A stretch of 64,000 bases of DNA, from positions 2,976,001 to 3,040,000 of the forward strand of contig JAPNXP010000012.1 of the NCBI GenBank assembly GCA_028753945.1, given 5' to 3'. This document shows positions 1 to 64,000 of the stretch, piece by piece. Every line of letters begins with the position of its first letter. The first letter of the stretch is position 1. Under the pieces are notes generated by a model. The model saw only the letters and a program-made list of their open reading frames with translations, made no database searches and was not told where the DNA came from. The translations under genes and the position numbers were made by a program. The stretch is from Hexactinellida sp. DTS-2022. Its lineage: Eukaryota > Porifera > Hexactinellida.

Positions 1-240
1 CTCCATCTTTTTTTAAAGTTTGCTGCCACTAATTTGTCAAATCTATAAGAATGACCCTCAAAACTTAGCGCAGGACACATTTTTGTCGTTTCGTACCTTG
101 ATGTCATTTGACAATATACTTTGATAATGTTTTTAGCAATATTCGTATTTATATCAAAATATTTAGGATAACATGCATGTATTTACGTTAATCACTTTCA
201 ATGAAACCATTGATCATGAAATTGATTATTGTTGATTCAA
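1..240. other. Unassigned AT-rich left edge
   Basis: No open frame with recognisable content and no repeat shared with the rest of the window was seen here. It may be flanking DNA or the decayed part of a transposon that extends out of the window. Confidence 0.4.
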
Positions 241-312
241 TTGACGTTTCACAATTTCGCCCAATACTGTTTCGCTCAATAAGGTTTCGCTCAATACTGT
301 TTCGCTCAATAC
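241..312. repeat. Short array of gtttcgctca units
   Basis: Four or five copies of a ~17 bp unit built on gtttcgctcaat run here. This is the same decamer as in the MULE terminal repeats at 415-566, but in the opposite orientation. About 100 bp of unrelated sequence separates the two arrays, so the pair could form a fold-back. It may be the remaining end of a second element of the same family. Confidence 0.6.
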
Positions 313-414
313 GGTTTCTAGGCTGTAAATATACGTATTATTCATCAAAACAAATCGATATCTGCGTATCTCGAAGTCAATTTTATTCTGGCGGTTGGCC
401 CCAGAATGATTCGT

Positions 415-566
415 CCCCGCATGAGCGAAACTCTCTTGAGCGACACTCATTTGAGCGAACTTATTTGAGCGAAAGTGATATTGAGCGACATACAAATTCA
501 GCGAAACTCATTTGGGCGAACTACATTAGAGCGAAATGCATTTGAGCGAGTGCGACATGTGCGAAC
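415..566 (+). repeat. Left TIR of MULE 1, tandem-repeat type
   Basis: About nine degenerate copies of a tgagcgaa-cored unit lie in this 152 bp arm. It is the inverted counterpart of 2402-2553 with roughly ten mismatches. The unit contains gagcgaaa/gagcgaca, which could be a repeated transposase binding site. Confidence 0.8.
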
Positions 567-818
567 CCTTTGCTGCAGAAGCATAGGTTCCCGAAAGTGA
601 ATCCAACGAATAGATGTTTTGAAATTCACATAATATAAAATGTGTGATATAGAAATCAGGTGATGGAATTAAATAGGAAACCATTCATATATTGGATAAT
701 TTTAAGAAACAAAGCGATGGTTTTTATAATTGGTGAGACAATAGATATTCAATATGTATATTTTCACATGTATAAATAGAAAGTATCTGTCCATTTGAGA
801 AACAAATTTATAATTTAG

Positions 819-2093
819 ATGGCGTCAAGTTATGAAACAACGAAAAATTGTCCAGCCTTAGCTATCGAGGGTCATTCTTATAGATTTGATAAATTGATTA
901 CAAAGGATACCAAAAAGCGATGGCGGTGTCGTACGCGAGACTGCAACGGAAGTCTATATACTAATAATAACGAAGAAAATACTAATATTGACTTACGAAC
1001 TCCTCATCGGGAACATTGTATCCCTGATCCAGAAATGAGATCAATTGAAAAGGTCATAACTGAACTTAAGATCAAAGTACGATCTCAAGCAACTCCAATT
1101 CCTTCACTATTCGATGAATCTGCTGCTATGCTTTCGAAAAGTCCAATTACTGCATCACGTTTTCCACTATTCAACCAAATTGACACTTCTCTGTATCGGG
1201 AGAGACTGAGACATTTACCAGCACTTCCAAAATTGCGATCAGAACTTGATTTGCCTGATCATCTGAAACAAACTATAACTGGTAATAATTTCCATATCTA
1301 CTCTTCTGTTAATAACGATTTAATCGTATTCGGCACTGAATGCAATATACGAAAACTTTCAACAAATTCTCACTGGTGTGTGGATGGCACATTTAAGAGC
1401 GTGCCTAAATTATTTGTCCAGCTTTTCACTTTTCATGTGTTTGAAGGAGATAAACTTATACCACTTATCTACTGTTTGCTATCATCAAAAACACAACCAA
1501 TGTACTCAGAGGTATTTCGGGCCCTAAAAGATAAAGCTAACACCCTAGATATTATTTTAATGCCAAGTTTATTCACATGTGATTTCGAGAGAGGTTTAAT
1601 TTCTAGTATCAGATTAGAATTCCCTACTGCCTCGATTCGAGGGTGTCATTTTCACTTTTGTCAAGCTGTATATCGACGCGTCCAAACACTGGGATTATCA
1701 CAATTATATATTCACGATCAAGAATCTAGGCTCTATATTCGAAAGCTTCTCGCAATCGCTTTTGTTCCAATGGATCTTATACCACAGACATTTCAGAATT
1801 TAAAAACTATGTGCCACCTTGAATTGCAAAGTCTCTTCACATATTTTGAGAACTTTTGGATTGATACTGTAAATCATAATCTCTGGAACATGTACGGTAT
1901 ACAGAGAAGGACGAATAATAACCTTGAAGGGTGGCACCTACGTCTAAATCGGGCAATTGGAAAGACACATGCCAATATATATGAATTCATACTCAAGATA
2001 ATCAAAGAACAAGGAGTAACAGAAACTCTGTTAGCTCAAATTGAAGCAGGTAACATCAAATTGCACTCCAATAACATCAAGTATAATAACTAG
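819..2093 (+). CDS. MULE transposase with FLYWCH zinc finger
   Basis: This 424-residue open frame has no breaks. Residues 18-68 form a FLYWCH-type finger (Cys37, Cys42, His63, His66), which in this family binds DNA. The MULE catalytic domain follows, with the DDE triad visible as Asp189 (VDGTF), Asp255 (CDFERG) and Glu370 (NNNLEGWH), and the conserved GCHFHF block at 275-280. A MULE transposase cuts its element out at the inverted repeats and reinserts it, acting in the nucleus. The length is short for the class but the three catalytic residues are all present. The start was chosen as the first ATG before the finger. The gene lies alone between tandem-repeat TIRs with a TATA-like tataaatag at 772-780, about 40 bp upstream. 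A domesticated host FLYWCH gene is the alternative, but the flanking TIRs argue against it. Confidence 0.85.
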   Translation: MASSYETTKNCPALAIEGHSYRFDKLITKDTKKRWRCRTRDCNGSLYTNNNEENTNIDLRTPHREHCIPDPEMRSIEKVITELKIKVRSQATPIPSLFDESAAMLSKSPITASRFPLFNQIDTSLYRERLRHLPALPKLRSELDLPDHLKQTITGNNFHIYSSVNNDLIVFGTECNIRKLSTNSHWCVDGTFKSVPKLFVQLFTFHVFEGDKLIPLIYCLLSSKTQPMYSEVFRALKDKANTLDIILMPSLFTCDFERGLISSIRLEFPTASIRGCHFHFCQAVYRRVQTLGLSQLYIHDQESRLYIRKLLAIAFVPMDLIPQTFQNLKTMCHLELQSLFTYFENFWIDTVNHNLWNMYGIQRRTNNNLEGWHLRLNRAIGKTHANIYEFILKIIKEQGVTETLLAQIEAGNIKLHSNNIKYNN

Positions 2094-2401
2094 AGATTTT
2101 AATAATGGAATAAGAAATATAGATCAATTCCTAACTGGGATAGCACATAATTTAGCTCAACCTACTAATATATCTCTTTGATACAAGCGTCTTATTATAT
2201 TTATCCATTGATATTAATAGGCGTTATATTATATTTATTTATAATTTTCTTTTTCTTCGACATTTTATCAATTTAGTCATATGTTCTCTTCCATAAATAT
2301 TTCATAAACTATAACGCATTATTTCATTTATATTAAACTATCATATGATTCTTGCTTAATTCATTTATATTAAACTATCATATGTTTCTTGCTTAATTAA
2401 T

Positions 2402-2553
2402 GTTCGCACAAGTCGCACTCGCTCAACGGCATTTCGCTCTAATGTAATTCGCCCAAATGCGTTTCGCTGAATTTGTATGTCACTCAATATCACTTTCGTT
2501 CAAATAATTTCGCTCAAATGAGTGTCGCTCAACAGAGTTTCGCTCAAGCGGGG
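2402..2553 (-). repeat. Right TIR of MULE 1
   Basis: Inverted copy of 415-566, same length, same tandem gagcgaaa-type units. It ends in gcgggg at 2548-2553. Confidence 0.8.
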
Positions 2554-2570
2554 AAAGGCCCAATCACTGG

Positions 2571-3110
2571 GTGTGTGTGTGTGTGTGTGTTTGGACAGAA
2601 TTAATAGGAAAGACTACGAGTCCTAGAAAGCTGAAAATTGGCATGCATGGATAATTTTGTACTGCGACAACGATCTATTGATTTTTGAAACAAAATAACG
2701 GGGTTATGACCTCATAAAGGCACATAGTTGGGAATAACTATTTCAGTTTTTATCCGATTCGCCCGCAATTTTAATGATAACACAACGTACAGTGAGACAC
2801 ACGTGTGCCGTTTTATGAGATTGTGATGTCACGTAAGAACTAATTTGGATTCAGCTCCTACACTTTTGTCTCAATCGTCAAACAATTTTGTCACATAATA
2901 AAACAGAATGTGTTGCATGTCTCTAGAAAACACACACCAACCGCTTCGCGGTTGGTTTGTGTGGTTGTGTTCTTTGCGAAGCGACCTAGCAAGCGTAACG
3001 TGCCAGTTATCCTCTAAATATGAGTGTATTTATATTATTTTCATAAGAATACGAGGCAAAAATGTTGCAATTTTGAGTTGTACATCCATGTAATCCAACC
3101 ACGGGCGCCG
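2571..3110 (-). repeat. Dispersed repeat with CA run and GCTTCGC hairpins
   Basis: This stretch is the reverse-oriented relative of 24470-25440: both share a GT/CA microsatellite, the tract around gcgacaacgatctattg, and the tract tcgtcaaacaattttgtca. It contains a perfect 9 bp-arm hairpin at 2936-2956 with a ttc loop. Class of element is unknown to me. Confidence 0.65.
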
Positions 3111-3199
3111 AAACTCTCAAACGCTAGCGAGGGTGTGACGTAATATTCAATGTCAAAGTTTAAAAAACAATGCGTATGGGGATAAAATCAATGTTGGAT

Positions 3200-4067
3200 C
3201 AGGGACGTTGCCAGGATTTTTCATCTAGGAGGGGCATAGAAATTGTCAGGAGGGCAAACATTATATTGGTGTTAGATCTAGCAGTTAACGCTACCAAAAT
3301 TAGGCGATGAAGATGAAGCGTTCTAGTTTAATGTTCTGCAAAGTATTAAAAGTAGCCTACAAAAATCAATATACGTATTAACAATAATTTTGCAACACCA
3401 GCTAATACTACAGCTTAACTACAAGCTATAATGACAGTAAAAGTCAATTTTGACAGGTAACAGGTCTAAAGTAAAAGGTGTATTGGGTTTGTAAAACAGT
3501 TAATTGTAAGTTAGAACCATTTTGGATGTTATGTCCAGGGATGTAATAAATTTGTATATGGATTACTAGTTTGCTTAAATTATTGATTGTTTGTGGAATA
3601 ATACATAAAAATGCCTAACCCTAAAATGTAGCATTTTGTTTTGTGTAAATTAATACCCTATTCAAGCGTACACGGATTCTCTGTACAAACTATATATTTC
3701 AATATTATCTGCGTCCCTAAGTGATCATTTTGATTTAGAATAAATGACATGTTCGTATTTATATCTTGACACACATAATAAAATGCTTTGGTTAGCGTAA
3801 TTCATTTCAATATAAGTGTAGATTTACGTTTTAGACGAGCGAGCGAAGTGAGCGAAAAAAAAATTGAGGCGTCTAGGGATCTTGACCAATGACATTATGT
3901 ATAGGGGAAATTGGAGCCCCGTACAGGGATATGACTCAAATGGATTGGAAAGTGTGAACTCATTAAATTGAATTCAATAGCATCAATGAATCAGAGGAAT
4001 AAAATATTTCAATATATTGTACCAGAGGGGCATTGCCCCCTATTCCCCCCCCGTGGCGACGTCCCTG
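3200..4067. mobile_element. hAT non-autonomous element
   Basis: The ends are inverted (cagggacg at the left, cgtccctg at the right) and are followed inward by G-rich or C-rich tracts. A perfect 8 bp target duplication tgttggat lies at 3192-3199 and 4068-4075, the hAT signature. No coding sequence was seen in the 868 bp. A relative is at 43024-43944. Confidence 0.85.
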
Positions 4068-4075
4068 TGTTGGAT

Positions 4076-5634
4076 GGGGATAATTGTATAGATATATACA
4101 TCATCAACTGAAATTTATATAAACTCATTATGGAATCAGTAATTTTCCATTTTTCTTCCCTGACTTCTCCTCGGCCGGGGGGGTGGTCCGGTGGACCAAT
4201 ATTCCATGGAATTTTGGTCTCGGAATCAATTTTTTCGGGGCCCAAAGTTATCTTTCGGACTAAATTACATCAATTCTGCAAGCTGTTATTTTATTAACAT
4301 TTCCAGCTATTAATTGATATTTGCAGCTACTTCTAAACTATTAGTAGCAGGTTTAAGTGTAGAATCGATTAAACACTATTATTGCTTTCACCTAATGCCA
4401 ATATGGCAACTGGTCTCATAGAAAAAAGAGAATTTGGAGAAGGGTTCGTCCATAGAGTGTTCACTAAAGAATCTTTGAGCCAGAGTATTTTAAATACGAA
4501 CAAGGGAAATCATTTAGTTGTGAGCCCTGGATCATTTTGTATTTGGTTGTAAACCGTGTGTGATCCTGATCCATCTAAACCATCACTTAGCTTTGCGGTA
4601 AGAGGATAATTAGCGCTTTCAAGATATTTCCCCTAACTATCTGACGAATTGTTTTCGCTACTTTGCGCTCTTTGTGAAAATATTTCCTTTCATTTAATAA
4701 AAAGTTTTCCTGACAAAATATGGCAACTCTGTTGTAAGATGCGATTAATAAATTATCTTGCTTTAAAAAACGTCTCAATTCCCGGACTTGAGTTTCTCAA
4801 TTGAAAGAAAATCCAATAAGAACAAGGAGTTTCTATCGTACAGTGATGTATTGTTCAGTTTTCCATACGTTCCCTTCTCAACAATTTATTTGCAAAAGCC
4901 AATGCTAGTATAATCCATTTCTTCATTGGCAATTAGCAATGAGACATAAAGATGACACTGCCTTTGGTGTAACTTCCTCAAGTTCAGCTATGGACTTTAT
5001 GTATGGCAATAGTGAATTATGACACGAGTCTGTGTATAAGTTGTTGAAGGTGTAACTTTAGAAGTGGCGTTCGGATTTCTTTATTAGAATGAAGTTCAAA
5101 CATGAGTTTGGGCGTCGGCTCATTTGAGAAATAGGAAGACTTTCGTTTCTTCAAGCTCCATGTCGGAGTAGGAAAAGATGGAATATTCATTACTTCCCAA
5201 CTCTCTTGATCACCATTCTACACAAATTTTATTCTACTGTCCTTGAGATCCATTAACTAACACGTATGTCTCCGGTAATTGGGACTTGTAGAGTATTTGT
5301 TCTGACGCTTCACGAGTATTATTGTTGCAGGATTGGAGAATGTTATACGCTTGAATATTGTTCATGTTTTCGTATAACTAAATAATTTTGAAATACCAAA
5401 AATTATCACACAATTTAATTAAATCCATTAAATTTAAAAGCAACCACATTGATTTAATATCGATCTCACAAAGTCCTAGATTTGATACTAAAATGGCATC
5501 TATCTTACGGAGCAGTTGGAGCATCTTTCCACTTATGTACATCAACTCAAAATCAATTGAAGGATATTTGATCTTTTATTAAGCAGGTTTCAGTATTAAT
5601 CGTTTAATTGATTCTGCATTTCAGATATTTGAAG
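4076..5634. other. AT-rich stretch without recognised features
   Basis: Short frames only, with stops in every frame and no motif I recognise. No repeat shared with the rest of the window was noticed. Confidence 0.4.
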
Positions 5635-6601
5635 TAGGATTTTTAATCCCGGTCTAAATTTCCAATCCCGGGATTTCGGGATTGACAAATTCTGAATCCC
5701 GGGATTAGTAATTTAAATATTTTCATCAAGATCTAGCAGTTCCTTTTGAATTGGTATTTATCCTTTCCAGCAAATTGAGCAATGAACTCCATCAAGTGAG
5801 TCTTTTGCAATCAAGTAGTAGATTCAGCCCATTTGGATACCTTTCTTTCACATATTTTTGCAAGGTTTCGTTTTTCAATGGCGAACGCTTGAAGATCGTT
5901 CGCCATTGAAAATTCGACGTAACTTGTTCACTAAGCTGAAAATTTCTAAATTTAGGACGAGAGCATCCTGAAGATCAGTGGATCCTGAAACAATTAGCCC
6001 ATCATCCATACAGTCGTCGAATATCTCTATTTCGTCTTTATTATCAGTTTCACTTGTACTAGACCAAATCTCTTGATCTTCAGGTGCTTTTGTTGCTTCA
6101 GGTAAAAGACATCCTATATTACAAGCTGGAGCCCATGGGCATAGCAAAATTGTTGGATAATTGGGAATTATTCGTCCCAACTTCTTCATCATTGCACACC
6201 CATCTGTTGTGATGGCAATAATATCTGTTTCAAAATCTATCCCAAATTCTTTGAGCTTTTGTGAGATTGCCCCGGAACATGCTTCTGAAGAAAATCGTCC
6301 CTTTATTCGTATTAACCCTAGAGTCCAAAAGAATCCATTTCAATGAATATTTATATTGAGGTATCCCTTATTTTGCAAGGATGTCCATTCATCTAGAGTG
6401 AGACTGAAATATCCTCCTTTAGATTTAATATTACTCAAATAACTGCTAACCTTTTCGCGTAATTGGCTTCCATATCTGAGCACATGATCTCTTATTCCCA
6501 CAACTGGTTCAGGTAATGAGTGACCTAGAGCACTAAGAGATTTTCTAAGGTCGGGAGATGTAGAGAAGATGTTGAAGGAAAGGCCATCACAAGCTGTCAT
6601 T

Positions 6602-7106
6602 CAGGGGCGGCGGCAGCACTGCCCCCTTGGGGGGGGGTCGAAAGGGGGGCGGACCAATGCACTGGAGGGGCAAACCAAATACAGTCAGGTCTGCTTATTA
6701 TGAACAAGATTTCGTCTACTTATATGAAGATTTTTTATTATGAACAAACCCTACGGTCCCAATTTAACAACTTACATAGGGTTTGTATTAAGTTGAGTTC
6801 GCATATTATGAAGTCTCTCTATTATGACACAATCTTTGGTCACTTGAATGTTCATAATAAAAGAACCTGACTGTAGTTGTAAACCTTCCAAAAATACACA
6901 TTCAAAACAATTTCGATAATTTTTATGACAAACTTAGTTAAATAATCTGTCCTATAATAATATGCGGTGGGCCATCTCATCAAAACTGCTAACTGTGGAC
7001 TCCCTGCCCAGGGCGTATAGCATTTCCGCATTAACATTAAGTACTCCTATATCAGACAAGCGATTCCCGCCCCCCGCTCCCGCGCTCACCCTAAGCGCCG
7101 CCACTG
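6602..7106. mobile_element. hAT MITE nested in hAT element 1
   Basis: Ends caggggcggcgg and gcgccgccactg are inverted, and the 8 bp duplication ctgtcatt is perfect (6594-6601, 7107-7114). On the minus strand 6958-7065 reads NRLSDIGVLNVNAEML, which matches the C-terminal block of TTF-type (ZMYM1-like) hAT transposases. The MITE is therefore probably a deletion derivative of such an element. It holds a pogo-type MITE at 6682-6873. Confidence 0.85.
6682..6873. mobile_element. pogo-type MITE, copy 1
   Basis: Ends cagtcaggt and acctgactg with TA on both sides (6680-6681, 6874-6875). Internal tracts ttattatgaac recur near both ends. The second copy at 14859-16457 is split by a satellite insertion, so this copy shows the uninterrupted arrangement. 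Confidence 0.85.
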
Positions 7107-7777
7107 CTGTCATTCTAGCTAATAAAGCAGATAGACTGGCGTCGTTCATGTAAATATCTAGTTTCCTATTAGCATTTGAGATGGACACTTCAGAGTTACA
7201 GACCTCCGCACTTGTTTCTTTCGTATCAGTGCGTTTAGATAGGTCGATTTTGTGGATCGTTCACAAATGAATGTGTAATCCTTTGGTCGAACCACCTTCG
7301 CACTTAAGCTGTTTACTACATGAATTACACTGAGCTAATTTGAAGTAATTTCACACATGGGGAACGCTTGAAATATTTCCAAATGGGTGCACCTGCAAAA
7401 TTTTGAAAAACTTTTTCTCAGCCATCATATAGATATTTGTAAATTTGAAGTGTACGAGTCACATACAAACACTTTTATAATACATCAGAAAGGTCCTTGT
7501 AAGTTCAATTTGACCATATTATTAGTATCACACTTTGTATATACGTATTAATCAAAGTGAGTTATATATATTGAATCACTATTTCATCCAATTATGGGAA
7601 ACCCGGCCCTGTATATACAAACCAATAGACATTACAACAAATGTGTGATATATAAACTGCATTAATTATCAGTATCCCGGGATTGCAAAATGAATCCCGG
7701 GATTCAATCCTGGCTAGAACAAGCCGGGATCGCGGGATCTGGGAATCCCGGGATTAATTAAAAACCCTAATTTGAAG

Positions 7778-8686
7778 ACACCTATGATGAAGAATTTCTT
7801 TCTCTTTCTAGCAAATACAGATTTGGAATTACACATAAACCCATATCAGATGAAAATATTCTCTCAGTTTCCCTATCCATGGATACTAGAGAATATTTGG
7901 ATTGTTTCTGCAACTGGTTGGATTTTTTTTGCAATCTATAACGAAAAATTTACAACATTGTGTAGAGATACTTACGAATTAATAAGTGTCACCTTTCATT
8001 GAGTTAGTATCACTCCTACCTTCCACAAGGTACTAGCTCATGCTCCCCAGTTTATTGAAGAGTACAATGATGGTATAAATCATTCTCAGAAGAGATCTGG
8101 AGGCGTGTTAGAAGCATATTCGACGTTACCGCGAAACAATTATTTATGAAATTTTCTTTCGAAAAGAATATAAAAGATCTATTTATTAGTCTAACTTCTC
8201 AATCTGATTATATCGCATTCTCCCAAAGAAAGCTTATTTGGAAAAAAAAATGTCAATACATATTTCACAAATGAAGAACTTTTTCAAAGTTTAGTTATGT
8301 TCTAATACTAGGTTCTTAGTTTATTTCATAGTGAAAAATAACTTGCAACTCGTTCATCTGTAATACATTTATCGACGTATACAACCACAAGGTAAGTTTT
8401 ACTATTTCGCTCATAATAATTAAAATATTGGGGAAATGACAATTTAAGAATTTTTGCTATTAATTTTTGTTATGTCAAAGATTTTTTGTTGCCAATCAAC
8501 TTGTTATAGGTGGTAACCCATCGTCAATTAATACATTTAATAGCCCTAACTTGTACTACGGCTGATGTACCTGTTTTTGCCCACTGTGAAAATATAAACT
8601 TAGCTCTTAAGATCTTTCATGAATCTACAGCTGCGGAACACTCTAGTTTCTATAATGAGGATACAACAAATGAAAATCGCCATATA
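7778..8686. other. Unassigned stretch
   Basis: Contains + frame runs such as 8035-8145 (APQFIEEYNDGINHSQKRSGG) that look like decayed coding sequence, but I do not recognise the family. The frame is closed by stops soon after. No TIR or target duplication was found. Confidence 0.35.
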
Positions 8687-8871
8687 CAGTTCAAACCGGT
8701 TTTTTCTAACCATTTCTTTTCAGATAAAAATAGTAAGAAAAAACCGATAGTTAGAAAAAACCGATGAAAAATACAGTATAGTTGGAATTTCTTACAAAAG
8801 ATAGATTACTAATTGTTAGAATAAACCGATAAGTTAGAATAAACCGAGTTAGAATAAACCGGTTTCGACTG
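8687..8871. mobile_element. Tc1/pogo-type MITE
   Basis: Ends cagttcaaaccgg and ccggtttcgactg are inverted, with TA at 8685-8686 and 8872-8873. Several copies of gttagaataaaccga lie inside the right half, giving subterminal repeats. Confidence 0.75.
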
Positions 8872-8873
8872 TA

Positions 8874-8995
8874 CCTCATTATAGGAAATTAATGCGCCAT
8901 GAAATTAACGCGAATTGCTCCAATTCGCGTTAATTTCATGGAGCGTTAATTTGCGCCGTATTAATTTCACGGCGCGTTAATTTCCTATAATAAGG
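8874..8995. mobile_element. Palindromic mini-MITE, copy 1
   Basis: The 122 bp are largely self-complementary: cctcattataggaaatta at the left pairs with the right end, and a central palindrome aacgcgaatt / aattcgcgtt surrounds 8905-8935. A shorter copy is at 9218-9292. Confidence 0.75.
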
Positions 8996-8997
8996 TC

Positions 8998-9216
8998 ATT
9001 AGACTAGGACAGTATATATCCGGGAGTATAATTAGGCTAGGACATATACCCAGGAGTATAATTAGACTAAGACCGAGGCGGCGCGAGGGTGGGGCCAGGT
9101 GGGGCCTGTGCCCCACCTCATTAATGTAAGTGCCCAACCTGTGACGTAATTGTGCCCCACCAGTGGCGGCTGGCTAGCGCCGCCACTGGACTAGGACATT
9201 ATATACTCGAGGGTAT
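8998..9216. repeat. Degenerate tandem repeat around gactaggacat
   Basis: Three to four copies of a ~30 bp unit (ctaggacat ... ggagtata) are visible. They are interrupted by the MITE at 9073-9188. Confidence 0.6.
9073..9188. mobile_element. hAT MITE
   Basis: Ends ccgaggcggcgc and gcgccgccactg are inverted; 8 bp duplication gactaaga / gactagga with one mismatch at 9065-9072 and 9189-9196. GC-rich interior. Confidence 0.75.
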
Positions 9217-9217
9217 A

Positions 9218-9292
9218 CCTTATTATAGGAAATTAACGCGCCATGACATTAACGCGAATTGCTCCAATTCGCGTTAATTTCCTATAATAAGG
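9218..9292. mobile_element. Palindromic mini-MITE, copy 2
   Basis: 75 bp, near-perfect palindrome with ends ccttattatagg and cctataataagg, flanked by TA on both sides. Internally deleted relative to 8874-8995. Confidence 0.75.
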
Positions 9293-9294
9293 TA

Positions 9295-9825
9295 GTAAAA
9301 TTCATACATTTGATAAATAAAATCTGCAACATATTCAATGTTATTTGTGTCGGAAAAGATATTCGCTTCAACAATCCAGATTTTGCTCCGCTTCGCTTGA
9401 ACGATCCTAGATTATCCATTTTGAACCATGTAGTTAATGGCTGGATTGTTAGAAATCACTTCCTACGTTTAGAGGGAAGCTTACACCACAATCACTAGTT
9501 TTAGACATACTTGTACTGCCCTCCCTCTCTTAGTACAAGATTCACCATTCAATGTGGTTTTGAACAATTGCTGACATCTGATATAATAACACATCTCGAA
9601 TACAAAATGACCCATTAGAACATCAATTCTGGCTATATCGTCAAATGTTTGGTTCAAACTATAATATATCTTACTGTCAAATTTTGGAGAGTGAAAGTCG
9701 ACTTTAATACTCTATTCTTCTCAAATGTTTTAGCATTAATCAAGTCTGACAAAATTATACACAGGAGGACGATGAAGAAATGCACCCAGAGTTTGATTTT
9801 GACTAGTTACAAGTAAAATAATAAT
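9295..9825. other. Unassigned stretch
   Basis: A short + frame (9259-9498) has no recognisable motif. Nothing else was seen before the satellite begins at the AAT microsatellite. Confidence 0.35.
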
Positions 9826-9831
9826 AATAAT

Positions 9832-9958
9832 AAAAAATCCAAAATTGCAGCTGTGCCGACGCATGTTCCTTTGGTGGCACTATATTTTGGTGGTGTTTTA
9901 TTGATAGTGCCTCCAATGGAACATGCTGTCGGCACAGCTGCAATTTTGGATTTTTTTT
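9832..9958. repeat. Long hairpin LH1
   Basis: Arms of about 50 bp (aaaatccaaaattgcag ... ctgcaattttggattttt) enclose a short loop. Contains cgacgcatgttcctttgg and its complement. Confidence 0.85.
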
Positions 9959-11032
9959 TCGCCATGTCATCATCACTATGAAGGTGTTAAATTATTTCAA
10001 AAGGGTGTTACAGAAGGCATCGACCCTTAGAGTGGTGGAAGTTTCCATTTAGTTCACTTAATTTTAGAGATATTCAAGTTTGAGTAGAATATAATAGCTG
10101 ATGACTCAGCATTTTTTATGTGAGTGTTGGGTCATCACCCAACATCAACTAACCCATTTTAAATATCGAATTAACAAAATTGTAAAAACACATTCTTTTG
10201 ACGATGTCATCATCACCTCAAGGTGTCAAGACCCATTTGTAGAGGTGTTACGTGGCACAAGGATCAATTGATAAATTGGAAGTTTGTTTCTACCTTATTT
10301 GATTTCTGAGATTTATGATATTTAATTAATTAGTATAAATAATAATTAATATTATTTATAATTTAACACCAATTTCAATGTCAACTTACAATTATTAAGT
10401 TTAATTATTTTGTCATAAATAATTAATTAATTAATCTGGCTATCAAATTTCAATTCCACACACTCGATAACCCCTAATAAACAAATTGGGAGCATCTATA
10501 TAAGTCATATACTGACTTAATTAATTATTATTAATTACGTCAGTATATTAACAGTGTAAGAGTATTCTTGCAGAAGGAAATATAATCACATAATCTGTCG
10601 TTGTTATGGAATGTAGAATCTTAGTTTTCAATTGGAAAATAGAAGCCTACTCGATCTCACAAGTTGAATCAATATAATAATAACGAGTTGAAACAATAGA
10701 ATTAGATTTAACACTTTCAATTGTACTGAAGTGTTAGTAAACAAAGGAAACTTGCAACTCAATTGTGGCACAAACTAAGTACAATTTGAAAATTCGTGCA
10801 CTGTGAAAAGGTGTAGAATTTAATTCTCTATCGAATGCATATAAATTTAATTTTCGGGTACTATTTATTGTTCCTGTTTCAATATTAAACAGGTGCAAAA
10901 ATGTGTCCAAAAAAATGTAATAAAAAATCGTGACCCCAGGTGCACATCTGTAACCCATGAGACACATATCAAGAAAATTTGGGCTCTTAGTTAATTAAAC
11001 TCTGTTCTGTGGAGAGAATACGGACTAATAAT

Positions 11033-11158
11033 AAAAATCCAAAATTGCAGCCTGTGCCGACGCATGTTCCTTTGGTGGCACTATATCTTGATGGTGGTTT
11101 ATTGATAGTGTCTCCAAAGGAACATGCTATCGGCACAGGCTGCAATTTGGGATTTTTT
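11033..11158. repeat. Long hairpin LH2
   Basis: Same hairpin as LH1, with cagcctgtgccgac in both arms. Confidence 0.85.
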
Positions 11159-11875
11159 ATCTCCAAGTCATCAACGCCTCAAGGTGTCAAGAACCATTTG
11201 TTAATTGGTCTGAGCCACAAGGAACGGTAGATAAATTTGAAATTTGTTTCTATCATAAACCTTCTTGAGTTTAATGCCATTCATTTATTATGTATTGATA
11301 ATAAATTATATTATTAGTTATGTTTTTTAGCAATGTTATCCACGGTGAGTTGAGTAAAGTCAACACATGCCTTATATTAATTAATTTAATTTAATCCATT
11401 GTATAGTAATACTACAATTAAATAGAAGCCAGCTGGAATTTATAAGTTAAATCAATATATTTATCGAAAGTTGAAACAATAGTGAAAGATTTAACAAGTT
11501 AAATCAATATAATTCTTACAAGTTGAAACAATGGAATTTGATTTAACACTTTTAATAGAACTGAAGTGTTAATAAACAAAGGAAACTTGCAACTCAATTG
11601 TGTCCCAAACGAAACCCAATTTGAAAATTCATGCCCTGTGAAAAGGTGTAGAATTTAATTCTCTATCGATTGCAAATAAATTAAATATTTGGGCACCATT
11701 TATTGTTCCTTTTCTAACATTAAACAGGTTTAAAAATGTGTCTAAACAAATGTAATAAAAAATCGTGACCCCAGGTGCACATCTATAACCCATGTGACAC
11801 CTGTCCTGAAAATTCCAGTTCTTAATAAATATAACTCTTTCTGTGGAGAGGATACGGAAGGATAATAATAATAAT

Positions 11876-12000
11876 AAAATCCAAAATTGCAGCCTGTGCC
11901 AACGCATGTTCCTTTGGTGGCACTATATTTTGGTGTGGTTTATTGATAGTGCCTCCTATGGAACATGCTGTCGGCACAGGCTGCAATTTTGGATTTTTTT
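11876..12000. repeat. Long hairpin LH3
   Basis: Same hairpin family, preceded by AAT microsatellite. Confidence 0.85.
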
Positions 12001-13072
12001 TCCGCCATGTCATCATCACTACGAAGGTGTTAAATTATTTCAGAAAGGTGTTTCAAAAGGCAACGACCCTTAGTGAGTTGTAAATTTCTTTTATGCTCAC
12101 TTCATTTCAAAGATATTCAAGTTTCAGTAGAATATAATAGCTGATGACTCAGCATTTTTTATGTGAGCTCTGGGTCATCACCCAAAACGAACCGACCCAT
12201 TTGAATTATATAATTCACAAAATTGTGAAAACACATTTTTTTTACGATGTCATCATCACCTCAAGGTGTCAAGACCCACTTGTAGAGGTGTTACGTGGCA
12301 TAAGGATCAATTGATAAATTGGAAGTTTGTTTCTATCTTATTTGATTTCTGAGATTTATGATATTTAATTAATTAGTATAAATATTAATTAATATTATTT
12401 ATAATTTAACACCAATTTCAATGTCAACTTACAATTATTAAATTAAATTATTTTGTCATGAATAATAAATTAATTATTTTGTTATCAAATTTCAATTAAG
12501 CACTCTCGATAACCCCTAATAAACAAATTATAAGCATCTATATAAGTAATATACTGACTGAATTAATTATAATTAATTACGTCAGTATATTAACAGTCCA
12601 ATAATATTCTCGCAGAAGTAAATATAATCACATAATCTGTCGTTGTTGTGAAATATATAATCTTTTTTTTCAATTAGAAAATAGAAGCCTACTCGATCTC
12701 ACAAGTTGAATCAATATAATTATTACAAGTTGAAACAATAGAATTCGATTTAACACTTCAATTGAACTGAAGTGTTAGTAAACAAAGGAAACTTGCAACT
12801 CAATTGTGGCACAAACGAAACTCAATTTAAAAATTCGTGCACTGTGAAAAGGTGTAGAATTTAATTCTCTATCGAATGCATATAAATTTAATTTTCGGGT
12901 ACTATTTATTGTTCCTGTTTCAATATTAAACAGGTGCAAAAATGTGTCCAAAAAAATGTGACAAAAAATCGTGACCCCAGGTACACATCTGTAACCCATG
13001 AGACACTTATCCTGAAAATTTCAGTTCTTAGTAAATATAACTCTGTTCTGTGGAGTGGATACGGAAGGATAA

Positions 13073-13200
13073 AAAAATCCAAAATTGCAGCCTGTGCCGA
13101 CGCATGTTCCCTTGGTGGCACTATATTTTGGTGGTGGTTTATTGATAGTGCCTCCAAAGGAACATGCTGTCGGCACAGGCTGCAATTTTGGATTTTTTTT
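13073..13200. repeat. Long hairpin LH4
   Basis: Same hairpin family; loop ttttggtggtggtttattga. Confidence 0.85.
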
Positions 13201-14424
13201 CGCCATGTCATCATCACTCTGAAGGTGTTAAATTATTTCAGAAAGGTGTTTCAGAAGGCAACGACCCTTAGAGTGGTGGAAGTTTCCATTTAGCTCACCT
13301 AATTTAAGAGATATTCAAGTTTCAGTAGAATATAATAAGTGATGAGTCAGCATTTTTTATGTGAGTGTTGGGTCATCACCCAACATCAACTAACCCATGC
13401 GAATTATTTAATTCACAAAATTGTAAAAATACATTTTTTTGACGATGTCATTATCACCTTAATGTGTCAAGATCCACTTGTATAGGTGGTACGTGACATA
13501 AGGACCAATTGATAAATTTAAAGTTTGTTTCTATCTTATATCATTTCTGAGATTAATCAAATTTAGATAATTAGTATAAATATTTTATTAATCTATTTAT
13601 AATTTAACACCAATATTATGTACATCAAAATAAATTAAGTTCAATTATTTGCAATAATTATTAATCTAAATTGAATTTCACTATCATATTTGAATTCAAC
13701 GCACTCTATAACCCCAATAATCTATTTGGAACCATCTCTATACGTTAAACACAGAGCGAATTAATTAGAATTAAATATTTCATGTATCCATTGTTCAAGA
13801 ATATTCTAAGCAGAAATAAATATAATCAAATAATCTGTCTTTGTTATGGAATGTAGAATCCTAGTTTACAATTGGAAATAGAAGCCTACTCGATCTCACA
13901 AGTTGAATCAATATTATAATCACAAGTTGAAACAATATAATTAGATTTAACACTTTCAATTGATCTGAAGTGTTAGTAAACAAAGAAATTTCGACCCCCA
14001 TTTATGGCATGAATTACCAATTCTAAAAATTTGCATTTTTTCCCATCAGACGCAGAATTTTATCGTGAATCCAATGGTCAAAAAAATTGTGGCTTTAATA
14101 TAACATTTTTTGAGTTAAGAACCAGACAAATTTTGAAAGGTGTTAAAAATTTGTAAAAAATTTGTTAATAAAAAATCTTAACCCCAGGTGCACATCTGTA
14201 ACCCATGAGACACCCATCCTAAAAATTTGGGCTTCTAGTTAACTAAACTCTGTTGTGTGTAGAGGATACGGACTAATAATAATAATAAAAAACTTGACCC
14301 CAGGTGCACATCTGTAACTCATGAGACACATATCCTGAAATTTTCAGTTCTTAGTTACTAAAACCCTGTTCTGTGGAGGATCTACGGACCAATAATAATA
14401 ACCAAAGCACTAAGACCAATACTG

Positions 14425-14540
14425 GGCCACTATACTATAGTATAGTCGGCACAGAAATAACTAACCAAGGAACTGAGATTAGAACTGGGCCACTATACTA
14501 TAGTATAGTCGGCGGCAGTGACTCGGCACAGTAATAATTA
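14425..14540 (-). repeat. Short-hairpin tandem copies
   Basis: Two copies of the ~60 bp short-hairpin unit. The core is the palindrome actatactatagtatagt, followed by cggcacag. Confidence 0.8.
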
Positions 14541-15447
14541 ACATTGGTAACCCTGTATTTGATAATTCACAAATTGAATCCCTAAATATGTGTCTGGGTA
14601 TGCAATCTTTTCGTTCTAAAGAATGTCGAAACTGCCAAGATTTTTTACGATCTCCCAAAAATATTCAAGTTTAGTTCCTTGATAGAGGCTCACTTTAGTA
14701 TCCATCTGAAATTATCTACCAATTTCATCATAAAATGTGTGAAACTTTTTGAAAATTGACAACCATTCACATTTAGATGAACTATTTACGAGGGATCCTG
14801 CCGTCGGAATTTGGTTTAGTTGTCACTTATTTTTGTAGAGGAAAAGTATAGTGAAATACAGTCAGGTCTGCTTATTATGAACAAGATTTCGTCTGCTTAA
14901 TATTAACATTTTTACTGTGCCGACTATACTATAGTATAGTGGCCCAGTATTGAAATCACTGCCTTTATTATTATTATTATTATTATTTATATTTCTCCGT
15001 AGCAGGTGCCCTGGTCACACCTGTATACATTGAGGGCTAAAAGATTGGTATGTAGGTGCTGAGTTACCGTCTAATTTGCACCTGGGGTAGCGATTTTTGG
15101 TCCAATCATTTTAACACCTATTTAAACTAATTATTGCTCATAACATGAAATAATTAATATTGAGCTTGATAAATTTTACTTGTACGGATAGAGAATTAAA
15201 TTCTACACCTTTTCACAGTGCACGAATTTTTAAATTTGGTTTCGTTAGTGCCACAATAGAGTTGCAAGTTTCCTTTGTTTACTAACACTTCAGTTCCATT
15301 GAAAGTGTTAAATCTAATTCTATTGTTTCAACTTGTAATAAATTTATTGATTTAACTTGTTAAATCTTACTCTATTGATTCAACTTGCGATAATTATATT
15401 GATTTAACTAATAAATTCCAGCTGGCTTCTATTTAATTGTAGTATTA

Positions 15448-15947
15448 CAGTGGAACCTCTATAAGTGGGGAGCATGGGACGGCGAAAATTTCAATTGCCC
15501 CCCATTCCCCGGTTATAAAATTCAATTGGAAAAACATTATATATGCTATATTATACAAAGTATTCATATAACACACACATTAATGCACGTTATAGTTATT
15601 ATTTGTATATTATGACAATTTAGTTAACTGCTGATCTACACTAGGTGATTTCTTCTAAAAACATCAGAGTAGATCAATCGAAAATATTTTTTCTGTAGAA
15701 CTTTAGAGTCGATTTATTGGAAATATTGTATTATTTTATAAGAATCATGTTAGGATTTGTCCATTCCCCCCATTTATGGAGGTTGTTTTGTATGCAGATA
15801 AAAACTCCTTGAAATTTATGGTCCCCCATTCCCCACTTCCCCACTTATAGAGGTTCATTTGTATGGATATATACGAATATGGTAAAAAAATTCCCCACTT
15901 ATGGAGGTTCCCCATTTATAGAGACCCCACTTATAGAGGTTGCACTG
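15448..15947. mobile_element. pogo/Tigger-type MITE
   Basis: Ends cagtggaacctctataagtg and cacttatagaggttgcactg, TA on both sides (15446-15447, 15948-15949). It sits in the satellite tract gtagtatta/ctatacaatgg; 500 bp, no coding capacity. Confidence 0.85.
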
Positions 15948-16189
15948 TACTATACAATGGATTAAATAAAATAAAATAATATAAGGAGTTTGTTAACTCA
16001 ACTCAAATCACCGTGGATAACATTGCTAAATTTATTAAACATTATATTATAATTTATTATCAATACATATGGCATTAAACTCAAGATGGTTTATGATAGA
16101 AACAATCTTCAAATTTATCTACCGTTCCTTGTGACTCGGACCAATTAACAAATGGTTCTTGACGCCTTGAGGCGTTGATGACTTGGCGA

Positions 16190-16318
16190 AAAAAATCCAA
16201 AATTGCAGCCTGTGCCGACAGCATGTTCCTTTGGAGGAACTATCAATAAATAAACTACCAACAAAATATAGTGCCACCAAAGGAACATGCGTCGGCACAG
16301 GCTGCAATTTTGGATTTT
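16190..16318. repeat. Long hairpin LH5
   Basis: Same family as LH1; closes the satellite unit inside the pogo MITE. Confidence 0.85.
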
Positions 16319-16652
16319 ATTTATTATGAACAAATCCTACGGTCCCAATTTAACAACTTACATAGGGTTTGTAAGTGGAGTTCGCTTATTATGAAGTCTC
16401 TCTATTATGAACACAATTTTTGGTCCCTTAAATGTTCACAATAAAAGAACCTGACTGTACTATGGAGGCAATGGTGTGTTTGTATGGTTGCAAACTGTGA
16501 ATTCTTAAATTTTTTAAATACTACTGTAGCTAATTGTATTTTATCGAAGAAGGTTAGAAACTTCAATTCAATAGTTGTTGGTCGAGATAATAGCAAAATT
16601 TAAAAAATTCACTACATAAATCTCTTATAGATATCTTCCTGCATATAATGAT

Positions 16653-17253
16653 TAGTCGAGTGAGCATGCTCACTGGGTCGAGTGAGCATGCTCATAGGGT
16701 CCAGTGAGCATGCTCATAGGGTCCAGTGAGCATGCTCATTGGGTCGAGTGAGCATGCTCATAATACATAGGGTCGAGTGAGCATGCTCATTGGGTCCAGT
16801 GAGCATGCTCATCATAGGCGCAAAGTTTTACAATTATGAGGTTAAAGTTGGGGGGGCGCGGAGCGAGTGTGGTGAGGGACTTTTGATTGCAACAAATGAC
16901 ATTTTTTGAATGCATTATACGTATATTTACTATCCTAATTATATTGAACATTTTATTTTTTATCCAAAGGGCACGGTAACACCCGCACCATTAATCTTGC
17001 CCCCCTTCATCTTTTTGCGGGGGGGCGCATGCCCCCCCGCGCCCCCCCCCCCCCCCTGTTTGCGCCACTGATGCTCATAATACATAGGGTCGAGTGAGCA
17101 TGCTCATAATACATAGGGTCGAGTGGGCATGCTCATAGGGTCGAGTGGGCATGCTCATAGGGTCCAGTGAGCATGCTCATAGGGTCGAGTGAGCATGCTC
17201 ATGATACATAGGATCGAGTGAGCATGCTCATAGGGTCCAGTGAGCATGCTCAT
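16653..17253. repeat. Array of gtgagcatgctcat units, left arm
   Basis: More than a dozen copies of a ~21 bp unit. The core gagcatgctc is a perfect palindrome, spaced by agggtcg or agggtcc. Two copies carry ataatacat insertions. A hAT MITE interrupts it at 16813-17070. An inverted short counterpart lies at 22240-22329. Confidence 0.85.
16813..17070. mobile_element. hAT MITE inside the palindromic array
   Basis: Ends cataggcgcaaa and tttgcgccactg; perfect 8 bp duplication atgctcat (16805-16812, 17071-17078). Long G and C runs in the interior. Confidence 0.85.
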
Positions 17254-17666
17254 AATAAAATGTCGGGTGAGGCGGGAGATCAAGTGAAAGCGAGGTTAGG
17301 AGAGTCACGTGACCCCGAGTAGTCAACTTTTTTGAAATATGCATATCAGTTTTAGAATAAATAACTATTTCTTGTATTCTTGTATTTATTTTGTTGGAAA
17401 ATGCTTTTAATGCTTAGTCATCCAAACGAACGAATATTCGAATATTCGTTCGTTTAGAAAAAGGTTCGTTCGTTACATTTCCAATATTCGTTTCAGCCCT
17501 ACCGGCGGGCGTTTACCGTTCGTGCCATGTAAAATTGATGGAAACTAATGTTGCATGTTGTTAATACACAATGCAACAAACTACTGTATTTTTAACGCAA
17601 CAAACTAGTTTTAAATAGCAAAATGATTCTTCATCAGTTTTTCGATATTAAATTCGGCCATAATTA
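17254..17666. other. Unique stretch with 32 bp palindrome
   Basis: No coding signal. Contains a perfect 32 bp palindrome at 17424-17455 built on cgaacgaatattcg, followed by two further degenerate ttcgttcg copies. Confidence 0.6.
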
Positions 17667-17841
17667 TGTTATAGTCTAGTCACTTAGTTACCGGGTGGTC
17701 CCTAATCTTGTTATAGGCGTAGTTAGTTTGTTAATCATTTATACTATATAATCATTAGGTTGTAATTCTGGTCAGTTACCCAGAACCTATACTCACTTGT
17801 ACTTCTATTTATTAAACAAGCTTATTACCATTCGCTTAACA
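17667..17841 (+). repeat. 5' LTR
   Basis: Identical over its length to 22027-22201. A TATA-like tract lies at 17745-17750. The tract tcacttgtactt at 17793-17804 is complementary to the primer site. Confidence 0.9.
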
Positions 17842-17842
17842 T

Positions 17843-17854
17843 AAGTACAAGTGA
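17843..17854 (+). promoter_or_regulatory. Primer binding site, self-priming type
   Basis: aagtacaagtga is the exact complement of tcacttgtactt in the LTR (12 of 12). In Tf1 and its relatives the 5' end of the mRNA folds back onto such a site to prime minus-strand synthesis. I saw no tRNA 3' end complement here, though I could not test all tRNAs. Confidence 0.65.
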
Positions 17855-17868
17855 TAATTATCAGGCAC

Positions 17869-20800
17869 ATGGCTACACCAATCGCAGTTGCTATACCTCC
17901 CCTAAGAGAAAGTCAGACGATACAATCATGGCAACCATTTTTCACCGCAGCAGTATCAACTTTAATCGGGTCGGAAGGGGGAGAAAAAGCAGCTATAAGA
18001 CTACTCTCCGCATACGTGAAGAGGGGAAAGCTCGAGGAGAAAGTTGTTTTGAAGGTACTCGAGTTAGACACTATAGCTACCGCATTCGAATATCTAAAGG
18101 AACGACTAGACCCTGAGAAGGATATATTCGGGGCCGCTGAGAGATTCCGGACTATGACTTGGCCACCCGGATAACTCGCTACAGACTTTTTAGTACGATA
18201 CCTCGAAGAAGCAATACAAGCCGAACTAACGCCAAAGCAAGCATGCGTATTTTTCGTAACACAGATGCCTCAGGAAATACAGGTCAACCTCAAGGAATGG
18301 ACCAGAACACAGGAAGCTGAAATGTCAGAGGATAACGCCATGAAAATGACAGGAGAAATAAAACGAGCCCTACTTCTCAAAGATATCCCGCTGGATAAGG
18401 GATTCAGAGGGGCTCCAGTTGGGAGAGTCGCCCGTGTAAACACATCAAGAAAGCACAGTGGAGGAGAATCTCAAGAATCTGGAGATGAAGAGGACCCAGA
18501 CAAGGTACGGCCCAAAGAGAGACAAGATTATAGCCGAAGTCGAGCAAGCTTTGAAGAGGAAAGAGATGTGAACTTCGTACAATCGAGGAGGACTAACCTC
18601 TCAGAGAGAAGAGTGACTACCTCGCGAGGACAAGAAGCAGTTTGCTATGGCTGCGGCAAACCAGGTCATATCATTAGAAATTGTCCGGAACGTAGACACA
18701 GTGATGGTCAACGGTTTACAAACCGAGGAAATCGTTACCCAAGTAGGGGGAACCAAGGCAGATATTACGGAAAAGATGGACACTGGAGGGGTAAAGAACG
18801 GGTTTATCGAGTATCAATGGGAGAAGGCGCAGTTACCGTACAAGTCAGAATTGGAGGAAAACGACTAGCAGCGATGCTGGACACCGGAGCGAGCCCCTGT
18901 GTAATGGATAGCGGTACTGCGAAAAGAACCAAACTTCTCGAAAAAATGGTTCCAGCCCCGACCGACGTATATGGACTGTGTAATAAACCCGTTCCTGTCC
19001 TTGGCTACGCTGATGCCGAAATATTTATGGAGAGAGGAGAGCCGACAGTTCAACGTATTCAGATCCTACAAACTGTGGAGCCTACCCTATTGTTAGGGCG
19101 ACTATTTATGCAAAAACTAGGGCGCGTCGAATTCGATTTTGAGAGAGGGCGCATCAAGTTAGGCAATTACTGGACAGACATAGAGTCTACTGTAGAGGGT
19201 GCCACCCCTCTAGCTAGGGCCCAGGTTATCAAACAAGACGAAGAACTCGATGAGAGTGCCAGGAAGGAAACGGACGAACTAATTAACCCAGAACTGGAGG
19301 CAAGGCAAAGAACAGGAGTAGGAGCTCTGATTGAACAATATCAGAACGTCTTTTCTCAGAATCGCAAACGACCTACTCGAACTAAACTAGACGTACAACA
19401 CGCTATCGTTACTACAGACAGCCCACCACAAAGCACTAGGCCACGCAGAGTACCACCTAGTTGGGAGAGGGAAATAAATCTACAGCTCGAGGAGATGATG
19501 GGCGCCAACCCACCAATATGTCAGGCAAGTAACTCACCCTGGAGTTTTGATGTAGTACTAGTAAAAAAGAAAGATGGTAGTCTTCGATTTGCCGTAGACT
19601 ACCGACGCTTAAACTCGATAACGAAACGCGATGAATATAGTTTGCCTAACCCACAAAGCATATTCGACAAGCTGGAAGGCAGCCGCTTCTTCACTAAGTT
19701 GGATATTGCTAGCGCATATTGGACAGTACCTATCCGTAAGCAGGATGTCGAGAAAACCGCATTTCATACACCGCGAGGTCTGTTCGAAATGTTGGTTACG
19801 CCCTTTGGCTTGTGTAATAGTCAATCCACATTTCAAAGACTGATGGATAGGGCATTGAGGAAAACTTCGAACGCCGAAAGTTTTGTAGATGACATATTAG
19901 TATTTTCCAACAGTTTCGAAGAACATCTAACTCATCTACAAGGAGTGCTCCAATGCTTAGAAACCGCCGGCCTGCAACTCCGAAGGGACAAGTGCAGAAT
20001 AGCCTATCGAGGAGTGGAGTTTTTAGGACACTGAATCTCGGAAGAAGGAAGAAGCCCTTTGGAGAGCTACGCAAAGAAGGTGCAAAACTTTCCCCTACCA
20101 GAGAATATGAAAGAACTCCAGAGGTATCTAGGCTTGGCAAATTACTATCGATCTTATATCAAGAATTTCTCAGTGGTGGCAGCACCCCTTTACGCCCTCA
20201 CCCGCATCGGCAGTAAATGGTACTGGGATGAGCAATGTGAACGAGCATTCGACGATCTAAGGCAGGGATTCTTAACCTTTTTAATTTCATTTCCCCTTTT
20301 GGCCTGTTCACTCTACCCGATTTCCCCCATCATTTGTATAAGGAAAAAAGTAGCCTCAAACATACAATTTATTAGCTTTCTGCTGGTTGAAAATTTAGCA
20401 AACAATAGTGCACAACATCAATATGATTGGTGATCAGTAATTTTGTTATGACCTATGTAGATAAAATATATGGTTTGTATTATTTTATTTAAGTTTTAAT
20501 ATTATTATTAATTTTGTCAAAATTGATTTCCCCCTTATATTCCCGAAATTTCCCCCCAGGGGGAAATTTCCCCCCGGTTAAGAACCACTGATCTAAGGCA
20601 TCGGTTATTAAGAGAACCCATTACACTCACTTACCCTTGTTGGGACCGAGAGTTTCATATTGAGGCAGACGCCTGCGGATCTGGAATTGGAGCGATTCTG
20701 GGGCAAATGGATGAAAGGACCGGGAAAGTAAGACCGATCGAATACTTTTCCTCTTCCCTCAGTCCAAGTCAGCGAAACTACTCCGCCGGTCAGCTGGAAG

Positions 20801-22009
20801 CATGGGCCGCGATTGCTGCGATACGTAAATGGGCGGTTTACCTAAAAGGAGCAATAGGCGGTTGGAATCGACGTGGGTACACTACCCTGGGCAGAAGGTG
20901 GCTATCGTTACTTCCTCCTGATGGTGGATCTCTTCACCAGGTACGTAGATTTATACCCACTGGCAGATCAGGAGGCGAGTAGCTTAGTAAAAGCTTTCGA
21001 ACAGGGGTGGATATATAGAGGACACGGTGTACCTTTAAAGATTCTAAGTGATCAAGGAAGCAGTATCGACGGAGTGCAATTTAGAGAGTATTGTCGTTCG
21101 TTGGGTGTAGAAAAGAAGAGAACCACGCCGTACCACCCAGAAGCAGATGGTATGGCCGAACGTAACATAGGCATGGTAAAGCAAGTTATTCGTTGTTTAC
21201 AGTTAGATCGGAGACTATCAAAAGAGTCATGGCCTTCTCTGTTAACAGAGGTATCTTTCCACTGCAACGGAATGAAGAATGCCACCAGCAGTACCTCTCC
21301 ACACATGTTAACCCGCGGGCAGCAACCAAAATGCCCCATGGACACATGGTGCGATATACTTCACGAAGGCGAGGCGAATTCATACGAAGAATACTTGAGT
21401 AACCTCAAAGCGAAACAGGAAACCCTACAAAAAATAGCACAGGAGAACATCAATCGCAATCTCGAAAGGGTACGCATCAGCAGAAATAAAGGAAGAACTT
21501 TTTCGAGCATCGAAGTCGGTGACCGCGTAATGCTTAAGAGGAACAAGTTACAAGACTCTTTAGCCCCGCGCTTCGACGGTCCGTACTCAGTAATCGGACG
21601 GAATGGACCCAGCTTCAAACTACGTTTAACGAGTCGGGACAAATGGGTCCACTTGAATCATTGCAAGATTTATGCTGGTAGCGAGCCAGCCGTAATTCAA
21701 ATAGGACGAACATGCGAACCTGACAACGATGACCGTTCCAGTGAGAAGGAGCACACAGTGAATGTAGATAACCCACCCAACTTGTGTGAACATTACAGCA
21801 CCACTGAAGAAGAGACAAACGAAATGGGAGACGGAAACATCGATGAAAATACAGATCAGACTGAACATGAGTTGGGTCAGGAAGACGAGCTAATAACAGG
21901 AGTTACCCACTCACAATATAGACGATATCCCTCCAGAGAGAGGAGGAAACCAGCGCATTTCTCCAACTATGCAAATTGGGACGACGTGCCACGGGATGTA
22001 ACCAATTAG
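17869..22009 (+). pseudogene. gag-pol: gag-pol of the gypsy element
   Basis: One frame runs from ATG 17869 through gag, protease and RT, broken by TAA at 18172 and TGA at 20032, both single in-frame stops. The part 18265-20034 shows a CCHC knuckle (Cys127, Cys130, His135, Cys140 of that segment), protease DTGA (Asp206), and RT with KLDIASAYW and FVDD (540-543). RNase H begins after 20035 (HIEADACGSGIGAIL near 20660). A MITE interrupts it at 20263-20590. Near 20850 RNase H jumps directly to the integrase core: the end of RNase H and the HHCC finger are missing. The integrase core from 20873 keeps Asp19, Asp60 and Glu96 (D35E spacing) and a GPY motif. A fused gag-pol frame is typical of Tf1-like elements. 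The copy cannot make a full polyprotein. Confidence 0.9.
20263..20590. mobile_element. hAT MITE in pol
   Basis: Ends cagggattcttaacc and ggttaagaaccactg are inverted; perfect 8 bp duplication atctaagg (20255-20262, 20591-20598). Removing it restores RNase H reading across DDLRHRLLRE. Confidence 0.9.
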
Positions 22010-22012
22010 ATG

Positions 22013-22023
22013 AAAAAGGGGGG
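22013..22023 (+). promoter_or_regulatory. Polypurine tract
   Basis: aaaaagggggg, three bases before the 3' LTR, the expected plus-strand primer. Confidence 0.8.
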
Positions 22024-22026
22024 TGA

Positions 22027-22201
22027 TGTTATAGTCTAGTCACTTAGTTACCGGGTGGTCCCTAATCTTGTTATAGGCGTAGTTAGTTTGTTAATCATTT
22101 ATACTATATAATCATTAGGTTGTAATTCTGGTCAGTTACCCAGAACCTATACTCACTTGTACTTCTATTTATTAAACAAGCTTATTACCATTCGCTTAAC
22201 A
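22027..22201 (+). repeat. 3' LTR
   Basis: Identical to the 5' LTR. Confidence 0.9.
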
Positions 22202-22239
22202 ATTATAACTTACGATTTAATGCTTTTCTTTCCTTCCAA

Positions 22240-22329
22240 TCCAGTGAGCATGCTCACTGGACCCTATGAGCATGCTTACTGGACCCTATGAGCATGCTAA
22301 CTCGACCCTATGAGCATGCTCACTCGACT
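22240..22329. repeat. Array of gtgagcatgctcat units, right arm
   Basis: Four copies in the opposite spacer orientation (ggaccctatgagcatgct) to 16653-17253. Together they could be tandem-type inverted repeats of an element that hosts the gypsy insertion. Confidence 0.75.
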
Positions 22330-23078
22330 TTTCAATATCTCCTTCCTGATATACCTATAATTATATACATGTGCTGCTTCTACACCATCATTTGACTCTG
22401 TTCTCCACATTGCTATCATTAGACGAAGAGCTCCACTAACACCTACAATCAAGCCGCTCATTCAGGACGCATCGGAACCACATTCCCTTCCCATTCGTCA
22501 TATATATACTTACAATTCGTAAATTACTAATTATCTTAGAATGGTGGTGGATTATTAATTATTTTCCTTCACATTAATAGTTACCATTAATTTAGAGCTG
22601 TATTGGGATTTTGATCTAATAGTAGGGTATGACCTAACCAATCCCTGGTCCAAGTCCATCAATCAGCAAAATTGCCTCTTGTATTTAGAATGCTATTGCC
22701 CTACTTCATATTCGTTACACTTATAAAGTAAACAAAATTCATTTGTTTACATACCTTAAATCATTATTGCTAAGATACTTAGTACACATTCAATAGTCTA
22801 TATTACTTATATATAGTATACAACACTTCCTATATGCTTTACTACGATTTGGTTTTTTATCTATAATATATACAATCCTATTTCTCTTTTTGTAAATCTT
22901 ACAATTCTTGTTTCATGATTTGTAGCAATAATATAGATATATTTTATACGATTTATAACAACTTTTGGAAATCATATCTGCTAATTACTTTATCAACATT
23001 GGACTATGAAGTTTTATTTTTTCTTCATTGTGTCTTCATTATATATATTTTCAATTGTTTCACGAAGGATTTGTTTAG
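22330..23078. other. Unassigned, probably intronic
   Basis: AT-rich, no open frame of note. A pyrimidine-rich tract and tttgtttag at its end form a good 3' splice site for the exon at 23079. Confidence 0.4.
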
Positions 23079-23209
23079 ACAGTTTTGATTTCAACCTATC
23101 AGTTGATGATCTAAATGAAATCAAGTCAAGGGCATTATTATGTTCATCTGGAGATTATTGTTACCTAGTTTGGGATGAAGAGACTATAGAAGATCACGTT
23201 GGTCTTCAG
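23079..23209 (+). CDS. Host gene exon A (extracellular repeat protein)
   Basis: This 131 nt exon has a 3' splice site (tttgtttag) before it and a donor (cag/gtatat) after it, entering in phase 1 and leaving in phase 0. It codes for 43 residues containing LSVDDLNEIKSRALLCSSGD. From memory of large metazoan surface proteins, a block of this form (DDLN-x-IK, then a cysteine or threonine-rich strand and an acidic turn) ends one repeat and runs into a TPPEL block. That block is exactly what exon B at 52181 begins with, in matching phase. An open frame with a hydrophobic start (ATG 23006) also covers it, so a first exon with signal peptide is the alternative reading. The protein name is unknown. 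Confidence 0.6.
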
Positions 23210-23239
23210 GTATATTTATATGTATTTTATTATATTCAT

Positions 23240-23383
23240 TTACTATGCGGACTATACGTACTATTTTATAGTGGCCCAGTATTGAAATACTGGCCTCGAA
23301 TTTTTGTTGTTGGTTACTGTGCCAATTACTGGCCATCTGATTAATAGTGGGCAAGTATTGAAAACCGCCTTTATTATTTGTAC
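23240..23383 (+). repeat. Diverged short-hairpin units
   Basis: Two degenerate copies with agtggcccagtattgaaat and ccgcctttattattt, an old relative of the satellite edge. Confidence 0.65.
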
Positions 23384-23780
23384 CAGAGATGCAGCGATCC
23401 GGCAAGCCATGGACCGGACCGGACCGGACTGGACTGGACTGGACTGTCATTTAATTATTCTGGACTGTCCATACCGCACACGTACAATTTTGGACCTGTC
23501 CGGACCGATCTTTATTTCGAGTGTATATTATATGAATTGTATTGGGATGATTTTTATGGACTTATCCCATATTAATTAATTAACTATTCTAAAGTTATTG
23601 ATTTAATGTAATTGTAAATAGTTTGTTAATATCAAGTTATAGCATAACACAAATTTCTGGCTACCATAGTTGCTCAATGATCTCGACCGACCAAAAATCT
23701 ACGGGCCGTACCGGACTGGACCGTCGGTCCGCTCCGGTTGCTGTCTGGACCGCGGTTTAGCCTGGACTGCTGAATCTCTG
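23384..23780. mobile_element. Possible hAT MITE with GGACC runs
   Basis: Ends cagagatgcagcgatccgg and gactgctgaatctctg are partly inverted, with ggaccggact pentamer runs inside each end. Flanking 8-mers match at only five positions, so the class is uncertain. Confidence 0.5.
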
Positions 23781-23787
23781 TTATATA

Positions 23788-24266
23788 CAGTACCCGGACA
23801 AAAGTATTCGACCATCCAACATTTTCCCATTGAAAATAGTACTATAGTATGCCTAATAATATTGTTCAATGTATTAAAACTTTATGACATATTGTTATTT
23901 TGAATTCAGATTCGTATTCTACGCATCGAATTACCTATTGTAGATGCTTCCAATTGATAACATATTAATTCGCTTGAAAATTATCATCAAATGGCAACAT
24001 GTGCCACCAGTTCCCATATCTCCAATAGAGGCAATTTTGGAAAAGTGGTGCATAGTGGCACAGGAAGATAATTTTTAACCAAATCAAAAAGGGATTGAAT
24101 TGAAAGATCCTACGATTGTAAATTCGAATGTGCATAATACGAATATGAAATCGAAATAGCAATATCTCATGCAATTGTAAAACACCATTGTCCATTGTAA
24201 ACCCCACTATAGTGCTATTTTCAATGGGAAAATGTTGGGTGGTCGAATACTTTTGTCCGGGTACTG
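23788..24266. mobile_element. Tc1/mariner-type MITE
   Basis: Long inverted ends (over 60 bp) starting cagtacccggacaaaagtat, TA on both sides (23786-23787, 24267-24268). No transposase frame in 479 bp. Confidence 0.85.
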
Positions 24267-24469
24267 TATAATTATTGTTATTTATAATATTAATCTTAGG
24301 TGTGTTTACGCATTATAGACATAGGCGGCAATTTGAGGGAATTTATTTGGGGGTGGCGAAATTTTTTCGCATCCGAGATTAACATGATTTCTTGACTATT
24401 ATTATAGTACAGTCACTACAGTTAATCCCGTTATGACGAAGTCGGACATATCGAAATAGCCGCTTTTAA

Positions 24470-25440
24470 CGTAACGAGCCCTTCGGTCTCGGTCGCTTCG
24501 CGACGGATCACTCTCCACACAAGTCGCTTCACGACTTTTGTTCGTTTGTATTAGACACTACGCAACACAATTTATTAACGGCCGCTTTGCGGCCTTACTT
24601 TCCTCAAATATCACTCATATTAAATAAGTTAAACCTGTGATTTGTAAATTAAAGGTATTCAATTCAGTATGCTGCTATTTGGGACCCATGTATGTCAACT
24701 AATCAATTAATTAATTAATGTTATTTACTAACCCACTTAAACCCAGCATTTACTGCATAGTAAATTGTTTAATTATTATTAATTCGCTGCATCATCAATG
24801 TCTTCTATTATGCAGAATATATAGGTATACTAGTAAATAGTTTACTACTTTGATAATATTTTTATGCATACTTATGCAATTGACGTAAGCTAAATACATC
24901 ACGAATAGAAATAGACTGGAAGCCAAACTGGATTAATCAAGTATGCAATTTCGGAAATATTATAGGTGAAATCATCAGACCTCAATATGTGCAATGCCGC
25001 AGCAATTGGAGGTTACATTTTTGTTATTGTCTGGCTCAGATTAACTGCGAAAATTTTAAAAATTTCTGGAGACATGTAATACATTCTGTTTTATAATGTG
25101 ACAAAATTGTTTGACGATTGAACCAAAGGTGTAAGAGCTGAATCCAAATTATGACGTCACATTCCCAGAAATTGGTATACGTGTCTCATTGTATGTTGTG
25201 TTATCATCTAAAATTGTGAGCGAAGCAAGTAAAAACTGAAAGAATTATTCCCAAATATGTGCCTTTATGACGTCATAATCCCGTTATTTTGTTTCAAAAA
25301 CCAATAGATCGTTGTCGCAGTACAAAATTACCCCTGTATACAAATTTTCAGCTTTCTGGGACTCGTCGTCTTTTAAATTAATTCTGGACAAACACACAAA
25401 CAAACACACACACAACAATTCCGCTTTTAATATATAGATA
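24470..25440 (+). repeat. Dispersed repeat with GCTTCGC hairpins and CA run
   Basis: Starts with gagcccttcggtctcggtcg and three small hairpins (gtcgcttcgcgac, agtcgcttcacgact, ggccgctttgcggcc). It ends with an acacac run and tatatagatagatgg. Relatives: 2571-3110 (reverse), 33555-33720, 33768-35130, 63870-64000. No coding sequence; class unknown. Confidence 0.7.
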
Positions 25441-25520
25441 GATGGAGATTTTCCCCCAGAGTACTAAATGCATTTTAATTATTCTCAACTTATAGTGAAT
25501 ATCCGGATTTAACTAGGAAA

Positions 25521-25565
25521 TAGGGTTTTTAATCCCGGGATTCCGGCTTGTTTTGTCCGGGATTC
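25521..25565 (+). mobile_element. Truncated hAT left end
   Basis: tagggtttttaatcccggga is the terminus of the hAT elements at 5635 and 38922. It stops where satellite begins (attttt/actgtgcc). The partner end was not found. Confidence 0.65.
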
Positions 25566-25570
25566 ATTTT

Positions 25571-25815
25571 TACTGTGCCGACTATACTGTATTGGAATCA
25601 CTGCCTTTATTATTTTTTTACTGTGCCAACTATACTATAGTATAGTGGCCCAGTATTGAAATCACTGCCTTTATTATCGATATTATTATTACTGTGCCGA
25701 CTATACTATAGTATAGTGGCCCAGTATTGATCTTACTGCCTTTATTATTATTATTATTTTTACTGTGCCGACTATACTATAGTATAGTGGCCCCGTATTG
25801 ATCTTACTGCCTTTA
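25571..25815 (+). repeat. Short-hairpin tandem array
   Basis: Four copies of the unit actgtgccgactatac ... gcccagtattga ... cactgcctttatta, separated by ATT runs. Confidence 0.85.
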
Positions 25816-26539
25816 TTTTATTTTATTTTATTTTATTCTCCGTAGACGGTGCCCTGGCCAGAGCTTTATAGTTGAGGCCTGAAACTTGGCATGTAGGTGC
25901 GTATGGATTTGCACCTGGGGTTACGATTTTTGATTAATAAATTTTGCACACATCTTTAACACCTTTCAAAATTGTCTGGTCCATAAATAAAAAAATGTTA
26001 TACTAAACCCCCAATTTTTATTACAAATTTGGATTCACCATAAAATTCTGCGTCTAATGGGAGAAGACAAATATTAATAATGGGTTTAATTCATGCCACA
26101 AGTGAGGGTTTAATTTATTTGTTTACTAACACTTCAGTTCAATTAAAAGTGTTAAATCAAATTCTATTGTTTCAACTTGTAATCATTATATTGATTTAAC
26201 TTGTTAAATCTTACTCTATTAATTCAACTCGATGTTAATTATAATGATTTAACGTATAAATTCCAGCTGGCTTCTATTTAATTGTAGTATTACTATACAA
26301 TGGATTAAATAAAATATTACAATATAAGGAATTTGTTGACTCAACTCAACCAACCGTGGATAACATTGCTAAAATATATAAGTAATAATATAATTAATTA
26401 TCAATACATAATGAATGAATGGCAGTAAACTCAAGATGGTTTATGATAGAAACAAACTTCAAATTTATCTACCGTTCAATTTGACTCGGACTAATTAACA
26501 AATGGTTCTTGTCACCTTTAGGCGTTGATGACTTGGCGA

Positions 26540-26676
26540 AAAAAAAATCCAAAATTGCAGCCTGTCCGACAGATGTTCCTTTGGAGGCACTATCAAAGTA
26601 GTATCAATAAACCACCAACAAAATATAGTGCCACCAAAGGAACATCTGTCGGCACAGGCTGCAATTTTGGATTTTT
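26540..26676. repeat. Long hairpin LH6
   Basis: Same hairpin family with slightly longer loop. Confidence 0.8.
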
Positions 26677-26691
26677 ACTGTGCCGACCATA

Positions 26692-26815
26692 CTTTTAACC
26701 CTCGTCTGGCTAGGAATGTAAAATTGAAACTGAAAGTTAATTGAATTTCAATTGAAAGTGAAAGTGAAAGTGGGGTTTTTCTATTTATACCTTTTACCCC
26801 AAGCCAGCCGAGGGA
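26692..26815. mobile_element. Small inverted-repeat insertion in a short hairpin
   Basis: Ends ccctcgtctggctagg and the inverse of agccagccgaggg split a short-hairpin copy. A ttaa lies at the left edge but not at the right, so a piggyBac origin is only possible. The interior (gaaagtgaaagtgaaagtgg) is related to 50985-51060. Confidence 0.5.
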
Positions 26816-27060
26816 TAGTATAGTGGCCCAGTTCTAATCTTACTGCCTTTATTATTATTACTGTGCCGACTATACTATAGTATAGTGCCCCAGTATTGGA
26901 ATCACTGCCTTTATTTTTATTATTTATATTATTTTTACTGTGCCGACTATACTATAGTATAGTGGCCCAGTATTGGTCTTAGTGCTTTGGTTAGTTATTA
27001 TTATTACTGTGCCGACTATACTATTGTATAGTGGCCCAGTTCTAATCTTACTGCCTTGGT
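26816..27060 (+). repeat. Short-hairpin tandem array
   Basis: Four copies of the tgtgccgactatactatagt unit with ATT spacers. Confidence 0.8.
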
Positions 27061-28134
27061 TAGTTATTATTATTTTCCTTCCGTATCCTCTCCACAGAAC
27101 AGAGTTTTATTAACTATAGCACAAATTTTCAGGATATGTGTCTCATGGGTTACAGATGTGCACCTGGGGTCACGTTTTTATCACATTTTTTTGGCCACAT
27201 TTTTGCACCTGTTTAATGCTAGAAAAAGAACAATAAATAGTCCGCGAATAACTAATTTATATGCATTCGATAGATAATTAAATTCTACACCTTTTCACAG
27301 TGCACGAATTTATAAATTGGGTTTCGTTAGTGCCAGAATAGAGTTGCAAATTTCCTTTGTTTACTAACACTTCAGTTCAATTGAAAGTGTTACAGCTAAT
27401 TCTATTGTTTCAACTTGTGATTATTGTATTGATTCAACTTGTGAGATCGACTAGGCTTCTATTTTCTAATTGAAAACTAGGATTTACATTCCATAACAAC
27501 GACAGATTATGTGATTATATTTCCATCAGCAAGAATACTCTTGCACTGATAATATACTGACGTAATTAATTCAGTCTGTTTTGACTTATATAGAAGGTTC
27601 CAATTTGTTTATTAGGGCTTATCGAGAGTGCGGAATTTAAATTTGATAGCCAAATTAATTAATTTATTATTTATGACAAAATAATTAAACTTAATAAATA
27701 TAATTTGACATTGAAATTGGTGTTATATTATTATAATAAATAATATTTATAATTATTTTTACTAATTAATTAAATATCATAAATCTCAGAGATGATACAA
27801 GATAGAAACAAACTTTAAATTTATCAATTGGTCCTTATGGCACGTACCACCTATAGAAGTGGATCTTGACACCTTAAGGTGATGATGACATCGTCAAAAA
27901 AATGTGTTTTTACAATTTTGTTAATTCGATATTTAAAATGGGTTAGTTGATGTTGGGTGATGACCCAACACTCATATAAAAAATGCTGAGTCATCAGCTA
28001 TTATATTCTACTCAAACTTGAATATCTCTAAAATGAAGTGAACTAAATGGAAACTTCCACCACTCCAAGGTTCGATGCCTTCTGTAACACCTTTTTGAAA
28101 TAATTTAACACCTTCATAGTGATGATTACATGGC

Positions 28135-28262
28135 AAAAAAAAATCCAAAATTGCAGCTGTGCCGACAGCATGTTCCATTGGAGGCACTATCAATAAACCA
28201 CCACCAAAATATAGTGCCACCAAAGGAACATGCGTCGGCACAGGCTGCAATTTTGGATTTTT
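28135..28262. repeat. Long hairpin LH7
   Basis: Same hairpin family, directly followed by ctccgtagcaggtgccctgg, the head of the next unit. Confidence 0.85.
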
Positions 28263-28977
28263 ATTTCTCCGTAGCAGGTGCCCTGGCCACACCTGTATAC
28301 ATTGAGGGCTGAAACTTGGCATGTAGTTGCGGAGGGAGCGTCTAATTTGCACCTGGGGTTACGAATTTTTACTAAGAAATTTTTGACACATCTTTAACAC
28401 CTTTCAAAATTTGTCTGGTCCATAACTCAAAATATATTTTACTAAACTCCCAAATTTTATTTCATATTTGGATTCACCATAAAATTCTGCGTCTTATGGG
28501 AGAAGAAAATTTTCAATAAAGGGTTTAATTTCTGCCATAAATAGGGGTTGAAATTTCTTTGTTTACTCACACTTCAATTTCAATAAAACTGTGAAATCTA
28601 ATTCTATTGTTTCAACTTGTAATAATTATATTGATTTAACTTGTCAAATCTTTCACTATTGTTTCAACTTGCGATAAATATATTGATTTATCTTATAAAT
28701 TCCAGCTGGCTTCTATTTAATTGTTGTATTACTATACAATGGATTAAATAAAATATTACAATATAAGGAATTTGTTTACTCAACTCAACCAACCGTGGAT
28801 AATATTGCTAAATTAATTAACTAATAGTATAATTTATTATCAATACATAATGAATGAATAGCATTAAACTCTAGATGGTTTATGATAGAAACAAACTTCA
28901 AATTTATCTACATTTCCTTGTGACTCGGACCAATTAACAAATGGTTCTCGACACCTTGACGCGTTGATGACTGGGCG

Positions 28978-29099
28978 AAAAAAATCCAAAATTGCAGCCT
29001 GTGCCGACAGCATGTTTGGAGGCACTATCAATAAACAACCAACAGAATATAGTGCCACCAAAGGAACATGCGTCGGCACAGGCTGCAATTTTGGATTTT
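28978..29099. repeat. Long hairpin LH8
   Basis: Same hairpin family with a short deletion in the left arm. Confidence 0.8.
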
Positions 29100-30211
29100 A
29101 TTATTATTATTACTAGTCCGTATCCTCTACACACAACAGAGTTAAATTAACTAGGAGCCCAAATTTTCAGGATATGTGTCTCATGGGTTACAGATGGCAC
29201 CTGGGGTCACGATTTTTATGACAAATTTTTGGCCACATTTTTGCTCCTGTTTTATATTAGAAAAAGAACAATAAATAGTGCGCGAATATTTAATTTATAT
29301 GCATTCGATAGAGAATTAATTTCTACTCCTTTTCACAGTGCACGAATTTTTAAATTGGGTTTCGTTTGTGCCACAATAGAGTTGGAAGTTTCCTTTGTTT
29401 ACTAAAACTTCAGTTCAATTGAAAGTGCTATATCTAATTATATTGTTTCTACTTGCGATAATTATATTGATTCAACTTGTGAAATCGAGTAGGCTTCTAT
29501 TATCCAATTGAAAACCGAGATTTTACATTCCATAACTACGACAGAATATGTGATTATATTTCCATCTGCAAGAATACTCTTGCATTAATAATATACTGAC
29601 GTAATTAATTATATAATTAATTCAGTCCGTATTTTGACTTATATATATGCTTTCAATTTGTTTATTAGGGAATAATTATCGAGTGTGTGAAATTAATATG
29701 GTGGCCAAATTAATTATATTCACTATTTATGACAAATAATTAATCTTAATAAATTTAAGTTGACATTGAAATACGTGTTAATTTTTAATCATTTTAATAA
29801 TTATTTAAACTAATTTGGTAAATACCATTGATCTCAGAGATGGTGCATGATAGAAACAAACTTCCAATTTATCAATTAATCCTTATGCCACCTACCACAA
29901 ATCGGTCATAACACCTTGGGGTGATGATGACGTCAAAAAAATGTATTTGCAGTTCTTTCAATTCTACATTTCGATTGTGTTGGTTAGCCTTAGAAAAATA
30001 CCTGATTTGCACAGAAGAAATGCTGACTCGTCACAATTATATTCGTACTGAAACTAGAATTTTCTGAAATGAAGTGAGCTAGAGGAAACTTCCAACACAC
30101 TGAGGGTCGTTGCCTTCCGAACACCTTTCTGAAATGGTTGAACACCTTTCTGAAATGGTTGAACACCTTTCTGAAATGGTTGAACACCTTTACTGTGATG
30201 ATTACACGAAT

Positions 30212-30339
30212 AAAAAAATATAAAATTACATCTGTGCCGACAACATGTGCATTTGGAGGCACTATCAATAAACCACCATCAAAGTATAGTGCCACCATAG
30301 GAACATGCGTCGGCACAGGCTGCAATTTTTTATTTTTTT
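30212..30339. repeat. Long hairpin LH9, diverged
   Basis: Arms differ from the consensus (taaaattacatctgtgccga), suggesting an older copy. Confidence 0.75.
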
Positions 30340-31004
30340 GTTGGGGTGCGGGGCACTGTCCCCCCCCTGTATTCTCACTTAGCGAGAATATAGTGATATA
30401 CTGAATCTAATTTTGTCAACTTACAATTTTAAAAAATTCATTTTTGTTAATTTTAAGAATCATATAAATATACAGATATATTATATTTTAATTATTATAA
30501 AATACTCCACTTACCGGTTAAGTTATCCATCACTAAACGAACTAAACATAGGTGCGGTAATCAGGATTGGAATTTAACTCGGGTTAAATAGGTTTTGCCC
30601 AGCCCAGTGGGTTTAATTAGTTTAACCCCGGTTAAACGGGTTTTATTCTCCAGAACCGGATTTTCCTGGTTAGTGTCCTTGTTTTCAAATTCAACGATAT
30701 ATTTAATTATATAAGCGTATTTATTGTAAGAGGTGCATATCAAAATCTAATACACTAATGAAAATCTAAAACAAATGAAGATCAAATCACCAGTCAAACT
30801 CCACTGAACCTCTCAATTCCCGATAACTGGTTACCAATTTTGCTGTTTTCTCTAAGCTTAATCTATTTCAAGTATGTTCTGGACTAAACTAAAGTTATAT
30901 AATATCCGCTTAATAGAAGCAGAACTTGCTGGTAGCCGTAGTAGAAGAAGGGCTAAATCACACAACTTTGGATCTACATTTTGTATGTCTTTTATATGCA
31001 TAAC
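30340..31004. other. Unassigned AT-rich stretch
   Basis: Contains a C run at 30360 and degenerate ggttaaa/tttaacc repeats at 30573-30680 that resemble transposon ends, but no duplication could be read. Confidence 0.35.
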
Positions 31005-32250
31005 CACCAAACACATGGTTTACTTTTCGAAAAAACTCTCATCGAACATATGTTGTGGAAACGGCTTTGCCTCAGCCTGGAATGCACACAAGTCACCTAG
31101 TATTCCATGCCACTTGCTAGAAACCAACTGATGAGCGGATTCTAGCTGTTCCCTATCCAGACCTCTTCCTCGGTACTTAGGATGTCAGCAAAATGCTAGA
31201 AAATGAAAATGAGTCATTGTTTGTATATAGCGATGGTGGACTTTTTCTTTATAAGGAGATAGCATCTAATTATCAAGTACTTTTAGCCACCAATTGCAGC
31301 TATCAGCGATACCTGAATGGTCGGATTGAAGAGTATTTAGCGCGTTAGAAATTGGTTGTATTTGATCTTGAAGGTGGTTTGCTTCGTTCGAAGTGCCAGT
31401 ATTATTTATAATACTCACTATTCGATTCTCCATAGTATTTCATTTTGAGCTATGATCATTAGTTAAAAGGGTCTATTCTAGTTGGAAGTCTTAATGCATT
31501 CTAGCTGATTATTCCATCTGGTGCTCCTGGAAGTTGTGGTTTAAGTGCACCCTGATGCGAAATTTCAGAAAGAAGAGCACCTGGAGTATGGTGATTTCGA
31601 AAATATTTGCTCACATCAATAATTGGATTTATTATCTGTTGAGGAGTCACATCTTGTCCCAAAAGATTTAACAGGTGAGAAGAAGAGAGAGGCATGTTCA
31701 TAGAGCTTGTTACGCATCGCTTCCATTTTCTTTTCATTATCTGTTACAACTCCTACCGTACGACATTGGAATTTTGTTTCAACTTCAGACATTGACTTTT
31801 GAAACAATGAAGCACAGAAAGATTTAAGTTTTTTTATTTGAACCTGTATCTACTGCATTAAGAAAATATGTTTTCGAACCAGTGTGGAAGGAAGTATCAA
31901 TAACCGGATTATTATGGATATCACTCCACCCATCTTGAACTAACGTAACGTCTTTACCTCGTGTATCTTCAACAATATGTTCATTAACTTGTCATCATAT
32001 ACGCTATTTAGCAAGTGTCTAGCTAGATCTTTTCTGTTTTGAGGGGAGTACCCCGGCCGCAGAAGAGATATAATGTTTTTGAACTCTTTATGTTCTGCGA
32101 CATTGAAAGGTATTTTACATGCATAAAAGAACCTGGCTACCTGAATATGTAATTGGTTAGCTGCAGCAGAATCAGTCTTTATGCTATGAGATGTCATCTG
32201 TTAACTGACATGTCTTAGGATGCTTTGCTGGTGGTGGCTGTGACGAGGAT
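31005..32250 (-). pseudogene. DUF659-type hAT transposase relic
   Basis: Read on the minus strand, pieces in changing frames line up in hAT order. PPPAKHPKTCQL lies near 32230, and SAAANQLHIQVARFFYACKIPFNVAEH near 32140 is the DUF659 start. VVTDNEKKMEAMRNKLYEHA follows near 31740, then HFHFLA and HPKYRGRGL near 31200. Several frameshifts and stops separate them, so no product is expected. The C-terminal dimerisation block was not found. No terminal repeats or target duplication could be assigned. This lineage differs from the BED-hAT elements elsewhere in the window. Confidence 0.7.
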
Positions 32251-33039
32251 TCAACTATCAGATTCGTATTGATTGAGCACTATCACTTGTGGGTTAGCAG
32301 CATTCTGATTCCGTAGCCGCTTAGCAGATCTTATTTTAGTCACTATATATCACTCAATTACCAAATATAGTATCCCCAAAAAAGAAAATATATCTGCACA
32401 CTGCACAGCTATAATTTTAGATTTTTATATTATGTTATTATACCCTTCTACTAGGTGTCTAAAATAATTATGTTTATACATTATAGTTGAAATCGAGTTT
32501 TTTTGTCCATTTGATTGAGAAAACCCCGATAGACAAAATCCCAAAATTTATAATGGAATTGTACGAAACTACGAATTCTAAATAGTCAGGTCGCTTAACA
32601 TCGATTTCGCGAAACGCTGGACAAAAGCACCAATTTTTTTATACGTAATCTTTATGACCCTGGCATCAAATTTTTCCGCGGCCCCACGACGAACGGATAC
32701 ATTTTCGATGTTATCTTGGACTTTTAAAATTGCGGCTCTCTACTAAATCGCCTGTATTACCCCGAACGGCAACTTTCCAAAATCAACTCTGGTCTACTTT
32801 TAAAGACCAGATTCGTTGTCCACATGAAATTCCCCGTCGTTTGAGGGGTCACTTGCCCATAGTTTATCCCTAGCAACGCAATAATATCTCAGGAATGTGA
32901 CAACATTCCTTTCTCAAAATTTGTCCTAAACCTATCGAGTGACCCCTTGTTCGACTCCAAACAGCTATCTGAGTCTAGTTATAAACATAGTGACACTCTA
33001 AATCGGTATTTGATGCTGTTTACTACAATTTCCTTAGTT
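32251..33039. other. Unassigned stretch
   Basis: No recognisable coding or repeat content was seen. Confidence 0.3.
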
Positions 33040-33545
33040 ATCATTAATCTAATAGTCCACCAGTGGGTAAAACGACCCAGGTGGACTATTAGAGAACATG
33101 GACCATTAAAGAATTTAGCCTTAAGCAGAGGCGGAGCCCGGATTTTCAGGTAGGGGAGCTGAGGGGGGGCAGGGTAATTTAGGGGGGGCCACACTGTATA
33201 ACTTTGTTACTCTAGGGGGGCCAGCCTCAAAATAAGGGGGGCCATGGCCCCCTTGGCCCACCCCTGGCCTTAAGTAACATCTAATATACTAACATACGTT
33301 ATAGTTAAAGTATATTAGTACAAGCAAATATAATCGAGAATATATAGAGTCAATATAAACTATTAGGGAGTATGAACTGTACGTAAGTAATACGTAATAA
33401 AATCTAGTCTTTACTAGTCCATCTGTAGTTAGAGGGCCCATGTGGACGTTAGCTTAAATACCATCGAAACTAATTAAGGTGGGCAAATAGAGAAGTGGAC
33501 GTTTAGAGACAACTGAGTGTATCTGGAAACATTCTGGACACTTAA
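33040..33545. mobile_element. Degenerate pogo-like MITE with ggtggactatta motif
   Basis: Contains ctaatagtccaccagtgg and ggtggactattagagaaca, the same motifs as the ends of 50871-52010. Termini are not clean. It is interrupted by the hAT MITE at 33126-33266. Confidence 0.5.
33126..33266. mobile_element. hAT MITE
   Basis: Ends cagaggcggagc and ggcccacccctg; perfect 8 bp duplication gccttaag (33118-33125, 33267-33274). Shares the interior ggattttcaggtagggg with 54544-54662. Confidence 0.85.
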
Positions 33546-33554
33546 CACATAATG

Positions 33555-33720
33555 GTGACGAGCCCTTCGGTCTCGGTCGATTTGTGACGGATCGGTGCTA
33601 CACACCACCAAAAACTATATAGGAGTATACGTTCCGCATGTACATTTCATCATACACGTGCACGTTTGTTGGTGATTAATTGCGTAATTAAACATCCCTA
33701 TACTGACTCCAGCCTAGTAG
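33555..33720 (+). repeat. Dispersed GCTTCGC-type repeat, partial
   Basis: Starts with gagcccttcggtctcggtcg like 24470; the 3' part is missing. Confidence 0.6.
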
Positions 33721-34131
33721 TTCCTACAAGAATTGCACAGTAATTTGGTTTGCTGTACTTTATGCGAGCCCTTCTGTCTCGGTCGCTTTGAGACGCATCA
33801 GGGCCATGCACCTCAAGATAACAGCTGCTATGCGGCCTTACTTCTCTCCATTTCCACCATTTCCCATAGTTTTGACTTGTTTAACAATAATACCCGCTGA
33901 AAGCTAATTCTAGGTCACGGTTTGATACAGAAATTTTTCCTCGGGAGGGGGAATTCCCAGGGCCCCCCCACCTCTGTATCACACCCTGTAGGTTGATTTT
34001 GATTTTCATTAATTTGGTAACCTATTTGTTCAACAACAACAACAAATATTCATATTATATTTTATGAATGCTAAATTTCTGTTCAGCATACTTGTTTACC
34101 TAAAATATCCGTTTAAAGCTAACTTCTAGGT

Positions 34132-34779
34132 CAGGGCTCTTCAATTAGTGGCCCGCTGCCTATATTTTGGTGGCCCGCCCAATCTTTTCAGTTTATAAAT
34201 TTATTCGATATTCTTTCGCTCATAGCTACATGCTCTCAACTGAAACTGTAATTTATCCTTCTAGGCCCTAGGCTAGGATATTTTAGTTACCTGATCATTC
34301 AATATTCAAATTTATGTTAGCTATTAGACGACCATTGGCATAGTGTTTTTACAGCACGTTACATTCCCGATATTCTTCATTAAATTGTCACATGCATTAA
34401 TATGCCCAATTGCCTTTCTTGCTTGTACTTGTAGTCAGGGTCGGATTTAGGCACACACAACACGAACAACCGCGTGGGGAGCTATGATTTAGGGGGCGAA
34501 AATTACATAATCAATTCATATTTGATGGGAAAACGCGGGGCGCTAAGATACCTTTTGCGTGGGGCGCCGAAAGAGCTAAAGCCGGCACTGCTTGTTGTCT
34601 GGTATCCATATTATGTATATCAGATAATGTGTTTTATTCTTACCTATTTGTTATTAGCGTATAAGTAATCAATTATGGCTACTCGTTACGAAGTGGCCCG
34701 GGGTATCCCGTGGAGTGGCCCGGGGAAGTGCCTGATTTTTCAAAAGTGGCCCGGGGATAAAACTATTCGAAGAGCCCTG
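34132..34779. mobile_element. hAT MITE, itself interrupted
   Basis: Ends cagggctcttcaa and ttcgaagagccctg; 8 bp duplication ttctaggt / ttctaagt with one mismatch. Interior carries several gtggcccgg tracts. A second MITE sits at 34436-34590. Confidence 0.8.
34436..34590. mobile_element. hAT MITE nested in hAT MITE
   Basis: Ends cagggtcggatttaggc and gctaaagccggcactg; 8 bp duplication cttgtagt / cttgttgt with one mismatch (34428-34435, 34591-34598). Confidence 0.8.
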
Positions 34780-35144
34780 TTCTAAGTTGATTTAAAATTT
34801 CATAATTTATTACCTATTTGTGTAAACAACAATAAATATTAATATTAGATGTTTATGAATGCGAAATTCGTGTTCAGCAACCTATTTACCCATAATACTC
34901 GCTGAAAGCTCTTTCTAGGAACATTTTTAATTTTTTTAATTTTTTTACCTATTTGTGTAAACAACAACAAAATATATTTATATTATACATTTAGAAATGC
35001 GAAATTCGAAATCAGCATATTTTTTGCCTATTATAACATTTGGAAGTTAATTTCTATCTCGTATATAAATGCGGTTTCTATTACCCATCACTTTAATACA
35101 ATCTGGACAAACAAACACACACACACACACATACACAAACAACA

Positions 35145-35725
35145 GGGGGCAGCATTAGTCCGAATTTCAATGTAGTGTTAGTTCGAATTCCTATGTAGTC
35201 GTTAGTTCGAATTCCTATGTAGTCGTTAGTTCGAATACAATTTCGGGCATGTAGTCGTTAGTTCGAATACTATTTCGGGGATGTAGTCGTTAGTTCGAAT
35301 ACTATTTCGGGTATGTAGTCGTTAGTTCGAATACTATTTCGGGGATGTAGTCGTTAGTTCGAATACTATTTCGGGTATGTAGTCGTTAGTTCGAATACAA
35401 TTTCGAGTATGTAGTCGTTAATTCGAATTAAAATGAGGCCATGTAGTTGTTAGTTCGAATTAAAATGTGGGCATCTAGTCATTAGTTCGAATCGGAATTT
35501 GGGCATGTAGTCGTTAGTCCGAATTAAAATGTGGGCATGTAGTCGTTAGTTCGAATTAAAATGTGGCCATGTAGTCGTTAGTCCGAATTAAAATGTGGGC
35601 ATGTAGTCGTTAGTTCGAATTAAAATGTGGCCATGTAGTCGTTAGTTCGAATTAAAATGTGGGCATCTAGTCATTAGTTCGAATCGGAATTTGGGCATGT
35701 AGTCGTTAGTTCGAATCGGAATCAG
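35145..35725 (+). repeat. Left TIR array of MULE 2
   Basis: About 18 units of 32 bp. The half tagtcgttagttcgaat is constant; the other half comes in versions such as actatttcgggg, taaaatgtgggc and cggaatttgggc, in blocks. Confidence 0.85.
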
Positions 35726-35842
35726 TTAAAACTGAGAATATTTAATTAATTAAATCTTATATACCATAGAGAATGTGAAAATAATGAATATTAAATTGTT
35801 GTGAAGAAGAATAAATGATAATAAATAATGAATAATAAATGG

Positions 35843-37580
35843 TTATTGAAAAATCTGAAGTCTACTCTCTATGGAAGTACGACAAGTTGGGCAGGGCTGA
35901 TTAAGTTGCTCTAACAGCTCACTACAATTTTGACAACAATTTGCATGTCTACATGGCAGAAATAGGTATGTAACATCCCTTATTTGTAGACATACTACAC
36001 ATACTGGATTTCTGACCTCAATTTCTGTCTCATCGGAATATTCAGAATCATCAGTTATGTCAGATATTGTATCTTTTTCCACATGGTTTGTATCACTCAA
36101 AGAATGACTTACGTTCTGGAGATATTGCAGGGGAGAATAATTTCCAGATATAAGCTTTTCCGTCGCTAGAGCACGGCGTTTATCATTCATTACGTCTTTC
36201 TTTTTTCTTTGTCTTGTAATTTCCATACCCTGTTGCAATCTGGCAATTTCATTGTCAGTGTCTACTATTATATCATTCAATTTCATCAAAAAATTCCAAA
36301 TTCTAGGATGACCACACTTGATTCGTGCCTTCAGTTGTCTGTGGTAAGATTCTGCTCCATTATTTGTCCCTTTTTCCAGGTCAAAAATTGACAATTCCTC
36401 TGGATGAACTTTAATTAACCATTGCTTCTTAAAATATTTTAAGATTTGCTTTAGTTTATGCTCCTCATTAGTAGGTAGGGATGGAATTTGTAGAAGCGAA
36501 TATGTTGGTTTAATGAGATCAGGTGGAAGAAAAGGAATGCCCATAATATTTCGCATGAACGATGAAAATACTTTATTTACTTGAAATTCATGCGCGAGCC
36601 CAGCCTTTTGGATTCTTCGCAAAATCGCCTGAGTATAATGAAACCAACAACCATTCATTCTAGTAGTAGGATATTGTTGTTTGAGAGCGTTTCTGGCACC
36701 TTGCTCCCAATCTGACATTGCATTTGTTGGATTTAATTGGGGAATCATATTTGCGATCTTGCTTAAAACAGCGTTGTAAAGTTCCTCTTCTTAGGAGTTT
36801 AGGAGGCAATGGATAACTGTTGTTTGAGAGCGTTTCTGGCACCTTGCTCCCAATCTGACATTGCATTTGTTGGATTTAATTGGGGAATCATATTTGCGAT
36901 CTTGCTTAAAACTGCGTTGTAAAGTTCCTCTTCTTTGGAGTTTAGGAGGCAATGGATAACTATTCTTCCCAACAGAGAAAAATATTGTCCAAAGCTGATA
37001 AAATAGTTTAGGGACAGTGTAGAATGTTCCATCAAATTGGATGTTACTAATATCTGCTGCAATTTCATATATTTTATCAGAGAAAAAAATTACTCCAATT
37101 AAATCTCCCAATATAACTGTGGCTTTTAAATTTACTGCGAATTCTGTAAAAGTTGGCAAAATCTCACAGAATTCCAAGGTTGTACGAGGAATTCGTGGTT
37201 GAAGCAATCTCCGTGAACGAAACTTAGCTGATTCGCATTCATTGAACGAGATATGAGATCTTGATGGATCTGATCTTGTAACATCATTAAATACTTGCCT
37301 CAAGCTATCACGTGAATTCTGTGCACCTCGTTTGCATTTTGTTTTCAGAGCATACATTTCAGAAGTATAATTTTCCGAAGGATGATTATGTTGGGATTTT
37401 GGATATATTAAATTTATTTCTAGATCTAATTTAGCAGTCCCTTTGCAGCTCTTTCTAAAATGGGTGCATTTGAGATAAATTCGATTTCCTTCAACTTTTG
37501 AAGAAAAATATTTGTACCTGTCAGATGAAGTATAAATTATCCCTCTGCTTCGGATATATCGCCAGTGTTATATTCCATTG
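35843..37580 (-). pseudogene. FLYWCH-MULE-RING transposase relic
   Basis: Read on the minus strand. A FLYWCH finger lies near 37540-37390 (YLKCTHFRKSCKGTAKL, later HNH). The first catalytic Asp is in FDGTF near 37030. The last 301 residues (36748-35843) are open and contain SDWEQGA (Asp13), GCWFH, NNGAESYH (Glu133) and a C-terminal C3HC4 RING: Cys250, Cys253, Cys266, His268, Cys271 or 272, Cys275, Cys286 and Cys289. Damage: a frameshift after VGKN, a ~153 bp tandem duplication (36675-36827 against 36828-36980) bringing a stop, and a frameshift near the finger. A RING could give ubiquitin-ligase activity; that is inference. MULE 3 codes for a close relative of the N-terminal half. Confidence 0.8.
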
Positions 37581-37789
37581 TGAAAGTTTAAATAATATAA
37601 CTTGGGAAAGCGTCTAAGCACTATTTATACGATACTTGAGAGGTTGTTATTGTTATTGCAGTAACTATATTTGTAGGGTTACTGGTTTCTATTATTTTGA
37701 ATAAACACTCAAATGAACACCTAGAAAAGAATAATATTATCACATTTCATAGAAGATTACAACTCTCAGTTTATGATTAATTCAGACAA

Positions 37790-38077
37790 TTCGAACTAAC
37801 GACTAGATGCCCACATTTTAATTCGACTAACGACTACATACCCGAAATTGTATTCGAACTAACGACTACATGCCCGAAATTGTATTCGAACTAACGACTA
37901 CATGCCCGAAATTGTATTCGAACTAACGACTACATTCCCGAAATTGTATTCGAACTAACGACTACATTCCCGAAATTGTATTCGAACTAACGACTACATA
38001 GGAAATTCGAACTAACGACTACATAGGAAATTTGAACTAACAACTACATTGAAATTCGGACTAATGCTGCGCCCCAA
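37790..38077 (-). repeat. Right TIR array of MULE 2, inner
   Basis: Inverted copies of the 32 bp unit, mostly with the cccgaaattgtatt version, ending in ctaatgctgcgcccc. Confidence 0.8.
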
Positions 38078-38416
38078 TCCAAATTCCGATTCGAACTAAC
38101 GACTACATGCCCACATTTTAATTCGGACTAACGACTACATGCCCACATTTTAATTCGAACTAACGACTACATGCCCACATTTTAATTCGAACTAACGACT
38201 ACATGCCCACATTTTAATTCGGACTAACGACTACATGGCCACATTTTAATTCGAACTAACGACTACATGCCCACGTTTTAATTCGAACTAACGACTACAT
38301 GCCCATATTTTAATTCGGACTAACGACTACATGGCCACATTTTAATTCGAACTAACTACTACATAGGAAATTCGAACTAACGACTACATGGAAATTCGGA
38401 CTAATGCATGCGCCCC
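38078..38416 (-). repeat. Right TIR array of MULE 2, outer
   Basis: A second array, mostly of the cccacattttaatt version, ending in ctaatgcatgcgcccc next to the target duplication. Confidence 0.8.
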
Positions 38417-38449
38417 AAACAACACTGTATGTTTAATAATATTGATTTT

Positions 38450-38821
38450 TAATGTGCCGACTGGGCCAGTACTGAAATGACTGCCTTTATATTTCATATT
38501 TTTACTGTGCCGTCTACTAACTAGTGGGCCAATATTGAAATAACTGCATTTATTTTTACTGTGCCGACTATACTGTACTATAGTATAGTATATATATAGT
38601 GGCCCAGTTCTAATCTAACTGCCTATGTTAGTTTTTAGTCCGTATCCTCTCCACATAACTGAGTTTTTTCTAATATCAGCCCAAATTTTCGATATAGGTG
38701 TCTCTTATGTTACAAGTTTGCACTTGGGGTAACTATTTTCGATCAATATTTTTTTGAAATTTGCCCGAATATTCAATTAATATGCATTCAATAGAGAATT
38801 TAATTCTACACCTTTTCACTC
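38450..38821 (+). repeat. Satellite unit, left part of a split copy
   Basis: Three short hairpins (38455-38625) and a head with gtccgtatcctctccaca, body up to ctacaccttttcac. It continues at 47003 after the pogo MITE 38824-47000. Confidence 0.75.
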
Positions 38822-39149
38822 TACAGTAGAACTCTATTAAGACGTACACCGTGGAGACACAAGGAAAAGTACGTACTAATCCAGGTACGTCTTATCCGTA
38901 TGAACAATCCACAGTCGAAATTAGGGTTTACTATCCCGGAAATATTTTGCAATCCCGGGATTCCGGGATTAACATTTGTCTAATCCCGGTATATCGTGAT
39001 TTCGGGATTAGACAAAGAAACCCAAGGGTCCCTAATGAACAGGCTCTCCGTTTATTTGTTTTTCAAATTACTAAATACTGAGCTAATGTTATAAATATAT
39101 ATATTCTATCAGTCATAAAGTAACATTTAAACAGATTGTTTATTGTAAC

Positions 39150-41074
39150 CATAGACTACTTAATACTATGGACTGTCGACTCTCAATCTCGGGTCTTCAA
39201 GCTCGGGTCCATCCATTTTTTTGTTTTGCGGTTTTCACACCTTTCCATATATGGTAAAAATGTTGAAAACTCGGAATCAGTTAAAGTTAGACATGAAGAA
39301 TGTATTATGGGCGAATGGGAAGAGTTTATTAACCCTATTGGCTTATCTTAAATATTTCTAGTTTTTTAGTTTTTTTCCTTTTCGCCCCAAAATATGCTAA
39401 TAATCTTAATAACTCGGAACCGATTGTAGATTTTTGTTTATAGTCGCAGTTTAGTAATCTTTCATTGAAGTAGAGTTATATTTTGTACTTAAGCTAAAAA
39501 GAGACTAAAATATATGTTAGACGGAACTTACTAATAATAAATGCAAGGATAAATAAATTCACATAACTATTCTTTGATAAAAAGTAATTAAAATTAAAAA
39601 TAAATATGTATAATGAATTCTTAGGATTGAGAATACTAAGTGTTATTAGAAAGCTTTTCCTTGCGTCTCAAGCAACCTAATTCTCTCTCAGTGTCACTAT
39701 TATTTAATACATATGCCTTGTATACAACGTTGGTTGCTGTTTGGCATGCATTCTCATTTGGGAAATAGGTGCAGCATATGATAAAAGTTTTTTGAATTAT
39801 ATAGTACAATTTCGTCTACATTCCGGAATGTTTTCGTGAGCAGTTATTGCACAATGAACAAAAAAGACTGTATTTAAAGTGGGTATTGATAGCCCACCTC
39901 GATTAAGCTCGTTTAAAAAATTCTGATGATACCTCTCCTTCATCAACGTCAGGTTGTGCATGCTTATGAACTAAAAATCCACCAATGTAAACGACTTTAT
40001 GAGTTTATGTTTTAATGAATCACTTGAATTTAGCAAATTTTGTGTATCTTCGACACTCAACTCATGTAGTAGTTGTATGTCAATTTCTGAGTCACAGACC
40101 GAACAATTTCTACCAGTGTTGCCATGGGAATTATGTGTTATTTTATTAATTGGTGAACGTGTTGAGTTTTTCCAGCTGATATTACATCTTCAATATCGAT
40201 GTAATAATTTCCGCCGCAACGCTGCCTAGCCTGACCAAATAACTTTTCTAGAGGATCTTGAGAAAATATAGAAGGAAGAATATATTGGAAATAATAATTT
40301 CCCAACAGATATTTAGATGCAGCTATATTATTAATGGTTGTAGTCACAAATGCCTCAGCAGTGAATTTAGTCAACTTCTTTTTCCGTTCCCGCCCACCAG
40401 TCCATTTACAACTTGAAATTACTTCACAGATTTTTTGCAAAGCATCAAAACTTCCGCAATTATCAGACCAAGGAGCACGAGATTCATCTTTAAGTCGAAA
40501 GCAGGAGAATTTAACTTTATTGGGCATTGCACCAATCCAAGTTTTTCTTTCGTTTTCATTTGATGGAAAGCTAACTAATTGCGAGTAAAGTTTACGACTA
40601 TAATTCCCTCGACAATTAAATACTGCACAACGTCTGGGCATCTTTGGATTGAAACGTGGCTAGTAAATAGTTAACTAAAAACTCCAAAAATATAGAGTAA
40701 ATATGGATAAAATATAGATTAGTCATAAACGACAAAACTAAAAAACTAGAAATATTTAAGGTGAGCCAATAGGGTTAATAAACTCCCTATATACAACTTC
40801 CCATTCGCCCATAATACATTCTTCATGTCTAACTTAACTGATTCCGAGTTTTCAACATTTTACCATTTATGGAAAGGCGTGAAAACCGCAAAACTAAAAA
40901 ACCAGAGATATTTGAGATATGCCAATACGACCAATGGCGTCACCATATACGACTTCCTATTCAACAGTATTACATTTAATATCAATACACTTAATAGTTC
41001 TAGAGATAACAATGGACCCGAGTATGAAGACCCGAGATTGAGAGTCGACAGTCCATTGTATTAAGTAGTCTATG
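39150..41074 (-). mobile_element. P-like (THAP) transposon, internally deleted
   Basis: Inverted ends starting catagactacttaatac on both sides, perfect 8 bp duplication attgtaac (39142-39149, 41075-41082), as P elements make. Inverted homology extends about 200 bp on the left. The right arm is longer because a ~130 bp piece around aatgggaagt...ttttttag is duplicated within it. The single frame 40138-40641 codes for a THAP protein. Confidence 0.9.
40138..40641 (-). CDS. THAP-domain protein from a P-like deletion element
   Basis: 167 residues. The start MPRRCAVFNCRGNYS with FPSNENERKTWIGAM is the N-terminal half of a THAP zinc finger (Cys5, Cys10), the DNA-binding domain of P-element and THAP9 transposases. 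The second half of the THAP finger is not clear after FSCFRLKDE. From residue ~125 the text FSQDPLEKLFGQARQRCGG matches the C-terminal region of the same transposases. The GTP-binding and catalytic core between them is absent, so the product cannot cut DNA. It stops at 40138, but related coding sequence continues in another frame (HGNTGRNCSVCDSEID, then GFLVHKHAQPD), so the end is frameshifted. Drosophila KP-type deletions with the same logic repress transposition; whether this one does is inference. Confidence 0.75.
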   Translation of the reverse strand: MPRRCAVFNCRGNYSRKLYSQLVSFPSNENERKTWIGAMPNKVKFSCFRLKDESRAPWSDNCGSFDALQKICEVISSCKWTGGRERKKKLTKFTAEAFVTTTINNIAASKYLLGNYYFQYILPSIFSQDPLEKLFGQARQRCGGNYYIDIEDVISAGKTQHVHQLIK

Positions 41075-42505
41075 ATTGTAACTAACTACTTTATGAATCA
41101 AAGTACGCATCAAACTTACGCATGTTATTATTTTTTATTATTTCTAATTAGACAAAGAGTATTTAAACTCTTGTCACTGAGTGAACTTCTAAATTTGTTG
41201 CAAAGATATGCACATTATGAGAAATCCTTTCCGCTTCTTCAGAGGTAGTCTGTACTGTAAGCAACATACGATAAACCCTCTCTAGCAAGATACCTATTTC
41301 TCATGTTTGTTCAGCAATGTTTAGTTGATGCTTCATAGAAGATGATAGATTTTCGTCGGATGTTTGTCGTTTTTGGGCTAGTTTAAGCGAAGCATCGATT
41401 GCTAATTGTAATTTCATTGCCACGGGAAAGGTGTCTGCCTCCTGACTTTCTGAATTCGAATTAGGTATCATATCATCTACATTATTTACTTCTGTAACCT
41501 CATTTATATCTATTCTGGATAATAGTGTATAAGTATAACAGAATCTCCTCACAACAACTTTTTTTAAAGCTTGGCCATCGGATTGTGTAGATATGACATT
41601 ATCACCGAATCTTCTATGTAGCGTTCTTGAACACTCCTCTGATTAATTGCATCACTAATTCTAATGTGTTCTGTAGCAGGATAGTTTTCTATCTCATCAA
41701 ATAATTTTTTTATCGTTGCCTCAGCAGTAATGAGATTTGCCTCTCTTCTGCATAATGCCGCCACTGCTAACTTATTTGGGTCAAATGCTTTTACGATATT
41801 GTTAATTTGTTGAAACTCCTCGTCGTTTAACTTAATGTCAATATTAAGATCAAGTAAAGCCTTTTGAACTGGTATCCTTAACTTAACAATTCTCTCTGGC
41901 ATGTTCAAAGAGTGCTCCAACGAGCCCTGCAATCAAGTATCAGCTGCAATCCATTTGTTTTTTTTCTGTAAAATTTCTGTAAATTAGGTTGTTTCTGTAA
42001 ATGTAAAATTTCATTCTTAAGAGGGGACCTTTTGAAGAGTTTTACAACTCTCGAACTTTATAAACTATGTCACCAATGCTAACATTTTCCATTAAGACAT
42101 TGTCTTGGTCCACTATAGCTAATCCATCTGTATCTTCCATTTCATCATATCCTTCAGTTTCACTTGAATAGTTAGAACTAATTTCATGCTCAGATGTTGT
42201 GGTTTGTTTCTGATAAAAGATATCATGGATTACCAATTGAAGGCCGTGGGCGTAGCACAATTGATGAAGTGTTGAAAATAATCGTCCAACTTTCCTCATC
42301 ATTCAGCACCCATCAGTAGTAATAGCAATAATATCATAATGTAAATCTAGTTCAAATTCTTTTAGTCTGGAGGATAATGTATCAAACATATCTCCGCAGA
42401 AAAGCTTCCTTGGATTCTCAATAATCCCATATTCCAGAAATATCCAACCCCATGAATATTAAGATTTAAGTCATCCAATTTCGCAACGATGTCCATTCTC
42501 TAAGG

Positions 42506-42800
42506 CAGGGGTCCCCAAACTGCGGCCCACGGGCCAAATGCGGCCCGCCAAAGAATATTGTGAAAAGCAAACAGGCTCAGAGCGCCAAATGAAACCACAT
42601 ATAGTTATAGTGATAGTGATAGTTATGTTTTGTAATTGATAATAGCTAATTAAAATTAACATGATTTAAAGATTTAATGCTAGGTTACAATAAAAATTGA
42701 AATGTATATGCTGTTAAATTTTAGTTTATTTGATTTGCGGCCCTCGATCAAGTTCTTATAACTAATGTGACCCTCAACTGAGTAAGGTTGGGGACCCCTG
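42506..42800. mobile_element. hAT MITE in the transposase of element 2
   Basis: Ends caggggtccccaaactgcgg and ttggggacccctg; perfect 8 bp duplication ctctaagg (42498-42505, 42801-42808). It splits the codons of the LTLDEW motif. Confidence 0.9.
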
Positions 42801-43023
42801 CTCTAAGGTAAGGCTGAACTTATCACCTTTGGATTTTTTAAGGAATAAATCATGTTTAATCATTTCAGTTAAATGTAGTCCATACTTCATAACTTGCTCT
42901 CTAATACTTGTTACTAATATTGGTAATGATGACCCACAGCCATTAAAGTTTTTCTAAGGTCTTGTGAAGTGATAAAAATACTGAAAGAGAGTCCATCACA
43001 TGCCGTCATCCTTCTAAGTAATA

Positions 43024-43944
43024 CAGGGACGTCGTCAGGATTTTTCATCTAGGGGGGGCGGCAAAATTACCAGGGGGGGCATGCCCCCCCTCACAAAATT
43101 CTTATCAACGAGAGTCGATTATAATATGAAATTATAAAGTTTTTATCTTATATATTAAATCTAAATGGTTTGTTTTATTGTTTGTTGTTTGTTTGTTCGG
43201 AATTTATTGAGAAACTGGGTAAGAGCTACAGACTTGAAATTTGGCTGGGAGGTGGGTAACTACGTATCTAGAAACAAGTTCTAATATCTAAGAAAAATAT
43301 TCACATCTTCAATCTCAAAAGGTAACAAAACCTTTAGCCAATTAAATTCGATGTGGCACAGTATGGATTAGCAGCTAGCATTCAATTAGTATAAATTGAT
43401 TTAGTGTCTCTAACATTTGTTAAGCGGCATTATAGAATGCCAATCTGAAACTGCAATTTAATTGTGCGAGAGAAAAATAATAAATCCAATCAATTATTTG
43501 TAATTTACATGTTTTAAATGGTCGTGGCCGCTTACTTCCAACGACAATATATGGAGTAATTAAGTAAGCTGATTCCAAATATGATGTTGTTAACAACCCA
43601 TGTGTATATATTTGTTCTTTAGATGTAGACGTTATAAGGAATTTACAAACGTTTACTTCTGTTATTTGTTGGTTGGGATATATGAGGCACCAGAAGGGTG
43701 CTTTCTGCAGCCGCGCAGCGAAAGCAAGCGAAGCGCGCTTGTATACATAATAATATACATAATAATATACATAATAATAATAATAATAATAATACACATA
43801 CAACGTTATTTGGCAATAATTTAGCAGGGGGATATGTCCCGGGGCACGAAATTTTTACCAGGGGGGGCATTGCTCCGGGGCGAGGATTTCTACCAGGGGG
43901 GGGCATTGCCCCCCTATGCCCCCCCCCCCGTGGCGACGTCCCTG
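43024..43944. mobile_element. hAT MITE with G/C-rich ends
   Basis: Ends cagggacgtcgtcagg and gtggcgacgtccctg; perfect 8 bp duplication aagtaata (43016-43023, 43945-43952). Same family as 3200-4067. Contains a GTTT run, a GCGAAGCGCGC tract and an ATA microsatellite (43742-43796). Confidence 0.9.
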
Positions 43945-44288
43945 AAGTAATACCGATAGAGTTGCATCTTTGGTAAATTTGTCAATAGTATGAATTTTAG
44001 TACGTTTTGTTTGAGATTCATTTTCAAGAGTTTCGGTATTCTTTCGCTTTAGGAGTTATCGATGTGATGCGTTGATTTGAGATGCACGTGCAATCCTTTT
44101 CTAGAATCACCTTCACACTTTAATATTTTGTTACATGCTTTGCATTCAGCCAGCTTACCACATACAGATCTCAGAAATTGTTTCCATATTTCTGCACCAG
44201 CAAAATTTTGAAATTTAGTACTTTCAGCCTTTAAACATAGAATATCGAATTTAGGTAGATAATTTCTTATTTATAGAATTCTATGATG

Positions 44289-44445
44289 CAGTGGATGCCG
44301 GTTATAAGCACATCGTCGAGAACTGCACTTAATGTGCTTATAACCGGTATGTTCTTATAACCGACATAAATTATATAGGGTATATGACAACCGTTTTCTA
44401 ACATAGTGTTCTTATAACCGTTGTGCTTATATCCGACATCTACTG
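44289..44445. mobile_element. pogo/Tigger-type MITE
   Basis: Ends cagtggatgccggttataag and cttatatccgacatctactg with TA after the right end. Internal ttataaccg tracts repeat. Confidence 0.7.
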
Positions 44446-44975
44446 TATTAGTCCTAATTTAATTAAATAGGAATCTTCGAGTCATTGTTTGTTAAATTTT
44501 AACATCAATGACCACAAAGGTTATCATTGAACACTGAATCCAAATAAATGTTGATAGGAAATTATATGCACCCCACAGCTGGATGATTGTTCGTCTAGGT
44601 TGGGTATCTAATTAAATATGTTTGGATCATATATTCAAACCTATCCCATTCTTTGACTGCAATTAAAGCCATTATACAACAGTTCGAAATCCCGGGATTG
44701 AGAAATAATCCCGGAATTGGAAATCTGGATCGGGATTAATAAAACAAATCCCGGGATTAAATCAGGGAGGTGAAATGGATCGGGATCCCGGTATTGTTAG
44801 CCCTAGTCGAAAAACTGACTTGTTCAATGAAATGAATACGATTTAGGGTATATAAGTCTTTAATATACTTAACGATTAAATTAAAGTATTTTTTTGTCAC
44901 ATACTCACTTAAACCAAAGAATAAATGAGTTCTGCTTATACTTTTCTAGAGTACGTACTGTTTTATGCCAGAATT

Positions 44976-45102
44976 AAAAAAATCCAAAATTGCAGCCTGT
45001 GCCGACGCATGTTCCTTTGGTGGCACTATATTTTGATGGTGTTTTATTGATAGTGCCTCCAAAGGAACATGCTGTCGGCACAGGCTGCAATTTTGGATTT
45101 TT
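44976..45102. repeat. Long hairpin LH10
   Basis: Same hairpin family. Confidence 0.85.
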
Positions 45103-45765
45103 CTTTTCGTCAAGTCATCAACGCCTCAAGGTCTCAAGAACCTTTTGTCAATTGGTCCGAGTCACAAGGAACGGTAGATAAATTGCAAGTTTGTTTCTAT
45201 CATAAACCATCTTGAGTTTAATGCCATTCATTCATTATGTATTGAGAATAAATTATATTATTAGTTACTTATTTTAGCAATGTCACGGTTGGTTGAGTTG
45301 AGTCAGCAAATTGATTGTATTATATTATTTAATTTAATCCAGTGTATAGTAATACTACAATTAAATAGAAGCCAGCTGGAATTTATAAGTTAAATCAATA
45401 TAATTATTACAAGTTGAAACAATGGAATTAGATTTAACAGTTTTACTGAAATTGAAGTGTGGATATACAAAGAAATTGCAACCCCCATTTATGAGAGAAA
45501 TTAAACCCATTATTAAAAAATTTCTAATCCAATCAGGCGCAGAATTTTATTGTGAATCCGAATGTGAAATAAAATTTGGGGGTTTAGTAAAACATTTTTT
45601 GAGTTATGGACCAGACAAATTTTGAAAGGTGTTAAAAATGTGTCCAAAATTTGTTAATCAAAAATCCTAACCCCAGGTGCAAATTAGACGATAACACCGC
45701 ACCTACATGCCAAGTTTCAGCCCATCAACTATAAACTCTGGCCAGTGCACCGTCTACGGAGAAAT

Positions 45766-45893
45766 AAAAATCCAAAATTGCAGCCTGTGCCGACGCATGT
45801 TCCTTTGGTGGCACTTTATTTTGTTGGTTGTTTATTGATAGTGCCTCCAAAGGAGCATGCTGTCGGCACAGGCTGCAATTTTGGATTTTTTTT
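45766..45893. repeat. Long hairpin LH11
   Basis: Same hairpin family, preceded by cgtctacggagaaat. Confidence 0.85.
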
Positions 45894-46639
45894 CGCCAAG
45901 TCATCAACGCCTCAGGGTGTCAAAAACCAGCTGTTAATTGGTCCGAGTCACAAGGAACATTAGATAAATTTGAAGTTTGTTTCTATTATAAACCATCTAG
46001 AGTTTGATGTCATTCATTCATTATGTATTGATAATAAATTTTATTATTAGTTATATATTTTAGCAATGTTATCCACGGTGAGTTGAGTAAAGTCAACAAA
46101 TTCCTTATATAAATTAATTTAATTTAATCCATTGTATAGTAATGCTACAATTAAATAGAAGCCAGCGGGAATTTATATTTGAATCAATTTAATTATCGCA
46201 AGTTGAATCAATAGAGTAGGATTTAACAAGTTAAATCAATATAATTATTACAAGTTGAAACAATGGAATTAAATTTCACAGTTTACTGAAATTTAAGTGT
46301 TGAGTAAACAAAGAAATTTCAACCCCCATTTATGCCATAAATTAAACCCTTTGTTGAAAGTTTTCTTTTCCCATCAGACGCAGAATTTATGGTGAATCTA
46401 AATGTGAAATAAAATTTGGGGGTTTAGTAAAACATTTTTTGAGTTATGGACCAGACAAATTTTGAAAGGTGTTAAAAATGTGTCCAAAATGTGTTAATCA
46501 AAAATCGTAACCCCTGGTGCAAATTAGACGGTCCATACGCACCTACATGCCAAGTTACAGCTCTTTAATCTATAGAGGTGTGGGCAGGGCACCGCCTACG
46601 GAGAAATAATAATAATAATAATATCGATAAAGGCAGTGA

Positions 46640-46812
46640 TTTCAATACTGGGCCACTATACTAAAGTATAGTCGGCACAGTTATAATAATATTAAAGGCA
46701 GTAAGATTAGAACTGGGCCACTATACTATAGTATAGTCGGCACAGTAATAAATAAATAAATAAAGGCAGTAAGATTAGTACTGGGCCACTATTCTATACT
46801 ATAGTCGGAACA
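46640..46812 (-). repeat. Short-hairpin tandem array
   Basis: Three copies of the unit with gggccactatactatagt and cggcacagt, spaced by AAT/AAAT runs. Confidence 0.85.
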
Positions 46813-47002
46813 GTAATAAAATACATACATTTTATTTACTTGGGAATCGAAATTTGTGCGTCTTATCCGAGCACGTCTTATACGTATTAACCGAATCATT
46901 TATAATGAATCAGATAGGAGGAAAAATTGGTTATTAGCGAACAGTACGTAATAGCCAAGAGTCCATCTTAAGCCGAGCACTTACTAAGCGAGTTCCACTG
47001 TA

Positions 47003-47345
47003 CACTAATTGTCAAATTGGGCCTTGTTTGTGCAATAATTGAGTCGTTAATTTCCTTTATTTACTAACACTTCAGTTCAATTGAAGTGTTAAATCTAATT
47101 TTATTGTTTCAACTTGTGATAATTATATTAATTCAACTTGAATGATCGAGTAGGCTTCTATTTCCACTTGAAAACTAAGAATATTATATGTTCCATAACA
47201 AAGACTTATTATGTGAGTATATTCCTTCTGCAAGAATACTCTTGCACTAGCATTCTTGACTTATTCAATTCAAATTAATTCAGTCTGTATTTAACATATC
47301 TTCCAAATTTTACTGTGCCGACTATACTATATACTAGTATAGTGG
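47003..47345 (+). repeat. Satellite unit, right part of the split copy
   Basis: Resumes the body interrupted at 38821 (caaattgggccttgtttg, acttcagttcaattgaagtg) and ends with a short hairpin at 47305-47345. Confidence 0.75.
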
Positions 47346-47358
47346 CCCAGTATTGAAA

Positions 47359-47890
47359 TCACTCAACTTCAATAATCTTTGAGATAATGAGATTATTAGT
47401 ACTTTATTCTTTATATGCTAATACACTCATTACCTCAAAGATTATTGAAGTTAGGCCTAGAAAATGTATTATCAATGAAGAGGAAGTTGCCAATTGCGGA
47501 TAGATCAGTACTAGCATAGTTTACATAAAATGGATAGTTTTTGAGTTATGGCTCATTTTAAGAAATATGCATTTCCCTGGCAACCGAGGAATATGTCAAC
47601 AATCCATTTATAATTTCGATATATTTCATTCAACTAGTAATGGAACGCCTCATGTTCCAATATTGAACATTTATAACGCGTTTAACTATGTTAAAAGCAG
47701 GCTATAAAAACACGATAATTCCCACGAAAAATAGCGATTACGTAATCAAATGGTGATATATCACAATTCTAAAGGGTGTTATGTGCCTTAATATCATGTT
47801 CCTAGTTTCCTATATAATTATAATACATTTCTCAGGTCTGTCATTACTAGCTATTGAGATAAAGGTATGTCAGCTAATAATCAATCGCCT
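47359..47890 (+). mobile_element. Half of a fold-back element
   Basis: Matches the centre and one arm of the palindrome at 52600-53680 (aacttcaataatctttgaga, ggcaaccgaggaat, ttataacgcgttta), with many differences. The other arm is missing beyond the satellite hairpin. Confidence 0.7.
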
Positions 47891-48600
47891 TTAAGTAATC
47901 CATGGTTCGGAGTAGTAGTAAGGCCTTATATAACGAAGGTCACGATTTAAGATTGTTTTAATCTAAAGCCAACGAACAGCTCCACCCATAACCAGGCCAC
48001 TTTTAGGTGCTGTAATTCAATTACATGGGATAATCCAGTTTGGCCTGACTTTTAGTTGCGTGTTACGCGCCTGAACTATAATGTCTGACAGGGCAAGTCA
48101 TTTGACTTAGATTTCTCAACTTTTATTCCAGTATTCGTTCAACTTTATAATTGCTAACTATCTATGAAACACTTTAATTCCGCCATAAGAAGTATTCCTT
48201 GATTGAATAATAATTATATAATCCGAAATGCAATATATACAATATTAGAATGAGTTTTAGACAATATTTGGAATTTAGTACATACTAGTGATATTTATCA
48301 TAAACTCATGATTTCCAAGTAAATACTAATTGTCATTGCTCTAATTCTTATTGTGGCAGTTTAATTTTATATGGCATTTTGATTGAAACAATTTAAATGT
48401 CTGTACAGTTGCAAACTTGTTGAGAGATACCAAGAGATGCACGAAAAACAGCTTCGCAAAGTGTTACAACAATGCTCGGGACAAATTAGGGGTGAGTGTT
48501 GTAGTTTGACACATTCAAATTGTGTTGAAATGAATTTGCTGTCAAAATACCAGCAATTGTTCCAAATTTATAATAACCTTCATCGGATTTGTTTAGAGTG
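47891..48600. other. Unassigned stretch
   Basis: A 72-residue + frame at 48383-48601 has several cysteines but no motif I recognise. Nothing else was seen. Confidence 0.3.
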
Positions 48601-49330
48601 ACGCCGAGAAGATTAGGCGGGTCAAATAGAGACCTTATTTTTGAAGAATATTTTCGCCAATCTCATAATTTCGTGTTTTCTTTAAGATTGTATTTCCATT
48701 CTATTAATTTGCTTCTCTTGTCCACGTTTAGCTGCACCTCGACCGTCAAAAATTCGAGAATATCTCTCATCTAGCCAACAGGACATACACCAAACTGGAC
48801 TTCCGTAGCCCTCTGAATCTTCAGTCTAGTAATCAAAGATAACATGTATAGATTGTGAATTTCGAGGGCAGCTGTGTGCAGAGCTACAAGGCTGCTCACA
48901 TTCAACACAATTTGGTGAACTTAAATCAGTCATTTCACACAAATTGACAAATTTCGAACAAGACACTAGAATCCTCTTCTGCTGTCTTTCTTTCGAGGGG
49001 ACGAAGTACAACAAATTTAGTCATATGATCTTGGTAGACTAGGAGTAATCTTATGGTCGATTTATCTCATCTGTACTTTGTAATTCAATTAAATCAACCA
49101 GTCCTCGAGATGCAAAGTCAGAACTTCTTATGGGATTACTAACTGTGCTCTTCAGTGATTTACCTTTTTCAGCTGACATTACACACATGTGGTAACAAAA
49201 GCTGCAATGAGTTTTCTAGAAAAGCCACAATTTATTGCTTCTTTAGCTTCTAATAGAGGCGATTGCTTCCCAGGTGTTTGCATTCATTCTATATGCAATC
49301 ATTGCAAATGTTCAAATTTATCAAATAATT
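48601..49330 (-). pseudogene. KRBA2/GIN-like gypsy integrase relic
   Basis: Read on the minus strand. Near 49220 FSRKLIAAFVTTC-CQLKK resembles the zinc-binding part of a gypsy-derived integrase. Near 48930 CVECEQPCSSAHSCPRNSQS, SEGYGSPVWCMSCW and, further on, AAKRGQEK resemble the zinc-finger tail of KRBA2-like proteins. The catalytic core between them is missing and stops are frequent. The match rests on memory of the family, so a search is needed to be sure. Confidence 0.55.
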
Positions 49331-49925
49331 CTTCTTTTGCAAGAACACGAATTTTTGATTTTCCTTTACTACATAGTTGGATCTAATTCGATAATATCTG
49401 TAGTTTTCTGCCCCTCGATGTGTCGGTTCAGGTCCAGTGTAAATGTTTATGGTTCTGTAATCTGATCAGAAATAAAAGGTTTCGATTTAGGGATGGATTT
49501 GTGTCTATTTTAGCGTTTTAATGTTTGTTTCTGTGCATTGATTCGAAACTGATGATATGAAAATTTACTTAGTACGTAGGTATAGATTATTTCGTGTATA
49601 AGGAGGTCCAAATTGTAAGTGATTATTTCCCAATTCAATACTCGACATTTTACTGTAATTATTATAACCATATAAAGATTGTTATCGTATGTATTATGTA
49701 AACAAATGTTTTTTATTTAAGTGTTGGAAATATATATCTTGGGATTTAGGAAAATAATAATTGCCTCGTTATTAACAGTGAGTGATTAAGAACGCATTTG
49801 GCTGAATTGCATTGCGCCAATCACGTTTGGCGTTGAAACGCATTTGGATTGCAACAACATCCAGAATTGCACATTTATCCTGTTTTGAAACACCGACATC
49901 TATTTGTTTACACATCTTTGCACCA
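49331..49925. other. Unassigned stretch
   Basis: AT-rich, no recognisable content. Confidence 0.3.
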
Positions 49926-50195
49926 CTACAATGGCATCTCACATATCCCTGTCCACCTCAGTTGAATTCGTGCTGAACCGCTGTCAGGAGATAAATTACT
50001 CGCCCATGGTGTATAGGGATATGGCACACACGTCAAACAGATTGTGTGAATACTAGAGTTCAAAATACCAAACTTTACTGCTATAGTGTCACTTATATCT
50101 GTCACGATATCAATCAAGTTGCGGGGATCTGTTGCATTGTATAACCGCTTGTTGTCTTTATAACTCCTATAGAGTTGTTCTCTGATCTGTGTCAA
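49926..50195 (-). CDS. Unrecognised small open frame
   Basis: An 89-residue frame (MTQIREQLYRSYKDNK ... WTGICEMPL) has ordinary residue composition for a coding piece. No motif, no splice signals and no neighbouring TIR were found. It could be a fragment of a transposon gene or chance. Confidence 0.25.
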   Translation of the reverse strand: MTQIREQLYRSYKDNKRLYNATDPRNLIDIVTDISDTIAVKFGILNSSIHTICLTCVPYPYTPWASNLSPDSGSARIQLRWTGICEMPL

Positions 50196-50216
50196 GTTCC
50201 AATGTCAATTAACTCA

Positions 50217-50302
50217 ACACTGCAGCGGCAGCGGCCGACCCCTAATCGTGGTGTAACGCAACACTGCACAGGCCCAGGCCGACCCGAATCGTGGTGTAAC
50301 TC
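50217..50302. repeat. Two-copy tandem repeat
   Basis: aacactgca ... ggccgacccctaatcgtggtg is followed by a second copy with gaatcgtggtgtaac; unit about 48 bp, GC-rich against its surroundings. Confidence 0.6.
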
Positions 50303-50679
50303 CAAAAAATCTTGGGGCAAAATTTACACCAAGATCGGCCTTTTAAAAAACCCTGGTATAATCCATATTTTCTAGATTCATTCAAAATATTTAAAAAATG
50401 GTAGTTAACGGGTCACGGATAATTTAAGATGTGTAGTATTTCTAGGAAAAGTGTTTTTTAAACCTTGCTCAAAATTGTATTATATACATTTCTGATCGCA
50501 TACTAGGTGGCTTGATTAAGGGTATACTACTGAGAAAGTAGCCAGTAAATTAATTAGGTACACCAGAAAGTCTTGAACATGTGAATTCTTCAATTGTTTT
50601 GAGAAGGTGAAATTATTTATGCAAACGAAAATAATTTGAAAAACATATACCGTATACTGAATTTCCATATTTTCGTGCA

Positions 50680-50842
50680 ACAATGTTGCAAGTAAATGAA
50701 CATGTTTAATTTATATGCAATATTGTTGCATGCAACATTTAAACATACACTAGCAACTAAGTTGCATGCAACAATGTTGTATGTAGCTTTGTTGCATGGA
50801 AAATTTAACATACACGATGCAACAGTTGCATCGTGTATGGTG
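50680..50842. repeat. Cluster of gttgcatgcaac palindromes
   Basis: Several overlapping palindromes (tgttgcatgcaaca, and acacgatgcaac with its inverse around 50813-50837) form one structured patch. Confidence 0.6.
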
Positions 50843-50870
50843 GGATTTAGACAAATGTTCAATTTATTTA

Positions 50871-52010
50871 CTGTCCAGTCTGTTCTCTTTAATAGTCCAC
50901 TTCTCTAATAATCCACATCCCTAATATTCTAACATAATTTTGTTGTTTAATTAATTAAACTTCCGGATTACTTGGGATCAAAGGTATAAATAGGAAAAAC
51001 CCATTTTCACTTTCAATTGAAATTCAATTAACTTTCATTTTCAATTTCACATTTCCAGGTTAATTAACTAGTATATTCATAAAATCTAAAGTTGCATATA
51101 CACTAGTCTACCCGGCCAAAAGTATTTGAACAACACAAATAGGATTCAAACGTTTAAGCTTCTATCAGCATAATACATTTAGAGATGCTTCAACATGGAT
51201 GTTAAATACATAAATCAATATGTTAACTATATTAATGTGGCAAATTTTTTGAATTTACATTATTATGTCGGTGTTAAACTCATTAACTATACAATTAACT
51301 AATTAAATATTAATTTATGATCATTATGAGGCAATTATAATATATAAATTCTGATTTCAGATTTCAATACCACATGGTCGTATTACTCTAGGTATTTATT
51401 TCTAATCGTTACGATTATTTACCATTTGATATCCAGAAAGTGTCTTTTATCTCAGATAAACGGACATATTTGAACCTGAATTTTTACACACTTAAATGGA
51501 TTAAAAAAAGCTCGATTCCCTATAAGGAAATTCTCCAAAAGACATAATCTGTCGAAAGCAGCCACATTCTCATTTGTGCCACATGTGGCACGTGGCAGAG
51601 ACATTTTTTGCTAAACTGGCATGAAATCAGAATATTTTTTAATTTATAACTAGTTAGATATTTACAGTGATTTCACCGTAGTTTAAACAGCCGTAATAAT
51701 AATAAGTCACCTGACGAATATTGTGTCTGCATTAATATTCGTGTTGTTCAAATACGTTTAGCTTGTTAGTGATAACTTATTGCATGGTTTTGTTTCTAAT
51801 ATTGATCTCTTATAGTATAATAGTCCATTCCCTAATAGTCCACTTCTGTAATTTTCTACTTCTGTTACTTTTCTTATTGTTATTTCAGTTAACGTCCACA
51901 TTGGGGCCCTCTATCTACAAGTGGACTATTAGATAGGCCAGCTCCCCTTACTACTTACGCAGTTCATACTCACTAAGCCCACTGGTGGACTATTAGAGAA
52001 AACAGGGTGT
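50871..52010. mobile_element. pogo-like MITE with nested MITE
   Basis: Ends share ctgttctctttaatagtcca and the inverse tggactattagagaaaacag, and TA lies outside both. The exact first base is uncertain. It holds the element at 51101-51771 and a tract related to 26692-26815. Confidence 0.65.
51101..51771. mobile_element. Tc1/mariner-like MITE
   Basis: Ends share cacta...ggccaaaagtatttgaa and the inverse ttcaaatacgtttagc. A second copy at 55749 is split by satellite cluster 4. Contains gtgccacatgtggcacgtgg. Confidence 0.65.
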
Positions 52011-52180
52011 AGCTAAATATTTTCTGCGCCTAAGTGGGGGCTACATTATTTCGTTTTGCCCCGGGCTGCATTTTGTATGGTACACCACTATAACCGATGA
52101 TTTATAATATCAATGGAAGCAAACTGTATTTCTTTCTTTTATCCTTGTATTTACTAATGTTATTCATGATTTATTCTTAG

Positions 52181-52421
52181 GCTGTCCCAAACTTTTTTGG
52201 TTTGCCAGTGTTCAATTTTACACAAGACCTTACTCCTCCTGAACTAATTTACTTCACTTTTATTGATCTTGACAATGGAAAGTTAAGTTTGATATTTAGC
52301 GAATTTATTATTCCTTCAACAGTTAATTTTGACAGTTTAACTCTTATATCATTTCCAATTGCAACAACAGATTATTTCTCGCTTACAGGTGGAATTGTTC
52401 AATCTACAAACTCATCCTCTA
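52181..52421 (+). CDS. Host gene exon B (extracellular repeat protein)
   Basis: 241 nt between a 3' splice site (ttattcttag) and a perfect donor (gtaagt). It enters in phase 0 and leaves in phase 1, complementary to exon A at 23079-23209. It codes for 80 residues with TPPELIYFTF, DLDNGKLSLIFSE and FSLTGGIVQS. I know this pattern (TPPxL, LDxxxGxLxLxFSE, LTGG) as a ~120-residue beta-rich repeat of unknown function in large surface or matrix proteins of several animal groups. Exons A and B together give ~124 residues, one full repeat. Further exons are expected on both sides but were not found in the window. Confidence 0.75.
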
Positions 52422-52599
52422 GTAAGTGGTGATTGGTTTTTCGAAAAAATTTCATTTTTGTATTCTCATAATTGTGTTGATTCGAATTTTTTTTGTCACT
52501 GAATACTAGGTTTTTTCTGCTGTTGAGTATTCCCATTATAATGTAATCAGGATGGGATTTAAATTATTATATGAATTAGGTGGGGATTATGTGCGCATC

Positions 52600-53680
52600 C
52601 ATGGCCTACTTAATATACGGCTATATATGTCGCCGAAAAGGCCATAAAACAAAGAGGCCAGTTTCTAATTTTCAAAATGGAGAATTGATCTTTATTCGAA
52701 TAATTAGCAATGATAGAGCTGAAAAGTGTATTATAACTATATAGGAATATGGTATCCAGGTATACATAGCACCCTCCAGAATTGTGACATGTCATCATCT
52801 GATGACGTTATGGTTATTTTGGTTGCGAATTATCTTGTTTTTCTAGCATACTTTTAACATAGTTAAACACGTTATAAATGTTCAAAATTGGAACATGGTT
52901 ATACACAGAAGTAGTAGAATAAAATATATCGAAATTATAAATGGAAGGTTGACACATTCCTCGGTTGCCATGGAAAATGTATATTTCCTAAAATGTGCCA
53001 TAACTCAAAAACTATGAATGTTATGTAAACTAGACTGGTACTGATCTGTCCGGAATATGTAACTTCCTATTCATCGATGATACATTTTATATGCCTAACT
53101 TCAATAATTTTTGAGATAATGAGATAATTAACACTTAATTCATTATTAGGTAATACACTCATTATCTCAAAGATTATTGAAGTTAGGCATATAAAATGTA
53201 TTATCGATGAATAGGAAGTTACCTATTCCGGATAGATCAGTACCAGCCTAGTTTACACAACATTCATAGTTTTTGAGTTATGACACATTTTAGGAAATAT
53301 ACATTTTCCACGGCAACCGAGGAATGTGTCAACATTCATTTATAATTTCGATATATTTTATTCTACTACTTCTGGGTATAACCATGTTGCAATTTTGAAC
53401 ATTTATAACGCGTTTACCTATGTTAAAAGTATGCTAGCAAAACCAGATAATTCGCAACCAAAATAACCATAACGTCATCAGATGATGACATATCACTATT
53501 CTGGATGGTGCTATGTATACCTGGATACCATATTCCTATATAGTTATAATGCACTTTTCAGCTCTATCATTGCTAATTATTCGAATAAAGATCAATTCTC
53601 CATTTTGAAAATTAGAAACTGGCCTCTTTGTTTTATGGCCTTCTCGGCGACATATATAGCCGTATATTAAGTAGGCCATG
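52600..53680. mobile_element. 1.08 kb palindromic fold-back element
   Basis: Two ~520 bp arms are near-perfect inverted copies around a short centre (~53120-53165). Both ends read catggcctac / gtaggccatg and the flanks carry a perfect 7 bp duplication gcgcatc (52593-52599, 53681-53687). The mirrored 62-residue frames at 52610-52798 and 53482-53670 are a consequence of symmetry. No transposase is present. Confidence 0.85.
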
Positions 53681-53687
53681 GCGCATC

Positions 53688-54220
53688 ATATGGGAATAGG
53701 GTGGGGTTGGTTAAATATCCCTTTTGAGGTCAGGGTTACGATTGGTCTTCACACTACGGTTAGCCGGTTATCCGCCAGTGAAAGTTAATAGTAAATATGA
53801 TAGCACAAAGGCATTCATTGTCACTAGTGGTAAATATTTACCAGGTTATTCGCTGATCGGATAATAGTCTAGTTACACACCTCAAATTACCGAAGACCCA
53901 ATACCAAATGTAGATAATTTGTTTTACATAATTTTATTAACATAATTAACTCAGTTTATGCAAATTCAACAAGGTGTCACTCGATATGGTGTATATTTAT
54001 ATGTTGTCAAAAAGAAATCGTTTAACTCTCATATCAGAGTTACGCACATTTTATTAAGTTAATTTTACCTTATTTAGACTGACTAGAACTATACGAATTG
54101 AACAAGGGATCACTTGATATACTTTTGTAATTTATGAGATCGGAATGTGATATTATGTTGGTAGATACCTGAATTGACAAGTAAATTATGCTGAGAAACA
54201 CAAGGCTGAATATATATATA
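53688..54220. other. Unassigned stretch
   Basis: No recognisable content beyond AT-rich sequence. Confidence 0.3.
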
Positions 54221-54403
54221 CAATAGACCTTGCTTAATAGTGTCACCTCGGGACCAGGTTGTTTTGATACGGTAAGCGGAGAAATCTATTAACCGAAAAT
54301 ATTTTAAGCGAAAATGTAATTCCGTCCTATAAATCCTGTGAAATTTGGACCCGATTAAGCGGTAAAATCTACAACCGGTGGCTCTATTAAGAGGAGTCGA
54401 CTG
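54221..54403. mobile_element. pogo/Tigger-type MITE
   Basis: Ends caatagaccttgcttaatag and ctattaagaggagtcgactg with TA on both sides; internal taagcg tracts. Confidence 0.75.
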
Positions 54404-54543
54404 TATATATTTATTTGTTACTATTTCCGAGTTGATTGAAGAAACTGGACGGTCTCCAAATTTGTTTTTTGACATATAGGGGTAACTTTTGCCACCCTGC
54501 CAACAAGTTGAGGTTTCCACTCAAAATTTGTCACACCTCGAAA

Positions 54544-54662
54544 CAGAGTCGGCGCAAGGATTTTCAGGTAGGGGGGGCCACACTGTACAACATTGTTATT
54601 CTAGGGAGGGGCAGTCTCAAAAGAGGGGGGCCATGCCCCCCCCCCCCCTGGCGCCGCCACTG
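54544..54662. mobile_element. hAT MITE
   Basis: Ends cagagtcggcgc and gcgccgccactg; 8 bp duplication cctcgaaa / cctcgaca with one mismatch. Same family as 33126-33266. Confidence 0.8.
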
Positions 54663-54792
54663 CCTCGACATGTTATGACGTCATTGTTACATTTAGATAA
54701 GCATTTAAATTCACTTAATCGCACATAATTTTCGCCCTCTATCGCTCTATGAGATACAAATCTAAAAATTTAATAGAACATGTACATTAATG

Positions 54793-55015
54793 GGAGCGCT
54801 CTCAACTGTTCGACTCTTTATGTTGTCATTTGTTAGAATTTCATATGTTGTCAATTGTCCGACTCTTATTTAGCTATGTTGCCAATTGTCCGACTCTTAT
54901 ATAGCTATGTTGTCAATTGTTCGACTCTTATTTAGCTAAGTTGCCGATTGTCCGACTCTTATATAGCTATGTTGTCAATTGTCCGACTCTTATTTAGCTC
55001 TTATTTAGCTGTATT
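54793..55015 (-). repeat. Left TIR array of MULE 3
   Basis: Five to six units of ~31 bp with gttgtcaattgtccgactct. Alternate units differ in gtc/gcc, so the array is shorter and less even than the right one. Confidence 0.85.
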
Positions 55016-55019
55016 GCTG

Positions 55020-55597
55020 GAAAAACGTGATGATTCACAGCAATAAATATTGTCCACAGCTGGTAGAACTGAATTGGCACTGTATAAAATGCCCCATCGA
55101 AACAGATTTCTGAGATATCTGCCAATATAGCAATGATTTCTTCAGAAAAAAATATGAATGCGCGATCATTACCAACAATTATTGTACCCTTTGTTTATTC
55201 CTTAAGGAGTTCCTGGCAATGCCTCCTCTAGTTCGAGTAGAGTTTGTGGAATCTTTGGCTGAAGTTCCCTTCTTGAGCGATACATACTTGATTCGCAATT
55301 CGTGAAGGAAATATTACGTCCTGCGGGGGCTATTCTGGTTACATCGTTGAAAACCTCTCTTAAATTAGCTCTAGATACCTTTGCAGCCTCTTTACATTTT
55401 GCTTTAATCGAATAAATATCAGCATCATAAGAATCAATTTCGTGGTTATAGGAGGCGAGTTGGTCTATAAGGAGTGAGTTTTGATTGAGTTTAGCTGTAG
55501 CCTTACATCCTTCACGGAAGAGGACACATTTTAAATATATGGTATTATCTGATTTTCTCTTTGAAACAAGATATTTGTGATTATCAGATGTAGTATA
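55020..55597 (-). pseudogene. FLYWCH-MULE transposase, N-terminal remnant
   Basis: Minus strand: YTTSDNHKYLVSKRK and LKCVLFREGCKATAKL form the FLYWCH finger, followed by ISFTNCESSMYRSRRELQPK. MULE 2 has an almost parallel text (ISFNECESAKFRSRRLLQPR), so the two belong to one lineage. Beyond a frameshift near 55200 the block with FDGAFYT and QLWTIF is recognisable, then the gene ends at the TIR. The remaining catalytic residues and any RING are deleted. At its start, the pogo MITE at 55598 has cut off the first codons. Confidence 0.8.
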
Positions 55598-56040
55598 CAG
55601 TAAAACCTCCAATTAGGGAACACTTTGGGGACTGCTGAAAAGTGTTCCTAATATGGAGGTGTTCCTTGATAAGAGGTCTGCCTTTTAGGATCATATCATA
55701 AACTTTGTAAGGTGTATGGATGTTTGTTATAAACATGCTCAAGATGTACACTAACAGGCCAAAATTATTTGAAGAGCAATAATTTGTATTCATAAATTAA
55801 TGTATATAGTACATATTAACATTATTAGATGTTTCAACATGGCTATTTTGATAAATTTATATGTCAATTAAAATATAATAGCGAAATTTTTGAAACTCAT
55901 TAACTATATAATTAGCTAATTAAATAAAAAATACTGATCATTAATTAAGATGCAGTTAGAATATACAAGTTCTGATTGCGGATTTGAATTCCACATGGTC
56001 GAATTACTCTAAGTGCATAATTTCAAACCAATACGATTAT

Positions 56041-56360
56041 TACTGTGCCGACTATACTATAGTATAGTGGCCCAGTATTGGAATCACTGCCTTTATTTTT
56101 ATTTTTACTGTGCCGACTATACTATAGTATAGTGGCCCAGTTCTAATCTTACTGCCTTTAATAATATTATTACTGTGCCGACTATACTATAGTATAGTGG
56201 CCCAGTTCTAATCTTAGTGCTTTGGTTAGTTATTACTGTGCCGACTATACTATAGTATAGTGGCCCAGTTCTAATCTCAGTGCCTTGGTTAGTTATTATT
56301 ATTACTGTGCCGACTATACTATAGTATAGTGGCCCAGTATTAGAATCACTGCCTTTATTT
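56041..56360 (+). repeat. Short-hairpin tandem array
   Basis: Five copies of ~60 bp, alternating agtattggaatcactgcc and agttctaatcttactgcc or ctcagtgccttggtta versions. Confidence 0.85.
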
Positions 56361-57665
56361 ATATTATTATTATTTCTCCGTAGCAGGTGCCCTGGCCACA
56401 CCTGTATACATAGAGGGCTGAAACTTGGCATGTAGATTCGGAGTCGACGTCTAATTTGCACCTGGGGTTACGATTTTGTATTAACAAATTTTTGACACAT
56501 CTTTAACACCTTTCAAAATTTGTCTGGTCCATAACTCAAAAAATGTTTTACTAAACCCCAAAATTTTATTTCACATTTGGATTCGCCATAAAATTCTGCG
56601 TCTGATGGGAGAAGAAAACTTTCAATAAAGAGTTCTATTTCTGCCATAAATGGGGGTTGAAATTTCTTTGTTTACTCACACTTCAGTTTCAGTATAACTG
56701 TTAAATCAAATTCCATTGTTTCAACTTGTAATAATTCTATTGATTTAACTTGTTAAATCTTACTCTATTGATTCAACTTGCGATAATTAAATTGATTTAA
56801 CTTATAAATTCCAGCTGGCTTCTATTTAATTTAGTATTACTATACAATTGATTAAATTAAATAATATAATATAAGGAATTTGTTGACTCAACTCAACCAA
56901 CCATGGATAACATTGCTAAAATAAATAACTAATAATATAATTTATTATCAATACATAATGAATGAATGGCATTAAACTAAAGATGGTTTATGATAGAACC
57001 GTTAAGATTTTACATTCCACAACAACGACAGATTAAGTGATTATATTTATTTCGGCGAGAATATTCTTGCACAATTAATGTACTGACATATTTAATTCTA
57101 ATTAATTCGCTCTGTGTTTACCGTATAGAGATGGTTCAAAATAGATTATTGGGGTTATCGAGTGCGTGGAATTTAAATATTATAGTGAAATTCAATTTAA
57201 ATTAATAATAATTGCAAATAATTGAACTTAATTTATTTTGCTGTATATAATAATGGTGTTAAATAATTAATAAATTAATTAAATATTTATACTAATTAGC
57301 TAAATTTCATTAATCTCAGAGATGATACAAGATAGAAACAAACTTTCAATTTATCAATTGGTCCTTATGCCAGGTACCACCTATACAAGTGGGTCTTGAC
57401 ACCTTGAGGTGATTATGACATCGTCAAAAAAATGTACTTTTACAATTTTTTTAATTCGATATTTAAAATGGGTTAGTTGATGTTGGGTGATGACCCAACA
57501 CACACATAAAAAATGCTGAGTCATCAGCTATTATATTCTACTCAAACTTGAATATCTCTAAAATTATATGAACTAAATGGAAACTTCCACCACTCTAAGG
57601 GTCGATGCCTTCTGTAACACCTTTTTGAAATAATTTAACACCTTCATAGTGATGATGACATGGCG

Positions 57666-57794
57666 AAAAAAAATCCAAAATTGCAGCCTGCGCCGACAGA
57701 ATGTTCTTTTGGAGGCACTATAAATAAACAACCAACAAAATGTAGTGCCACCAAAGGAACATGCGTCGGCACAGGCTGCAATTTTGGATTTTTT
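57666..57794. repeat. Long hairpin LH12
   Basis: Same hairpin family, a few arm mismatches. Confidence 0.8.
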
Positions 57795-59095
57795 ATTTAT
57801 CCGTAGCCACTCCACAGAACAGAGTTTTATCAACTAAGAGCCCAAATTTTAGGATGGGTGTCTCATGGGTTACAGATGTGCACCTGGGGTTACGATTTTT
57901 AATTAAGAAATTTTGGACACATGTTTAACACCTTTCAAAATTTGTCTGGTCCATAGCTCAAAAATTGTTTTACTAAACCCCCAAATTTTATTTCACATTT
58001 GGATTCGCCATAAAATTCTGCGTCTGATGGGAGAAGTAATTTTTCAATAAAGGGGTCAATTTCTGCCATAAATGGGGGTTGAAATTTCTTTGTTTACTCA
58101 CACTTCAATTTCAGTAAAACTGTGAAATCTAATTCCATTGTTTCAACTTGTAATAATTATATTGATTTAACTTGTTAAATCCTACTCTAGTGATTCAACT
58201 TGCGATAATTATATTGATTTAACTTATAAATTTCAGCTGGCTTCTATTTAATTCTAGTATTACTATACAATGGATTAAATAAAATATTATAATATAAGGA
58301 ATTTGTTGACTTAATTCAACTTAACCGTGGATAACATTGCTAAAATACATAACTAATACTATAATTTATTAACAATACATAATGAATGAATGGCTTTAGA
58401 GTTTAAACTCAAGATGGTTTATGATAGAACCGTAAGATTTTACATTCCACAACAACGACAGATTAAGTGAATATATTTATTTCGGCGAGAATATTCTTGC
58501 ACAATTAATGTACTGACGTAATTAATTCTAATTAATTCGCTCTGTGTTTAACGTATAGAGACGGTTCTAAATAGATTATTGGGGTTATCGAGTTCGCTGA
58601 ATTCAAATATGATAATGAAATTCAATTTAAATTAATAATTATTGCAAATAATTGAACTTAATTTATTTTGATGTACATAATTTTGGTGTTAAATTATTAA
58701 TAGATTAATTAAATTTTTATACTAATTAGCTAAATTTCATTAATCTCAGAGATGATACAAGATAGAAACAAACTTTCAATTTATCAATTGGTCCTTATGC
58801 CAGGTACCACCTATACAAGTGGGTCTTGACACCTTGAGGTGATGATGACATCGTTAAAAAAATCTATTTTTACAATTTTTTTAATTCGACATTTAAAATG
58901 GGTTAGTTGGTGTTGGGTGATGACCCAACACTCACATAAAAAATCCTGACTCATCACTTAATATATTCAACTGAAACTTGAATATCTTTGAAATGAAGTG
59001 AGCTAAAACATAACTTTCAACTCACTAAGCGTTGTTGCCTTTGGAAACACCTTTTCGAAATAATTTAACACCTTCATAGTGATGATGACATGGCG

Positions 59096-59225
59096 AAAAA
59101 AAAAATCCAAAATTGCAGCCTATGCCGAGAGCATGTTCCCATGGAGGCACTATCAATAAACCACCACCAAAATATAGTTCCACCAAAGGAACATGCGTCG
59201 GCACAGGCTGCAATTTTGGATTTTT
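59096..59225. repeat. Long hairpin LH13
   Basis: Same hairpin family, followed by ATT run. Confidence 0.8.
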
Positions 59226-60370
59226 ATTATTATTATTCTTCCGTAGCTCATCCACAGAACAGAGTTTGATTAACTAACAACCCAAATTTGCAGGACAGGT
59301 GTCTCATGGGTTACAGATGTGCACCTGGGGTTACGATTTTTGATTAACAAATTTTGGACACATGTTTAACACCTTTCAAAATTTGTCTGGTCCATAACTC
59401 AAAGAATGTTATACTAAACCCCCAATTTTTATTTCATCTTTGGATTCATCTTCAAATTCTGCGTCTGATGGGTAAAGAAATTTTACTAATGGGTTTAATT
59501 TCTGCCATAAATGGGGGTTGAAATTTATTTGTTTACTCACACTTCAATTTCAGTAAACTGTTAAATCTAATTCCATTGTTTCAACTTGTAATAATTATAT
59601 TGATTAAACTTGTTAAATCTTACACTATTGTTTAAACTTGCGATAATTATATTGATTCCACTTGTGAAATCGAGTAGGCTTCTATTTTCTATTTGAAAAC
59701 TAAGATTTTACATTCCACAACAAAGACAGATTATGTATTATATTTACTTCTGCATAGAATATTCTTGCACAATGGATACATGACATATTTAATTCTAATT
59801 AATTAGCTCTGTGTTTAATGTATAGAAATGGTTCCAACTTCCAAATAGATTATTGGGATTATCGAGTGCGCTGAATTCAAATATGATAGTGAAATTCAAT
59901 TTAAGTGAATAATTATTGCAAAAGATTGAACTTAATATATTTTGATGTACATAATATTGGTGTTAAATTATTAATAGATTAATTAAATATTTATACAAAT
60001 TATCTAAATTTCATTAATCTCAGAAATGATATAAGATAGAAACAAACTTTAAATTTATCAATTGGTCCTTATGGCACGTACCACCTATACAAGTGGATCT
60101 TGACACCTTAAGGTGATGATGACATCGTCAAAAAAATGTATTTTTACAATTTTGTGAATTAAATAATTCGCATGGATTGGTTGGAGTTGGGTGAACACCC
60201 AACACGCACTTTAAGAAATGCTGACTCAGCACATATTATATTCTACTGAAACTTGAATATCTCTCAAATGAAGTGAGCTAAAACGAAACTTCCAACTCAC
60301 TAAGGGTCGTTGCCTTTTGAATCACTTTTCTGACATAGTTTAACACCTTCATAGTGATGATGACATGGCG

Positions 60371-60489
60371 AAAAAAAATCCAAAATTGCAGCCTGTGCCG
60401 ACAGCATGTTCCATTGGAGGCACTATCAATAAACCACCACCAAAATATAGTGCCACCAAAGGAACATGCGTCGGCACAGCTGCAATTTT

Positions 60490-60520
<31 letters not shown>
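60371..60520. repeat. Long hairpin LH14 with T run
   Basis: Same hairpin family; right arm followed by over 20 T residues, then ctccgtagaaggtgccctgg. Confidence 0.85.
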
Positions 60521-61596
60521 CTCCGTAGAAGGTGCCCTGGCCTGATCTTTATAGTTGATGGGCTGAAACTTGGCATGTAGGTGCGATGGGACCGTCTAAT
60601 TTGCACCTGGGGTTACGATTTTTGATTAACAAATTTTTGACACATCTTTAACACCTTTCAAAATTTGTCTGGTCCATAACTAAAAAAATATTTTACTAAA
60701 CCCCCAAATTTTATTCCACATTTGGATTCACCGTAAAATTCTGCGTCTGATGGGAGAAGAAAACTTTTAATAAAGAGTTTTATTTCTGCCATTAATGGGG
60801 GTTGAAATTTCTTTGTTTACTCACACTTCAATTTCAGTAAAACTGTGAAATCTAATTCCATTGTTTCAACTTGTAATAATTATATTGATTCAACTTGTGA
60901 GATCGAGTAGGCTTCTATTTTCTAATTGAAACCTAAGATTTTACATTCCACAACAACGACAGATTAAGTGATTATATTTATTTCTGCGAGAATATTCTTG
61001 CACTGTTAATAGACTGACGTAATTTATTATAATTAATTCAGTCAGTATATGACTTATATAGATACTTCCATTTTGTGTATTAGGGGTTATCGAGTGTGCG
61101 GAATTGAAATTTGATTACCAAATTAATTAATTATTTATTTATGACAAAATAATTTAACTTAATAATTGTAAGTTGACATTGAAATTGGTGTTATATTATA
61201 AATAATATTAATATTTATTTATACTAATTAATTAAATATCATAAATCTCAGAATTCAAAAAAGATAAAAACAAACTTCCAATTTATCAATTGATCCCAAT
61301 GTCACGTAACACCTCTACAAATGGGTATTGACACCTTGAGGTGATGATGACATCGTAAAAAAAATGTGTTTTTACAATTTTGTTAATTCGATATTTAAAA
61401 TGGGTTATTTGAAGTTGGGTGATGACCCAACACTCACATAAAAAATGCTGAGTCATCAGCTATTATATTCTACTCAAACTTGAATATCTCTAAAATGAAG
61501 TGAACTAAATGGAAACTTCCACCACTCTAAGGGTCGATGCCTTCTGTAACACCTTTTGATATATTTTAACACCTTCATAGTGATGATGACATGGCG

Positions 61597-61709
61597 AAAA
61601 AAAAATCCAAAATTGCAGCTGTGCTGACAGCATGTCCCATTGGAGGCACTATCAATAAACCACCACCAAAGGAACATGCGTCGGCACAGCTGCAATTTTG
61701 GATTTTTTT
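61597..61709. repeat. Long hairpin LH15, short loop
   Basis: Same hairpin family; the segment with atatagtgcc is deleted. Confidence 0.8.
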
Positions 61710-62411
61710 ATTATTTCTCCGTAGCAGGTGCCCTGGCCACACCTGTATACATTGAGGGCTGAAACTTGGCATGTAGTTGCGGAGGGACCGTCTAATTTGC
61801 ACCTGGGGTTACGATTTTTTATCAAATGATTTCAACACCTATTTAAACTAATTATAACTCATAACATGAAATAATTAATATTGAGCTTGAAAAAATTTAC
61901 ATGTACGGATAGAGAATTAAATTCTACACCTTTTCACAGTGCACGAATTTTTAAATTGGGTTTCGTTAGTGCCACAATAGAGTTGCAAGTTTCCTTTGTT
62001 TACTAACACTTCAGTTCCATTGAAAGTGTTAAATCTAATTCTATTGTTTCAACTTGTAATAATTATATTGATTTGACTTGTTAAATCATATTCTATTGTT
62101 TCAACTTGCGATAAATATATTGATTTAACTTATAAATTCCAGCTGGCTTCTATTTAATTGTAGTATTACTATACAATGGATAAAATAAAATAAAATAAAA
62201 TATGGAATTTGTTGATTTTACTCATTCACCGTGGATAACATTGCTAAAATCAATAACTAATAATATAATTAATTATCAATACATAATGAATGAATGGCAT
62301 TAAACTCAAGATGGTTTATGATGGAAACGAACTTCAAATTTATCTAACGTCCGTGTGACTCGGACCAATTAACAAATGGTTCTTCACACCTTGGGCGTTC
62401 ATGACTTGGCG

Positions 62412-62546
62412 AAAAAAAAAATCCAAAATTGCATCCTGCGCCGACAGCATGTTCCTTTGGAGGCACTATCAATAAACCACCAACAAAATATAGTGCCACC
62501 AAAGGAACATGCGTCGGCACAGGCTGCAATTTTGGATTTTTTTTTT
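62412..62546. repeat. Long hairpin LH16
   Basis: Same hairpin family; closes cluster 4. Confidence 0.85.
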
Positions 62547-62628
62547 CTACTGAGATACAGCACATTTTATTAGTGCCACTTGTGCCATAATTGGTACGTG
62601 GCAGAGACACTTATGCCAATTCATGTGC

Positions 62629-62798
62629 AATAGAGTCTCTGAACAACGGACACTTTGGGATCGGAGTCGTTGTTCGCTATTTAGAGGTTGCTTTTCTATT
62701 AGTCATATGCTAAATTCAATCCGTCCGTGCCACGAGGGTTGTCCGTTATTTAGAGGTTGTCCGCTATTAAGAGAGGCCGTTATGGGAGGCTCCACTGT
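62629..62798. mobile_element. Possible Tigger-type MITE
   Basis: Right end gggaggctccactgta is pogo-like; the left end tagagtctctgaacaacgg is only a partial inverse. Internal tatttagaggttg repeats twice. Confidence 0.45.
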
Positions 62799-63319
62799 AT
62801 ATTGGCTAAAATGGGCTTGAGATTAAAACTATCCCCACAAATTATGATAAATACTAATGTTCCTTAATGAGAGGTCCATCTGAATGGTTAAGTGACATTT
62901 GGGACACAAAAGGGTGTTCCCTGTTCATAGTAGGGAGGTGTTCCTTAATGGGAGGTAGGTATCAATGTTAAAGCATAGTAGAAAATCGGGAATTAAAAAA
63001 ATTGTCCCCTAAGCAGAGTTGTTCCTTAATCGGAGGTGTTCCCTAATGGAGGTTTTACTGTATATCAACCCACGTATATGTTTGAATGTATCCAAAGTAT
63101 AGTTCATAATTGTTGTTTGGAAGGAAAGTTTTGTTAATTTATTAAATACAGGATTAGTAATGATTTTCTTATTTATGAATACTACATACATGTACATTAC
63201 CGGGATTCTTTAAACTGGCGGTTGAAGTGTCAAGGGTAAATATCACAAGTTGTCGTTGCATCATGGGTAAACAAAATTTCGCGTTAAGTTGAAACAATAT
63301 TATAGGGATTCACAGATGA

Positions 63320-63744
63320 AAATAGTTAAGAGTCGGACAATTGACAACATAGCTAAATACGAGTCGGACAAATTGACAACATAGCTAAATTAGAGTCGGA
63401 CAATTGACAACATAGCTAAATAAGAGTCGGACAATTGACAACATAGCTAAATAAGAGTCGGACAATTGACAACATATCTAAATAAGAGTCGGACAATTGA
63501 CAACATAGCTATATAAGAGTCGGACAATTGACAACATAGCTAAATAAGAGTCAGACAATTGACAACATAGCTAAATAAGAGTCGGACAATTGACAACATA
63601 GCTAAATAAAAGTCAGACAATTGACAACATAGCTAAATAAGAGTCGGACAATTGGCAACATAGCTTTATAAGAGTCGGACAATTGACAACATATGAAATT
63701 CTAACAAATGACAACATAAAGAGTCGGACAATTGAAGGTCCCCC
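63320..63744 (+). repeat. Right TIR array of MULE 3
   Basis: Over a dozen copies of the 31 bp unit with gagtcggacaattgacaac and atagctaaata, few mismatches, then the unique terminal piece shared inverted with 54793-54850. Confidence 0.9.
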
Positions 63745-63869
63745 ACATTAATGATGTGGAATATGCTTGCTCATTATCTCATTATGACGTAATCACTAAA
63801 ATTTCACATTGTTAAATTTGACTATTTTATGTCTATTACTCTTTATAATCAATGTTATAGATTATATAA

Positions 63870-64000
63870 ACCAACACCAACCGCGAAGCAGTTGCTGTGT
63901 GTAGTTGTGTTCTGCCGCAAAGTTCCCTACCAAGCGAAGCGCGTTAGTATATATTATATGAAATTTTTATTAAACATAATGGTTGCCGAATAAAAATAAT
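63870..64000 (+). repeat. Dispersed GCTTCGC-type repeat, start
   Basis: aaccgcgaagcagttg and ccaagcgaagcgcgttag relate it to 2936-3000; it runs out of the window. Confidence 0.5.

Follow-up and report, generated by a model that had tools for sequence, protein, structure and literature searches.

What kind of element multiplies as runs of non-coding units, each closed by its own long hairpin, and how do the runs grow? The question is raised by a family of repeats in the 64,000-base stretch of DNA analysed here (the window). An earlier note, made from the letters alone, had described sixteen arm-paired hairpins, each closing a non-coding unit, arrayed head to tail in both orientations over about 19 kb, and had found that the layout fitted no standard class.

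Composition and layout of the family

The description of the repeats themselves was borne out. We found and aligned sixteen hairpins in the window, each closing one non-coding unit of 0.78-1.42 kb. The units form four head-to-tail clusters (A, B, C, and D) and one solo copy (E), with A and C on the minus strand and B, D, E, and a decayed copy (F) on the plus strand (Table 1). The family makes up about 20 kb, nearly one-third of the window (19,955 of 64,000 bases, or 19,982 when masked; the count takes in F and nested insertions within units). Unit lengths had been given as 0.85-1.2 kb. Measured lengths run from 780 to 1424 bp in three forms: seven short (780-836), seven long (1180-1254), and two fused (1414 and 1424), unit E being measured without its 504-bp nested insertion.

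Read 5′ to 3′, a single element opens with a short hairpin head; an ATT-rich tract and the non-coding body follow, and a long hairpin that ends GGATTTT closes it. The earlier note had clusters opening with a second, shorter hairpin. Clusters do start this way, but the head is a monomer, about 62-77 bp long, that stands in tandem, one to five times per group (twenty-two across seven groups, F included). Its first eleven bases are exactly ACTGTGCCGAC in B, D, and E; A, C, and F differ from this by one base. D and E have a complete outermost head; that of C is nearly so, and those of the other three of the six (A, B, and F) are damaged. Two heads were folded, with z of -3.8 and -4.1.

Table 1. 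Positions of clusters, heads, and units of the family within the window.
Feature	Position	Strand	Terminal hairpin	Remarks
Cluster A	9832-14532	-
A heads	14421-14532	-		5′ end; two short hairpins, outer one disturbed, both tail type T
A truncated unit start	14282-14401	-		about 116 bp, in tandem with next unit; from TRF row 14166-14401 and sequence
A1	13076-14274	-	13076-13194
A2	11878-13065	-	11878-11995
A3	11036-11858	-	11036-11154
A4	9836-11026	-	9836-9952	3′ end of cluster; then T/ATT run to about 9817
Solo element E	14914-16321	+
E head	14914-14948	+		5′ end; identical to head 56042-56076, which was folded
E unit	14988-16316	+	16194-16316	nested insertion at about 15450-15953
Cluster B	25572-30340	+
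B1 heads	25572-25817	+		5′ end; four monomers, first shortened, tail type G
B1	25838-26673	+	26546-26673
B2-B4 heads	26676-27074	+		four monomers, first directly abutting B1 hairpin (GGATTTTT into ACTGTGCCGAC) and, in our reading, interrupted by a small insertion at about 26695-26815
B2	27080-28259	+	28142-28259
B3	28269-29097	+	28983-29097
B4	29115-30334	+	30212-30334	hairpin decayed
Decayed copy F, first piece	38451-38821	+		three heads and unit start
Decayed copy F, second piece	46999-47362	+		apparent continuation past inserted element of about 8.2 kb
Cluster C	44978-46814	-
C heads	46647-46814	-		5′ end; three, tail type G
C1	45769-46600	-	45769-45887
C2	44981-45760	-	44981-45099
Cluster D	56042-62546	+
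D heads	56042-56374	+		5′ end; five monomers, tail types G,G,T,T,G
D1	56377-57790	+	57672-57790	fused form
D2	57799-59222	+	59104-59222	fused form
D3	59241-60494	+	60377-60494
D4	60521-61704	+	61604-61704	hairpin shortened
D5	61716-62538	+	62420-62538	3′ end of cluster

The two pieces of F appear to be one copy, which we linked from their two break points.

No recognisable product is encoded by any of the units. The whole window holds twenty-six open reading frames of at least 110 aa (stop to stop). Scanned in full, this set gave no match to a Rep, helicase, or Helentron endonuclease family, and Pfam returned nothing for the four frames that share sequence with the repeats. ARAGORN (bacterial settings) reported no tRNAs, Rfam gave no match at the gathering score, and the one unit scanned for a B-box, B1, has none within one mismatch. 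The same unit carries one A-box-like match on the minus strand. Exact searches found no match to the head pattern in the genome-contig and viral-contig collections and none to the right-arm pattern in the genome-contig collection. Two viral-contig matches to the left arm (L001 and L002) were attributed to chance, as they share only 19-23 bp and lie in G+C-rich, coding-like surroundings. Three family sequence strings do not occur in the literature text searched, the one comparison by which the word undescribed, used in the earlier note, was judged. We also dropped a nanovirus-like nick motif in the joints, since ATT repeats followed by AC yield it trivially.

Terminal hairpin, ends, and target site

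The hairpin extends to the 3′ end in all sixteen units. Folded as DNA, that of A1 forms 53 pairs at -61 kcal/mol, against -14.4 (sd 2.8) for shuffled sequence, and none of 200 dinucleotide shuffles reaches -61. With RNA parameters (a set folded without shuffles), all sixteen form 44-53 pairs. Mean pairwise identity is 94.6 per cent in the hairpin and 77-80 per cent across whole units, while some body stretches in the longer units equal the hairpin in conservation (e.g. 98.8 per cent in 36 pairs). Leaving out D4, the 3′ arm departs from the consensus at 12 of 735 positions and the 5′ arm at 35 of 750 (19 of 784 and 39 of 800 with D4); a protein that reads the last ~50 nt would be expected to leave the 3′ arm the better conserved of the two. 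Compensatory change was rejected as evidence for selection on the stem, as a two-sided change was kept in just one of forty-six pairs and the covariation term is slightly unfavourable.

The two ends share a motif. A 10-bp stretch of the head, CTGTGCCGAC, is present inverted (GTCGGCACAG) within the element's final ~50 nt, in the stem of the long hairpin and about 19 nt from the end of the 3′ T-run. An exact match of this kind was reached by 13 of 20,000 shuffles of the head.

All six 5′ boundaries (A, E, B, C, D, and F) lie at the head, and the upstream DNA differs from one to the next, ending TTTTT, ATTATT, or TTTTATT. The five available 3′ boundaries (F is without a 3′ end) fall within the T/ATT run after the hairpin. 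Ts flank the element at six of six 5′ ends and five of five 3′ ends, in a T-rich target. Matches of A/T runs aside, an abutting target duplication is absent at all five loci, though at E up to about five duplicated Ts could be hidden. A good paralogous empty site is present for E near 6731-6735, where a left flank of 60 bp (93 per cent identity) and a right flank of 146 bp (92 per cent) meet in ATTTTTTATT. The empty site for D is weaker: its left flank matches over 149 bp at 79 per cent up to the head, and its right side over just 36 bp at 83 per cent, about 150 bp off.

Comparison with Helentrons and other systems

Several of these features are those of HINE/DINE-1 elements, the non-autonomous relatives of Helentrons. 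In the parts of the published description used here (PMC4067079), such elements are non-coding, with sub-terminal inverted repeats of 11-15 bp just inside both ends, a 5′ inverted repeat or palindrome, a 3′ palindrome of 5-10 bp, boundary Ts on both sides, a T-rich target that is left unchanged, and microsatellites or tandem repeats. Our family has the T-rich insertion, the Ts at both boundaries, no target duplication beyond A/T runs, a 5′ inverted repeat or palindrome (the two folded heads), ATT tracts, and tandem heads. The excerpted account of Cg_HINE from the Pacific oyster (PMC7492417) gives a similar plan: the left flank carries a repeat, an inverted repeat, and a microsatellite, tandem repeats come next, then a 3′ repeat and palindrome, and the TT target is not duplicated.

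We put at roughly 60 per cent the probability of a reading in which the family consists of non-autonomous Helentron-type (HINE-like) elements, moved by a rolling-circle HUH Rep/helicase protein encoded elsewhere, and the arrays arise as set out below; the class of this protein is inferred. To say that the layout fits no standard class was too strong, given ends, T-rich target, absent duplication, microsatellite, and tandem repeats that match the HINE/Helentron signature. The earlier note was right in seeing a single family with the order unit, hairpin, microsatellite. The rolling-circle mechanism, previously called speculation, is the best supported of those considered.

The family departs from the published HINE descriptions in three ways: its 3′ hairpin differs in size, the repeat lies within that hairpin's stem, and heads and hairpin-ended bodies are differently arranged. 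Arms of ~50 nt are about five to ten times the palindrome length given in the excerpts. In mite HINEs, as far as they are described there, the 3′ repeat lies 38-60 nt from the end, ahead of a 5-10 bp palindrome, rather than inside a stem. The shared repeat of 10 bp is one short of the at least 11 bp by which Helentron families are defined in the same material, and the heads are in tandem. Cg_HINE monomers, in the account used, have a 138-181 bp consensus and one right end per element, whereas here a 3′ hairpin closes every one of the 0.8-1.4 kb units.

Other rolling-circle elements show parts of the same picture. Helraiser, a reconstructed bat Helitron, has a 3′ hairpin that acts as terminator and can be bypassed, and it forms circles with head-to-tail joints (PMC4778049, in part); a hairpin near the 3′ end and head-to-tail joints are found here as well, but the 5′-TC...CTAG-3′ ends are absent at the cluster boundaries. 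The ends of a canonical Helitron (5′-TC, CTRR-3′, inserted between A and T) are not those of the clusters, which read T followed by ACTG, and GGATTTT. Plant centromeric Helitron arrays are also tandem rolling-circle elements, and according to the review excerpts consulted (Xiong et al. 2016, cited in PMC12628747) many of them carry several 5′ ends but only one 3′ end. Ours are the reverse, with heads grouped 5′ and a 3′ end on every unit.

These departures bear on a second reading, which we consider unlikely: a distinct, hairpin-ended and possibly single-stranded class, moved by a non-Helentron enzyme such as another HUH nuclease or a hairpin-reading recombinase, whose cassette-like arrays would consist of 5′ heads and hairpin-closed bodies added singly into their own ATT tract. 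The long hairpin, the reversed arrays, and the lack of a helper protein among the twenty-six window reading frames would suit such a class. Lengthening of a hairpin is a simple change, however, and the target, the flanks, and the missing duplication fit HINEs, as would the paired sub-terminal repeats, though these are one base short. Bacterial integron arrays also resemble our clusters, in that their cassettes run head to tail, each ends in a hairpin site, and the site at which the array begins is of another kind. Here, however, the surroundings are eukaryote-like, the units are non-coding, and no integrase was seen.

Arrays and their growth

Joining of the units by ATT/AAT microsatellite, as first described, applies at some junctions and not at others: five of the eleven have an ATT repeat (at least two units), three a single ATT, and three no ATT. 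Among the last three, the joint from B1 to B2 is the one precise 3′-to-5′ joint, with the hairpin leading directly into a new head. The head is missing at the other ten internal junctions, and every cluster opens with heads. Heads and bodies number 5:5 in D, 1:1 in E, 8:4 in B, and 3:2 in C, while A has two heads against four units and a fragment.

By subfamily, the heads of cluster D mirror its units at five of five places (unit labels set by eye), and one of ten possible orders gives such a mirror. The mirror order fails in B2-B4 (1/3 by our reading), and clusters A and C, each of a single subfamily type, are uninformative. Differences per hairpin copy (both arms) are 1, 3, 3, 3 in A; 2, 4, 11 in B2-B4; 2, 0 in C; and 4, 5, 2, 11, 2 in D. 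Since these runs are inconsistent between clusters, we claim no support from age order for self-insertion.

Could the clusters instead be a true satellite, multiplied in place by unequal crossing-over or ATT slippage, with transposition now absent? Head-to-tail order, T/ATT joints, tandem heads, and the tandem 116-bp piece would be expected of one, and over the first 450 alignment columns neighbours are slightly more alike than shuffled units (76.6 versus 74.0 per cent, sd 2.8; reached by 0.18 of 5000 shuffles). Over the unit bodies, however, adjacent units are 75.6 per cent alike against 75.0 per cent when shuffled (sd 2.4; 0.40 of 5000 shuffles reach it), and eleven of the sixteen units have their closest relative in another cluster. 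As neighbours are no more alike than random pairs, we rejected in-place growth, which would have homogenised them. The clusters also lie in both orientations with precise ends in flanks that differ, and E lies within a copy of a different repeat, which occurs without E as well. A satellite origin is thus improbable.

Still more doubtful is a retroposon of Penelope type, or a SINE driven by a LINE, that would have an ATT tail and increase by template jumping. T/ATT tracts follow the units, the hairpin is near the tail, and ten of eleven internal units and the 116-bp piece are headless, as 5′-truncated copies would be. Against this, the 5′ ends of clusters are uniform (six of six), the five loci lack a target duplication beyond A/T runs, and the searches above gave no tRNA (bacterial settings), no Rfam match at the gathering score, and no B-box in B1, the one unit scanned. 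Least probable is a cut-and-paste miniature element (MITE or foldback), which would account for the 10-bp inverted motif near both ends and the large hairpin but not for T-run flanks without duplication beyond A/T runs, nor for a motif lying off the extreme 3′ end.

For a Helentron-type element, the layout suggests the following course. Strand transfer would start at the head, the origin end, and the long hairpin with its inverted head motif would serve as terminator. The copy, single-stranded or circular, would enter between Ts of T-rich DNA and leave the target unduplicated. The element would bring a T-rich landing site of its own in the ATT tract between head and body, and this is most likely why there are arrays. 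A new copy entering the tract would place a new head beside the old head and a new hairpin-ended body beside the old body. With repeated self-insertion, heads would pile up 5′ and bodies would trail, each with its own terminator, and ATT slippage might afterwards alter the numbers of both. Serial insertion of this kind best explains the layout, although the equal numbers of heads and bodies that it predicts are present in D and E and not in A, B, and C.

In the review excerpts (PMC12628747), the origin of satellites from Helentrons is put down to internal expansion, failed termination, or repeated insertion. If our reading holds, only a few insertions are needed for a rolling-circle element to give rise to long satellite-like arrays, since it brings its preferred target with it, placed between origin and body. 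The rule for the birth of satellites from Helentrons would then be that heads and bodies stand in mirror order with the oldest outermost, and the known 3′ ends of Helentrons would come to include a hairpin whose arms are close to 50 nt.

Hairpin units and their anatomy

The earlier note described sixteen long hairpins in the window, each closing a non-coding unit, in both orientations, and we counted the same sixteen, with units running head to tail within clusters A and C (minus strand) and B and D (plus strand). Its estimate of about 19 kb of family sequence also stood (~19,955 of 64,000 bases), but its unit length of 0.85–1.2 kb was too narrow, as units span 780–1424 bp. Two further plus-strand copies lie outside the clusters: E, which is solo, and F, which is decayed and split. 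Folded as single-stranded DNA, a single hairpin copy forms 53 pairs at −61 kcal/mol (shuffle mean −14.4, z −16.5), and RNA parameters give 44–53 pairs in all sixteen.

With the long hairpin placed last, each cluster begins with one to five short hairpin monomers (heads), followed by an ATT-rich tract and then the units. A head consists of ACTGTGCCGACTATACTATAGTATAGTGGCCCAGT and a tail whose last bases are CTTTATT or TTGGTTAG; a unit starts near TCCGTA and ends in the long hairpin, AATCCAAAATTGCAGCCTGTGCCGAC...GTCGGCACAGGCTGCAATTTTGGATTTT. Twenty-two heads could be typed in seven groups (A, two; E, one; B1, four; the B2 group, four; C, three; D, five; F, three). The outermost is intact in D and E, almost so in C, and damaged in A, B, and F. 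Head tails and unit starts each fall into two types (G and T), and units occur in three forms (short, long, fused); because these types and forms are mixed among units, the bodies are mosaics.

Mean pairwise identity is 94.6 per cent for the hairpin and 77–80 per cent for whole units, and certain body stretches present only in longer units equal the hairpin in conservation (98.8 per cent, thirty-six pairs). With unit D4 set aside because of a deletion (gaps were scored as differences), the 3′ arm of the hairpin differs from consensus at 12/735 bases and the 5′ arm at 35/750; with D4 included, the counts are 19/784 and 39/800. The Fisher value for the arm difference (0.0009) is a rough guide only, since gaps counted as differences and the copies are related. 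A kept double change occurs at one of 46 stem pairs, so pairing is not maintained by compensatory change. Given the better-conserved 3′ arm and this uncompensated pairing, the final 50 nt seem to be conserved for their sequence, a pattern that would fit a protein-read 3′ end better than selection for the fold alone.

Boundaries, mobility, and neighbouring elements

The 5′ boundary is a head in all six clusters, counting E and F (its first 11 bases are unchanged in B, D, and E and deviate by one base in A, C, and F), and the 3′ boundary falls within a T/ATT run behind the hairpin in five of five; on both sides the flanking DNA is different each time. E is inserted in another repeat, a second copy of which lacks it. 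The two align over 60 bp of left flank (93 per cent) and 146 bp of right flank (92 per cent), and the junction is a six-T run. The left flank of D has a 79 per cent paralog reaching up to the head; its right flank matches over only 36 bp (83 per cent), and that match lies ~150 bp away, which makes D's the weaker empty site. Apart from matches in A/T runs, no target duplication abuts the element at any of five loci, and a few duplicated Ts are possible. The family is mobile.

Its surroundings include a FLYWCH/MULE transposase, a gypsy-like retroelement, and a THAP/TNP-like ORF, which indicate eukaryotic DNA. Three sets of minisatellite arrays, which include inverted copies, lie around or next to transposase-like ORFs (the 15 bp set at 819-2093, the 32 bp set at 35843-36790 and 36791-37567, the 31 bp set at 55202-55612), as though the terminal repeats of an element took the form of tandem arrays. 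By reading, copy F seems to be interrupted by an ~8.2 kb element that has CAGTAGAACTC-like ends, the break showing TA; as cluster C lies inside that element, this would give a relative age order.

Coordinates of the family and its neighbours in the window
Feature	Position	Strand	Remarks
Minisatellite, 15 bp units	255-549 and 2494-2547
Transposase-like ORF	819-2093	+	MULE and FLYWCH matches
Host repeat of E	14858-16460 (holds E); 6677-6875 (empty)		Small; inverted ends ACAGTCAGGT...ACCTGACTGTA
Cluster A	9832-14532	-
Solo copy E	14914-16321	+
22-bp repeat arrays	16655-17254 and 22245-22328		With TGAGCATGCTCA; flank gypsy-like retroelement
Gypsy-like retroelement	18175-22009		Protease, RT, RNase H, integrase
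Cluster B	25572-30340	+
Minisatellite, 32 bp units	35155-35716 and 37788-38404
Transposase-like ORF	35843-36790	-	RING; MULE just under cut-off
ORF	36791-37567	-	No Pfam match
Decayed copy F	38451-38821 and 46999-47362	+
~8.2 kb element	38822-47002		Includes THAP/TNP-like ORF 40138-40659
Cluster C	44978-46814	-
Related copy of palindrome	47363-47600		Adjoins copy F
Paralog of D left flank	51276-51419
Palindrome	52944-53337		196-bp arms, 92% complementary, 2-nt spacer
Minisatellite, 31 bp units	54844-54999 and 63327-63693
ORF	55202-55612	-	No Pfam match; similar by eye to 36791-37567
Cluster D	56042-62546	+

Array formation

Ten of eleven internal junctions pass from the hairpin through a T/ATT joint into the next body, with no head between. 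At the eleventh, from B1 to B2, a new head abuts the hairpin (GGATTTTT followed by ACTGTGCCGAC), the joint expected from a circle or a neighbouring insertion. The target is T-rich, and the element's own ATT tract between head and body could serve as a landing site; a new copy entering it would produce head-head-body-hairpin-body-hairpin, and self-insertion would thus give the observed layout. Heads should then mirror bodies. In D they do so by subfamily at five of five positions (direct order, three of five), a match reached in one of ten orders. A and C are all of one type, making mirror order uninformative, and it fits one of three in B2–B4. The innermost head shares the first body's type in six of seven groups (scored by script), the exception being F, whose tail is ambiguous. 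Only in D and E does head number equal body number, and divergence among the hairpins shows no consistent age order along the arrays; self-insertion is therefore no more than the favoured origin, and slippage at ATT must also be at work.

We rejected an in-place satellite. Adjacent unit bodies, B1–B2 included as neighbours, are no closer than shuffled ones (mean identity 75.6 versus 75.0 per cent, sd 2.4, reached by 0.40 of 5000 shuffles; first 450 columns, 76.6 versus 74.0 per cent, sd 2.8, 0.18 of 5000), and the nearest relative by whole body lies in another cluster for eleven of sixteen units and is the immediate neighbour for two.

In many plant Helitron arrays, according to the available text (Xiong et al. 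2016, per PMC12628747), several 5′ ends go with only one 3′ end; compared with that description, the sponge layout is reversed. Terminator bypass, put at ~11.7 per cent of events for a reconstructed Helitron in an excerpt of PMC4778049, could move a multi-unit array as a single piece.

Likeness to Helentron-derived elements

Two papers (PMC4067079, PMC7492417) describe HINEs, the non-autonomous Helentrons, as non-coding and Helentron-derived. By these accounts they carry sub-terminal inverted repeats, their 5′ end bears an inverted repeat or palindrome and their 3′ end a palindrome, both boundaries have Ts, T-rich targets are left unchanged, and microsatellites or tandem repeats are present. 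The sponge family shows much the same set, with targets and ends agreeing and with candidate counterparts of the sub-terminal repeats and the 3′ palindrome. Its head motif CTGTGCCGAC occurs inverted in the terminal hairpin over 10 bp (reached by 13 of 20,000 head shuffles), and both intact heads that were folded form a hairpin. Unlike HINEs as described there, its hairpin is long and takes in the 3′ repeat, that repeat is one base under the published family rule, and it has tandem heads with a 3′ end on each unit. Canonical Helitron ends (TC...CTRR) were not found at cluster boundaries, and none of the twenty-six window ORFs of at least 110 aa is a partner protein. Judged by published descriptions, the family may well work like a HINE (probability roughly 0.6) and is probably one.

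A text search of the available literature with three family sequence strings returned no paper. Three scans of viral and prokaryotic collections with exact family patterns yielded no contig, and a fourth gave only two matches, dismissed as chance; since such collections would hardly contain a eukaryotic family, this absence says little. The kind is already known, and within the literature searched, as far as its text was available, the long hairpin and array layout set this family apart as a variant not met elsewhere.
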